From assembly GCF_013426205.1 (NCBI RefSeq), contig NC_089424.1, positions 1,116,001 through 1,180,000 of the forward strand: a stretch of 64,000 bases of DNA. Direction: 5' to 3'. The stretch is from Metarhizium brunneum. Taxonomy: Eukaryota > Ascomycota > Sordariomycetes > Hypocreales > Clavicipitaceae. The translations under genes were made by a program, and so were the position numbers. Position 1 is the first letter of the stretch, and every line of letters starts with the position of its first letter. Positions 1-64,000 of this stretch are shown here, in pieces. Below the pieces are notes generated by a model. It was given only the letters and a program-made list of their open reading frames with translations, did no database searches and was not told the origin of the DNA.

Positions 1-182
1 TTGGGGCAGACGGCAAAGCAGCCGAGCTCCTCGACGCCATTCACGTTGACGGCGCAGCAGTTGGGCTTGTCGCTTGGGCAAACCTGGTCGCCGCACTTGT
101 TGGGGTATGACTGAGGGATTGCGCTGACCGCCGTGGTGAAGGCAAAAGCGGCGACGGTGATCTGCAAGATTCTGGAAGCCAT
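1..182 (-). CDS. Small secreted cysteine-rich protein (5' part; cut by window edge)
   Basis: The first 60 codons are visible and the gene runs off the left edge. The protein starts MASRILQITVAAFAFTTAVSA, a clear secretion signal with cleavage probable after VSA. A cysteine-rich segment follows, with motifs KCGDQVC, NCCAV and GCFAVC, giving six cysteines in the visible part. The spacing suggests a disulfide-stabilised extracellular peptide. A TATA-like element lies about 190 nt upstream. No family is recognised. Secreted proteins of this size in fungi include effectors, hydrophobin-like and antimicrobial proteins; nothing here separates these. It is divergent from another cysteine-rich secreted protein gene 2.2 kb away, but the two do not look like copies of each other. 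Confidence 0.8.
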   Translation of the reverse strand, partial: MASRILQITVAAFAFTTAVSAIPQSYPNKCGDQVCPSDKPNCCAVNVNGVEELGCFAVCP

Positions 183-366
183 GTTGTGATGTTGTTTTGG
201 TGTTTGGTGTTAAGTGTTTGGCTGGGCAAGAGTGCTTGATTCAATGTTGATTCCGCAATGTAGTTGTCAAATGTAGTTCTCAAAGAGAGGAGAGGAGTGG
301 TGCTGGAGTGTTTGTGTTGACTGTGGATTGTGTTGAAATCTTCTAGTTTAGCAGCGAGGTGTAGCC

Positions 367-375
367 ATATTTATA
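367..375 (-). promoter_or_regulatory. TATA-like box of the left-edge secreted protein gene
   Basis: Reads TATAAATAT on the minus strand, about 185 nt upstream of the ATG at 182. Position and sequence fit a core promoter; no transcription data. Confidence 0.5.
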
Positions 376-1492
376 ACGGAATCATGATGTATGCTTGTTG
401 TTTCTTGACTTCTTATCCCAGAGCAGAGAGGCTCTTGAATCGCCTTCACCGATACCGCATCATGAACAAGTTGTGATGTTGCTGGCTGCTGGCGATGGCC
501 TCGCTGTTCCCGAAAGGCTGAGCTGTGTGCTTCGTACAGAGGTTTCTCCGCGGCGATGCTGCAGATGCTGCTCGGGCTTGCTGCTACCGAACAGACATGA
601 TAGTCTTGACGGATCAAAGAGGCTGAACTGTCACGCCATCCGACATGGTGATAGGCGGCCACGGCTATCGGGCTGGACATGTGTGCGCCACCAACGCGGT
701 AACTGCAGGAAAATGGAGCTGCTTTGTTTTCAGGCGTCAATATGCATTAGCTTATACAGGGTACGCAGGAAACAAGAGCTCATAGCTGTCTATGGTCTTG
801 CGTCATGGCTTTGATCCGAAACCATTCACATATTAATACACTGCGTCCTGGGCGTAGCATTGATACGCATTCATAATGGAAATTTGCTTAGTTTACGTTC
901 ATATTGCAAAACGGTTGGCCTAGTGTGGTAACTGCCATGTTGCACTGGAATAACCGGCTTGTTCAACAGACTCAACAGACCGACTACAAATCAGTCCGTT
1001 GCTTTCAATGATTATGCTGCCACCAGCTATCCAGAAAAAGTAGTTGATAAGTTTGCAGAGACTTCTCAGACTGCTATTGAAATGGTGGGCAAGTTGTCTG
1101 GCCGCCTCGGCGCCACCACGAGCAGTCTTTGTGGCCTCGAGCTTGTTGCCACCACACAACCAAATGGTGTAGTACACACCCACCTAGGTAGATATCGGCT
1201 CTACCGTCAATAATTTCCATGGGGCCCCAGATGTTCTGGCCAATACCGGCAACTCAAGAAAATATAATGACGTATGAGTCGGATGCAACATGTCCGTTTC
1301 AAGTCTCCTAGGGCTGAAAGACGGCGCTATGGGCCTTACATGTAAGAGGCACAAGTGATATGCTTTCCCCATTAATGCAGGCCGTGGCAGTTTGCCTGGC
1401 CGACTATTCGGCAAGTAGTGTCACGAGTCGGTGTCAACTCACCCGCAGGTTGGCAGCCCATTCGGTTGGCGACATGACATTTCCGTCAACGC

Positions 1493-1508
1493 TACTCCGT
1501 ACGGAGTA
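1493..1508. repeat. 16-bp perfect palindrome TACTCCGTACGGAGTA
   Basis: The two halves are exact inverse complements. Half sites (TACGGAGT or its complement) recur elsewhere in the window, mostly between genes, including four in the NRPS/P450 divergent promoter. Could be a protein-binding site or a dispersed genomic motif. Confidence 0.6.
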
Positions 1509-2175
1509 TGCTGGCCTTAATCCCCAGTTCACTATCGTGTCCCCTCGGCTCCCGGCCATGTGGGTGTTTTAATTTCTCCTGATGATCCCTGCGGTGGCGG
1601 CCGTTCCTGCGCTTGAGCTATCTTTGGAGATCAAGTTAAACTTTATGCCCTGCGATATTCGGAGCCCCAGCAAATTGAAATCTAGCACCGAATATTGTCT
1701 GGTAGGACTAGCACTAAACAAGCAGCGAGAAAACTCCAATGCACTTAATGGAACATCATAGAGATACGACATCCCGCCGCGAAAGTGGTTGGCATAATAG
1801 CATTCTTTCAGGGCAATACAGAGTCATTATGCAGGATGAGCACAACCCACGAAGGCAAGCAACGGGCTAAACCACCTTATTTGGCCACAGTTAAGAGGAT
1901 TCAGAAGCTATCCAAAAACATATAACTCACTTGAATGGTTTTGTCGGGGTCAGGAGATTGCCGAGCATGCAGGTACGTTGATGTCATGGAACGCCACGGG
2001 CGCTATTGGGCTGATGAAGCCATCGGTGCATATTCGTCCGAGCCAGCCATTTCCTCAGAAAGAGCTTCCACTGACAGCTTCGGGAAAGCCGCCCAGAAGA
2101 TGGCGGAGTAGAGGTGGGAAAACACGCGCCATCATCGAGTTGATAATGCTAGCGCTGCAAGTCTCAACATCTTGG

Positions 2176-2184
2176 TATATATAA
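2176..2184 (+). promoter_or_regulatory. TATA box of the secreted protein gene at 2383
   Basis: TATATATAA about 200 nt upstream of the ATG, followed by a pyrimidine- and CA-rich leader typical of fungal promoters. Confidence 0.55.
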
Positions 2185-2382
2185 GCCCTGGTCCCTGGAC
2201 CTCATGTTGAAACAAAAACAAAATTCCAACACAACAGTCTTCAATTTCTTTGACCTTTATCACTCCGACAATCAGTCACACCGGGTCCAGTTTATCCAAC
2301 CACCATTACCACTGTCCGCACCTCCACAGTAGCCATAGGCATCCTACTTGCCTGAGAACAACGACAGACTTACTATTACAAA

Positions 2383-2733
2383 ATGGCTCAATTCACCATC
2401 AAGTCCGCCATCGTCGCCATGGGCATGGCCCTCACCGCTACAGCCGTTCCCCAGTGCGCTACTGACGCCGACTGCCTCTCTGGCTACATCTGCGGCCCCA
2501 GCGACTATTCTGGCTCAGGTAACACCGATAATGTCTGTGTCCAGCTTCAGTCCTGCATGAACACGCCCGATCCCGAGTTCCCTCAAAACGGACCCAAGTG
2601 CGGAGCCAGCACCTTCTGCAACGTTGGCGGCTTCTGCGGCGGCGGCTACTACGACGTGAACGGCAACCGAGTCGGGACTGAAGTCTGCGTCAACCAGGCC
2701 ACGGGAGTCAGGTGTGCTGCACCTTCGACTTGA
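2383..2733 (+). CDS. Small secreted cysteine-rich protein, 116 aa
   Basis: Intronless gene for a 116-residue protein. Residues 1-22 form a signal peptide (starts MAQFTIKSAIVAMGMAL, cleavage likely before VPQC). The mature part has ten cysteines, enough for five disulfides, in motifs CATDADC, GYICG, VCVQLQSC, KCGASTFC, GGFCGGGYY and a final RCAAPST tail. It is rich in Gly, Asn and Ser and has no membrane segment. A TATA box lies about 200 nt upstream. The ATG chosen is the first one giving a signal peptide. This is an extracellular small cysteine-rich protein of the effector-like class. No family or function is recognised, and the link to the adjacent NRPS cluster is only positional. Confidence 0.85.
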   Translation: MAQFTIKSAIVAMGMALTATAVPQCATDADCLSGYICGPSDYSGSGNTDNVCVQLQSCMNTPDPEFPQNGPKCGASTFCNVGGFCGGGYYDVNGNRVGTEVCVNQATGVRCAAPST

Positions 2734-3632
2734 AATATATTTAAGATTTTCACCTGGCTTGAAGCCCGAGACAATGAGGGTCATATGGTACACTATTAAT
2801 ACGAGCGATGATATTTGGTGTGGCGGCGGCTTCTAGACATGCCGGATTTTTTTACTGGAATAGACGAGAACCGGGGTTCGGTCCAAATGGATAAGAAGGC
2901 TTTTCTAATGTTTTATGACTTGTATTCGTGTTATAGATTTTGTTTTGGAATTACAATACATTATCTCTCGACACTCTTTGGGCTTCAAAAGTTGTCCATG
3001 GTTATAAACATGCACCACGGCTCTTTCGCTTGAACTCCCCATTGATGCTTGAAAATGGTGCATGTCTGCAAGAAATGCTTTGTTTAGTTGCTACTAGACT
3101 CGGCAAACAGTTGTTTCAGTTCACGACACATGCTGGAAGATGGACACCGCCTTACGGCATGTCTCATGAAGCGGAATGGCCGACTCTGGCAACGGAATAT
3201 ATGGGTGTATAAATGCTTTGCAAAAAGAGCATGTTTCTTTTTCGACAGACTAGCCTGCAGCTTGGCTTGAGCAATGCGAGTTTAAACTGCTTTGGAATCT
3301 CTTGATCGAGAGTCTTGGGTTGTTTTCTTAGCTACACTACTTGTCAGGCCGTCCTTTGCAAACCACCGTGCTATACTGCACGAGGAACATTCTCGAATAG
3401 CAGCATCACGAGGTAGCTTGGGTAAGCTCATCGAAGTTCTTACCCCTGAGAATTCCCCGCCACTGGCTAATTCATTTCTAATTTTATCAGAGCCGCAACC
3501 TAGGAAAACATTGACATATAGATTATATATATACCCACTATCGTTCTAAAGGAGATGACAAAACTTTCAATAGCAAACATGGTTGCTCTCTTATCTATTG
3601 GCAGACTTCGAGATGAATACTAAAAGGTCAGG
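2734..3632. other. Intergenic, 3' flanks of the secreted protein gene and the NRPS
   Basis: Convergent gene ends. Nothing supportable as a gene; AT-richer stretches and short frames only. Confidence 0.6.
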
Positions 3633-6600
3633 TCACATGGCAGTTTTAAACTCGTCAACAATGGAGATGAGCCCATTGACCATAGCCTCAGCCGCCTCTA
3701 AGCTCATTATGTGTGTATTGCTATTCAGCTCCAAGAATAGCTTATCGCCTCGAGTTTCCGATACCATGTGTATTGACATGGGCACAAGATGAGGGTTTTG
3801 AAAAAACTGCACCCTCGATACGCCCGCGGCAGATTGAATCTGCGGGTTCTCATCAATATTCTGGTGTTGAATGGTCGACTCAAACGTTGAACCTTGTGCC
3901 CAGTCTGTGCAGTTCTCAATAATCTCCTTGTAGCCAAGGGAATCAGCTTCCCCCACCGCAAGAAACTGTTCCTGAACGGCGAACAGTAGTTCAGTCAGGG
4001 TCTGAGTCGACGGGAATGTGACCCGTACGGGAATAAAGTTGAGGCAGCATCCTACTGTCTTGTCGATGCCGCCTATTTCCGAGTTCCGTCCTGCTACCAA
4101 ATGTCCGTAGACGACATCGCCTTGCCCAGTCAGCCGTGATAGAAGAAGTGCCCAAGCGGCGCTGGCTAGAGTCGCCGGAGTCATGTTGCCCGGAAGGCGA
4201 GGAAGACTTGTCTCTGCGCGAATATAAATTGCCTCTGGCTGCGACTTATGAATATCTGTCTGGGCGAGGAGATGTTTTCGCAGGGCACCGGGATGCTGCA
4301 ACCCCTGTAGAAGCCTTTTCCAGTATTCGATAGACTTGGACCGTCTGAGAGAGGCGTGCGACAGGAACGAAGAGAAGCTCGGGGGAGGAGGAGCTGTTCC
4401 AGGCCCATTTATGAACGACTCGATAATAGTGGGCAGGCAAACACCGTCGTACTGGGCGTGAGAAATGCGAATTATCAGCCTCTCACCTTGAGTCTTGTGT
4501 CTGAGGAGTACCAGAGCAACCGGCGGTTGAGTCGCGGAGACCTTGTGAGCATCGCTGACACAAAAGTTGTCGAGGGCTACGTCAAGATTCTCGCTGACAT
4601 CATGTACACGGAAGGGATGCTGGATGTTTTGGAGCACGACCTGCCAGAATCTCCCCTGCAGCCGCAAAAAACATGCTCGTAGAATGGGAAATTCGCCGAG
4701 GGTTCGTGTACAGGCTCTCTCCAACAGAGAGACGTCAGTGTTCTTGGGCAGATCTATATAGACGTAGTTTGCAAAGCGTCCACATAAAGCGTCATCAACG
4801 GTGTTGTCCTGGTTGATGCACATGACGGGATAAATACCCTTGACAAAACATCTTTCTTGGACGCTGGTGGCGGGTAGTATATCAGCAATGTCTTCGCCGC
4901 GAATGTCTGGGCAGAGGGAGACAATTTCCCTTGAAAGGGTTTCTTTGGTAGGAGAATCAACGAGCACAACCTCATCAAGCTCGGGGCCAGATTCCACCCC
5001 GTTTACATGCTGCCCGTCGACCAACTCAGCCAAAGTTTTGCGGTGGAAAACATCGGCTACCGTAATGTTGATGTGAACCTTTCGGGCCTCACTGACAAGT
5101 CTCATAGACGAGATTGAGTCGCCACCCAGATGAAAGAAGTTGTCGTCCAAGCCAATCATATCGATGCTAGCATTGAGAACCTTGGCCCAGATATTTTGCA
5201 TAACCTGTTCCGCCTCAGAAGTCGGTTGTCGGCTTGTCCTTTGTCCGGAAGATCGCACAGTCTCCAACTGCTCAATGCTGAATTGGGCCGCCATCTCCCG
5301 TAATCGCTTCCTATCAATGTTTCCCGTCATTGTCTTTGGTAGCTCTGAGACGGAGAACAACAAAGACGGCATCATGTAAGCAGGTAAATGCTCGGCCAAT
5401 CTGCCTTCTGCATCAGCTGGGATGGGGAGTAACTTGATAGGAGATCCTGGCTTATTGCCATTGATTATATCATCCTTCAGATGAACAAACATGGCAAGCA
5501 AAGAGTTTGAAGGCAGGTCTTCCCCTTGAGGTTTGATAACCTCGGCCACAACTTGCCCAACACCTGACATGTGGTTTTGGGCCCAGTATTCGACCTCCTC
5601 CAGCTCAATGGTTCGCCCGTGGATCGTTGCTTGAGTGTCTTCTTTGCGGCCAACAAATATCAGGCTTCCATCCATATTATAGCGAACTAGGTCGCCTGTC
5701 TTGTAGAGTCTGCCATGCCGTCCCTTCCGCTTGCCTGGAACGCCCATGAGCAACCATTTCGGGTCCTTGACGAAGGCTGCGTCAGATTTCACCGTGTTAC
5801 CGAGATGGCTGCAACCAACAAGTGGCCCTTCGAGAAGGAGTTCTCCAACGCAGCCGGGCGGGAGCAGGGAGTCATGGTTTTTGGGGTCAACCACCCACGT
5901 CACTAGGCCGGCCCCCTTGGCGGTAGTGACGGCCTTCTTGGCACAGACTGTTACGGCTTCTGGTCGCAATGTGGACTGTTTTTGGGCTAAAGAACCCTCT
6001 TCTGTTGGTACGTCGGAATTCCAACTCCATATAAGCTCCAAGTCATCACGGGTTAAGAGGCTTTCGTTGCTGATTTTCTTGTGAGGTTCACTTATAAGCG
6101 ATGACACGGCGGCTCCCATTGCCTTGGCTACTCGATCAGCTTCGGTGCTTGGAATAAACCCTCCTTTAAAATTAATGTCAATCGACAGATCTGTATCACT
6201 GTCGCCAACACTTAGAGAAATGGGGTACTAAGGTGAATCATGTTAGTATTGGCTGATACCCGGAGGCCATTGAAGCGATGGCACTGCGTCTGCCTACCTC
6301 TACTGGATCATGAGCAAATCTCTCTCGGATGGTATGTCCGTCCACAGATGCATCTGGTTGCTCGCCAACTCGTTGAAAACTAAGAATAGAATTAAACAAC
6401 CCCGACGAGCCGACTTCAAGAGCCTCGTGGATTTCCATTAGTGAAAACGTCTGATGTGGCAAACTATCTACGTAGTCTTTCTGCGCTTCCCGCAATGTCT
6501 CCACGACCGAATGACCCCCGTCCAACCGAACACGGTAGGGGATCATGGCGATGACGGGTCCGAACATATCTCCGAGTCGGTCGACCGGCACATCTCTACA

Positions 6601-9600
6601 GGAGGCGAGGTTGCCAAAGCAAGGGTTTGCGCAGCCTGTGAAGTGATACAGCACCAGGGCCCATGCTGTCTGAATCACAGAAGCCGTCGTGACTTCCCAT
6701 TTAGCACAAAATTCATGTACTTTGGATGCCTCGAGGCCTGGAACTGAGACGGTCATGTCCTTCGACTCCCCTGTTGCCGATTTCGAGGGCGGGAAGAAAC
6801 AGGGTTTCACCCCTTCCAAATACTTGACCCAAAAATCACGATGAGAACCACGCGGTTGCTTTTCAACGTATCTGATGAAGTCGCCGTACGAAGGTGCATC
6901 CGCCGAGAGAGTGCCACTGTAGGCTTGCCAGAAGTCATGAAGCATCACGCCGGTCGAGTGTCCGTCCAAAATCACATGATTCAACTCGAAACAAATACGG
7001 ACGTGCTTCTCGTCAATGCTAGATACTGATAGGTGGTGCTTCAGGGCGTACTTTTCATACTTGACGCGAGTTTGGCCGCCGCTTAGTCCACGGTCTATCG
7101 ACGCCTCGGATGCAGACTGATCAAATGAAATGCTGGGTTTTGGGTCTTTAAGCACAACATGCATTGTCCTGCTGCTCCCGGGCACCATGTCAACCAAGAT
7201 ACTGCGCAGTAACGGGTGTCGCCGCACCACGGCTTGCCAAGCTCGTTCGATTCTGAGTAGGTCGACATGGTCGCCAGGCGTCTCAGTGGCTGTTATTTCA
7301 AAATCGAGCACCACTCGATAGTTGTCCAGGGATTTGAACTGGGCAAAGAGCAGACCCTCTTGCAAGCCGGTACAGGGGAAAATATCTTCAATATCCTGTG
7401 CGTTCTGGAGCCCCAACTGGCTCAATGTGACAGACCGGAACTCGTCCATGTCGGCGTAAGACGTAAACGCCAAGGGAAAGTCGGATAGAGTCCATTCTGG
7501 AGACCTGCTGCCCAATAGTGCATCCAAATTCGTCAAGGCAGCTTTGTAGCTTACCACCCAATGTTCGATTAAATCACCGTGTCGTGTGCTCTCGGGATAT
7601 TCGAGGGACACAGTCAACCGGCCCTTGTCCACATGCGCGTTGAATTCAAACAGCGCAAAACGACGCAACTTTGACCACGATTCAGGATGGCAGTTTTCCA
7701 CCATCGTGGTACTTTCGAAAATGCTGTCGTTTCTTTCTAGCTGCTGGTAGGAGCCAGCAAAGTTGAGTAATACCTCGACAGGGAAGTCGGTGGCATGCGT
7801 TGCGGCAGTAATCTCCTGAGCAGATTTAGATGTGAAGTAGGACCAGCCATTCTTTGACAATCTTCTGACAGAATCCTTGGTCAGGCGTATAGTGTCCACT
7901 AAGTCGAGGAGTTCTCTTTCGGGCACAAACGCAGGAGAAATCGTCGTGAACCAGCCAATGACTCGAGAAAGATCAATGCCGTCGTCCCAGGGTTCGCGAC
8001 CATGCCCTTCACTAAATACCGATGGCAAGGCTCGATCAGTAAAAACGGTTGAGAAGGAGTAAATAAGAGCCGCTATTATTAGTTCGACCGGACGCGTGCC
8101 AAACGCCTCGTTACAGGCGCCTAAAATCGCACTGGTAGCTTCTTCATCTATAATAAACTCCTTGGATACAATCGCCCCTTGCAAATTGCCATCAGCTTCC
8201 AACCCCCAGTACGATAAAAGCGGCGGCTTGACCTTGACTTCCAGTTTTATTTCTTCTTGAAGGTTCTTAAGCGCATATTGTGCTTGAAGAGAGCACCACC
8301 TCTGGAAACTTATCGTCGGACTTGCGCATAGTTGGCGCCCACTGAGGAGACCTTCAAGCTCTTCGAGTAGAATTCTCCATGAAACTAGATCAATAACAAG
8401 GTGATGCACCGTGATAAACAGGCTTTGGCAGTCCGGGTCGCTAAACAGAACTGCTGCCAGAATAGGGCCAGTCTCAATGTTAAGCCTCTCCCGACATTGA
8501 CGAATTTCGCTAGCCTTTGATGAGGTCACCGATGCTGCGCCATCTATTTCCGAAAGGTGAAGTGACTGCGACGCATCGTCAAGTATACGTTGCTTCCAAA
8601 CGCCGTTGCTGGTTAGGATGAACCTGGCCCGGAGCATAGGATGTCTCATGACAATCGTCTCGGTAGCCTTTGACAAGGCGGCAAAGGATATTGGCTGACG
8701 CAATTTCAGGAAGAAGTTTTGGTCAAAACACTGGTTCGGATGCGACTGCGTCGCCACGTAAAGCTGCTGAATCGGGCTCAGCTCGAAAGGCTGGCCATCA
8801 TCATTCCTCAGATCAACCTTGCCCACCCCCGGGGCATGATGTTTTGATAAAGAGGCAGCCGCCGCGATGGAGGAAATGGTCTTGCTGCGCATAATGTCTG
8901 CTGTAGATATATCCAGACCGAGCCCTCGGGAAGCCGCCGATGCCTGCATAGCAGTAATAGAGTCGCCGCCAAGCCGGAAGAAACTATCGTCGCAACCAAT
9001 CTTGTCTGCATCGATGCCCAGGACACGAGCCCATACTTTCTGAAGCGTGTGTTCCGTCTCGTTGGCAGGGGCACGCTTGTTGCTGACAGACGCGCTCCTA
9101 AGCTGGGCAAGTTGCTGAAGAGTGAACCCGGCTCCGAGTTCGCGCAGACGACGCCGGTCTATCTTGCCGGAGCTGTTGGTAGGGAGTTCCTTGAGAGAAA
9201 AGTAAACGGTCGGAACCATGTAGCCGGGCAACCGCCTCGTAAGTTCATGGTCAACTTCAGCCGATACGCTCATGACTTGGACGTCTGGTGATACGGCCAC
9301 TTGATCGTCAACGACAAGAAATGCAGCCAGTGTTGGCCGCCCCTGGCCATTCGTATCCGCAGGTAGTATCACTTCAGCTGCTACCTGTCTAGCAGCGGGA
9401 ATGCTAACACGGACGTGGTGTTCGACGTCGCCTAGCTCGACTCTTTGCCCGCGAATCTTGACTTGCTTGGCATCCTTGCGTCCGACAAAGACTAGGCTGC
9501 CATCTGAATCATACCGCACCAAGTCTCCCGTCTTATATAGGCGGCCTTGACGACCAAGATAGCCTGGCGCCCCGTGGCAAAGCCATGCTGGATCCTGGAT

Positions 9601-12600
9601 AAAGGCTGCTGCTGTCTGTTTGGCATCACCAAGATAGCCGCAGCCGACGAGAGGCCCTTCCAGCATCAACTCTCCGACATCCCCGATAGGAACTAATCTA
9701 TTGTGGTCTGAGGCCTGTACTACCCAAGTATTGACGCCAACACCCCTGCCTATGCTAGATGCCACTACACTTCCCCCCTCGATGGCTGCTATTGTGGTGA
9801 TCGGAGTGCATTCGCAAGGACCGTACCCGTTTGTTAACCGAGTTAGCCCAACCCATCGTTTTGCGTACTCGGACGGCAGCGCCTCGCCAGCCAGCATGAG
9901 CGTCCGGAGGGAGCGGATAGTCTCAAGCGGGAGAATATTCGCGGTCGACGGCGTTAATATTGCAAAGGTGGCTTGTAGCCGGTGAATGGATCCCGCGAGA
10001 TCGTTTCTTCGGTCCGCCTCGGAAGGAATGCACAGGCACGCGCCGTTTGTCAGAGACTGCAGGTTGTTAAACCAGCTGATGTCAAAAGCGTACGAAGCAA
10101 AGTCGTATACTCTTGCCGTGGGTTCGACACTACCGGAGCTTGAGTTGCGCACATGCTGGATCGCGGAGCTGAAATTTCGATGAGTAATGACAGCACCTTT
10201 GGGAACTCCAGTACTTCCCGATGTGAAGGCAACGTAGAGCTTGTTCGATGGTGTCACGACTGGCAGTTGACAGGTTCCCGATACCGACTTCAACCTTGCC
10301 AGCAGACTGTCATCAACTACGACAACGTGCTGTCGGGTCACACGACTTGCCAGCTCCCTGTTTGCCCAAGAAGACAGCATCAGCGCGGGCTCAGTTTGCT
10401 GTACGATTGTGCGAAGGTGCTCTTCCGGTTGGGTTGAGTCCAAAGCCACCGATGCTCCTCCGGCTTTCATGACCGCCAGCATGGCGACTGGTGTCCAGCG
10501 AGACTTTTCAAAGCACAAAGGCACAATCTGCTCTAGCCTGACGCCGAGAATAACTAGATAATGGGCTATCCGTGAGGAAGCTTCGTCCAGCTCGCTGTAT
10601 GTCCACTCTCCATCCCAGGCACATACGGCAGAAGCTTCAGGCTGAGCTTGAGCTGTCTGCTCGAATAATTCGTGAACGCATTTCTCTGCTGCCAATGGTA
10701 CTTTATGGTTCCAGTTCCACATTTGCTCAAGATCTTCGGGAGTCATGGTTTCGACATCGGATAGGAGAAGCTCAGGGTTGGCCTGGTTCAGCTGGGAGAC
10801 CACATGTCCCAACCGGCTTAACAGCTTATCGACCCTCCATGGCTCTATCATCCTCGAGTCGAAGGAAGCTGAAACGCTCACGGTTTCTCTACCAAGTTGC
10901 ATGATAAGCACAAGACCGTACGAGTCGATTCTGTCTCCTTGGCCGAAGTCGCCCTTCCACGTGCCCAGCTCGGACGAGCTATCACTCGCTTCTTCCGGTT
11001 GTATCACGACTAGCGTTTGGAACCTGCATGCTTGACGTGTCCCAGAACCGAGTTCAGCCAGGTTGTGTAGGCCGAATTGCTCATATGGAATCATTCCTGT
11101 TGCCTGCTGCTGTGCTGCCTTGAGGTACTCGACTGCCATGTCGTTGCTGTTCCATTTTATGCGCACTGGAACCGTCGCAAAGGTTGGACCGGCTATCATT
11201 TCGATGCCGGGAAGTGATGCATTTCTGCCGAATAGCGTCACCCCAAAGACGACATCTTCCGTACTGGTCATCTTGCCAACAAGCAAGGCCCATGCTGCAC
11301 GTATCATGATCGGAGGAGTAATGCCCAAGCGGTTGCTTTGGGGCTTTGGGAAAGAGTATTGAGCAGATTTGTCCGTCGATGGCTTCTCAATGTGCGGTGG
11401 GAGACTCGGGAATGGTGCACATTGGCAGTCGTCGAGAGCATCAACCCAGTACGCCCTCATCATCTTGCTGTCCTGGTTCTTGACGTATTGTACGAAGGCT
11501 TGGAATGGCGGACCCTGTCGAAACTCCTTGCCCCGGTATGCCTTCTTCACGGCGTCTAGGATTAGTGGCATAGACCATCCATCATAGAGGGCGTGGTGTA
11601 TAGTCAACACAAACCACTTGGGGGTTCCTATGGTGTCTTTTATTAGGGCAAAGCGAGTCAGTGGCCGGCCCAGGTCCATGGGTCGCTCGATATCAGATTT
11701 GATATATTCCTCCAACGAATCTGCTTCGATCCAGTTTATAGGCTCGTCCATGACGATCTGGACAAGACCGACGCGGTCGTGATGCACCAATCTAGTCCGT
11801 AGAATTGGGAAACGGCGCACAACTTGCTCCCATGCCGCACACAGCTTCTCGATTGAAGCATCAGGGGATATTTCAAGCACGTTCTGCCCGATATAAGAGC
11901 CTGGACTCATTGACGTCAAGGACATCAGACCTTCTTGCAGCGGAGTGCATGGATATGCGTCTTGTATGAACGTATTTCCTGTTGTCCCATCGATCTGGCC
12001 TAGGTCGTATTGGATGCATATCTCTTGAAGAAGAGTACTTGGAGAAGCCTCATTGGATAAGAGGGTAAATGGACCTATTTCTTGATCTGGTTTCTCATCC
12101 GGGGATTCATGGAGGCTCTGGTCGACCAGATCATGCAGCACCGGATAACGAAATATATCAGCTACACTCAGTTTCATGCCAATCTCTCGAGCCACAGCCA
12201 CGACTTTCATGGCGGATATGGAGCTGCCTCCAATATGGAAGAAACTAGCGTCAGCCCCGATGGTGGAAGGGTCAATATTCAAGACTTGTGCCCAAACCTG
12301 GAGCATCTGTCGCTGTACTTCCAACACGGGCTGCCAAACAGGGACTCGTACCGAGGTCTTGGATTCTAGGCCTTTGACAAGTGCTAGACGATCGATTTTG
12401 CCGTTTCGGTTGAGAGGCATTCTGTCCAGAACCTCAATCACTTGCGGTACCATGTATAGGGGGAGCTGAGCCTTCAGCATCCCGAAGAGCTCGTTCTGAA
12501 TCTCTTGCTTACTCCTCTTTTGCGACTTTCCATTGTTGAGAAACTGCTCGGTCCGACCCCGATGGTCCATCATGGAGGTATATTCCCCGTCGCAGTGCGC

Positions 12601-14511
12601 CTTCCGTCCATCTCCATTGTCAGTCAGCGAGTCGATGCCATCGACATCACGCACAGTCACGAAGCTGACGATCCGGGACTCTTGGCCCTCTTCGTGCTGT
12701 AATGCGGCGACCGCCTCATCCACACGGGCATGATTGCGGAGGGTGTGCTCAATCTCCCCGAGCTCAAGCCGCTGGCCTCGGATCTTGACTTGAGCAGCTT
12801 GCTTCCGGCCAACAAATTTCAGGCACCCGTTGCTCGTGTATTGTACCAAGTCGCCGGTCTTGTACAGCATACCGCGCCGCCCCGGCTTGGTTGCGGTTCC
12901 GCGAAGTAGCCACTCCGGGTCCTCTATAAACGAAGCCGCAGTCTTTGCATCGTCATTCAGATAACCTCGGCCGACGAGTGGACCTTCTAGTAATAGTTCA
13001 CCCGTACATCCTGGAGCAAGCAGCGTCTCGTGGTCTTCTGGATCAACAATCCAGGTGACTAGTCCCACGCCCTTTCCCATATGTACCGCCTCGTCCGGGC
13101 CGGCCATGTTGTAGTTGATCGTACTTGTCGGTGTGCATTCGCATGGCCCGTAGATGTGAATGATGTTGACTCTTCCCCACCATCGCTTGATATCCGTAGG
13201 ATGCAGGGCCTCTCCTCCGAAAATTACAGTATTGACCGAAGGTAGCCTGTCGGGCGATAACACTTGCGCCATGGACGGCGTAATATCAAGTATATTGGCT
13301 TCTAGCGAGGCTATGCTTTGCTCCAAGTTATCCTTGCGATCTTCATCGCTTGGAACACATAGGCAGCCACCTGTCGCCAGGGCAGAGAGCACATTGCTGA
13401 CGGAGACATCGAAGCTGTATGATGCAAAGTCAAATATCCTCGCATTCTCATTCATCCCCATGCATTCTGCTTGATGGTATAGAGCTGAAGCGGCATTCTT
13501 GTTGGTAATCAAGACCCCCTTTGGGATGCCAGTGCTTCCGGATGTGAAAACCGCATAGAGAAGTGATGCCGGGTTGGCAGGGTAGGTTTGCGGGACATCA
13601 TCGTCAATATTGTCGAGTTCGGTTGAGGTGAAGAATTCCCAATTGATGACGACTGCTCTCTGTGTAAGTCGCGAGCTCACTTCACCATTGGAAGGGGAAG
13701 ATACGATGACCTTAGCCTGGAGTTGCTGAACAATGACTTGCAGGCGCTGTTCAGGGAGCGAGGGATCCAGCAGAACAAAAGCGCCTCCAGCTTTAATTAC
13801 GCCGAGTACTGCCACTGTGGTCCACATAGACTTTTCAAAACATAGCGGTACTAAGATATCTGGTCTGACCCCTAAGCGGCGAAGTCTCGACGCCAATTTG
13901 GTAGCAAGGCCATCGAGCTCACTGTATGTAAGCTCTCCGTCCCAGGCACAAACAGCAGGAGCATCAGGTTGGGCCCGAACTCTCTCACTTATCAAATCAT
14001 GGACGCATCGCTCCACGGACTTTGGTGCCATGCTATTCCATCCCCACATTTGCTCTAGATGTTGGGGCGCCGCGGCGCTGCCCGAGGCTGGCTTCATCAA
14101 CTCGCCATTCGAGTGAGGCTCACGGTCATGGTCAATTTTGACTGTTTGAGTTACTGTAGCCGGGCTACCATTGCTCGCCGTGGTGGATGGGATTCGGGTA
14201 GTTTTGGTGCCGTTGCTACCGTTTGCTAAGAAACAAGCCTCTTTACTTGCTGTGCCGTTTTGTAGCGGCATTGTCGCTGGCAGGCTGTTATTGAAACCAG
14301 GCTTCGATACTTTGCATGTAAGCTCTTGACCAAGAACTTGGCTCAAGCCATCTCCGGGCATGTCGACAGTGTTGACTGGGATTGGTCCGGGGATGACAAG
14401 TATATCTAACCCCCACGTTATATCGTCACCTTGACTTTTTGATATATTTTGCGGTGTGAATATCAGAGGACGAGTATTGCGCGGTTGATTAGCGTTCCGG
14501 TTGGCCTTCAT
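3633..14511 (-). CDS. Trimodular non-ribosomal peptide synthetase with an inactive third adenylation domain
   Basis: Two exons, 14511-6298 and 6227-3633, encode 3602 aa. After a low-complexity leader of about 150 aa the order is: A1 (FTSGSTG near residue 322, YGPCECTP near 453, NGKIDR near 700); T1 (GGSSIS near 760); C1 (HHALYDG near 970); A2 (FTSGSTG near 1428, SGKIDRR near 1778); T2 (GGDSIT near 1846); E (HHLVIDLVSWR near 2036, EGHGREP near 2167); C2 (NHVILDG near 2510); a truncated A3; T3 (GGDSIS near 3104); and terminal C3 (SHAQYDG near 3330). It should build a peptide from three carrier-bound units, the second epimerised to D. A3 has lost its core motifs 1-5, and its final motif reads TGNIDR, so the catalytic lysine is asparagine. 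Release may be by the terminal C domain, as in other fungal synthetases. Residues read by eye for the A1 and A2 pockets start with Asp, as expected for alpha-amino acids; I do not assign substrates. Divergent from the P450. Confidence 0.95.
6228..6297 (-). other. Intron of the NRPS gene (70 nt)
   Basis: Donor GTAGGC, perfect branch site TACTAAC and acceptor CACCTTAG. Removal joins ..AHDPVE to YPISLSVGDSD.. in frame and restores a continuous C2 domain, so the two long reading frames on either side are one gene. Confidence 0.93.
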
Positions 14512-16079
14512 GTGTCTACTGTTTGAGCCTTTGGAATTATCAGAGTTGACGCAAGGATGAAGGCTGCAAGTGTCGGTGGCTGAGATCTTGATTCACTTAG
14601 GTACTCTTTCGGAGTACTGCGTACCTAACCCCGGATTTACGGAGTAGTTCCCAACTCGATGACATATTGAGCCCAATTCTATATATGGCGACCAGTGCCG
14701 GCGGAGCTGCCGAGTTACATTGCGCCCACTAGCTTTGTAACGGTGCTCTGCCGTCTTAGTACGCCTCTTATTCGTACCAGCTCTTATTTGCTGAAATCAC
14801 ACCGAATCAGGCGTGTGTGTGTCACACAAAAAGGCACGGGGCGGCACGTTGATGGGGATATTACGTTACCATCGGCATCCTTTCGTGGAACTAGCAGCCG
14901 CAGTCGCTGCGACATGAGAACTACATAGTAGCGAGTACAGTCGATGCGCAAGAAACCTAATCCGGAAGAAATAGCTCGCCACCTGCAACGATTCTTACTC
15001 TATCAACTTTGCGTCTCGCATCGGGCATTGGGTTTGGGCTCTCTTGTCTCAATCATATCTCACGTTGTAGTTGGCTGTCCAAAATAGATCAACCCTTGCA
15101 TATTCCACCGACTTCACACATTGGACATGAGCCAAAGAACGGTGTACAACACAGCTGCTCCCCAACACTGTCCTATCATGGCCAACTACGTGTAATCGTC
15201 CGGCAACACGGCGGTTGAGTCCTGGCAAAGCCCAGGCTGAAGCAGCAACATTGTATTGAAAGACTATGCGGAGCTGTAGCTTCTCCCATGTACTCCGTCT
15301 GCACAGAGGACAAGCCGTACAGCCCCGAGGGTGCCGGAAAAAGAAAAAAAAGAGAGACGGATGGACGCTTAGATTTCCGCAGCATCTACAACGCGTGCTT
15401 CCAAATGGCGGTGTGTCTGATGCATTTTTGTAGCTCGTTGATGCCTACACTCCTGTCAATATGGGCCAAATATGCGGTCCATGATGCATGGGCTATGAGC
15501 GGTCTTGATGCCAAGTAACAGTTTTCGGCTTCACCTGCCATTTATTCGTTCTATATGACAGGGATCCTTGATGCGGGCACAACTCCACGTCAGTGTGTCA
15601 ATGTGACGACAGCATTTTTGTGCCGGGAAATCCATACTGCCTTGATCAACTAGCTCAACATCGGTAAGGGTGTAGGACTATGTAGTATTTGACAGCATAT
15701 TCAGTATATTCAGTTGCAACCGTGAATCTGAGACAGATGAGGCAGTGAGAACTATATCTTGGTTCAATTAGTAGCCACGCTCCTCGGAAGCCACGTCGGC
15801 TGCAGCTTCGCCCTGCTGGGGAACGTGTCTGACATGATCCGTCAGCTTCAATGAACTGCATGTAGTACGGAGTGCTGCATTTGGGTACACTCGCGTTGCA
15901 ATCTATTATTCGCCTACAGCTCTGACGACAGACGTATCCTACCATTCGTTCATTGGCCTCACACCGGAGACTCTACAAACATTACAGTATTCCGTATCAA
16001 CACTGGCACACAAGCGGGTCAAGACTTCCCGCTCATGATTTCCCCTTGACGACAAATAACGACATTTCGAGAATTGATA
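14512..16079. promoter_or_regulatory. Divergent promoter region, NRPS / P450
   Basis: 1.57 kb without a supportable gene between the two starts. It contains a TATA-like element on the NRPS side and four copies of TACGGAGT or a near copy, in either orientation, at about 14610, 14638, 15291 and 15866. A shared control region for the cluster is plausible. No known binding site was identified with certainty. Confidence 0.5.
14680..14686 (-). promoter_or_regulatory. TATA-like box of the NRPS gene
   Basis: ATATATA about 170 nt upstream of the NRPS start codon. Confidence 0.45.
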
Positions 16080-17657
16080 ATGGAGGAAATACTGGCCTTG
16101 GCACTGATATCAGTGCAGAGTTGGCACCCCCTTCCGAACCGGCAAACCCTCGCAGTCTTGTGTATCTCATCATTAATCGCCACTGTATGGCTCGCGTATC
16201 GTCGTTACAGACCGCTCCATCACGTTCGCGGCTCCTGGCTATGCAAGATTTCAGGCCTTTGTCTGGCCTTGACTGATTTTCGTTCTTGTCGAAATGACAA
16301 AATCCTCGAGTGGCATCGGAGATATGGTCCTGTTATATGTATCGCGCCAAACGAGGTCTCAGTCGCGACACTGGAAGGTACAAGAGCCATCTACGGCACA
16401 GCGCACCGATGGCCAAAGAGCAACTACTTTGACCATTTCATGGGATATAACCGGCGCTCGGCGTTCGCCACGAAGCCTTATAAGGAACACCAGGCAAAGC
16501 GTAGGCTGATCTCGGCCTTTTATCAACCGTCTACTATATACAAGCTGCCCCATATCGAACAACACGTGCAGGAACGTGCTCAAACAGTTGTCCGGCAAAT
16601 ATCAACGAATACAGAGGTCGATGTCTACAGTTTGACAGACTGGTACGCGCTTGATATCATTACCCATCTTGTTCTGGGGCCGGACTATTGCACTCGATCC
16701 ATCGAAACGGCTTGCCCTGAGCGCGATATCCTCGCCGGGCTAAAGCAACAACAGTTTGTCGGCTCCCTGCGCATCCGGTACCCAACGGTCTACGAATACG
16801 TTTCTAGATGTTGCAGAGCTCTGAGCTCTAGATTCAGCTATCTATCTGCGGATGACGAGCTCGCAGCCTGGTGTAAGCAACGCACTGCCAACGCGATCAA
16901 GGGGCCTAGCATATCTGATTCTCATTCTCTACTCCGACACCTTTTGCAAGTACACGAGAGTGACAAGAAGAAGCCACCGCTTGACCGGCAGTATATTGCA
17001 GCCGAGGTGCTTGACAATATCAATGCTGCCGAAGCCACGGTTGCGGTAACGGCAACATACTTGATATGGAGACTAACAGAGGCTCCGGAGTGGCAGAAGA
17101 AGATACGAGACGAGTTGGCCGCTTTACTCGTACAGTCAGATGGCTTTCTGCCATTTTCGGAGCTTGATAACCGAGTTCCCTCACTCGAGGCTTGTCTTCG
17201 CGAGGTCTACCGTCTACACCCGGCATCCAGTGGACGAGCCGAGCGCATCGTTCCCGAGGGCGGCCACGTCTTGTGTGGAGTCTATCTCCCACAGGGGACG
17301 ATAGTGACAACCTCTGTTATGGCTCTTCATCGAGATGAGACCATTTTTCCAGATCCCGATCGATTCAATCCTGGGAGGTGGCTTGACGGGGACCCGTTGA
17401 CGATGAAGAAGCGTGAGGCCTATCTGATTCCGTTTGGGCATGGGGCCAGAATATGTCTAGGCAAATCCCTGGCCACGCTGGAAATCAAAGTTCTTATTGC
17501 ACAGATATATCTGAGGTATAATACCATGATGGGAAGATCAATGACTCCAGAGTCAATGAGGCAGTGTAGCACCCACGACGCGGTGCCCAAGGGCTTGAAA
17601 TGTGTAGTCCGGTTCCAGAAGATTGACGAAGAGATTCGCAATCACAATGCCAGCTAG
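16080..17657 (+). CDS. Cytochrome P450 monooxygenase
   Basis: Intronless, 525 aa, microsomal class II type. A hydrophobic N-terminal anchor (around residues 15-40) is followed by the P450 fold. The K-helix reads EVYRLH (ExxR), the PERF-type region FNPGRW, and the haem loop FGHGARICLG with the ligand Cys at residue 459. The I-helix reads NINAAEATVAV: an acidic residue is present, but the usual adjacent Thr is shifted by one. The start is the ATG at 16080; the frame extends slightly upstream only through a TTG codon. It is divergent from the NRPS and 0.3 kb ahead of an aminotransferase on the same strand, so a tailoring oxidation of the peptide or of an amino-acid precursor is the natural guess. 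The CYP family and substrate cannot be read from sequence. Confidence 0.93.
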   Translation: MEEILALALISVQSWHPLPNRQTLAVLCISSLIATVWLAYRRYRPLHHVRGSWLCKISGLCLALTDFRSCRNDKILEWHRRYGPVICIAPNEVSVATLEGTRAIYGTAHRWPKSNYFDHFMGYNRRSAFATKPYKEHQAKRRLISAFYQPSTIYKLPHIEQHVQERAQTVVRQISTNTEVDVYSLTDWYALDIITHLVLGPDYCTRSIETACPERDILAGLKQQQFVGSLRIRYPTVYEYVSRCCRALSSRFSYLSADDELAAWCKQRTANAIKGPSISDSHSLLRHLLQVHESDKKKPPLDRQYIAAEVLDNINAAEATVAVTATYLIWRLTEAPEWQKKIRDELAALLVQSDGFLPFSELDNRVPSLEACLREVYRLHPASSGRAERIVPEGGHVLCGVYLPQGTIVTTSVMALHRDETIFPDPDRFNPGRWLDGDPLTMKKREAYLIPFGHGARICLGKSLATLEIKVLIAQIYLRYNTMMGRSMTPESMRQCSTHDAVPKGLKCVVRFQKIDEEIRNHNAS

Positions 17658-17989
17658 ATATATTAGACGTCAGCTATTTTCCAATTCATCCGTCCAGACT
17701 CCACACCCTGCTTTGTGTATCCGCGATGCGTCCCTCTGTATGTGATATTGCTGCGTGCACGTGACGTGAATACTGCGGTCAAAAAGCACCTTGACCTTGT
17801 CCTACATCAGCATCTGCATCACAGTCCAAGAGGCGTGCGGGGGCAAGCGGACAAACGGATCAAGGGACGACCTACAATATAAGGCTTGTCCGTCAAGCTC
17901 CGGCTCCAACAAGTCGGCAGATGGTCGAGTTTACGCCTCTTTTGCCTTCTTCCCTCACACAGCACAGCTCCGGCAACAACACCTACGAG
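17658..17989 (+). promoter_or_regulatory. P450/aminotransferase intergenic region with TATA box
   Basis: TATAA at 17878-17882. It lies only about 40 nt ahead of an in-frame ATG at 17921 but 110 nt ahead of the ATG at 17990. A 5' leader therefore fits better with translation starting at 17990. Confidence 0.5.
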
Positions 17990-19120
17990 ATGAACTACCA
18001 ACGAATGGCCATTGAGAAAGAGGCCCCAGAGGAGGTGGGAATTGCGATCAAGTACAATCTTTCCGAGAGTGCCATATCAGACCAGACGCTGAAATCATTG
18101 AACATCACCATTCCTGCGGACACCGTACTCACTTACACGGAGCACAAGGGCAGTTCCAAGATTCGCTCTTTCGTCGCCGAGGCTTCTCACGGGGCCATTA
18201 CCCCAGAAGACGTTCTCGTAACAGCAGGCGCCTCGACGTCCCTCTTCATCGTCAACAGCGCCCTGCTGAGCTCGGGGGACCATGTGATCATCACGCGTCC
18301 CAACTATGCGACCAACCTGGAAGTTCCGCGCGCCATCGGCTGCGCCATTACGTACGTCGACCTCGAGTTTGAATCCCAGTACCGCCTGGACATTGGTCGC
18401 GTGAGCGCCGCCATTCGCCCCGGCGTCACCAAGCTCATCAGCATCTGCTCTCCCAACAATCCTACAGGAACCACGCACACCGGCCCCGAGCTCCGGGCTC
18501 TCGCGGACCTCGCCGAGGAAAAGGGGTGCTACCTCCTTGTTGACGAGACGTACTCGGAGCTCAGGTACGTCTCTGGCCATTCAGCAGGGGAGGATGCCGT
18601 TCCCGCAGCGGCTTCACTTGGCAGTCACGTCGTTGGCGTTTCCTCCATGTCCAAAGCCTATGGCGTTCCTGGCATCCGCGTGGGGTGGCTCACCACTACC
18701 AACGCCCGCCTGCAGGAGACGTTCCTCGCGGCCAAGGAGCAGATAAGTATCTGTGGCAGTAGCCTTGACGAAATCTGCGCGGAGCAAATCTTGGCCCGGC
18801 GGAGCGAGCTGATTCCCGCGACCATTGCCGACATGCAGAGGCGGAGGGATCGCGTGGCGAGCTGGATTGCCGAGGAGAGCGAGTGGCTGGATTGGGTGAG
18901 GCCAGAAGCAGGAGTCATGTGCTTTGTCAAGATAAAAAAGGAGCCGGTTGGGGGGCTGGGCGCATTCTATTCGACGTTGCTGGAGAAGCATGGCGTGTAT
19001 ATTGGCCGAGGGGGCTGGTTTGAGAGAGATGATAGCTTTTTCCGGCTGGGATACGGATGGCCAACGTGGCGGGAACTGGAAGATGGACTTGTCTGCATCT
19101 CCAAGGTTCTTCGGGGATGA
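17990..19120 (+). CDS. PLP-dependent class I/II aminotransferase (amino-acid modifying)
   Basis: Intronless, 376 aa from the ATG at 17990 (a longer form from 17921 is possible). Fold type I aminotransferase hallmarks are present: SPNNPTG (substrate carboxylate/PLP loop), DETYSEL (Asp to the pyridine nitrogen), SMSKAYGVPGIRVGW (Schiff-base Lys within SxSKxxG), and a C-terminal FFRLGYG arginine region. It probably transfers an amino group or performs another PLP reaction on an amino acid. Some cluster enzymes of this subgroup, such as capreomycidine synthase, do cyclising replacement chemistry instead. That parallel rests on overall feel and arginine/ornithine context, not on a diagnostic residue. 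Cytosolic, no targeting signal. It follows the P450 on the same strand. Confidence 0.88.
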   Translation: MNYQRMAIEKEAPEEVGIAIKYNLSESAISDQTLKSLNITIPADTVLTYTEHKGSSKIRSFVAEASHGAITPEDVLVTAGASTSLFIVNSALLSSGDHVIITRPNYATNLEVPRAIGCAITYVDLEFESQYRLDIGRVSAAIRPGVTKLISICSPNNPTGTTHTGPELRALADLAEEKGCYLLVDETYSELRYVSGHSAGEDAVPAAASLGSHVVGVSSMSKAYGVPGIRVGWLTTTNARLQETFLAAKEQISICGSSLDEICAEQILARRSELIPATIADMQRRRDRVASWIAEESEWLDWVRPEAGVMCFVKIKKEPVGGLGAFYSTLLEKHGVYIGRGGWFERDDSFFRLGYGWPTWRELEDGLVCISKVLRG

Positions 19121-20205
19121 AAGCCACACGGGTTCCAGGAAATCGAGGCTGGACGTGGTCGACTGGCGTTTAGTCAACGGGTATGCATTCGTCACATGTT
19201 GGACTTGGCTCTGTTTGTGTCTGGGATAGCTGGCATATTGGTAAATCAACCCCTGAATTGACCCAAGTCTGGAATCTCTAGTCGACATGGTGATGGACAC
19301 CAGTGTTACGTATGGCATATCACTTGCAGCAGAATTATTATCCAAACATTCCGAGACCTGCATTGACTAGCCAGATTCGGTACAACCGATATATCAACTA
19401 TACAATATGACGGATGCGTCATCGACAACCTGTCAATGGGTGAGACGGCATTCAGGCGACTTGTCATGGCCTGTTTTGGCAGGCTGGCTCATTTGTCCGC
19501 AGCTAGAGGCTGGCGAGTTGGCATCTAGAACAAACGCCGCGTCTGATGTGAGAAGATATGCTTGCTTACCGGATCGTACTGGCACATTGTGTCGGGTTAC
19601 TTCTGCAGATGCTCTATTTTATTTATACATGCTTCAAAACCACTTGGCCACTCAGTATCGTACAACATGTCGTATAGCCTAATGCATGACGGAGTACTTT
19701 CTGCTTCCCTACGCCTCAACTAAAGTGAAAAGTCAGCAAGCAAGAGATGCCACATCCATGGATCAGGCGGAAGACATGAGTGCTGGGCAAATACTATAAG
19801 TCCGCTGTCTAATACAGGTGCCTAGGTTATTTCCAGCAACGGATGGACCAAAAACGCATTATCTAGTCACTATATTGATGGTATGTTGGGAATAATGTCG
19901 TGTGTCGTCAATTCGCTGGCTTTATCCCTTTCCTCTCGGAAGAACTTGTCACATTTCAGTTCATTTGTTCCATCACCTACGAGTATATTCTCCGGCAGAA
20001 GAATTGCCAACTTTCAACTCTCTGGGGCCATTTTCACCGGATGTTCAAAGAGCACTAGCCAATGCCGTGATTCTCTTAATTGGCACATTGATGGGCAAAT
20101 TGTGATGCTCTGCAGCGGATGCCAAACAACCAAGCTCATTCACACAGCCTCACCGTCTCCGTATAACAGCCAACCAGCGCGAAACCATTCATCCAGTGAC
20201 AAGGG
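19121..20205. other. Intergenic, convergent gene ends
   Basis: About 1.1 kb between the aminotransferase and the CmcJ-like gene. Only short unsupported frames. One CGGAGTA half site near 19690. Confidence 0.6.
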
Positions 20206-21155
20206 CTAATCACGATCCTCGGGATGAAAAACCAATGCCCTCATCTCAATGCTCTCCCTCGTCGCCTCCTGCTCCGTCGCTGGGTCAACAAACGCCGAAT
20301 GAGGCACCCGCCTCGCCCTCCCATCCACCTTGGAGTCGTAAAACTTGATCAAAGTAACCATATTCGGAGTCTGCTTGTAGCGAAAGTACCACTTGATGTT
20401 TGGGTCCGCCTTGACGTTCCACGCCTCGCCCTCTTGGTCCGGGGCGATAAACTTGACGGGGAACAGGCCGCTTTCGGGCGCAGAGTGCGCATCGGCAAGT
20501 GCCAACGGGTCCTTGAGAATGGTACGGATCGGGCGCCAGACGCTGATCATCTGGTAGCGGCCCCTGAGGAGTTCGGGTGCTTCGTCGGGAAGATAGTGCC
20601 AGGCCTTGCACTTGGCGCCATGGTAGGACGAGTCTATGTGAACACGTTTGAGCGGACCACGGGGCTGACCCTTGGTGGTCCAATCTTTTGCGGCTCGTCG
20701 GATGGTGTGGTCATATATGAAGACTCGAGAGGCCCCCGTGCTGTGCTGGTCAATCGTTTGATCTGTTCGTTTTCGAGTCAGGAAGTTCGCCTTGCTTACA
20801 CATCTTTCAGCAGCTGCTCTGTCTCTGGGTAATAGTCTGCTCGTATCTTGTCATCGTCGGTGAATTCCTTCACTTGGCTGTTGTGGTAGTAGAACTGGAA
20901 TCCGTGGCTGTCTAGAGTGTATTCATGCTCGTGGCCACTGATATCATGAATGGTGGCAGGGAGAGTGACGGTAGGTCGTTCGTAGCTCTCTGGCTTTCCG
21001 ATATATATTGGGGCTTGGGGGGATCCATCTTCGTTCTCTTTAACAAAGGTGAGCGTAGTCTGAACATGGTGAGGGCCTTCTTTCGCGGAGGCTTCCATCT
21101 TTTCTGCTAGAAGAGGGCCATTGGAGTCGAGGAGATGGACGGTCGCTGGAGCCAT
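20206..21155 (-). CDS. CmcJ/AsaB/NvfI-like oxygenase family protein
   Basis: Two exons, 21155-20800 and 20740-20206, with a 59-nt intron (GTAAGC..CACAG), giving 296 aa. Visible motifs are DSHGFQFYYHNS near residue 83, SRVFIYDHTIRR, KRVHIDSSYHGA (His and Asp typical of metal binding in this family), RYQMISVWRPI and a C-terminal ESIEMRALVFHPED. This pattern is that of the fungal family annotated as GA4 desaturase, 7-alpha-cephem-methoxylase-related or AsaB-like hydroxylase/desaturase, which act as non-haem iron, 2-oxoglutarate-type enzymes in several natural-product clusters. The substrate is unknown. It probably hydroxylates, desaturates or otherwise oxidises the product or a building block of the neighbouring NRPS. 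No signal peptide. Confidence 0.85.
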
Positions 21156-22412
21156 ATTCCAGAGTTGGTTAACTTGGATCGTAAGATGCGTTTTGTTTGT
21201 ACTTCTTGGGCTGAAGACGGAAGATCTCAGAAGACTGGGGATTAAATAATTGACCGCATGAAGCGACGCAAGGGACAGAGTGCAAATTGGTTGCTGACTT
21301 TGCTCGTTGGAGCAACGTCATGTTTTCTTGCTAGATAATCTCTCTTGTTGGGTGGATGAAGCAACAGCCCAGGCATTTGTCGTTTCTATTGTGAAATTTG
21401 CATCCGCCAGAAGCAAATACACGGACTTTCTACCGCGGAGAAATGCGACGTCGTACATTCCATTGTACCCGCGAAGTGACTACGAGGTAGGGGCAAGTTC
21501 AATGTACAAGACAGCGGCGACATTACAATACCAGCTAAAATCGTTACAGGGGTAACCAGTGGCTGCGCTTGATAGTGCCGAATCTCATTGTCAAGGATTT
21601 AGCTTAGTTCGTAAGCCCACCGCTCTCTTTTCTCTTGTCCAGCTGCATAATTGTATTCTGATAAAACTCGAGTCACGAGTATCTGTAAGTCATTTGCAGA
21701 TTATTAATAATTCATGGTAAAGAGACTATTGTCAATAGGAATCGTAATCGGGTCCAGTGTGAATTGACCTCCACCAGTATTTTCAAACACCTTGTCACCG
21801 CAATGAGGCGTATACCGGGCTCGTTTCTGTGCATCTAGACTGTCACAAGCTAAATAGAGCCCAAATATCAAACGAATAACCTACAGTTGGATATATTTGG
21901 TCAACCGCAGCTATTGCTAGATGTTTTCTTCTCCATGGCTCCATGATATCCCAATACCCGCCGTGACAACCATGAAAGGCCAGTCACCTCTTAAGAGTGA
22001 CGCACCAAGGCGCCAAGTTGGCCAACAAATATTGACCTGATCAAATATAAAAGAAGTCATTCTTTCCATGGCGAGCTCCCAAACATAAGCAAAGGGCCTA
22101 TTCGCACCAGATTCTGTTCAACACCGCATATCGAGGTGTATTAGTCGATTAAAAAAGCATCATGATACATGCTTTTTTTTACTCTGATTTTAGAACTGGT
22201 ATTTGTAAAGAAATCTCTTGATTTATTTCATTTCACAAGACATGATAGGAGCTCATGTGAATGCCTTCCTTAAGACTCGGGATTTGTGATGACGAAACAT
22301 TCCGATACGCCCAAACACAAAGCCAAGCTCATATGGAACTGCTCCTACAAGTATTTGAGTTTTGTGAAATTGAACAGAGCATACCATTCATGGCTATATT
22401 GTGAAACCATGC
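21156..22412. other. Intergenic upstream of the CmcJ-like gene
   Basis: 1.26 kb, rather AT-rich. A plus-strand TATAAAA near 22045 is followed only by a six-codon frame. No gene supported. Confidence 0.55.
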
Positions 22413-23647
22413 TCATTCCTCAGCGAGGGCTTCACGACGGGTCTTGCTGCTCGGGTTGAAATAAGGTCTCTCGCCGATTCCCACCGCGCGATGGCCAGTG
22501 CGGGCACCCAATCCAGCATAATCAAAAATGGCGGTATGGTAGACGGAGCGGTTGTCCCAGATGGCTAAGTACTCGTCAGATATACCAGATCAATACATGC
22601 TTTAGAGTGCGAGTACTCACCAATGTCGTAGGGGTTCTCCCACCGATGCCTCAGTTGGCAGTCGTGTTCTTCGACAATCAACTGCAGGAACCAGTCCAGC
22701 AGTCTTTTGCTTTCATCAGACGTCACATCATTGATGCGCTCGACGTGGTTGCCAACGGCAAAGAGGCTCTTCCATCCAGTGACGGGGTTGGTGCGAACGA
22801 CCGGGTGAACGGCGCGCAGAGAAGTGCCAACGTTGTTGGGGGACCCGCGAGGCTTGGAATATAGCTCGAATCCCTTGGCAGCAGCTACATTTGGTAATCT
22901 AGATTGGGAGAAGTCGGCAGTGAGTCCTTCGAGGAATTTGCGGTAGGCAGGAGACACTTTGTCGTAGATTTCGCAAGACGAGGCCCACATTGTATCTATG
23001 CAGGGAACAGTCAGAACGATGTAGAATGGAGCGTGGAAAGGGGCTAAACTGCATGGCATACCTCCGCCGGTCTTTGGGAGTTTGATGAGCTTCAAGATGG
23101 AGTAATCGGGTGGATTCGGCTCATACCCAGCATCCGTATGCCAGCTGTTTCTTATATCGGCCGGTCTATTTTTCCAAAGGTCCTCTGCAGGGTTAGTCGC
23201 CTGGTCGGTGGTGATGATGTTGAGATGGGGGTCCCGATCTGCGTTGAAGTTGGCCAGTGGATGAATGTGCAGTGTTGAGGATTCCGGTTTGCCTGTTAGA
23301 CGGCCCAGGCGAAGAGCCAACTCCTTTTGAAGCTCGTCTGTAAGGTCGGTCTGGGCTCGAAAGAAAACCACACCCCGACGAGAGACTATACACACTTGTT
23401 AGCCATGCTCCATGAAACAATTCTGCAGAGCATACGCACTGGTAACAGCCAAGTCTCGCAAGATTTCATCGCTATTTGCATCCTTCATCCATTCCACCAC
23501 GTTGGCGTCGGGGAACTCGGTTCCGATTACGGGGGTGACATCGTACGACTTGTAGCCATCCAGAAGACCCCTTAGTTTCAAAGGTTCCCTGACGGAGGAG
23601 CTGTCACCGGCACTGCCTCGCAGGTCGTGATCATGAGAGAGGGTCAT
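22413..23647 (-). CDS. TauD/TfdA-type Fe(II)/2-oxoglutarate dioxygenase
   Basis: Four exons (23647-23440, 23385-23062, 22995-22621, 22564-22413; introns 54, 66 and 56 nt) give 352 aa. The start is the ATG of MTLSHDHD; the upstream extension begins only with TTG. The iron triad is visible as HTD in RNSWHTDAGYE and the distal His in NRSVYHTAIFDY. The 2-oxoglutarate-binding Arg lies in GHRAVGIGERP. SRRGVVFFRAQ near residue 72 is the typical fungal TauD N-terminal strand. Family members hydroxylate or cleave small acids (taurine and other sulfonates, 2,4-D) or act on free amino acids such as arginine. In this cluster an amino-acid or peptide hydroxylase is plausible, but sequence alone does not exclude sulfonate use. 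The C-terminus was recovered from the short last exon. Confidence 0.92.
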
Positions 23648-24747
23648 TGTATAGCAATGGGGCAAGAGTAAGATTCCAGGGTAGAAATAGATGAAGATGC
23701 GAATCTCGCCGGTTCCGAGGCCCTATTTATGTTTAGGACTTGGATTAAAAATGGGAAATGAGGCGCGGGGGTAGTCACATTCAGAAGGAGAATCGGTTGC
23801 AAGTCCCATGCTTCATTGTCCGCTGTACTCCTCTTTCTACAAAGCGCCCTTTTGGTTCGCCGGTTTCCAGCTAGAATATGAAACCGGGGCGCAACGTCGC
23901 CAGTGCGAATACTTGACTATTCGGTAAGGCAACAGCCATACAAATTACGCGGTGATGTCTACATTCTTCATAGGATACTGTCTAGGACTGGACTGAAGCA
24001 TGTTGGGCACAACATGTTATCGGCAATTCGAGGAAACTAGTTAGCCTCATTTATAACTCATTCTAAAATAATAGGAGTAAACTCTCATTGGAATAGACTG
24101 GAATAGTTTTATCACGTCGGTCACGAAAGAAATTTGGCCCCTACCCTAGGCCAGTAGAATCGAGAATACTGTACTGATGCTCTGGACTCGCACTTCGCAG
24201 GTAATATGAACAAATTGTCGTTTTGGAGTCTAAATCTTCCTACGGTTGACATTTCGATGTTGGCTGAGTCTGTGCAAGAGTTATACATGAGATATGAGAA
24301 TAGCGGTACTGCATCGTGTCCTTAATGAGGCGAAACAGAGTTTCATCCGCCTATGTGGTTGTTGTCAAAATTTTGTACTTTACAATTAGAAGATGAAATC
24401 CAAAAGGCACATTCAGATAGACGCACTTAAAGATGGGGTAAATTCTTTGACCAAAAACCGGGGAATTGTTCAGTTCACCCAAACTTCCGAATCATGAATG
24501 TACTGTGGCGTTGCAGCCACTGGAACAGAAAGGGGATAAAGGGGATTAGACGAATTAGCCCAGTAGAAAGTCGGTAAACCGGGTCATGACGATTTCTTGT
24601 TCTTCCAGTCTTTTCTATTCGTCTGTTACTCTTCTATGCTGAACAAGTAGGATGTAAGGTCACAAAGGTGAAGCGGAAAACTCCTCCAAGTTCAACCCCC
24701 TATGTTCCCATTCGCAACCAAAAATGAGCAATTGGCAGTCCAGTAGC
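23648..24747. other. Intergenic between TauD-type and LolT-like genes
   Basis: 1.1 kb, AT-rich. No frame with family motifs. Contains the promoter of the TauD-type gene. Confidence 0.55.
23724..23731 (-). promoter_or_regulatory. TATA-like box of the TauD-type gene
   Basis: CATAAATA on the minus strand, about 77 nt upstream of the ATG at 23647. Confidence 0.4.
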
Positions 24748-26185
24748 TCATTGTTTTAAGGCATGTACTACCTGGTCGAGCTTTTTTGTGAATATCTTCA
24801 TCTCGTCCAAGGTGTTGTAATGGGTCAAGCTTGTGCGAATGATACCGTCATCTGCCAGTCCCAGAATATCATGGACTGTACGGGGAGACCAACAGTCACC
24901 AGTAAGTAGCCGACAGTTTGATTTTTCGTGAATCTCGTTCGCGACCTTGTCAGAAGTGAGCCCGTTCACAGAAAAGCTGATCAAGGCAACACGGGTTTTT
25001 GGATCCGATGTTCGCGACCCATATACAGTGTAAAGATCCGGGTTGGCCGTCAAATAATCCAGAAGATATCTTGTAATCACTTCCTCGTAGGCAATTATAG
25101 AATCCCAGCCAACCTCATCGACGAGGTAATTGATAATGGGGACCAGAGCATGTTCGAGCTCAATGCAGCTGTTGCCAAGGCCCAGCTTCACGGCTAAAGA
25201 GGACGAATCCAGGAAGTAGTGGTTGAGACTCGTCAAGTAGCGCTGCTGAACATTCCGTCTGGCATAGATCTGAGCAATATGGGGGCCAAAAACCTTATAC
25301 CAGCTAAAAACGTAGAAGTCGACATTCAATTTCCTAACGTCGATAGGGCGATGGGGAGCCCAGGCTACTCCGTCCACACATATTAAAGCCCCAGGGACGG
25401 TATGAACGAGCTCCGCAATCTCTTGAATGGGTTCAATAGTTCCGGTAATATTTGACACATGCCCACAACATACAAGTCGCGTCTTTGATGACAAAAGTGG
25501 TCGGAGCGATTCTAGCGTAAGCTTCGGGTCTCTGTTGTTGCCCATTCCCCCAGCCGGCACCCACCACTTGATGGATATACCCAAGCTCTTTGCTAAGGCA
25601 ACCCACGCGGTTATGCCGGCTTCGTGGCAAAGAACGGATACAATAATTTCAGAATCCGCATTGAGATTTGGACGAAGAGAATTGGTCAGAGTTCGTAGTA
25701 GCCCGGTAGTAGAAGGCCCAAAGGCTTTGTTTTCAAGTCTCATTAGCAAAACTCACCAATAGCACATGAATCATATGACGTCAAATGAATATCGCAAGTA
25801 TACCTTTAGCAAACTATACGAAATAGTGTCCGCGACCGGGTATATCTTACCAATTTCGTCAGGGTCGGCATTCATGAATGACGCAAGCTTCACGTATTGG
25901 GCCGCACGCTCTCGAACGTCAATGCGGCTTTTTGAGTCCAGTCCTCGCAAATTCATGTGGGGAGAGGACATTGTCCGGGTGATACTGCGTAGGCCATATT
26001 CTTAATTGACAGTCTTCTACCGCAGCATTATATAGCGCCATGTATCGAACTCACCTCTCCATGACACCTTTATGAACCAAAGCACCAGAGCCATTGTTCA
26101 GGCAGATCAACCCTTTATTGAGACCCGGAAATTGTTTTCGAACAGTCTCAATGACAAGATTGGGGAGGCGCGTGCGAATATTCAT
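24748..26185 (-). CDS. LolT-like class V PLP enzyme (isopenicillin N epimerase/cysteine desulfurase family)
   Basis: Three exons (26185-26055, 25984-25851, 25724-24748; introns 70 and 126 nt) give 413 aa. The N-terminus reads VRKQFPGL..LNNGSGALVHKGV, followed by ADPDEIAFGPSTTGLLRTL across the second splice, CHEAGITAW, SNITGTIEPI, CVDGVAWAPHRPIDV (Asp to the PLP nitrogen) and FSWYKVFGPHIAQIY with the Schiff-base Lys at residue 232. These are class V aminotransferase-fold signatures. The WYKVFGPH form matches LolT of the loline alkaloid pathway, a PLP enzyme associated with closing the pyrrolizidine ring by Mannich-type chemistry. It is also close to enzymes annotated as isopenicillin N epimerase. 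Inference: it forms a ring in, or beta/gamma-modifies, an amino-acid building block, consistent with an ornithine aminotransferase in the same cluster. Confidence 0.88.
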
Positions 26186-27069
26186 TGGTGGAGTACGTTG
26201 ACAAGGAACAAAGTTGACAGGACAAGTAGTGCGGCAAGAGGCTAGAAGTTGGATTTGTGGTGGGTTTGTGTTTTGGCCTTTGTGTTAAAAAGCTCAATAA
26301 GAAGTAAATGAGGTTTTCAAGTAAGACGCAGGTGGTTTAATGTTCAAAATCCAGCCAAGCCGCTCGTTTTACCGTCCACCCCTTGAAGGCAACACCCCTG
26401 CCCAAAGGCATCGAACATGACGGCGAGATGCATCCTACAGAGTATAAGAAGACCGATTCTTATCTGGTGAACTTTTGTCATAAAGTGATTTAATCGCGTC
26501 TTTGTCACTTCGTTCCCTCGGCTGACTTAGAAATGGCAGAATGGCAAGAACGGTCATGATGCCACCGGTGGCAAGCAGTTACGCAAACGCCAGCCGGTGA
26601 CGAAGTAACATCGTCACCAAGCTATCCGCGCCATGTGCCGCCGCTCATCGCCGCTTCAGCAGATCTGGGCCGTTGTAACCCCAGGCTTGCCGGCTAAGCG
26701 GGATTTTGATTCCGGTGACATTGGATGGACGGGAGACGTGTGACGTGGGACGGAAGCTGGGGCTCCACAAGTTCCTGAAATTGCGAGATATTCATGCCTA
26801 AGTGGGTCCGAGCCGTGGTAGCGATCGTGAGTGAGCCGTGATGAACCAAGACCGACATTTGGATCCGACGTTGTGGCTGGCTGAGACATGCCGCAGGCAG
26901 CCCATGATATCTTCAAGGGCATTCAAGGCCTGTACCCCAGACTTGGCACACTGTTCCCCGTACCGTTCCCCGAGGGTTTTTAGCACTAGGAAATCCGAGT
27001 CATGTTCATCGTTGAGTCTGACCGCGTCCAGACCGGACTCCTCTTTCCTCAAGTCCAGCTTCCTCCTGG
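26186..27069. promoter_or_regulatory. Divergent intergenic region, LolT-like gene / hypothetical gene
   Basis: 0.88 kb with no supportable gene; upstream region of both neighbours. Confidence 0.5.
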
Positions 27070-28753
27070 ATGCGCATGGAGCCGAAGTCGACGCCGGAGC
27101 TACGAGACTTGCTTGCCCAGCTCGCTCAGTTCTTGAGGGCGAATGAGTCGAGAATCTCAGCGGAGCAGGTGTCGAAATGTTTGCAGCATCTGTCGGCCAT
27201 GGAGCTGTCGGCCCTGAATCGTCTGTTTTGTTTATTGTATCAAACAAAGGTTGGTGGGCTCATGCAGAAATCTGAAATTGTGGCCTCGGACCCTGTGATC
27301 TGATCTTGGCAAGAAGAGGGGCGCACCTTCCCGCCCAGATGCGAGTGGGACCTCGAGCCCACCATCAGTCGCACCTCTCAACAACACCAACACCAACAAC
27401 AATAACAATCTTGACGCCAACAGACCCAGGCCATCTAGGCTAGGAGACGCACCCTCGGCGGCTGGGAACGTTCGTCAGGGTGACAGCTGTGCAAGGTCAC
27501 CGTCGTCCACAGACCGACCTCGCAACACCCGTCATTCTGACGGACACCACCAGCCTTCTCCTAGCCCAGACGCCTCACACCAAGCCGAAACGACGACTCT
27601 CCATGCCGGGGCCGATGGCGACACCTTTGTCAGAACGGACTTGGCCACCTGCAACGAAATAAAATTTGCAGCGAGCACCAAACAACTATTGGAGAACTGT
27701 AGAACGGATCGCGGGGAGTTCCTGCGGGCAATCAGGGAAGCTAAAGCAGCTCTCCCAACCGGGCATGGATGGGAAGCCGCCATAGCCACCAAGAAAGAAA
27801 ATGCTGACATTCGCGATATGATGAGGATTTACCATAGGTTCGAATGCCACAATATTTACTCGCATGTTGTCGAGGCAGGATTCCATACCGGCACTCATTG
27901 GATCCGGGAAATGCGAACTGTGCTGGTTAATAAGCTTTGCAAGGACTTCCCAGAGCGCTTCCAGAACCAAAAGACGGCCAACAAATGTTTGAACTGGGTT
28001 GACCAGGGCTGTAGGTATCGTGAATGGACTGACCTGCTCAGCGAAACATCAGATCTTGGATATCTTCTCGCGCTGCCTGCAGATGTGCCGCACTCAGCGT
28101 ATGCCTTCTTCCAACCACACCCACCTCAACGGGCAACCCTGGCTCACAAACATCTTACAGGTACACATCCAGATGTACCAAGGAGCAAATGACTGCGGCT
28201 GCTCTCAGGTTCAAAAGTTTGGGCATCGATAAGCTGGTGGAGGATTTGGAACTTTCGGAACTGGGCAACCATATCTCAGCAAAATTGAGGGAAATGACGG
28301 GCAAGAAGCGCAAGGATGCTGACGGTAGGCTCTCTTCGAGTGCCCTCGTTTCACATCAATCGCAATGCTTATATATGCGAATCAGAAGAGCTGAACCAGA
28401 ACTCCCGCAAATCACCGCGATTAACGCCATCCTCGGGCGCGGGCGAATTGGGCCTCGTTCAACCGGCTGGCCAGTTGACTACGCCGCCCGAATCAATGCC
28501 AGCTGGTACTGAGACTATGCCACGGGTGATTTTTCAGTTCACTAACACATCAATAGGTATTGGCGACCTCTTTGGTCACCCTACTCACTGTGTGATGCCA
28601 CCTTTGGCGCAAGAATATTCCGGTCATCAGGAACGGGACCGAGAACATCATAACACGATCGGAACAATGGTGGATAGCTTTTTAGCCCCATATGACCCTT
28701 TCAACAACTGTACGGTCACACTTGACCCATCAACAGAAAGTAGCGCACGCTAA
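27070..28753 (+). CDS. Hypothetical protein with Asn-rich linker (multi-exon)
   Basis: I do not recognise a family. A four-exon model fits: 27070-27248, then re-entry at about 27312 (GTTGGT..CAAG), a second intron from about 28099 to the acceptor TTACAG before 28161, and a third from about 28331 (GTAGGC..TCAG) to about 28391. The product is roughly 500 aa. It has a helical N-terminus (STPELRDLLAQLAQFLRA), a low-complexity Asn/Ser/Pro linker (about residues 65-145), a compact central region (ASTKQLLENC, MMRIYHRFECHNIYSHVVEAGF, WVDQGCRYREWTDLLSE), a helical segment SLGIDKLVEDLELSEL and a polar tail. No signal peptide, membrane segment or catalytic motif. It sits between PLP-enzyme and dioxygenase genes, but nothing in it suggests a biosynthetic role. 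Exon borders are approximate. Confidence 0.6.
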
Positions 28754-29284
28754 CTCTGATTAGTTGACATGAGCTTACAGGCGTATTCAGAGGTTTTCTT
28801 GAGTCAGTTTTCCGTTGTTTCGTCGTCAACCGATAAGTAGCATTAGCATCCAAACTATACGGAAAAGTTTTATTGCAAATTCCAATGAGTACTCACATCC
28901 ATTAAATACCGGGTTTGTCCCCTCACCGTAACGGAAATTTACTTCATGGACCATGCGCTTTTGAGAGAAAAATGTCCCGTTGTCACCCTGGTCCCACCAT
29001 GCCATGTGCCATCACGATCTCAATTCTGGAGCCATACCAGTGTCAAACCTGGAATCTCGGCAGCATGTGCGTCTGATTTCACATGTCTATTCAATACAAT
29101 TACAGGACGTCATTATCAGTGGCAAATGTCCCTTTGTTGCAGGACTTCACGTGACGATGCGTAAGTATTCAAGGGCATGAGACGCTATTCGAATGGAGAC
29201 CCAAAATTAAAGTGCTGATTATTATTGATATTAAAGCCAAGAAACACTAACAAGCAAAGATAACTGACAAGTCTTCGCCAACAG
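28754..29284. other. Intergenic, convergent gene ends
   Basis: 0.53 kb, AT-rich, no gene seen. Confidence 0.6.
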
Positions 29285-30456
29285 TCACTGGTCAGTGGAG
29301 CCAAGATACTCGTTGCGTCCCGTCAGCATGGCACCATGCTGCTTGGCATCCAGGCTCGCTTCTCTGAACAGGGCGTATTTTTGATTATGCCACTCCACAC
29401 TGTTCATCTGCTTTCCGTCATGGGTAGTAAACTTGGCATCGAATTCTGGCCGCAAGAAATAAATCACGGAGAACTTGTCCTGACCTGTTGAGTCGGGTGG
29501 AGGTACCACGCGGTGAAGAGATGAGGCCAATACACCATTGGAAAGAAAACGCAACGAGTCTCCGACATTCACAACGGCGTGTCCAGCTCGGGGTGGAATA
29601 AATGACCACTCCCTATCTCCGGGCAGCATAGCCTGCAAGCCATCCGACTGGGAGAAAACAACCGTTAAAGTTCCCATATCAGTATGTGCCATGTTCCCGA
29701 TCTGGTCATGACTGCTTCCCCAAGCTAGGTACTGCAACATAGCCATGTTTGCAGACGATGGCTTATCCTTCCGGTGACAGTCCTTCAAGTCATACGGAAG
29801 CTCCAGCGCTTTAGACAGATTTGACAGGATGCAATCAGTATACTGATGAACCTCGCTCATGAATGTCTCGAATAGGGACAAGTTTTCATCAATGGCTGGA
29901 GGAGCATTGATGGTATCCTCCCCAAAGATTCCATTGTTGTGGATCTACAGGTATCGAATCAGTTCGATTCGGACACGTTTAGAACATGATGAAGCAATCA
30001 CCTCATTGCCATCCTGCCGTCAATGTGGGAAGAGTGGGAACATACCGAGAAGCTCTCATAACCGTCTTTCTTCCCGGCAAATGGCCCAACGGAGCACCCG
30101 ACTGTTTTGTAGCTAAAGCGTAAAACTTTAGCTTCATAGTTCTGGCAAACGTGTCATCCGAGTCAGGCAGAGCAAAACAAAACATACCCGAAAAGTCTTG
30201 ATGGTAGATATTTCTCGGTGCTATATTGTTCTTTCTCTTCTAGTGGCAGCTTGAAAACTGACTTGCCAATAGCAGCGAGGTCGTCGACAAGCTTCAAGAT
30301 GTCACATGTGGACTCGTGACGGAAATCAAGGTAAAAGAATCCATTTTCTTTGCAAGCGGAAACAAGGTCGTTCACAACATCGTCGTTCCCGGCAAGAAGT
30401 CCCGCCAGCGAGATCGATTTCAGATCTGCCTGTTTGGACGATTCGACGGATCCCAT
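29285..30456 (-). CDS. Isopenicillin-N-synthase-like Fe(II)/2-oxoglutarate dioxygenase
   Basis: Three exons (30456-30188, 30112-30046, 29944-29285; introns 75 and 101 nt) give 331 aa. The N-terminal DIOX_N region includes ISLAGLL and ACKENGFFYLDFRHE. The catalytic half reads GNMAHTDMGTLTVVFSQSDGLQ (His195, Asp197 of the iron triad) and SSLHRVVPPP (His256). Where most relatives carry RxS to hold the 2-oxoglutarate carboxylate, this protein has KFS (Lys269, Ser271) in GQDKFSVIYFLRPEF. The family covers fungal hydroxylases, desaturases and ring-forming enzymes, including the loline ether-bridge enzyme LolO. A role in oxidative tailoring or cyclisation of the cluster product is likely; the precise reaction is unknown. 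The start is the ATG of MGSVESSKQ; the upstream extension begins with TTG. Divergent from the aldolase gene. Confidence 0.9.
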
Positions 30457-31537
30457 GTTTAAGAAGTGGGTTGTCAAAGTATAGTTTGGCGTTTAGTTTG
30501 TATCCTTGAAGAAAATATGTCCGTTCAAATGCCTTGAATTATTTAGTCCTCGTGCTTCTCTTAATAACGGGCCAGGTATGGGAGGCGACACTAGGCCACA
30601 TATAACCTTTCGACGTCCTCCAAGAGCCAAGCAGACATCGTCCTCAGTGACGACAACCAGCAAACTTGCAGCCCCCTCCCGCCGTCCATTACTTTCCGTG
30701 TACTGCTCGCTTATTCCGGCTTACATGTGCCCGTAGGAAGGACTGTGACATCTGTTTGTCCTGGCCAGGCTTACATGTGCCCGTAGGAAGGACTGTGACA
30801 TCTGTTTGTCCTGGCCATTGAGAAAGCTGACATGGGGTTGGTCATAAGAGTGTGGATAGGCGTGAGGGGGTACTGCAAAGCCGTCTGCTACTAGAAAGTG
30901 ACAGAAATTCTCCCGGCTGGGGCAAGACATGGCTCCCTAGAGTGTGTTCAACCAGATACCCGGCGCTATTTTGGAAAAATTATGCCTTGGTCGTCCGTGA
31001 CTTTCCGTGTCAGAGGTACAAGGCGAGCTACACCATCCTTTGCTTCAATTGACTTGGCTTTCTTCAGTAAGTTCCTTCTGTGATAGGAATGAGTGGATCT
31101 TGAAATAAAAGTCGTCGACTGATCCAAGCTGTCATCACTGCTCAGAAATACTTGAGCTTAGTACCCAAGCCGCAACAGATGAAAAGCAAAGGAGCGGAAG
31201 GCCGGTGAATCGGGGCATGCGGCAAGGCGAGTCACAGCGAGCACACTCGGCAAATGAATATAGAAGTACCCCACGAAGCATCTTGAATGGTATGAAAGAC
31301 TCATTCAGATCCAGGATTTTTCTTGTTTCTTTACAACCTCTTTGCAAGATGGGGGCCCAGGGATGGCAGAGGCGGCATGCCCGTACATGATACCATGTAC
31401 AGCCCAATCGACACATAAATGAGGGCGTGTGCGCATCCTTTTTACTCAGTTGCTAACGTGTAACCAGATTCGTTAAGCATTGACTCTACTGGTCTAAACA
31501 CTCCCGCCAACCATCACAATCTCCGACGACGCACACA
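30457..31537. promoter_or_regulatory. Divergent promoter region, dioxygenase / aldolase
   Basis: 1.08 kb, no gene supported. It includes an exact 50-bp tandem duplication (30718-30817). Confidence 0.5.
30718..30817. repeat. Exact 50-bp tandem duplication
   Basis: Two head-to-tail identical units, 30718-30767 and 30768-30817, each starting GGCTTACATGTGCCCGTAGG and ending GTCCTGGCCA. It sits inside the divergent promoter, about 260-360 nt upstream of the dioxygenase start. The exact identity implies a recent duplication or an assembly artefact. Confidence 0.95.
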
Positions 31538-32655
31538 ATGCACGAGAAAGGGAAAATGCTCGACACAAATCACTACAACGCCTTAAGCTTGGCTCAGCCC
31601 ACGAATTTCAAGTCCATGTTGCACTCGGGCAAGCTACTCTGGGGCACGGGATGCCGAATCCCCCACGAGGAAGCGGCACGGATAGTTGCCTCGACGCCGT
31701 ATCATTTCTGCTTCATAGACGCGGTACGCTCACCACGGCCACGCGCGCCGTCCTAGTTGCCATCTGACGAATGTGTACACGCACAGGAACACACGCCCCT
31801 GAACGCAACGCTGCTGGTCAGCCTTGTTCGCACGATTCAATATCACTCCAACGGCTCCATGGTGCCATTTGTCCGGATCCCAGGCTGCTCGCCCGAGCTG
31901 GTCAATTATGCGCTGAATGCCGGCGCGGGGGGCGTCATGATGCCTCACATCCAGAACGCCAAACAGGCAGAGGACCTGGTCCGGTTGGCTCGGTTTCCGC
32001 CCATGGGAGACCGGAGCTTCCCTCCCGCGGCGCTGATCAACAAGAAGCAGCAGAGGACGCCGGAGTCCCAGACGGTCTACGACGTGTGGAACAGCCATGC
32101 CGCTGTCATCTGTCAGATAGAAGATCTGCAGGGCCTGGACAATATTGAAGAGATTTGCGGGGTTCCAGGAGGTGCGTTTCAGTCGTACATGCCGTTGTTC
32201 GTGTCTGCCATGTATGTATGTGCTGATACTGCTTGCCTGTAGTTGACGGCCTTTTCATTGGGACCGGCGATTTGCGCATGTGTATGGGATTGGCTGTGGG
32301 CAGTCTCGATGGTGATGAACCCGTGTTTGTCTCTGCGCTCCGGAGGATCCGGGACGCCGCAAAGGCCAATGATCTTCCCATCATGGGTTTTGGCATCTCC
32401 CCTTGTACCCTAGAGCGTAGGATTGACATGGGCTGGAATGCGTTCATCATACATGGCGACATTGATGCCATATGCACCTCGGCCATCCGGTCATTGGATA
32501 CTTACAGTGATGCTGCCGATCGCCATTTATCCAAGATTAGTGACAAGAATGGCAATGGCTCTGCCAATGGCTTAGATGACGATTTGGGAAGCAGAACAAG
32601 AGGGGAGGGGGCCGTTGGTTCTCTGAACGGTTCCCAGTCCGTGGGACCTCAATAG
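31538..32655 (+). CDS. HpcH/HpaI-family aldolase (pyruvate-type class II)
   Basis: Three exons (31538-31723, 31787-32171, 32243-32655; introns 63 and 71 nt) give 327 aa. The motif DAEHTP spans the first splice, VPFVRIPG and GVMMPHIQNA follow, then QIEDLQGLDNI (metal-binding Glu) and DGLFIGTGDLRMCMG (metal-binding Asp). These are the TIM-barrel signatures of metal-dependent aldolases that add pyruvate or a related enolate to an aldehyde, or the reverse. The last 40 or so residues are a Gly/Asn/Ser-rich tail beyond the usual family length. In this cluster it could extend glutamate semialdehyde made by the ornithine aminotransferase, giving a longer hydroxy-oxo amino acid for a second aminotransferase. 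That route is inference. No targeting signal. Confidence 0.9.
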
Positions 32656-33578
32656 GACGGATAGACGTCAACGGCACGTACTGGGTGCCTATTCTAAAAT
32701 AGTAATTGTTGAATATTCTCGCCCATCTGACAACTGTGCTAGTTTGAAGGAGCAATAGCGGGCTGTATGGTTTGACCAGGTTGGGCACAGTCTCTCATAC
32801 GGATAAGGGACGGGGCCTTTCTAATCTTCCGGATAACTATTAACCCCTTTCGCACCCGATCCTGGCTGCAACACAACGAAGGTGCATCGCCACGGCACAC
32901 AGGGTGGTCAGGGAGATGAGTCGAGGATACAAGCTAAAAACCCAAGGCAGCGATAACCTAGATGCCTCAGTCATGTAGGTCAGGTTACACACATACGGGA
33001 CATCATGTATATATACGGGTAACAGGTTAGGACCATAAAAAACTCAAGGAAAAGTAGTAGCTGGAATTGAAGCTACTCACAAGCGCTCACTGAGACCTTG
33101 TGACACAGTCTCACCCCAAGCACCCGTATCAAACGATTATAATCGCTAGCAGATTGGCCTCGGCAATACACCATGCGCCCCAGTAAGAGTTCAGATTGGT
33201 CATTGAGAGCAAAAGTCCTCCTGCAAAGCCATGTCCTAGCCGTACAAAACTCATCACGTGTCCGGCCCGGGCCAGATATCAGAAACGGTTCTTTCAAAGC
33301 TAAACATATTACACGGTTGGGGGCCTGGGACGCAGCAACGGCCCAACATCGTTACACGAAATGATAAACTGGAAGCCTCCGGCATCGCTGATACTTTCAT
33401 GTATATAATCTAGGCCTTGGGCCCTCACACTTCTGAGACACCAAGGACTTTCGACACCCTCCGATGTTATCTTTGAATTGAGTCATTACCACTCCAAGCC
33501 CTCGCCACAGAACGCTCCCCCCCCCATACCCCTAAACTTGCAATCTCGTGTTGTGATCCCCGTATAGCGTACGAAAAC
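32656..33578 (+). promoter_or_regulatory. Upstream region of the adenylate-forming ligase gene
   Basis: 0.92 kb without a gene. TATATAA at 33402-33408 lies about 170 nt before the ATG, followed by a CT/CA-rich leader with a run of nine C near 33520. Confidence 0.5.
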
Positions 33579-35518
33579 ATGCTTCTTCCACAGACCGCGC
33601 TCCCCGACGACCCCATCTTCTCTAGACTAGTCCAACTCGCCACCCGCAGAGATGGTCAAGTTATTGTCGACGACCGCAGCCGCGGCACACAGTTTGGCTA
33701 CGGCCACATTCTCCACGGCACCGTGGACCTCGTGCAGAAGCTTCGGAGTCTTCTCAACAGGGATATCCTAGATAACCGCGGCGGGTTTTACATTGCCGTC
33801 TTGGCCCCTAACAGCTACGAATTCATTATTGCGGTCCTCGCTGTCCTAGCTCTCGGCGGTGTTGTCGTCCCCATGCGTGAGTCCGTCCCCCCCTCGCGGC
33901 AAAACGTCTCGCTGGATCGAATTGACAATCCTTGCTGCAAACAACAGCCACGGGCGCACTTGCATCCGAAGCAGCGCATATCCTGCGGCAGTGTGGTGCG
34001 TGCTGTATTCTCGTTGGGCCAGAGCAAGTCGACCTGTTGGCCCGGATCGAAGACGAGGTCAAAATACCCTCTCTCTTGGTCAGGAGCCACGTGGGCGACT
34101 CTAAATCTAAGAACCCGGTGCCGGCTACGTCCTTTGCGCTGGACCCGGCGGCCGCCGTGTCTGAAGAGTGTCCTAGCATATTGTTCTTTACTTCGGGGAC
34201 GAGCGGCCCTCCAAAGGGTGTTTTGCACGCCCGTCGGACGGTCAGCAAGTATGCTCGGCTGGAGGAAGTCGGGACGAATGAGGAGATTTGCATCATACCG
34301 AGGGGCGCGTTCTGGTCGCTGTATTTCACGAAACTGTTCCAAATGCTGCTTATAGGGGTGCGCGTCGAGATTCACAATTTCGGACGCAACTACGACCTTA
34401 TATGGGAGAAGCTCCGTGATGGAACCGCCACGCGGATTGCCTTGTCCCCTACTTTCTGGTACGGCATGATGGACTTTTTCCAGAGACACATCTCCAAGTT
34501 GCCCGAGTCTACGATCGACGAGTACGTCCGGGGGGTTCGGCAGCTTGGCGATGCGTCCGCATCGGGAGCCGTGTTGTCGAATCGCATCAAAGAGTTTTGG
34601 AAAGACATGCGTGGCGGACGGCCGCTCAAGGTGCAGTACGGGTCGACGGAATCACAGGAGATTTCCATCTGCGACGAGGGGGCCGGCATGGTAGAGGTGA
34701 GGCATCTCGCCGAATAGGCTTACGCTTTTTCTGACACGAGTGTGAGCCAGGGTGATTTGGGGGTGCCGTTTCCAAACGTGACTATCAAGTTGTCAGAGGG
34801 TGACGAAGGGGAGCTGCTTGTAAAGACTCCGGCTATGTTTCTTGGGTATACATCTCCCTCACTTTTCGTCTGACGGCATGCGCTAAACACTGCCCGTGGT
34901 CTCAGGTACTTGAACTCGTCGGACTCTACGGCGCAATGTATGGACTCGGACGGGTTTTTCAAAACTGGTGATCTGGCCATCCGCCAGAACGGCCGGTACA
35001 TCTTCAAAGGAAGGGCAAACATGGATTGTCAGCACTTGAACCCTCACTCATGCCCGTCTTGCGCGAGACGCAAAATCTAACGTTGTGCCATTGACGCAGT
35101 GTTCAAGTTTTATACGTACAAGGTCCCGCGGATGGAGGTCGAGTCCTGCCTGCTTGCGCTTCCTTATATCGAAGAGGGATACATCATGCCGGTGGCAGAT
35201 CCGCAGTGCGATACCCGGGTGGCTGCCCTTGTTCGTCTCCGAGACTGTTTCCATACAGTTGACCTGAGTACTATCAGGGGCGACCTTTCCAGAGACTTGC
35301 CTGCCTATCAACTGCCAACTGTGCTTCGGGTTTTGAGAGACGGCGAAACGGTCCCTCGGACGTGGTCAGACAAAACCGCATTGAAGCAGGCAGTGCGGAT
35401 GTTCTTCCCCCAAGACGACGAGGAACGGCTTTGTGGAGAGGCGATAGAAGTCATGGATGTGAGTGGCTTCATGAAGATGGAAACCAAGAAGCCATGGGAC
35501 CTTTCAGGAATGAGGTAG
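33579..35518 (+). CDS. Stand-alone adenylate-forming (ANL) ligase, acyl-CoA synthetase-like
   Basis: Five exons (33579-33876, 33948-34696, 34751-34845, 34906-35027, 35100-35518) give 560 aa. Motifs: VVVPMPTGAL, the phosphate loop ILFFTSGTSGPPKGVLH, VQYGSTESQEIS, GELLVKTPAM, FFKTGDLAI, YIFKGR, and the C-terminal SDKTALKQ carrying the probable catalytic Lys. No carrier protein or condensation domain is attached, so it is either a CoA ligase or a free-standing loading enzyme. Known fungal relatives include malonyl-CoA/long-chain and aryl acid ligases; the substrate cannot be assigned. Its presence in a cluster whose NRPS lacks one working adenylation domain suggests it may load T3 in trans or make an acyl-CoA for condensation. 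Several short introns of normal fungal type, all with GT..AG ends. Confidence 0.9.
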
Positions 35519-36240
35519 CTGTCTCTTTACAGATGGTCGATCCCAAGCTGTAGTACACGCCAGAAGGAGGGCCAAATTCACAACCTGCCGCCAGCTCAGG
35601 GGAGACAGTTAGGAACAGAGTCCAAAATAAACAGGACCAATGGTATCCAATTTCCTAAACAGGGAATAAATTACAATTTACACCTCGCACACTCGACACA
35701 CAGGGTCAGCCCGCCATCGTTCACAAACCCCTGACTATATATATACATTTGTGCTGAGCAGATTGTCATGTGGAGTGTTTTCCCAACTGCTCTTGACCAG
35801 GGAATTCGGCAGCTCTCGTTCGTCTTCCTCACCATAGCCGGACCACGCTCATATCCATCGTTCAGTGTCCTTTATATCTTCTAGTTTCAAGATACTAATT
35901 GTACTCAGTGAGGGCACCATCCTGAGTCCTCCTCCCTCACAACTCAAGGGGAAATGGACAACCAACAGAGCAGACTCAAGGTAGAGTTCAAGGTCATGGA
36001 TCCGCGTTTTCCCACTACATTTCCGACAAGACCAGGCTTCCCTTTTCACATTCCTCTACACAAAAGGCACAGGCTTTCTTTCATACAGAAACGCCTGTAA
36101 TACGGTAGAGCTGATGCGTGTCACGATGGAGGCTTGCAAGAAATTTCGCTGATTATTTCTGCTGCTCACCACTTTTCGACATGACCGTGCCAACTTTCCG
36201 ACTCTACACTCCCTGCCACTTCAAACCATCGACATTTGAC
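35519..36240. other. Intergenic, convergent gene ends
   Basis: 0.72 kb; no gene seen. Confidence 0.6.
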
Positions 36241-37698
36241 TTACCCGGTGCTCGAGAGGCCCGAAAGCTCTTCAACACACTCCCTGATGATTTCCAGTCC
36301 CTTTTCAAGTTCGTCTTCGGTGACAACCAGGGGCGGGGCGATACGAATGACACCGGTACGGCTGGATTTGAGCTGAAAACAATTACTAACAAGTCTTGTC
36401 AAGTGACGACTCCACGTATAAATACGTACCAAAAGGCCCTTCTCTTTCATCCGCTCACACAGTTCTATACCCAAGCATCTACTGGTCTTGGACTGGTCGA
36501 TGACGAAGGCGTTCAAGAGACCTCTACCACGGACAGTTTGGATAATAGGATTACGAGCCTGGATAGCCCTCAGACCCTCGCGGAGAATATTGCCAAGGCT
36601 TTCGGCGCGCTTGACCAACTTTTCCTCGTCGACGACTTCGAGAGCACGCATGGCGACGGCCGCGCCGAGCGGATTGCCGCCGTACGTCGACCCGTGCGTC
36701 CCCGGCTCAACCGTGAGCATGACGTCGTTGCTGCCCAGGACGCACGAGACGGGATACATGCCGCCCGTCATGGTCTTGCCCAGCAGGACCAGGTCGGGCC
36801 TGACGCCGCTCCAGTAGTGCCCGAGCAGCCTTCCGGTTCGCGCAATGCCCGTCTGGATCTCGTCGCAGATCAGCAGGGCACGGTATTTGTCGCAGAGCGC
36901 CCGCGCCTCTCGGAGGTACTCGTCGTCGGCGACAATGACGCCGGCGTCTCCTTGGATCGGCTCGACGACAAAGGCGGCCAGGTTGAAGCCCGCGCTGTCA
37001 AAGGCCTCCCGCAGCGCGTCCTTGTCGTTGTACGCGATGGGCCTGTCGGTTCCGGGAATATAGCAGCTTATATTGGAGACTAGGGGGCCGTAATTCTCTC
37101 GCGACTGGGCGTCGGAAGCCAGAGAGATTGTGGCTAGCTGTGAAGCAAAGACGCTGCTGTCAACTGTGTTCACCTAAGTCGCTTCATGTTATGCCGGATT
37201 ACGTACCGTTCGTCCGTGGTGGTTCCCTGCCGCGCCGAGGATAATCGCCTGGTCCTTGGGAACGCCTTTCACCTTGTAAGCCCACTTTCGAGCGACCTTG
37301 ATAGCAGTCTCGGCCGCCTCGGCGCCAGTGCTTGAGGGCAGGACGCGGTCATAGCCAAACGTCTTGGTTACCATCTCGGCAAACTGCGGGTATACGTCGT
37401 TGTGAAAGGCGCGCGAGGTGAGCGTCAGCCGCGAGGCCTGGTCGACAAGCGCAGCGACGAGCTTCGGGTGACAATGGCCATGGTTGAGGGCCGTAGAAGC
37501 CGAGTGGAAGTCGAGATAGTGACGGCCCTCGGGGTCCCAGACAGATGCGCCCTGCGCGCGGGAAAACACAATGGGTAGGGACTGGTAGTTTTGGGCCGAA
37601 AAGTCCTTTTCGGCCTGGAGGGCAATGTCGGTCGTGGCAGCGCGGTGCGCAATCGCGAGCTTGCCTGGGCCCTTGTCCTTGACACCGTTGGACACCAT
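36241..37698 (-). CDS. Ornithine aminotransferase (class III PLP)
   Basis: Three exons (37698-37207, 37137-36430, 36372-36241; introns 69 and 57 nt) give 443 aa. Motifs: [44 protein letters not shown] across the first splice, [41 protein letters not shown] with the Schiff-base Lys at residue 285, and [15 protein letters not shown]. This is the full class III set and closely resembles fungal ornithine delta-aminotransferase, which turns L-ornithine plus 2-oxoglutarate into glutamate 5-semialdehyde (spontaneously pyrroline-5-carboxylate) and glutamate. No mitochondrial presequence is visible, as is usual for the cytosolic fungal enzyme. Its place in the cluster suggests a dedicated copy feeding an ornithine-derived building block. 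Whether the genome also holds a housekeeping copy cannot be seen here. Confidence 0.93.
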
Positions 37699-39225
37699 TA
37701 TGTTGAAGGACGACTTAGTATAGAAAACACAAGTAAATTTTGCAAAAGGATGGATGGAATGAAGAGGGCCGGGAACTTGGGAGACAGATACGGCCTTCAG
37801 GCGGGCTGAGGAAGCTGTATATCAGGAAGTGTTCAACCAGGGAGTATCCGGATCTCCAGACACATTGAGGGTATTTTAGCAGTTACCAGGAGAGCATGGA
37901 GAATGGCTACGAGTTCCATAACATTTGTAGGCTCTACCCAGAGTGATATCGACGCAGGGGCGACTTCACGCCGCAAGGAGGGACTGACTTATACTAGGAG
38001 AAACGGGAGTGCGAGAAGCAAAGAGGGAGAATTGTCCACGGTACTCACGCAACGCTACTAATGACGCAGTGGAACACGCCAACATGTCGGTTCCAGCCTC
38101 AGATAGTAATCCAAAGTCTCATCACATGCGCAACTCCAACACAGACCCTGTCCAGCCTACTGATATTCCACTTCTGTACGGCCACGCATCTCTCTTCCCT
38201 TACCCAACAGAATTTTGTACAATTATGGCAACGCTGGGCAGAATCATCCACGGGCCCCCGGCGACGAGACACGGCACAAGGGGCTCTGTAACAAAAGTAA
38301 TATTGGGTTTCGGTGCATTGTGTAAAGCGCTCGGTCCCGGCTACCGCCGCATGGAGTATCAACCCGGAACTATTTGTTAGTGATATCCAATCCCCTATGC
38401 TCCCTTGGATTCGCTCCAGGATCTCAAGAGGTAAATATTGGTTCTCCCCCTATTATAGCGAATTACTACTATTGCAAGCCAAGAATTCAAAATTACCAGC
38501 CAAAAGTAGTATTGACATTGGATGCTCGACTTGGTAAATTTAGGGCCAATAACACAGAAGCATAAGAGTCAAGAGGTGCTAAACACAGACTTGACTCGGT
38601 TGTTTTCAACTCAAGGCATGATGGCCTACAAAGACGACAGCTGGTTAAGCAAGCCAACATACCTCTTTAATCATTATCGCTCATTTAAGAGAAAAACAGG
38701 GGGAAGCTTGTATTTGAAAAACATCCACAAACAGCCGGTACACCGCTTGTTTCCGTGACATAGCCAGGATAATCATGAGAATCGTAAAACAGGGAGACAC
38801 AGAACCAGTACTGTCCCCAAGTCTACGCCGGCATAATCTATGGAAAATACCCGCGGGGATGAAATCTCTATTCATTCCTTGTTCCATGTTGTGCCGCGTA
38901 TTGCTTCCCAACAACGCAGACGGCAAAACCAAAACTAGATTGTAAACTGCGAGAAAATGACGACGGGAGGAGCGGCTAAATATAGCCACACACCTATCCT
39001 TGTTGCTTTAGCCCGTGTGCTCATAACGTAGCAGTCTCATTCGCCGGATGGCGTAGCACAAGCATGATTTGGGGCGTCTTCGTGCCAAACCGCCATCTTG
39101 TTCACTCGCCCCGTCGCCAATATTGTTTGCCCGCCCAGCACTCTGATACTACACCACCCTCAACCACTCACCAAGCGTACACGCCCGTCATTTCGAAAAA
39201 CAAACCCGCACTCGACCGCGCAAAC
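37699..39225. promoter_or_regulatory. Divergent intergenic region, ornithine aminotransferase / TIM-barrel gene
   Basis: 1.5 kb with only short frames lacking motifs; no gene supported. Confidence 0.5.
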
Positions 39226-40323
39226 ATGAGCAACGGAAACAGCGTCACCGGCGAGGTCCAGCAGCAAAAGCGCTTCCTCCCCTCCATAGCAACCATGTCG
39301 CTCGGCTCGTCCACCCTCCACCCCCTAGATGTGAAGCTCAAAGTCGCAGCCGCAAAGGGCTTCCTCGGCATAGAGATGTACTGGGACGACCTGGTGCAGT
39401 ACTCGCTCCAATTCCGCCCCAAGCCGCCCTCGCACGCCGCGCACGAGGCCGTCGCCGTCCTCGTGGCCGCCACCAACGTCGCCAACCTAGCAGCGAGGCT
39501 CGGCCTCAAGATCCTCTCACTCCAGCCGTTCCGCAACTTTGACGGCCTGGCCGACCCGGGCCTCCGGGAGAAGCGGCTCGACGAGTTCAGGCTCTGGCTA
39601 GCCACGGCGCGGCGACTGGGGGCCGACATCATCGGCGTGCCGAGCACCCTGCCCACGGTCAGCGCGGCCGACTACACCGACAACCGGCACGCCATCGCGG
39701 CCGACTTGGCGAAGCTGTCGCGGGCGGCAAAGGCGCAAGGCATACGTGTTGCCTATGAGAACCTGTGCTTCGCGGCGCACGTCAGGGACTGGCACCAGGC
39801 GTGGGACAGGATAGAGCTCGCGCGCGAGCCCGACGGCCTGCTCTTTCTCCCTGATACGTTCAACATTTGCGGCCGGACGTACATGGACCCAGAGGCGGCG
39901 GGGGGCAGGACGCCCAACGCAGAGGCGGACTTGAGGGCGTCCCTCGCGAGACTCGTCGACACGGTTCCCATGTGCAGGATGCCGCTGCTGCAAGTTGCCG
40001 ATGCGGAACTGCCCGACGAGCCGCTGACGCAGGACCACCCTTGGCGCAAGGAGGCGGGACTGGTTCCCCTCATGGCTCTCAGTCGGAACGCCAGGCTGTT
40101 TCCCTTTGAGGAGAGAGGGTACTTGCCTGTTGTGAGCGTCATACAGGCCCTTGTCGGCGCCGGATGGGAGGGATGGGTGAGCATGGAGGTGTTTTCGAGG
40201 ACTACGGCAGTGCACGGGGAGGAGACCATCTGGGAGCACGCGGAGAGGGCTTGGGAGAGCTGGGAGAAGTTGGCTCGCGTCATGGGTTGGCCGGCTCGGC
40301 CGCGGATAGACGGCAGCAGGTAG
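39226..40323 (+). CDS. 3-dehydroshikimate dehydratase-like sugar-phosphate isomerase/epimerase (TIM barrel)
   Basis: Intronless, 365 aa from the ATG of MSNGNSVTG. The barrel starts SIATMSLGSSTLHPLDVKL and GFLGIEMYWDDL, and continues with LKILSLQPFRNFDG, GVPSTLPTVS, GIRVAYENLCFAAHVRDW, LLFLPDTFNICGRTYMDP (metal/substrate region) and GWEGWVSMEVFSRTT. This is the xylose-isomerase-like fold. The N-terminal SxMSLG and YExL segments match fungal quinate-pathway 3-dehydroshikimate dehydratases, which make protocatechuate. If that activity is kept, it could supply an aryl acid for the cluster's ligase. Alternatively it isomerises another small metabolite. The GC-rich, strongly biased codon use differs from the AT-richer neighbouring intergenic DNA. 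It ends 133 nt from the convergent DUF1989 gene. Confidence 0.85.
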   Translation: MSNGNSVTGEVQQQKRFLPSIATMSLGSSTLHPLDVKLKVAAAKGFLGIEMYWDDLVQYSLQFRPKPPSHAAHEAVAVLVAATNVANLAARLGLKILSLQPFRNFDGLADPGLREKRLDEFRLWLATARRLGADIIGVPSTLPTVSAADYTDNRHAIAADLAKLSRAAKAQGIRVAYENLCFAAHVRDWHQAWDRIELAREPDGLLFLPDTFNICGRTYMDPEAAGGRTPNAEADLRASLARLVDTVPMCRMPLLQVADAELPDEPLTQDHPWRKEAGLVPLMALSRNARLFPFEERGYLPVVSVIQALVGAGWEGWVSMEVFSRTTAVHGEETIWEHAERAWESWEKLARVMGWPARPRIDGSR

Positions 40324-40456
40324 TTTATTTCTAAACACGGGCGAAGAGGGCGCCACGTCTTGCTGTATTCAACGTACCCCCGATGTCAATATTCCATGAG
40401 CCCAGAGTGAGTGCCATCGGCCACCCTTTGACAACGAGAATGATGTGTCGTCGTCG

Positions 40457-41086
40457 TCAGGCGGGATCGTCGAGCACATGGTATTCGGCACTGCTTGGTT
40501 TGCCGCCGTTGCAATCGGTGATATCCATGGGACAAGCACTCATGAAAATCACACAGTCCTGTTCGGCCTGCAGCACAACGTAATCTCCGGCCTTGCTCTG
40601 CGGTCTCAAGTTGTGCAACTTGTTGCCTTTGACGACGACGTTCATGAACAGGTTCAGCGGGTCGGGCACCCATCCACATTCAAGAAACTCGACTACCTTG
40701 TCGAACGCTGCGTCGCCATATGCCTTGACTGCCGAGTAGAGATTATTCGCGCAGCTGTCATGCTCAGGAGCGCTACCGAGCTGGGCATAACGCTCCGGGG
40801 AGCAGGCGGCGAAGAAGACGTCGTGCACGCCGGGTGACGTATCGTGAAGCATTGTGAGCATCGGCCGTCGTCGATTATCGAGGAACGTCTCCCGATTCGA
40901 GGGCATCAACTCAGGCAAGGTCGAACGTGTATGGACCATGGACATGTAGGCGGGGAACATGCCCGGGGCTGGGATGCAAAAGGCCCATGTATCAATGACT
41001 TGACTGCCGTTTGTGTTGATGACTTTGATAGCCTGCCCGGTGTGCAATCGAGCAAAGGCAAAGGAACGGGCTGGAATGGTGAGCAT
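40457..41086 (-). CDS. DUF1989 (urea carboxylase-associated) family protein
   Basis: Intronless, 209 aa from the ATG of MLTIPARSFAFA; the frame stays open upstream but that stretch looks like leader. Motifs: IPARSFAFARLHTGQAIKV, NGSQVIDTWAF, STLPELMPSNRETFLDNRRRP, HDTSPGVHDVFFAACSPERY, HDSCANNL, PDPLNLFMNV and DYVVLQAEQDCVIFMSACPMDI. Together these define DUF1989. Bacterial members of the family work next to guanidine/urea carboxylase, where paired DUF1989 subunits act as carboxyguanidine deiminase; fungal members are uncharacterised. In this cluster it could act on a guanidino or ureido group, which would fit arginine/ornithine-derived chemistry, but that is inference. Only one subunit gene is present, whereas the bacterial deiminase uses two. 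Confidence 0.88.
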   Translation of the reverse strand: MLTIPARSFAFARLHTGQAIKVINTNGSQVIDTWAFCIPAPGMFPAYMSMVHTRSTLPELMPSNRETFLDNRRRPMLTMLHDTSPGVHDVFFAACSPERYAQLGSAPEHDSCANNLYSAVKAYGDAAFDKVVEFLECGWVPDPLNLFMNVVVKGNKLHNLRPQSKAGDYVVLQAEQDCVIFMSACPMDITDCNGGKPSSAEYHVLDDPA

Positions 41087-41436
41087 GGCGTCTAGCCGTG
41101 CGTTTGAAATTCGTGTGGAAGAAGATGCTGATGAAAATAGCAAGTGAGGGTGATGACACAGATGAGGGGTTCCCGCATGATTTCCAAGGTGGCGAAACCG
41201 ACGTGGCGGCAAGATGCATTGTGCCGCTTTGTGCGACGTTGAGATGCGGCGGCCTCGCCTTTTATTTCAATTTTCATGCCAATTGATGTGCTTGGTGGTT
41301 CAAATTGGAACATTGAAGCTGCCAGGTACGTACCTCTATAGTCTCCCCCGACAGATTTTACCTTCCCGATCCCGCTTTTGGTGCCAAGTCTGAGCTGTCG
41401 CTGCTTTACCCTGAGCAGAGGTGATCAGGAGGGTGA
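41087..41436. other. Intergenic at the cluster's right border
   Basis: Upstream region of the DUF1989 gene. Contains the left copy of a motif shared with 48463-48479. Confidence 0.5.
41411..41427 (+). repeat. Left copy of a 17-bp border motif
   Basis: CTGAGCAGAGGTGATCA. It matches 48463-48479 at 16 of 17 positions in the same orientation. Both copies are followed by a further GTGATCA/TCTGAGC similarity. Confidence 0.6.
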
Positions 41437-44400
41437 TCAACTCTGAGCTGAGTACTCAAGGGCCACACCGCAAGCGAGGTTTGAGCAGGTGCGATCCGCG
41501 AAGGATTCGCGATGCCGGAGCTTCCATTTCTCGCAGATTTCTCGTGGTCTGTCCGCGCCCAGGTGACTAGGATGGCGGGCATATGCATAGCAAGCACTGC
41601 ATCTCTGATTTACCAACCTGCCTTCAGGTGGCAAAACAATGCCACAGTTCGGATTGCCACATCGGTTCCCTTCGCCATTGTCCCGAGCATTCTCCTGAGC
41701 ATTCTCCTGAGCAGGCACAGGATACCCAGGCTCCCTCTCCCGCTTTTCGCCTCCCATGCCACTCTGTCTTATGTTTGGGTTGACTTCCTGTCCCATGTCC
41801 TGTGGCGAAACCTGCTTCAGGATTGCTTCAGAACAGTCTTCGCATCTTTGTCGGTATTTCGCTCTTGGACCGCCACAGTCCTGACAGATCCCATCTTCTC
41901 TGCGTTCGCGTTGCCAGACCCGGTTGTCAGCAAGGAAGCACTGTTCGCACAATCGTTTTCCAACCGCTCTCGGTCCACCACACGCAAAATACCTGAGCGC
42001 GACCGAAGGGTCCTGCCCTAGCCTGGTTGCCAGATCAACCCGGTATCCTCGACGCCTTCTCATCTGAACAGCAACTTCGCACTTGTTGCACATGTTTCTC
42101 CCTTTCGAGCGTTGCTCCCCGCGCTGGCAGAGGCTCGGGTGAGCGTTGGGCTTCATCTTATAGCAGCGCAGGCATATGTGATTGCCATCTGCCTCGCCCC
42201 CGCAAAGGGTACAGAAGGATTTGCCGCGACTGTTGATCAGGATCAGCACCGCGAGATCGATTTCTTCTTCGGGGACGTCTCCAGCGCCAGCGAGTGCTCG
42301 CCGGCGGCATTGAGCCCACCATGCGGATCCAAGACGTAGTGCTTGGATCGCTTTTGTTTCATCGACGGCGGCTTTGACAATCTCTTGTGCCGGAGTTCCA
42401 ACCGTGGGCGGGGGTATGACTTCAAGCGTACTTTTCAACCTTGGGGCCCAAAGTTCGTTGTAAATGCGGACTGGGGTATTCATATCTTCCTTCGCAGTGA
42501 ATGTGAATCTTGACTCCCCATGGTGCCTTGATACCGTGTCGACCAAGTGGGCAGAAATGGCTTTTCTTGTCCGGAAATATCCCTCGCTGAGAAGCCAAAA
42601 GCTTACAGCGTCGAGAATACTTCGTTTTGTGGCGTAGGGGGCAAGACCCAGTGAGACTGGGTCGGCAGAATCTCTTCGTGGTCAAAGCCTGCCCGAGACA
42701 AAGCATTGCGATACGCTATTTGGTCACAGGACCATGTAGACCACTCTGCTACCTTCATTGAGGGGGCAGACTGCTTCAGTTGCCGCCAGTGATCTGCAAG
42801 CCAAGCCACATCACAGCCAATTGGAGTTTTAAGGGATGGCGACCCGAAAGCTCTGCGTAAGCCCTTGGCTTGATGTTTCGACAGCTTCCCGCCACAAAGA
42901 TCTGCAGCCAAGCTCCAGATCTCCTCGACTGTGTTGCAACCGTGATTAATGTGGCTTGCAAAAACAACGTTTCGGTGTGCATCGACAACGGCAGCTTGAA
43001 TGAGAAGCGGGCCGACGGACTCAGTGTCTGTGAAGTAGATGTCCTTCAAACCCCGAAAGTCAGCAAGGAACTGATATTCCTCCGGCGTAATTTTGGCGTA
43101 GACTCTTTCTGGATCAGCGAGAAATTCGGCAGCGTCGGCGGGAGTTCGGATGTCGAACTCCGATCCTCTTGCCAGGGCGAGCGGCACTGCTAGTCGTATG
43201 GAGGAAGGAAGGCGGGATGCATCAACAATCTCGAGGGCATGGTTTTCACACAATTGCGTTCCCATCGACTTTGTCTCCTGGCAGTGTCCTTCCCCGTGCT
43301 CGCAGGGCGAATCTTGGCGGTTTTCGGCAGGTCTTTTCTAGCGACCCGAGGAAAACATTGAATGCACCATCTGCTTCACGCCTCTGCATGCTTCGCATAA
43401 CGAACGTAGCTGCATGTCAGGCAGCTTCAGCCCGTGCTCGTTAGAGCGTACAGCCTTTTCGACGACAGAATTCTTGAGGGAGATAATCCTGCGAAAAGGG
43501 CAGGCAAGATAGGGCGTGGCCCCAACACATCTCTGGGCTTTCGGGTATCTCAGCACACCGCAATAGTCCATCCGACCTAGCAAGTACCAGTAAGCATGAG
43601 ATAAGCTCCTCGTAGAGGGAGATGTACTCACGCAGTTTCTCGAGGTTATAGTTATAAATAGAGTCGTAGCGTCTTGAGATGGAGTGGATGTTCAACTGGA
43701 GAAGTTAGCAACCATACTTTCAGCGGGGTTCTGAATAGTCCTACCTGATAGAACTTCCGCGAATATTCGGCAAGGTGGTCCTTAATCCATGTCGGTGCAT
43801 CATCGCGGGAGATTTCCGGAGGAAGTTGGAGAAGGCTATTGATGGGCACATATTCGTCCGTGGTATGACAAAGGTCCAAGTATGTTACCATGGGGTCGAC
43901 CATTTGTTGTACACTCTCCACTTCTTCCAAATGAAATTGCTGAAATGACTTGAGCGATGATACTACAAGGCCATGACGAACGCTGACATGTCGTAGAAAC
44001 GATGCCTTGCGGCCCGCGTGTGTCAAGGCTTGACTCGCGAAGTTGCATGATAGAAACGGACAAAGAGCCGACTGTGACTCATGCTCAAGGAGGTTGTGGA
44101 TGCTCATTGCCCAGTTGGAATACAAGTCGTCCCTGTCCTGGCAGTCCGAGTGTGCGCATGGACGATGCTAGAGTCCATGTCTCGCAGCCTTGTGCATCTC
44201 CAACGAATCTGCCAGAACAAATAACTCTGAGCAGTATGGACACATCTCCTTTTCGCCTTGCTGTACGAATGATCTTGGACGAACGACCGCAAAGTGAGTC
44301 GTCGAAGCTGGGCAATATTTGCTGTGTTCAATTTGGTCGCGTTGGGAATCGAAGGACCTGATGCAAGACTCTTCGGAACAGGTGTTCTCAATGACGAGTT

Positions 44401-44608
44401 CGTCTCCGTTGACAATGTTGATGTTTGAGCGCTCAAAAAGGTTAGGTGCCACGTCGATGATCTCTTCTTCATCTTCTTCTCCTTCCTCGGAATCAAAGCC
44501 ATCGAGGTCGTCTTCTGCGTCGCTGTCTTCTCCTTCTGAGTCGCTGGGGTCTTCGTGGATAGAAAGTGCTGAAAGAACGCGGTTCTCGCCAAGATCCATC
44601 GCGCCCAT
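41437..44608 (-). pseudogene. Degenerate multi-exon gene: C2H2-like fingers, exonuclease-like domain, Cys-rich C-terminus
   Basis: Read from the ATG at 44608. An acidic N-terminus is followed by a zinc-finger-like MCPYCSELF..HKAARH and a second CysHis segment. Plausible introns (GTAGGA..CCAG near 43743-43692; GTGAGT..CTAG near 43632-43568) lead into a segment with YFTDTESVGPLLIQAAVV, which resembles the first motif of DEDD-type 3'-5' exonucleases (tentative). Then comes a Cys-rich region with repeated CxxC pairs (CTLCGGEADGNHICLRC, CQDCGGPRAKYRQRCEDC). In-frame TAG codons interrupt otherwise open frames at 44168-44170 and 43338-43340. A single C-to-T or G-to-A change of the kind made by repeat-induced point mutation (RIP) would explain each. 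The GTAAGC donor near 42605 needs an uncertain acceptor to join the last exon. I do not know the family. The damage and the adjacent AT block suggest a repeated or mobile gene. A functional gene with readthrough or edited stops is less likely. Confidence 0.6.
41689..41712. repeat. 12-bp tandem repeat, two units
   Basis: ATTCTCCTGAGC twice in a row, followed by a related partial copy. In the degenerate gene it encodes repeated QENA. Confidence 0.7.
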
Positions 44609-44630
44609 GGCCGGGGTAGCAGGGGACTCA

Positions 44631-44782
44631 ATAAAAATTTAAAAAGTTTAAATAATATTTTAATATAATTTAATAAGCTTTTAAATATTTATAAATATTA
44701 TAACTTTTTTTAATAATATTTAAATTATAAATAAAATTTAATTTTATATTAATAAAAAAATATAATAATACTTTATTAATTT
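44631..44782. repeat. Extremely AT-rich block (about 150 bp)
   Basis: Almost only A and T, with a handful of G or C. It ends abruptly on both sides in normal-composition DNA, 22 nt from the start of the degenerate gene and about 250 nt before the kinase gene. It looks like a heavily RIP-mutated repeat relic. Confidence 0.75.
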
Positions 44783-45035
44783 GCCGGAGATAATAGTCAA
44801 TTAAATAGCATGGTAGATTCATAGTTCGATGCTACTATCTGCGCGGTCAACGCCATAGTACCTTATGCGTCACCGCTGCCAGTCCAACCCAGTCTCCGTT
44901 ATCGCTATCACGCCGTTGCCCCACCTCGTCGATCTCCATTATTTCCTTCCCCAGTCATAACCCAAACCTCATCCCCAACAACATCCGACTCACCAGCAAT
45001 TGACCTTTCAGCAAACCGCTCAGTTGCTGCCCAAG

Positions 45036-46598
45036 ATGCTGCCAGGTGTCGTCAGGGTCGGCGAGGCCGGTCAGACCGCTGCCCGAACCTTCTCGCGCGC
45101 AGCCGTGAACTCGAGCCGATACCGCAGTCTCTCGACCGCTCGTCAGAATGCTGCCTCTCGACCGACTGCCCGTGCAGCGACACCCTCTTTGACCTCGACC
45201 CGATCCCTCAACAGCGCCGTCCCAAGGACATCCGCCCTCTCTGCCGCCTCCTCACCCACCAGCAACAGGATCCGCGAGATCGTCGCCCAGACCATCAGTA
45301 ACATTGGCAGCAAGCGCGAGACAGCAGCCTACCTCCGCGTCTTCACCGTCACCGACCAGCAATTCGCCGTCATCAAGGTCGGTGGTGCGATTCTCCGAGA
45401 CTACCTCGATGAGCTATGCGGTAGCATCCTCCTGCTCTACGAGCTCGGTCTATACCCGATTGTCGTCCACGGCGGCGGTCCGCAGCTGAACTCTCTCCTA
45501 GAGGCTGCTGGCGTGGAGCCGCAGTTCGAGGGAGGCATCCGAGTGACGGATGTAAAGACTCTGGGTATCGCGAGAAAGCTCTTCCTGGAGGAGAATGCGA
45601 GGTTTATTGAGCGTTTAGACTCTCTTGGCGTTGCGACTCGTGCTATTCAGGGTGCTTTCAGGGCTACTTACCTTGATAAGGAGAAGTGGCAGTATGTCGG
45701 TAAGATCACTGAGGTCAGGACACAGGCTATCGAGAGTAGCATTAGGGCCGGCTATGTGCCGATTCTTACTTCAATGGCTGAGGGCGATGACGGTCACCTC
45801 CTGAATGTCAACGCAGACGTTGCGGCTGCTGAGCTTGCTCGTGCTCTCAAGCCTCTCAAGGTCGTCTACCTCTCAGAAAAGGGCGGTCTCTTCAACGGCG
45901 AGGACAAGAAGATCTCTCAGATCAACCTCGATGAGGAGCTTGAAACCATCAGTCGTCAGCCATTCTTCAAGTTCGGAACACGTCTGAAGATCCTGGAGAT
46001 CCATGATCTGCTCAAGGATCTGCCTCGCAGCTCCAGTGTCGCTATCATTCACCCCAGTGATCTTGAGAAGGAGCTGTTCACCGACTCTGGTGCTGGCACG
46101 CTCATCCGTCTTGGCGACCGCATCCAGAAGGCCACTTCCATTTCCGAGTTCAAGGACATCGAGAAGCTCAAGGCCGCCCTTGTCGGCAGCTCTCAGGGTC
46201 TCGACACTGAAGCTTCAGTTGACACATTCATCAACTCACTAGAGGAGAAGAAATTCTCCGCATACTACGACGACGCCATGCAATGCATTGCCATCGTCAA
46301 GCCCGGTGGCGCGAAGCAGACAATGGCTGTCCTCACAAGCCTTTCCACCACCAAATCTGGCTGGCTCAGTGGCATGATGGACAACATCTTCACTGCCATC
46401 AAGCAGGATTACCCGACTTTGGCCTGGGCGGTCGATGAGAGGGATGAGAACCTGGCGTGGTTCTTTGAGAGGTCTGATGGCAGCTTCCATAATGATGGCA
46501 GGGTGCTGTTCTACTATGGAACTTCGATGCGCTCGGATGCTCTGGTTCCTGTTTATGAGGATTTCTTAAAGAGTGGACAGGCTACGCCTAGCGAGTAG
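45036..46598 (+). CDS. Stand-alone N-acetylglutamate kinase with NAT regulatory domain (truncated ARG5,6 type)
   Basis: Intronless, 520 aa from the ATG of MLPGVVRVG. The Ser/Arg/Ala-rich first 70 residues look like a mitochondrial presequence. The amino-acid kinase domain follows: FAVIKVGGAIL (Lys near 114), YPIVVHGGGPQLN, GGIRVTD, LLNVNADVAAAELA, VVYLSEKGGL. Then comes the vertebrate-like NAT domain (KFSAYYDDAMQCIAIV, LAWAVDERDENLAWFFERSDGSF, VLFYYG). It ends at DFLKSGQATPSE. In fungi this protein normally continues into N-acetyl-glutamyl-phosphate reductase as one polyprotein; here the reductase is absent and no trace lies downstream. The product catalyses the second step of ornithine/arginine synthesis. 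As a probable extra copy it may raise ornithine supply or resist feedback or a product inhibitor. It lies between AT-rich relics, and its relation to the NRPS cluster is positional. Confidence 0.88.
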   Translation: MLPGVVRVGEAGQTAARTFSRAAVNSSRYRSLSTARQNAASRPTARAATPSLTSTRSLNSAVPRTSALSAASSPTSNRIREIVAQTISNIGSKRETAAYLRVFTVTDQQFAVIKVGGAILRDYLDELCGSILLLYELGLYPIVVHGGGPQLNSLLEAAGVEPQFEGGIRVTDVKTLGIARKLFLEENARFIERLDSLGVATRAIQGAFRATYLDKEKWQYVGKITEVRTQAIESSIRAGYVPILTSMAEGDDGHLLNVNADVAAAELARALKPLKVVYLSEKGGLFNGEDKKISQINLDEELETISRQPFFKFGTRLKILEIHDLLKDLPRSSSVAIIHPSDLEKELFTDSGAGTLIRLGDRIQKATSISEFKDIEKLKAALVGSSQGLDTEASVDTFINSLEEKKFSAYYDDAMQCIAIVKPGGAKQTMAVLTSLSTTKSGWLSGMMDNIFTAIKQDYPTLAWAVDERDENLAWFFERSDGSFHNDGRVLFYYGTSMRSDALVPVYEDFLKSGQATPSE

Positions 46599-47256
46599 CG
46601 CCCTCACTGGGGGAGGCTTTTCTATAGACATGCTTTGATATCAATACCAGTCCTTTCGCAGACACCAAATGACCAGTTCAAGAATCGAGTTCGGTAACGT
46701 GCAAGCTCGAGCTATCCATGGAGTCAGTGCCCATGACAACTTACTCTAGCAGACATGGCAGTGGAATCGGATCATCATGGGACAATCAACATGGGAGTAT
46801 GTGAGATGAGTATTCCTATGATACGATCCATGACATCATCCAATCAATAAATTACAAAAGCTATCAACGCTAAAAGCAAGAAGCCGCCCAGAGGTATATA
46901 TCCCTGAGTATCCCGTATCAGCGCCTAAAAGAATCTCTGGTATCAAAAGAGTAGTCCTGATTTGCTCTCGCAGAACTCTCATATACAAAACGCCTTTCGC
47001 TTGGCGTTTCAATCGTAAAGTAGGTAAGTGCTGTAATCCTCTCCTATCTCTTCCTTCGTGAATCGCGAAGCGCATCGCGGTCCGTATGCCGCAGAGAATC
47101 ATTGCGATAAAATGATGTACAATAATTGGACGCTTCGCTGTCCGTGTCCGTACGCTGTGGAGGACGAAAAGAGGCATGCAACGGCTTGCGTTGTTAATAT
47201 GTAGGATGTCTTCGCACTGCGAACGAGCATGTTTTTCGATGATGAGTTGGTACCTC
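46599..47256. other. Intergenic, convergent gene ends
   Basis: No similarity to the missing reductase half of ARG5,6 could be read in any frame. Nothing else supported. Confidence 0.55.
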
Positions 47257-48216
47257 TCAGCCATCGAGACAGGTGCTGGCGTCAAGCTCTTCTGCTACAG
47301 CCCTTCCCTTTGTACCATCCTTTGGTAATGCCGTCATCTTCGACGTGCTCCTGTATCTTTTACGCATCCGAGCCGACTTGTGCACGACACGAGGGCAGAG
47401 CGAAGCAGCTTGTGCGGACGTCCTGTAGTACAGAGGATCGCCAGCGCGTCTTGGTGCTGCGGACAATAGTTCTTTGCGTCGGGCAGATACGGCGATGGTG
47501 CATGTTAGTGGCTCTTCGTGGCCTTCATTGGTGGCTGTGGTGTCGACGAAGAGCTCAACGTCTGGCACGAAAGCTTCTGGCGAGGATGTGTGATGCTGAG
47601 AGGTAGTCTGGTTTGACTGAGAGTCCTCCATGTCGACCATATGTGCTGTTGAAGACTTAACGTACGGCGGCTCTGCGGTGGTGATGGGAACCGTATATTG
47701 ATGATGCTCAAGGTTGTGAGAGTGATCATCCTCAAGTGTATTGGCTTCCGGATCTCCATTAACATGATCGACTTCTATCGGCTGAGAGAAGCCGTTCGGC
47801 GAGAAGATGTACGATGATTTCCAGTACCGATCTTGCAGAGCGAGCGTCTGTAGGCTTATCGCGTCGGTGAGCTGCTCGAACACCTGGGGTTGTGGTTGTG
47901 CATCGGGTTGGAGTGTTGCGTCCTGAGTCCGGCTTGGACTTGATATGTCATTTTTTGCGAAAGACGAGTCTTGTATCAAGTAAATGGCTGTCCTTGTTGC
48001 GCATGGTACGCAAGGTTGTGTTTCGTTTGAGTTCGTGTGTTGTGAGTGAGTCGGTATGGGCGAGGCATGTCGCGAAGCCTCGCCCGGCGCAGCGCCCGGC
48101 TCGCTCATAACGCTGGATAGGACATGAGTGGCAGCCGATGCGTGTAAAGCGGCTGTCCTGAATGAAGTGATCTCATCGATCGCGTGGTCGTCGTTGTTCA
48201 GTCGCTCTGCCGGCAT
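47257..48216 (-). CDS. Hypothetical hydrophilic protein, 319 aa
   Basis: Single open frame of 319 codons from the ATG of MPAERLNND; a slightly longer frame starts with TTG. The protein is polar, rich in Ser, Thr, His, Gln and Pro, with no signal peptide, membrane segment or recognised domain. It has a basic tail (KSARMRKRYRSTSK). Sequence complexity and an open frame of this length in normal-GC DNA support coding, but nothing confirms it. It converges on the acetylglutamate kinase gene and lies inside the segment bounded by AT-rich relics. Confidence 0.45.
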   Translation of the reverse strand: MPAERLNNDDHAIDEITSFRTAALHASAATHVLSSVMSEPGAAPGEASRHASPIPTHSQHTNSNETQPCVPCATRTAIYLIQDSSFAKNDISSPSRTQDATLQPDAQPQPQVFEQLTDAISLQTLALQDRYWKSSYIFSPNGFSQPIEVDHVNGDPEANTLEDDHSHNLEHHQYTVPITTAEPPYVKSSTAHMVDMEDSQSNQTTSQHHTSSPEAFVPDVELFVDTTATNEGHEEPLTCTIAVSARRKELLSAAPRRAGDPLYYRTSAQAASLCPRVVHKSARMRKRYRSTSKMTALPKDGTKGRAVAEELDASTCLDG

Positions 48217-48289
48217 GCAAAGACCAGAGGTGCTAGACAAGGCGTTTACATAGTTGCAAGAGCATACGGTGACGATCCCACCGAATAGA

Positions 48290-48930
48290 TGGAGACAACT
48301 ACGAGTATTAAATAGGTTAACATGGCTAAGTCTTTTGCTATTCTTAGAGTTCTTAATCTGCTAGCTTTTATTTCTTTTTATAAAGCTGCTTACAGCAAAA
48401 GGTTAACTTTTTATTTTCTTGCCCTTATAGGCTTGAATAAAGGTGATTAAAGGTAATGCTCACTGAGCAGGGGTGATCACAGTCTGAGCAAGAGCGGCGG
48501 TGCTGACTAACCGAGCCCGGGCGCGGGACTCCCGGGTTTCGTTGCAGACTACCTAGGTAGTTGGCTGACCTGGTGGCTAGGGTAAGGGTTAGGTCTATTT
48601 TGGTCTCTAGGCTATATGCCCTTCTAGTTTTCCTTTTCCAATTGAAATCCACAAAATCCGAGACTTGTAATGCTTTATATATTGAAAGAAATCAATAGCT
48701 GTTATGACAAAGGTTAGTAGATGGCAGTTAGTAATAGCTATTTGCTTCTAAGTCTTCATAGCTATATATATAGCTTCTACCTATAGCGTGCTTCTTGTAG
48801 TGGCAGGCCACCCGGCAGCAGCTGCTCGAGGTCAGAAAAAACAAGGCTCAAGAGCAAATACTCTACATATAGCTAGAAGCCTTGTAGGTAGGGTTAGGGC
48901 TAGGTGCCTAAATTAACGGCTTGACAGACC
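48290..48930. repeat. AT-rich repeat relic tract
   Basis: Runs of TA-rich sequence rich in TAGCTA, CTATATATATAG and CTAG patterns, plus degenerate TTAGGG-like bits near 48580 and 48885. The look is that of RIP-mutated transposon remains; no ends or coding motif can be defined. Confidence 0.5.
48463..48479 (+). repeat. Right copy of the 17-bp border motif
   Basis: CTGAGCAGGGGTGATCA, one mismatch to 41411-41427, same orientation, 7.05 kb apart. Confidence 0.6.
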
Positions 48931-51900
48931 AAGTCAACCAGACGTTACCAATCGTGACAAACATGAACACGTTACATATTACCGCCTTTATCATCTCGTT
49001 CCGAATAAGCCATCACTTTATTAGAGGCCCAAAATGCCTAGAGAAGACATATACCAGCCTTTTCGACCTTTTTATCGAACTCGTTTATGCTTTGGCGCCT
49101 ACGGTCGAACCCATTATCCACTCGCAGGTTTCCCTCAGACCTCCTTTGTCCAGAATGTCCTTGACAACCCGCTGGTCATGTCGTCGTGGATTTGTTTTGA
49201 TCATCTTCTTGCTTTGCTAGCAAGTCTTTTCAGCTAGATTAGGGAATAGATTAGCTCGGAACTTGCTGTGCCCTGTTGCAGCACCTGAGCAGTGTGTATT
49301 AATGGAAAAGACATATAAGTAAATATATTCATTGTAAGCGTTTGATAATACCCTTTTTCAAGTGGCGATAGAAGATGGTGCGACAAATCTCGACCTTTAT
49401 AAGAAAAATGTGAAATTTTACGTCGTCACGGTGCGGCAAGAGCTAGATCTAGAACCTAGGGCCTGGAGAGGTAACAATTCAATTCAAAGATAATCTCGTA
49501 TGGTGTCAATAGGCCCTTGGCTCTGAATAAACGGAAGATCAGCAATGGCCAGATTATACACATGAAAGAAACAGAGATACCCGAGGCTTCTAGCGGGTTC
49601 GTGGTCGCTTGTAACGGCGCTGGGCTTTGTTGAACTCCAACCGTCTGGTGTAACACAACATTCACGTCCATGTGCGAATTGATCGTAGGCAATGTCAGCG
49701 GCCTGTCCGAGGGAACACGCGCACAGACCTAAAAGACGATCCGAACCCACCAGACAGATCAATTATGCACTTGTACGCCTGTAGAAGCTAGCTGAACAGT
49801 AGGGCGGCGGCGAGTCAGTCGGTTAGTGAAGGGGCTTACACAGGCAAGACAGAGATTTACAGATTCGACATCGGCATAATACCCTCCGACGCAGCTGGTA
49901 ACCATCTAGTCGCTACATCTTGCTCCTTCATCTTGGCCTAGGCTCGCCGCCTCGGTCATGTTTTTAAGGGACGTCATGGGATGACGGCTGTTTACCGTTG
50001 CAAAATTGTATAAAATAGATCGCCTTGGCGGGGGGCCGTGTAGGCAGCAACTCCATGTACGTTCTAATTTGGACTGCCTCGACAGGTGGCGGAGATGAGT
50101 ACTACAGCGCGCTCTATCGTGCCGCCTTGCGGGCGAGGGCGTCTGGTTCAAATATCAGACATATCAACGGTCGTCTGGTTGAATACTAGGCACCCCAATC
50201 AGCTGGTCAAAGTCCTAGACCTTCTAGAAGTCCATGTTGCTACGAAACACGCATTCTCCATGGAGAACAAGCGACGCGACCCACAAAAGAAAATCTTCAC
50301 CGGCCGGCCAAGGCTCCGCCGCCACGGCGGAGAGTTCCTTGTACAGACGTATTTTTTTCCTTGTCGAGTTTCGCCAGGCCAGGGGGGTCGTGACGCCTTT
50401 TGCCAGAGTCACGGGAGGGCGCAGGCAGTGGCGTGATGCGGCTCCTCGGTGGCGTATGCATCTCGATTCTTGATGCGCGGTTCTCATGAATGACGGCAAC
50501 CTTGTTGGCATGCGAACTAATCGCGGCCGTTTGCTTAATTTAGTTACTTTGCCACAACGATTGGGTGCATAAATGATGCATGAAGGTTTTCTCAGAAAAG
50601 GGGCAAGGGGGGGGGTGTTCTCACCGACAAAATAAATGGACGCATTCAATCGCTTCATCGGCCCATCATGACCGCTGTGGACATAACCCCGTTGCAATTT
50701 ACTCGTCGTGCGCATGTTGGACACAAAGTTTGTTTGCGTACACAAGACTGCTCATCAAGGCCCAAGGTGAGGTGAGGGCGTTTTATCCCGAAGCTATGCG
50801 GCGCGAGGGCCCCGCTGCGTGCCGAAGCCGCGTCGGCTTAAACGGAACAGGGCCGAATGGAAATGAGACAAATTAATGAGAAAATAATGAAAAAAGATAG
50901 ATCCCTGGTAATAGGGTTTGTGCTACGTATTCTACACCTTGGCCGAGGTGTTCATGTGAGTGCATTCGTGTTATCCCTGTAATTTCTTGTTAATTTGGTC
51001 GCTTCTGGAAATGCGGCGGATGGCGGATATGCGGAAGGCGGATGAGGGAGCGCTCACGATGAGGCCAACGAGGCATTGCCATCGGCCGGGGGCCACATAG
51101 GTAGTGCAAAGATTGCATTTTTGGTTTTCCGTCGTGCAATCGCTCCCGCATATGGCCAGATGCCAAAGCCGAAGCCCCATGCTTGACAGCAGAATACCAC
51201 GGCAGGTCGGCGCGGTGGTTGACCATGGTGTAAGCCGATGGGAAGGGCTGCAGATCCAATGTTGGCTAGTGACGGCGCCAGCCCTTGTCACACTTTATTC
51301 CCGAGCCTGACACTTGTCCTTTCCCGACAGCCCTTCTCCGAGTCACCGAGATCACAAGGGCGCCATTTGCATGTTGCAGCCTTAGTCGCCGTTGGCTCGG
51401 TTCATTCCGAGGTGAGTGAGGTGAGGTTGGCTTGCCCAGGGGGTTATGACACTACGTTTCCACTGCTGGCGGTGGCTGGGACACCGCTCTGATCCAGATG
51501 ATTAAATAACACGTGAGCGTGCTTGCAGTAAGGTACCCCCAGGTGCCGGTACATGTTGGGCTCGAAGAGCAAATCATCACCAACCTGGTGGTGCCTGGCA
51601 GACTCCATGTCAATACTCGCGCAACAATAAATGTAGCACCGCGGGGACTCCAAGATATGTATGGCCAAAAAAAAACCCGGGGAACAATCCCCAGATCAGA
51701 ACCAACGGGTCCGATCATGGAGCCGCGTCCAGGAAGCCCAACATCATTATTCAATATCAACGAGTCTGGAAGCATTGCCTGGGCCAACTCCGTTGTCGGA
51801 GCGGGAACAAGAAACGGGGAGCGGGAAGAGCCTCAGGGAACCTGACGATGGAGACATTACCATATCGGGCAGTTGGATGGCATGCTACGCGGCAAGGCGT

Positions 51901-54898
51901 CATCTGACTCGTAGACTGAAGGATGAGGCTTTGCGACATGTGAGGAGCATGTACAAGAACCGAGTACCACGCATCGTGTACATGGCTGTAGTATTTGCAT
52001 CAATAAAGCACTCCGTACTCGGTACCTAGATGTCCCCTGATGGACCAAAAGGTCAAAAGGTAACTTTGGAGGAAGAACATGCTCTGCATCCTTGGCTTGA
52101 CCTTGGATGCGACACATGGTTCTCCCACGCCACTGGCGAATCATGACTGGGAATGGAGCAACGATGTTGTCAATCTGCGGCAGGAGCAGCGTATGTGGGT
52201 TCGCCGTGGGTTCACTTGGGATCGATTTATTGCCTGCAGAGTTTTGGTTCTTGTGTAAGGGAGTGTGGAATACCTTGAAGGTACTTGGCGTATGTTTCTG
52301 TCAGGTGAAGATGTGGGCCGGCGGTCATGAACACCGGCGGGAGGGTTTGGCCACGAGGAATCTGGATGGCTGGACAAGGGCTTGAGAAACGCGTGCTATA
52401 GCGAATGGCGACGCCGACGTGCCATGTGCCATGTGAAATGAATTTCGAGCAACATTTAGGATCCGACTGCGCTGTGCTGCACACATGAAACAAATGGCAG
52501 CGCCGACTTGCGGTGTACGAATTGTAAAGTTCTCGCTGATCCCTTGCGTTTGGGAAGCAAGCTTTAAAAGTGGATCCGACATCGGCTTGACGCTGGCTCC
52601 TTCCTTGCCTCCGATGTCTGGCTGGGTAGCGGTTGCAGCTGTTGTCGTCTCTGAATTCTAGTTGGCTGGCCCGGCTGCTGTTATTAGATGACGGCCAACT
52701 TGGCAGCATGTGGGCATCGTACGGAACATTAAAACAGTACAGTATTATTCACCAGACTGGCAATATGGCCCAGACAGAATATTCGCCCACTGCCAAGTAT
52801 ATTAAGATAGTTTATTTAATATGTTACAGTGTACCCCGTACCTGGTCAGCTACTTTTCACTTCGCATCGGCGATCGTGGCAACCAGGTGGCTGCATGCTG
52901 AAGAATGGGCAGATTGCTGATTCCATAAGCACACGTGTTTGCCCGCGACATTGATACCTCGTGGACTCCATTGACTCATCGGCTACGCGCCTTGTATTGA
53001 CATGCGTATCAAATAAAAAAATAATACTAATTGCAAAGGATGGCGCCAACGGAGACTAGTAGGTACATGCAACCGTAATGCAAAATCGTGCTCATCAAGG
53101 ACAGTCTGAACTGAGCGACTCGTGCGAAAAGTACTGGGGGGCATGTGATGGGACCCCCTTGCGCGTGTTGTTGGTGTGATTTGGGCCAAGGCGCCCTCTC
53201 ACGAGTACACGGCACCCGAGTACCTGCGCACACCAACTTGCGGCCTGGCACTCCGTGCTCGGGACTCGGAAAAGGGCAACTGGTCGACCGGGCTGCCGTT
53301 CCGCCGCGGGTCCCGCCCACTGGTTTGAATGTTTGGGAGTGGCACGTTCCCAGCTTGGCCTGGCTAGTTGGTGCGCGCATGTCATTCCAACAAGGGCGCA
53401 AGCCATGACATGTCCCAGCAACGCCGCTGGCCAGCTTTGGTATTATTTGATTCGACCAGATTCCACAAACGAGCACATCATGGCAAAGACGAAGCTCCCC
53501 GACGCGCAGCGCCGCAATCCGGAGCTCAGTGATGCCTCGAAGCAAGGTCTTGGCCCGTCCCACAATTTGTACTCTACCAATGTACATGCGCCTTTCAGGT
53601 GGTTAATCCGTTCGCCTTGGCCTCGCACGCCCTACAGACAGCCACCGTTGACGTCCAGGTCACAGGTTGGAAGCCGAAGCCGAACAATCACGACATTGCT
53701 GGATTGGGGTGAAGCGTGGGAGTCATAGTCAGCCACTTTTGGGGGATTTGAAAGCAACAGCTGCAAGAGCCGATGCAGGTACCTTGGTTGTACTCGCTGT
53801 TGCTTGCATAGCGTCGCTGCTGGCGATGAGTTTCAAAGCTGACGAAGCATTCGTTTGGTCAAGGTACGGCCATGAATGATACGACTGTCAAATGGTCTGG
53901 TGTCTGGTGCATGCAACTATACCATCGAAGCCAACTGAACGGTGTCAGCCAGTGGTACCAGCCCAGTCTTGTTTTCAGCGCCACTGGCACCCCAATGCCC
54001 ACCCACGCTTACCGTTGGAGGCAGGAATACAGAGAACAGCCAGCGTTGGAACACCACAAGACTCCATGTCCGTGCATGTGCTCCATTGCGCGATGCCTCC
54101 AAAGTCGAAAGACCCGAGAAAAAAAAAACAAGCGTCCTGCTGGGAAGGGGTCCTTTGGTTTCTTTTTTTCAAAGTAATTTTTTAACCCTAACTGCTCATT
54201 GATAGCCCTTTCTGGTGGATTCTACCCGACTGGCACTAAGCTTAATGTTGCCTCCAAAGGCAGGCACAACCGGCCATGCATAAAGTTAGGTACATGTGTA
54301 CTTGTACCTTGGTAATTAAGTTACGGAGCCCACCTCAGTCTATGCCCGGGTCTGCCCACTGTAAAACAAAAAGAGGCAAGTGACTGGACTTCTGGCTCAA
54401 GCAGCGTTTGGTGGATGCGGGCGACCAGTCTGCCACTGCATTCTCAAACACTCGAATGCGTCAGGGCCGTGGAGCGCTGTACCACCCGCTGAAGACGGAC
54501 TGCCCTCCCTGTGTTGCGTGCGGCATCCACTCGGTGGGGCTCCGCCGGTGCAGAGTACGGAGTACTTCCTGGCACCTGGCCCCAGAGTACTAAGGGAAGA
54601 GTCAAGTTTAGAAAAAAAATCAAGTCACCAGGTGTCGCGCCAGACCCATCCCGGCCCAGCACCGCCAGGTACAGCCAAGGTACCTCCATGCCAACTCTGC
54701 ATAGGGTACCCACGCATTCGTTCTCGCGCCCACGCCTTTCGACCATGACACATTGGTTCCGTAAAAGGTGGATCCTCCAAGCAGGCGCGTGGATCGACTC
54801 TGCCCTTTTTTTTTTTTGCTTGTTTTTTCGCCAACGGCCCAGCTCCGGCCGTAACATGCCGTTTCGTCGGCGCAACCTCGCACCACGTCGCGGGTTTG

Positions 54899-54905
54899 TA
54901 TATAA
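54899..54905 (+). promoter_or_regulatory. Candidate TATA box of the arrestin-like gene
   Basis: TATATAA about 880 nt upstream of the ATG. If used, the mRNA has a long 5' leader with several upstream ATGs, or a leader intron. Confidence 0.35.
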
Positions 54906-55778
54906 GATCGGGGCATGTCCTCTCCCTCCATGGATTCTGAAATGCCCCGTTATCGCACTTGTCCAGCATCTGGCTTTTGGCATTTGTAAATTGACCCCTG
55001 TTGGTAATTGTTTACTCTCTGTTGTTCTATCATCTGGCATCTGGCGAGCCGTGTACATTGACGACAACTTGTATGACCGCCTCACTGGCTTCACTTACAC
55101 CAACCCCCACGACGACGTTTACCTCCAGTAACTGCAACGGCCACTACACAACACCACCAATTTTGCAAAATCGGTGCCGGAATACACGCCAGCCGGGAAA
55201 AGGGAGAAGAAAAAAAAAGAAACAAATCAGCGTCACCAAGGCCACGGCACGGCCCACGTCGCATCGGCGGCCGTCACACCTGTTCGACTCGGTGTCTGCT
55301 GCACGGCTAGCGCCATCGGAGCAAATCCCCATCAATCATCGTCGCCACGGACATTGCCGCCCGTGTGCGCATACGTCAGGCCCCAATCGGACGGGAAGCA
55401 TTTTCCGTCCCAAAAACAGGTCGCACACCACCCAACCCGGCATTTACCTGCCGAGGAGCCGTCACCGCTGGTACGGGAGGGGAGGGCAATCGGCCAACAA
55501 GAAAAGCACAGACGAGGAGAATTCGTCCCGGCGACTCGATTTCGGCGTCTTGTGCCCCTCCGAGTAGACAATTCCCTTGCCAGCGCTGGGCATAGGAGGG
55601 GTACGTTCAAATTTGGTCTGAAGAGCTGCCCAAGGCCATCATCACCACCAGACGGGGCTTGGGTCCCACGAGCACAGTTGACGCTTTGGAATCCGACTCG
55701 ACGGGTGCTCCTTCCATTTGAATAGAATAGCTCGATACACAACGACACGCAGCAAGGCAACCTAACCTCCCGCCCATC

Positions 55779-57293
55779 ATGCCCCACCTCGTCGCCAACT
55801 TCCTCCGCACCTCGTCCGGCAACATCTCGCATATCAAAAAGTCTGCCATCACACGATCCCGAACCACGTCGCGCAACAACTCGGTCAGCGCCAGCCCCTA
55901 CGCCTCCGACTCCGAGGACCATGCGCAGCACTCGGTCAAGATGCCCGAGCTGGGAGACGCCCTCAAGAAGCACCGCCTGTCGCTGCACTTTGGCCGCTCC
56001 TCGAGGCACGATGGCGCCGCCGGCTCATCGCACTCGGCCTCGTCTGGCGGGCCGCACGCCCCTGCCTCCATGGACTGGAGCATCGAGAGCCCGCCGATTG
56101 TGTTTTACGGCTCGCCCGAGGAGAGCACCGGCGCCCTCGTCTCGGGCCTCATGTACATCGACGTCCACGCCGACGCCATCGAGGTGGACAGCTTCACCGC
56201 CAGCCTGACCATGCACGTCACCCAGAAGAAGCCCTTCCAGAGCCACTGCGCCGACTGCCAGACCAAGGTCACGGAGCTCAAGAACTGGCAGTTCCTGGCC
56301 CATCCCACATCTCTGCGCCGCGGCAGGCACCAGTTCCCCTTCTCGACCCTGCTCGACGGCAGCCTGCCCGCGTCGACGGACACGCCCATCGTCTCCATCT
56401 CATACCACTTCAAGGCCGAGGCCGTGGCCGTCCGCGGGCCAGCCTCGACCTCGTGCCTGCCCATCCGCTTCGAGCGCCCGCTGCACGTCAAGCGCTCGCT
56501 GCCGGAGCCGCTGTACCCTCACCACTCGGTGCGCGTCTTCCCCCCGACCAACATCAAGGCGTCGGCACACTACACGGCCGTCATCCACCCCTCGGGCAGC
56601 AACGCCGTCACCCTCAAGCTGGACGGCCTGATGACGCACAACGAGCGCGTCAAGACGGTCGACCTGTGGAAGCTGAAAAAGGTCACCTGGAAGCTGGAGG
56701 AGACCATCAAGACCATCGCCCCCGCCTGCGACAGGCACGCACCCGCCTCTTCTGCTGCCGCCGCCGCCGACGCCGACGACAACGAGGCCAAGAGGGGCGC
56801 CCCCCGCACCGAAACCCGCATCCTCGGCGAGAAGCAGCTCCACGAAGGCTGGAAGTCGGACTACTCGGGCAACGACGGCACCGTCGACTTCGAGTTTGAC
56901 TACGCGGTCAACCAGCCGCGCACCCACGGCAAGGAGCCCCGGTACGCGTGCGGCCTCAAGACCCAGGACGGCACCGAGGTCTCCCACGCCCTGCACATCG
57001 AGCTCATCGTGTCCAAGGAGTTTGCCCCCGAGGGCAAGACCCACCTCGCCGCCCAGACCGGCACTGGGAGGATCCTCCGCATGCACTTTGCCGTCAACCT
57101 CACCGAGTACCCGGGGCTCGGCGTGTCGTGGGACAACGAGGCGCCCCCCGTCTACCAGGACGTCCCGCCCAGCCCGCCGGCCTACCCTGCCGAGCCGCCC
57201 ATCGAGTACGACGACCTGGAGGAGCTGGATGCCCAGAGGACAGGGTCTACGCCGGGCTCCAGGAGACATAGCGAGTCTGGGAGGTCCACGTAG
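55779..57293 (+). CDS. Arrestin-like trafficking adaptor (LDB19/ART1 type)
   Basis: Intronless, 504 aa, strongly GC-biased codons. A basic, Ser-rich N-terminus (about residues 1-90) precedes the arrestin-like fold: IESPPIVFYGSPEESTGALVSG near 103, KPFQSHCADCQTKVTELKNW, HQFPFSTLLDGSLPAST, ISYHFKAEAV and LDGLMTHNERVKTVDLWKLKKVTWKLEE. A low-complexity Ala/Asp insert near 325 and a second beta domain follow. The C-terminus has two PPxY motifs, PPVY and PPAY (about residues 455-470), the usual docking sites for Rsp5-type HECT ubiquitin ligases. Family role: cargo-selective adaptor bringing Rsp5 to plasma-membrane transporters for endocytosis. This is core-genome content, outside the biosynthetic cluster. 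A charged C-terminal tail follows the PPxY motifs. Confidence 0.9.
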   Translation: MPHLVANFLRTSSGNISHIKKSAITRSRTTSRNNSVSASPYASDSEDHAQHSVKMPELGDALKKHRLSLHFGRSSRHDGAAGSSHSASSGGPHAPASMDWSIESPPIVFYGSPEESTGALVSGLMYIDVHADAIEVDSFTASLTMHVTQKKPFQSHCADCQTKVTELKNWQFLAHPTSLRRGRHQFPFSTLLDGSLPASTDTPIVSISYHFKAEAVAVRGPASTSCLPIRFERPLHVKRSLPEPLYPHHSVRVFPPTNIKASAHYTAVIHPSGSNAVTLKLDGLMTHNERVKTVDLWKLKKVTWKLEETIKTIAPACDRHAPASSAAAAADADDNEAKRGAPRTETRILGEKQLHEGWKSDYSGNDGTVDFEFDYAVNQPRTHGKEPRYACGLKTQDGTEVSHALHIELIVSKEFAPEGKTHLAAQTGTGRILRMHFAVNLTEYPGLGVSWDNEAPPVYQDVPPSPPAYPAEPPIEYDDLEELDAQRTGSTPGSRRHSESGRST

Positions 57294-57948
57294 CCCCTTT
57301 TTATTTATTTCCCTTCTTTCGAGTGTGTGTATATATCTTTAGCGTTGTTTTCTCTGGAGCGTTGAACAGCATTATACCCCTGTTTGGGACAGCGTTGGGT
57401 ACCACTAGGTTTAGTCTAGATCAAAATTAAGACGTCATAATGTATTTCAAACACGATGATGTTGCCGTTCCTGGTGATTTGGTGTACATGATTCTTTGCA
57501 CTCGTGATGCAGACGGCACCGGCGTTCTGTTCTGCATCGAGTATTTGCTGGCAGGCACATGAATGTGTACATACTACACGGCTCAATTGGAGACATGGCC
57601 CTACACTAGGTTGCATGCCGTACCGCGCTTTATTTATTTTCGCATAGGCGCTTGGTTGAAGCTTAAACGGACCGTAGTATACATGGCTTCGTGCCTTTAT
57701 TTATGATCCTCATTGTTTAAAGCTGAACTGCATTATACATAGCATCGCGTTCTTGTTCCCTGTCTATTTTGGACCCCCGTCCGATAGAGTAGACTGAATC
57801 AAACACATTGTGGCCTCCGTCGCGGAAAACGAGCGCACGCCACGTATTATATGTGCTTTGCCCCCTTATATATTGTGTAACAACACCCAAGGCGCAGGAC
57901 CTCCCCCCCCCGGAAAAAGAAAGAAATAGAAAAGACACCATATCCCTC
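57294..57948. other. Intergenic, convergent gene ends
   Basis: 0.65 kb of 3' flanks with a C9 run near 57905. No gene seen. Confidence 0.6.
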
Positions 57949-60734
57949 CTAGGCATACCTGATGACAAACGGCTGCGTCGCACTCTCATCCCAGGCCGTG
58001 GCGTCCTTCTCGTCGCCGTACAGCCTCAGCATCCTGACTATTATCATGTACGTTCCCTCCCGCACGTACATGCCGTCGTTAAGCCGGCCGTCCCAGATGA
58101 GCGAGTCCCTCGCGCGGGAGACATACTGGACCGGCGAACCCTTGATCTGGCCGATGAGCGTCAGGGTGCCCCTCTTGGAGACGCGCGCGACGCGGAGCTG
58201 CAACAGGCGGCTGCCCAGGTGGGGGGCGTAGACGATGACGGGCAGTGCCGCATTGTTGGTCGAGCCGGGCCGCGGGATGCTGAAGACGGCGTTGGCAGCC
58301 ACGGGCCTCCTGTATTTGTCGTTAGTCCCGGCGATGTATGTCGTGCCCGGGCTGAGGACGGTGTGGTTGCGGAGCGAGCCGGCGAGGCCCTGGTACGGGA
58401 GCGAGAGGGACGTGCCGTCTGTGCCGTTGACCCGCACGTACCCGGACCATACGGGGAGGAGGGAAGCGTCCAGGGTCTTTGGGGGCGTGGCGAGCACCTC
58501 GACGGTGGCTGTTTCGCCCTTTGCGAGGGTGACTTTGGATTCGCTGAAGCGTATGGCAGCCGAGTCGGTGTAGAACTCGCCGGGGAAGACGGTGACGGAT
58601 TTGGCGTTTGGCTTCAATGCTGCCGCGGTCAGGGTGGGCACATAGGAGATTTCATAGGTGACTTTGCTGTCACCCTGGTTGGTGAGTGTGAAGTTCTTGC
58701 TAGGGGCAAAGTACGTCGTCTCGTTAAAGGAGAGGCTCGAGGGCTCGAGGAGCGTCGTGGCAAAGGCGGCATCGTGCGCTTGGATGAGACCGGCGCCTTG
58801 CTGGGCAACAGGCGCGAGCCTGTCGTAAAAGAGGGCGCCGTCGTTGAACACCTGCGGCTTGGAATTGGCGGACAGCAGCTTTTGGAGCAGCACAGGGTCC
58901 CTCGTGCCGCGAACCTCCACGAGCAGGGCGTATATGGCGGCTGTGAGGGGGCAGGCCATTGAGGTGCCGCTGATAACGGCATAACTGCCCTTTGCCCGGG
59001 GGTACGTGGACAGAATATGCCCGCCGGGGACACCAAACTGAGGCTTGACGTCCATTGTCCACGTCGGGCCCCAGCTGCTAAAGGCACTGACGGCGCCTCC
59101 AGAGGCGGTATTGTTGAGGTCCTTGACGATGCGTTTCGTGTCTAGTCTTGAGCCGAGGGCCACGGTGACCTTGCTGCCTGCATCAAGCTGTTGGACCCAA
59201 TCCTTGCCCGTTTTCTTGTCAACAAAGCCGACCCCTTTGACGCTTCCGGGGATATCTTTCTTGACATTCAGTTGCGTGGGATGGGCGTCGACTGAGTTGT
59301 AGAACAGGACATACTGGGCTCCTTTGGCGGCGGCATTGGAGATCTTTTCTGCAAAGCTACAGGTGCCTCGGCGGATAAGGACTATGTATTTGCTTAAATC
59401 AGGCGTGTCATCAGGCAGACTGGAACACAAATCCGCGGCCACCGATGTGTTGAAGGTATCGACCCAGAGAGGCAGGGTGATGTCGAACTTGTCGGGGTTT
59501 CCGAGCACGTAGGGAAACTCTTGAGGCTTGTCGGCGCCCACAGTGACATTGCCGTAGTATACCAACGTAGGCATGTGCATATTGTCATACGAGGCAATGG
59601 CTGCCACACCTTCACCGGAAGAGCCCGAGCTTGCGTAGAAGATGCCTCGGCTGCCTTCATTGCCCGCAGAAATGGTGACAATGACACCCTTGGCTACGAT
59701 GCGGCTGGCCGTGACGGCCCACGCGTTTTGCTTCCAGCCGTTTGGGCCTCCAATGGACATTGTGATGATGTCGGCGTCGTCCAGATAGGCTCGGTTGATT
59801 GCTGCAATGATGACATCAGACGAGACGGCGCCGGCACAGCCAAAAACGCGGTAGGCGCCGAGAGTTACCCCTGGCGCACCGCCGGTGAAGCCGAATTTCT
59901 CGTCGGTCGCGGCAATGATGCCGGCAACGTGGGAACCGTGTCCTTGGCAGTCCATAGGGTCGTCGTCTGGTATCGGTGCATTTTTCCCGTCGAAATTGTC
60001 GCCAACAAGGTCGAACCCCTTCGTGACCAAGCATCCTTTTCCAAAACATCCCCCCAGACTGGGGTGCTTGTAGTCAATCTGGAGGTATTGAGTTAGCATG
60101 ATGCAACATGCCAAAGCGGCATTGTCTTAAAAGCTGCAAAGGGGCACTTTGGAAGATCCGACTGTTGCCGGCAACAACAGTAAAACTTACACCAGTGTCA
60201 ATAATAGCAACATGGACACCCTTGCCGGTGTATCCCTTGGCGTGCAGCTTGTCGATTTGAGTCATGAAATGAGGCGAAAAGTTGTTTGTCACCGTTGAGT
60301 TGTCTCGAGCCTGGAGGATCTTCTCCCTGTCAGGATTTCCCGCCCAGTGAACTTGGGCATCGGGAACATTATGCAAGGTAACAGGCCACCACCTCTTGAT
60401 GCTAGGCAGAGCAGCCAACTCGTCCACGAGTTTATTGGCTTTCTCGAGGTCATGCAGCTGGACCGATATGCCTCTGAACAGCTCAAAGTCGAGATCCATT
60501 CTAACGTCGCCATTTTTGCGAACAGTGTCCAAAGCTGGAGCTGTATCCTGTGGCATCCCCCTGTTAGAACTGGATTTTCATTTTCCCATCACTGAAGCAA
60601 GTAATTAATCGGCTTGTTCAACATACCTGGTCGTCTTCGAACTCAAAAATGAATGCGCCAGGAACAACCTTGGCAGAGACAATTACACCGAAGGCCGCTG
60701 CCAGCAATGGCACGGCTGTCCGAAGCCTGACCAT
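57949..60734 (-). CDS. Secreted subtilisin-like serine protease (S8), large Vpr/bacillopeptidase-like form
   Basis: Three exons (60734-60627, 60547-60191, 60078-57949; introns 79 and 112 nt) give 864 aa. A signal peptide (MVRLRTAVPLLAAAFGVIVSA) is followed by an I9-type propeptide to about residue 140. The catalytic triad is Asp153 in IIDTGIDYKHP (spans the second splice), His202 in DCQGHGSHVAG and Ser528 in ISGTSMACP. The long His-to-Ser interval contains a PA (protease-associated) domain around residues 330-450 (SKYIVLIRRGTCSFAEK). A C-terminal Fn3-like region follows the catalytic domain. Large secreted subtilisins of this architecture occur widely in fungi, including insect and nematode pathogens (Pr1C-like), where they degrade host protein. 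That role is inference here. Synthesised as a zymogen and self-processed. Confidence 0.94.
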
Positions 60735-63083
60735 GTTGTTAATGGACCTCTTTTCAGTAGCAGGACAGATGGATCAAATCAGACGAGTGCAGAATATGGA
60801 ACAAAAAGAAGGATTCGCACATGGGACTGGCAAGATAGCTATACTAGTGTATCCATTGTCATCGTGCGCGAGCATTCACATTAGCTGCTGTCCATGCAGC
60901 TAGGCAAAAGTGCGCCACGGACGCGGCATGCATCTAGCAGTTTACTTCACACTATCATGTCGCACAAGGAGAGACCATGAACGAAACCGGCATCGATGAC
61001 CCTAACAACGACATTAAGGTACGAACAGCGGCCTGTTGCTTGGCCGGAGCAAACCATCTCGTGGACAGCTCGCCGAGCGGTTTACCTCCTGAGAAAAATC
61101 CAACCAATCACAAAAGCCAAGGATTGGAACAAGTTCAATAGGCTGGAAATATGAATTGAATCCCCATGACGTGGCGCTGGTAGGTTCAGCGCCGACTGAC
61201 GAGCCGTGGACCCCGAAATAAGCTTCTTCTCCATTTGGGGCAGACGGCAGAAGTCTAAAGCGGACAAGCTCGAAGCCAAGCCGAATCTTCATTTAAGTCG
61301 TGCCTGACTACATGTTAGCGGCCTCATGTTATTAGGGCGAGTTAGATATTGTACAGGAGCTAGCGACTAGGTATGGAGGCTTACATCAGCCGATCTGGAC
61401 AGGCACGCGGTCTGAAAACGTTCATTGTCTCGCGGGTTGACCAACACGTCAAGGAGCGCTTGGTTCTTGTGTCATTCGCAACTGTTCGATACCCGCCTGC
61501 CCGTAAAATGACGAAATACCGTTTGCGTGATGTAAGACATGTTCGACTGCTTATCGGGGGTTCGACGCGCTTAGGACGGATACGAAGGCGTTATGTCGGA
61601 CGAGGGTTCATTGTTTTTGGGTCTGCCAGTTTAGCTGGCCAGATTGCAGTACAGTCAAAAGACTTTGGAACCGCACAAGTGCAATGTATAATATCCAAGG
61701 CGGGGTTTCCTTGGAACCAGGCCGTGAAACATTTGCGGGCAGGGGCCAACAATCGCTCCTTCCCTGCTTTATAAACAAACACGACGGATGACAAGTGGCG
61801 GGACCAACAAGGCAACCATTGTGGCCGTCGATTCATGTTTTCATTTCTGCAGCGTGGAAAGTAATCTCGGGCTGGGCGTCTATCTTTCAGCCATCCAGCG
61901 AATTCCGGCATCGCGGTCCCAATGTCCAATTTCAGCAGCGGCTGCATGGCTGCAACCTGCGCTCCAATGCTTCAATAGTCACCCGTTTTACCGCCCGCCA
62001 AGACCATTGCGTGTGCACCCGTAGCAATGAGTTGTTACCTAAAAGGATGACTTTCTCGCTAAGCATAACCAATGCGAACCCAGGGTGGTTTCTAGGAACG
62101 GCTGAGTGTGATGGGGCAGACATTGATCTACGCCGAGATGAGTCACTCGCCGAAGCTGGCTCTTGAGAACGCGGCTGCCCCCTTTTCTTGGACTGTTTCG
62201 GAATACAAGTATATAAACAGCCCTCGAAACAGGCCATCGGAGGGAGTTTCTGACTATGCTCAGGCGCAAGGCGGGAGCCCATCGTATGAAGATGAAGATG
62301 GCACGATGAGCCTCCGAACCCGCGCCTGACCGTCCGACTGAAGGTTTCACGCAAAGATGGCCAGCTGTCAGTGGCGCAACCCTAAGTCTCAAACCTCGTC
62401 CTCACGGAAACGATCAACATTGCTACCTGCACGTGATCACCAGACCAACAGATGGAGGGAAGCGGACTCTGAACCCCAAACTTTTTCCACTTTTTTGAAG
62501 TTTCGATATCCCCAACTCTGTTGTGACACGGCGCACAGAGTGGGACGTGCCATGTAACATTCGGCACATTCAGCAACAGTGCTTCCCTATCGCGCTACGT
62601 GTGTTGACAATTCAATTGTGATATAAATTGGTAAGTTGGCTTCGCCGTCTTTTGTTTCTCGCCTTGTCCTGCTCCCCTGATGAACGGATTTCACTCGCCG
62701 TACCGAACTTGTCATGTGGATTTTTTCCTACGGGCAATTGGTTTCGCCTGTTTCTGATTTCAGCGGGCAATTGTTTCTCTCTCGTCTTTGCTTACCACGG
62801 GTTTCACTTACGGTGTGCTAACGGCCGTTTCAGGGTTCAGCTGTGAAGATATCCAGACCCCCGCGTGCTCCGTAAATCGATTCCATTGCCACTTCAAGGA
62901 GACTTGTTCGCTACATGTAGTCTTTTTATTCAGTTCGAGGCCAACCCCGCCAACGTGTTTAGCCCGGTGCTAGATAGTGCATGCCATTAATACAAAGTGC
63001 ATTAACGAATTTTGTCTTGTCCCTACCGACATTGCCGTGTAGTTTCCTGGCAAATTCTGCCAACTTTCCAAGTGTGGCCATTC
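60735..63083. other. Intergenic between protease and transcription factor genes
   Basis: 2.35 kb. Frames of up to 140 codons overlap on both strands without motifs. A TATA-like TATATAAA near 62208 has no convincing gene after it. Confidence 0.5.
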
Positions 63084-64000
63084 TCATATGAGAAGTGCAC
63101 ATATTCCCATTGCCGTCATGCCATCCTGCCACGTCCACACCAAGCCCGACTCCCTCTGATGCTGCCAACATCGTCGTAAAACATTGAGAACTGTTCCGCA
63201 GTTTGTAAACTCGGACCCCGACGTATCCAATACATCTATCATGGCCCTTTCGAAGAAGCTCTGCTGATCACTTGCCGCTACGGCTCCGACAGTCGCCACT
63301 GGCCAGACCAGGCCTCGAAATGTGACGCCAGCAGGAAGGCCCTCCATTGCCTCAATCGCCCCGGCCACGCGGGTGTAGAGTCTCATCCCAGGAGATGGGG
63401 CATTTCGCAATGTTTCTATCTGGCACAAGGCCGCAGTCGCAAACACCATTGTAATCGCGTAAACCAACGCTTGTCGATCATCCTGTTGACGCGTCGTCAG
63501 CCATGTCAATGAAACCCACACCGGGAGCTTGAAAACGAACCCCTCCCAGCTTCATCCTCTCGATGCCCTCATCAAGAATCTGCTCAAGAGCCTTGAGCTG
63601 CAATTCATCCGACTTTGAGAAGCCCGACCTGGTTTTCCGTGAAGAAATTGTGGATATATCCCCGACTGCCTGCATCACCCAGTTTCGACACCCCATCAGC
63701 CTCGACATGTCAATCTGGTCCAGTTGCAGCCATTTCTGATACCTTGTTTGCGGTGCCTTTCCCGTCGCCGTGGAGGCGAGAATATCAAGCCAGAGAACTT
63801 TTGTGACAAGAAACGGCTGCGCCTTGTCCACGCCATCTCCCGACTCCCGGGTGCCTGTCGAAGGGTGCGGCACGAGGATTTTGTTCACAACGGACGCGAG
63901 GGCGTCCAGGTGCGGCCGCCAGTTGTCAAGGCCTCCTCGAAATAGCTGCGCCTATTAGTCTTGTCGTGGAAAGAAACCCACCCTTGACGGGGACTTACCT
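63084..64000 (-). CDS. Fungal-specific transcription factor, C-terminal part (cut by window edge)
   Basis: Minus-strand gene entering from the right edge. Visible exons are 63999-64000 (a donor GTAAGT sits at the very edge), 63945-63541 and 63482-63084; the introns are 53 and 58 nt, the second with donor GTTCGT. The visible protein starts LFRGGLDNWRPHLDALAS and contains VTKVLWLDILASTATGKAP, MSRLMGCRNWVMQAVGDIS, YTRVAGAIEAMEGLP and FRGLVWPVATVGAVAASDQQSFFERAM, ending WTWQDGMTAMGICALLI. This is the C-terminal half of the fungal-specific Fungal_trans_2 regulatory domain normally attached to an N-terminal Zn2Cys6 DNA-binding domain, which would lie outside the window. The target genes are unknown. 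It is 23 kb from the NRPS cluster, with core-type genes in between, so there is no reason to call it the cluster regulator. Confidence 0.85.

Follow-up and report, generated by a model that had tools for sequence, protein, structure and literature searches.

Gene Content of the Locus

The window, that is the whole stretch of 64,000 nucleotides analyzed here, carries between positions 3633 and 41086 a run of 13 genes that the preliminary description had outlined and that family searches confirm as real, 12 being recognizable and one unnamed. Gene models were obtained with a custom gene finder, with splice sites read by hand, and then submitted to family searches (Pfam, NCBIfam); exon ends are uncertain for the unnamed gene, the ornithine aminotransferase (OAT) gene and the ligase gene. 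The left-hand part starts with a nonribosomal peptide synthetase (NRPS) of 3609 aa on the minus strand (3633..14511; exons 14511-6260 and 6210-3633), followed on the plus strand by a single-exon cytochrome P450 (16080..17657, 525 aa, haem motif FGHGARICLG) and by a fold-type I PLP enzyme (17921..19120, 399 aa) nearest to the GntC/VioD/OrfR cyclodehydratases. Two oxygenase genes lie next on the minus strand, one of the CmcJ/NvfI non-haem iron family (20206..21155, 296 aa, two exons), which passes the NCBIfam model NF041278 with 214.1 bits against a cut-off of 80, and one of the TauD 2OG family (22413..23647, 352 aa, four exons). The middle part is made up of a UstD-like class V PLP enzyme on the minus strand (24748..26185, 413 aa; exons 26185-26055, 25984-25851 and 25724-24748), the unnamed protein on the plus strand (26794..28512, an uncertain model of about 402 aa without Pfam match), a DIOX_N-type 2OG oxygenase on the minus strand (29285..30456, 331 aa, three exons) and a macrophomate-synthase-like HpcH/HpaI aldolase on the plus strand (31538..32655, 327 aa).

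The right-hand part comprises an AMP-binding acyl/aryl-acid ligase-like protein in which no carrier domain was found (33579..35553, plus strand, 547 aa), the OAT (36241..37698, minus strand, with one intron deciding between 443 and 462 aa), a xylose-isomerase-like barrel (39064..40323, plus strand, 419 aa) and a DUF1989 protein (40457..41086, minus strand, 209 aa). The P450, the ligase, the DUF1989 protein and three distinct types of non-haem iron oxygenase (CmcJ/NvfI, TauD and DIOX_N) had all been named before and were recovered by these searches. The barrel is indeed present, as an AP_endonuc_2 domain, but its designation as dehydroshikimate-dehydratase-like is weak, since the sole NCBIfam match, QuiC, scores 67 bits where the cut-off is 1200. 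An N-acetylglutamate kinase at 45036 was considered as a further member and dropped, as it is probably a housekeeping copy. No transcription factor was found among the cluster-region genes scanned, and no common promoter motif emerged from the 13 upstream regions, where the best of 58,494 dyads reached p of about 1e-5, within chance for that number of tests.

Linkage in Other Fungi and Extent of the Cluster

Linkage was read from locus tags after protein searches with the NRPS, the UstD-like enzyme and the aldolase as queries, and nine genomes gave matches with a shared tag prefix. Among the matches listed with such a prefix, the UstD-like and aldolase genes are two to three locus tags apart in seven of these nine genomes (QQS21_001910/001913, Q9222_000824/000821, E4U21_006916/006914, E4U42_003636/003634, FQN49_003788/003785, HIM_06681/06683 and IFR05_010570/010567), two of which (E4U21 and E4U42) have an additional, more distant aldolase elsewhere. 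The two exceptions are Claviceps citrina, with the genes (003989/000265) on two short contigs, and Penicillium antarcticum, where both genes carry a common scaffold prefix with tag numbers far apart. The NRPS is part of the linkage in Conoideocrella (NRPS, UstD-like and aldolase genes QQS21_001906/001910/001913) and in M. anisopliae (NRPS H634G_04981, aldolase H634G_04988). Among the matches listed, all three proteins were found in M. album, the NRPS and the aldolase in M. acridum, and the UstD-like enzyme together with the aldolase in M. rileyi, A. terricola and F. pseudograminearum. Two further records show fused proteins, TauD with the UstD-like protein in Metarhizium humberi and the aldolase with a relative of the unnamed protein in Aspergillus similis; in both cases the gene model has probably merged neighboring genes.

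Linked relatives of the NRPS, TauD, UstD-like, unnamed and aldolase proteins mean that the set exceeds a chance run of genes, and the left and middle parts very probably constitute a conserved cluster. The closest protein matches of the window, which belongs to an insect-killing Metarhizium fungus, are themselves from Metarhizium, but the cluster is not restricted to that genus: Penicillium, Aspergillus and other ascomycetes have part of it as well. A single history for it is argued against by M. rileyi, whose UstD-like protein groups with Claviceps and not with the window in a tree of 67 sequences (see below). In Claviceps both enzymes are present, and no NRPS record pointing to the cluster by length or contig was seen among the best 120 of 681 matches.

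The cluster could also be shorter than the 13 genes. A biosynthetic unit that stops near the aldolase (about 32.7 kb), leaving the ligase, the OAT, the barrel and DUF1989 as primary or unrelated neighbors, is rather unlikely, and is still the alternative that survives best. It agrees with the linkage found elsewhere, which concerns only the NRPS, TauD, UstD-like, unnamed and aldolase genes (with searches run from the NRPS, UstD-like and aldolase queries), and with the G+C content in 2-kb windows, 0.456-0.534 at 2-34 kb vs. 0.531-0.561 at 34-42 kb. Against it speak the small intergenic gaps and the OAT itself. This enzyme had been proposed as a cluster member and its identity is firm, with 629.5 bits against the cut-off of 378.4 in TIGR01885; the genome (37,771,916 bases in seven contigs, searched for paralogues) likely carries a second copy on contig C5, and such duplication is a common trait of cluster genes. 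The C5 copy matches over two stretches (49.5% over 295 residues and 60.3% over 151), the first of which has TIGR01885 as its best model with 245.5 bits over part of the profile. The OAT and the ligase are candidate members of the cluster.

The Class V PLP Enzyme

The preliminary description had paired the NRPS with a LolT-like, ring-forming enzyme. The protein at 24748..26185 belongs instead, by sequence, to the UstD/FGM3 group rather than being demonstrably LolT-like: in the PDB ranking UstD comes first (426 bits; 7mkv, 48.8% identity over 406 residues), followed by FGM3 (299 bits; 9x4u, 40.7%), with cysteine desulfurases and others at 120 bits or less. UstD is the decarboxylative aldolase of the ustiloxin B pathway. 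The catalytic PLP lysine, K258, lies in an FSWYK motif and is invariant, with WYK, across the aligned rows, and the pattern S[WY][YF]K.[FY]GPH is present in all of the best 120 of the 557 proteins matched. In a tree built from 67 sequences (the window enzyme, UstD, FGM3 and SufS plus 63 of those best 120, with 390-559 aa), the window enzyme falls in a clade of 34 rows with support of 99/100, apart from the UstD clade. The branching order among the class V clades is without support in this tree, and the branch of FGM3 is long. The pocket residues N299, D391, C392 and W393 are invariant in the 33 other members of the clade. D, C and W at 391-393 are each found also in 13 of the 14 rows of the UstD clade, the crystallized UstD being the exception; this protein has M, T and M where the window enzyme has N299, D391 and W393. 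UstD and the window enzyme thus have the PLP lysine and its surrounding motif in common but fall in separate clades, and one acts in a RiPP cluster and the other lies in an NRPS cluster.

Since the window clade is separate from that of UstD and the order of the clades is without support, the enzyme may act as a retro-aldolase or a Mannich enzyme. The first of these directions, though unlikely, deserves consideration. FGM3, of the fusaoctaxin pathway, is a clear relative from the same fungal PLP group (299 bits, as above) and, like the window enzyme, is encoded in an NRPS cluster, but it is a retro-aldol enzyme with other loop residues. Gamma-hydroxy-alpha-amino acids are formed by UstD and cleaved by Fgm3, and one is cyclized by GntC (PMC11976203, PMC10367076); Fgm3 is reported to cleave 4-hydroxyarginine, with Tyr225 as a proposed base. 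With four oxygenases at the locus available for hydroxylation, one of them would gamma-hydroxylate an amino acid, which the class V enzyme would then split into alanine and an aldehyde building block. The window enzyme is, however, closer to UstD than to FGM3, has D-C-W at 391-393 where FGM3 has H-F-F, and has F at position 260, as in UstD, where FGM3 has Y. Less probable still is the scheme advanced earlier, in which a LolT-type enzyme would close the ring by a Mannich reaction on an imine derived from ornithine: LolT is a class V PLP Mannich cyclase and P5C from the OAT would be a plausible imine, but of the proteins with solved structures it is UstD and FGM3 that come closest.

The GntC-Like PLP Enzyme

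Two small-molecule PLP enzymes had been reported at the locus and both are present, but the one at 17921..19120, previously taken for an aminotransferase, is nearest to the GntC, OrfR and VioD cyclodehydratases. NCBIfam ranks GntC first (210.9 bits, cut-off 415), then a general aminotransferase model (180 bits) and VioD (166.2 bits, cut-off 390.9), so that both cyclodehydratase cut-offs are missed, and in the PDB the order is 3op7, GntC (8fft) and OrfR (4m2j). Identity to GntC is 27% (90 of 328 aligned residues). Of the residues named in PMC10367076, K219, D186, N158, Y189, R227, R346 and S25 of GntC are conserved (K219 corresponding to K245 and S25 to S50), F108 is replaced by Y, and S26, N52, T84, H188 and H250 are lost, with A, Y, S, T and I, respectively, in the window enzyme. 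E9 of GntC would correspond to E34 by spacing alone, outside the printed alignment and in a Glu-rich stretch with E32, E37 and E38 adjacent. The conserved residues are mostly general PLP contacts, whereas those that in GntC are proposed to touch the guanidine or the gamma-hydroxyl are absent from the window enzyme. The genome search gave no close paralogue, the next being at 31%, and a search for bacterial relatives gave 21 pattern-matching stretches in genome contigs, none of which was confirmed. The protein looks like a candidate cyclodehydratase, better suited to ring closure than the class V enzyme, and it could also be an ordinary aminotransferase.

The Macrophomate-Synthase-Like Aldolase

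The protein at 31538..32655, for which 80 proteins were matched, had been described as a pyruvate-type HpcH/HpaI aldolase. The family holds, but the best PDB relative is macrophomate synthase (1izc, 121 bits, the next scoring 85), with 74 of 243 residues identical (30%), so that the donor may be different. Thirteen of the 17 macrophomate synthase positions compared are conserved, S155, I158, E191 and T237 being those that differ, and conservation extends to all seven of the positions that we take to be active-site residues (D70, H73, R101, H125, Y169, E185 and D211). Macrophomate synthase uses oxaloacetate and Mg2+ (PMC8159843), and because of this likeness oxaloacetate is a possible donor also for the window aldolase; what sets the window copy apart is its position inside an NRPS cluster.

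The NRPS and the Loss of its Third A Domain

The NRPS has the order A1-T1-C1-A2-T2-E-C3-(A3 remnant)-T3-CT. It was previously called trimodular, which stands in that three carrier domains are present (PF00550 three times) together with four C/E-type domains (PF00668 four times), but there are only two A domains (PF00501 twice): module 3 is without a PF00501 match and shows a deletion in the alignment. The single D-residue proposed earlier is consistent with the one E domain predicted. Relatives were searched with the last 1030 residues (681 proteins matched, 2322 candidates scored), and ten records from the best 120 of the 681 were aligned with the window. One of them, from Mariannaea (6149 aa), was judged by its A-domain codes to be no orthologue; the other nine are from five Metarhizium species, Conoideocrella, P. 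atrosanguineum, P. fimorum and A. udagawae, the last being named "nonribosomal peptide synthetase 12". The A-domain codes, read by motif at code positions that we presume to be correct, are the same in the window and in all nine orthologous records (DVSIIGIPTK for A1 and DIFLMAGPIK for A2).

The fate of A3 differs among these records. Its core of about 300 residues is deleted in all five aligned Metarhizium records (anisopliae, brunneum, acridum, album and majus), is present with altered motifs in Conoideocrella (TCGSTDAPTG, YRPSACN), whose record is without CT, and is intact in the Penicillium and Aspergillus ones. In the window and in the five Metarhizium records the remnant has lost its A10 lysine (GNIDR or GSIDR), and T3 is retained in the window and in four of the five, the fifth (M. 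majus) being marked partial and misaligned around T3. As the loss occurs in several separate genome records, an assembly fault is unlikely to be its cause. It is odd that the record named M. brunneum (P0203) is only 91-99% identical to the window, by domain. Compared with M. album, the A3 remnant is 64% identical, T3 78%, CT 74% and the other domains 68-81%, hence the remnant is relaxed while the rest of module 3 is constrained.

That the Metarhizium NRPS decays after the loss of A3, and that the cluster yields little or nothing, is improbable. The deletion of the A3 core, the lost A10 lysine and a remnant that is the most diverged domain would fit such decay, but the window keeps an open reading frame, the four complete Metarhizium records continue through T3 and CT with the motifs of A1, A2, T3, C3 and CT preserved, and T3 and CT diverge from M. 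album as intact domains do.

No substitute for A3 was recognized among the best six of the 76 A-domain matches in the genome, the best of which sits inside another large NRPS. The stand-alone ligase was considered as a loader of T3 and rejected: its best matches are acyl-CoA synthetases (PRK07787; malonyl-CoA ligase in the PDB), and with no Asp235-type motif visible by eye it is unlikely to load an amino acid. Fungal ferrichrome synthetases have A-less modules, their carrier domains being served two or more at a time by a single A domain; the window NRPS resembles them in its A-less module, but the product class is unrelated and the sharing of an A domain is here a candidate only. The domain order is the same as in FmqA and TqaA, the fumiquinazoline and tryptoquialanine synthetases, from which the window NRPS differs by lacking A3 and by an A1 that keeps Asp235, a residue missing from anthranilate A domains. 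The closest paralogues of A1 and A2 in the genome gave no hint on their substrates. The nearest paralogue of the intact A3 (C7:2787214, 60%) is the third A domain of an NRPS on contig C7, with the code DLHLIGIISK vs. DIHLIAAFSK. The third residue of destruxin is proline, and this, taken with the C7 likeness to the intact A3, hints weakly that the Penicillium/Aspergillus product is proline-like at its third residue. The C7 NRPS has six A-domain matches, and the destruxin synthetase is described as hexamodular with the last two modules N-methylating (PMC4869207).

Proposed Pathway and its Meaning

All substrates and reactions are inferred, and the route they suggest can be drawn as follows. The OAT would convert ornithine to glutamate-5-semialdehyde, to which the UstD-like enzyme would add an aspartate-derived three-carbon unit; the GntC-like enzyme would then eliminate the gamma-hydroxyl, and the second amino group would form a pyrrolidine ring. 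The aldolase would supply a second carbanion, the enolate of pyruvate formed from oxaloacetate, for addition onto some electrophile. A1 and A2 would load two amino acids, the second of which would be epimerized, and in Metarhizium module 3, lacking its own A domain, would be filled or bypassed; the simplest way would be for A1 or A2 to load T3. The terminal C domain would release the product, which the P450 and the three iron oxygenases would tailor. We place at about 0.4 the probability that the cluster makes, by this route, a small nonribosomal peptide with a ring-containing non-protein amino acid. The idea of an ornithine-derived amino acid in the preliminary description is retained as to the OAT, the aldolase and the biosynthetic nature of the cluster, but ring closure is better assigned to the GntC-like enzyme.

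In its fullest form the proposal is a PLP relay, from a decarboxylative aldolase to a gamma-cyclodehydratase, that would build a 5-alanylproline-type unit from ornithine and aspartate, with another A domain taking over the loading role of the lost A3 across Metarhizium, and one and the same cluster would therefore give a different peptide there than in Penicillium and Aspergillus; as a whole this is quite improbable. A core of the 5-alanylproline type is that of kaitocephalin. The earlier statement that no characterized cluster has this gene set stands, as a negative among open-licence papers: neither a description of such a cluster nor its product was found in the searches made of their text.

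The pairing of enzymes in this cluster is uncommon. Two different enzymes are predicted to form C-C bonds by decarboxylation, which would be useful for the synthesis of non-protein amino acids, and the pathway gives direct predictions for individual purified enzymes. For the fungi themselves, the cluster is common to widely separated ascomycetes, and Metarhizium offers a natural case of a genus that lost an adenylation domain and retained the rest of the module.

Genes flanking the cluster

In fungi the reductase domain is usually fused to N-acetylglutamate kinase (ARG5,6/arg-6). The N-acetylglutamate kinase gene to the right of the cluster (45036-46598, + strand, 520 aa) carries an NAT domain and has no reductase domain at its end, and the sole match in the genome to the reductase domain (PF22698) is a separate gene at C5:785051, with its own leader-like N-terminus. 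A second kinase copy, 68% identical to the first, is found at C3:2931684, and its NAT part looks frame-shifted. Between the DUF1989 gene and the kinase gene (41200-44700) the open frames are fragmentary, and a Pfam search with two of them gave no match for either. At the opposite side, the end of the NRPS gene is adjoined by a gene (2383-2733, + strand) whose small product is rich in cysteine and begins with a signal-like sequence.

Relatives of the cluster enzymes

Eight A-domain matches (46-63%) lie in one run at C5:46546-74704, within which falls the nearest paralogue of A2, an adenylation domain of the NRPS. The genome also encodes a second class V enzyme (C1:277743-278711), 54% identical to the UstD-like protein of the cluster. 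In the class V tree, the UstD-like protein of M. rileyi is placed with Claviceps, apart from the other Metarhizium, a grouping of sequences which suggests an origin by transfer or paralogy.
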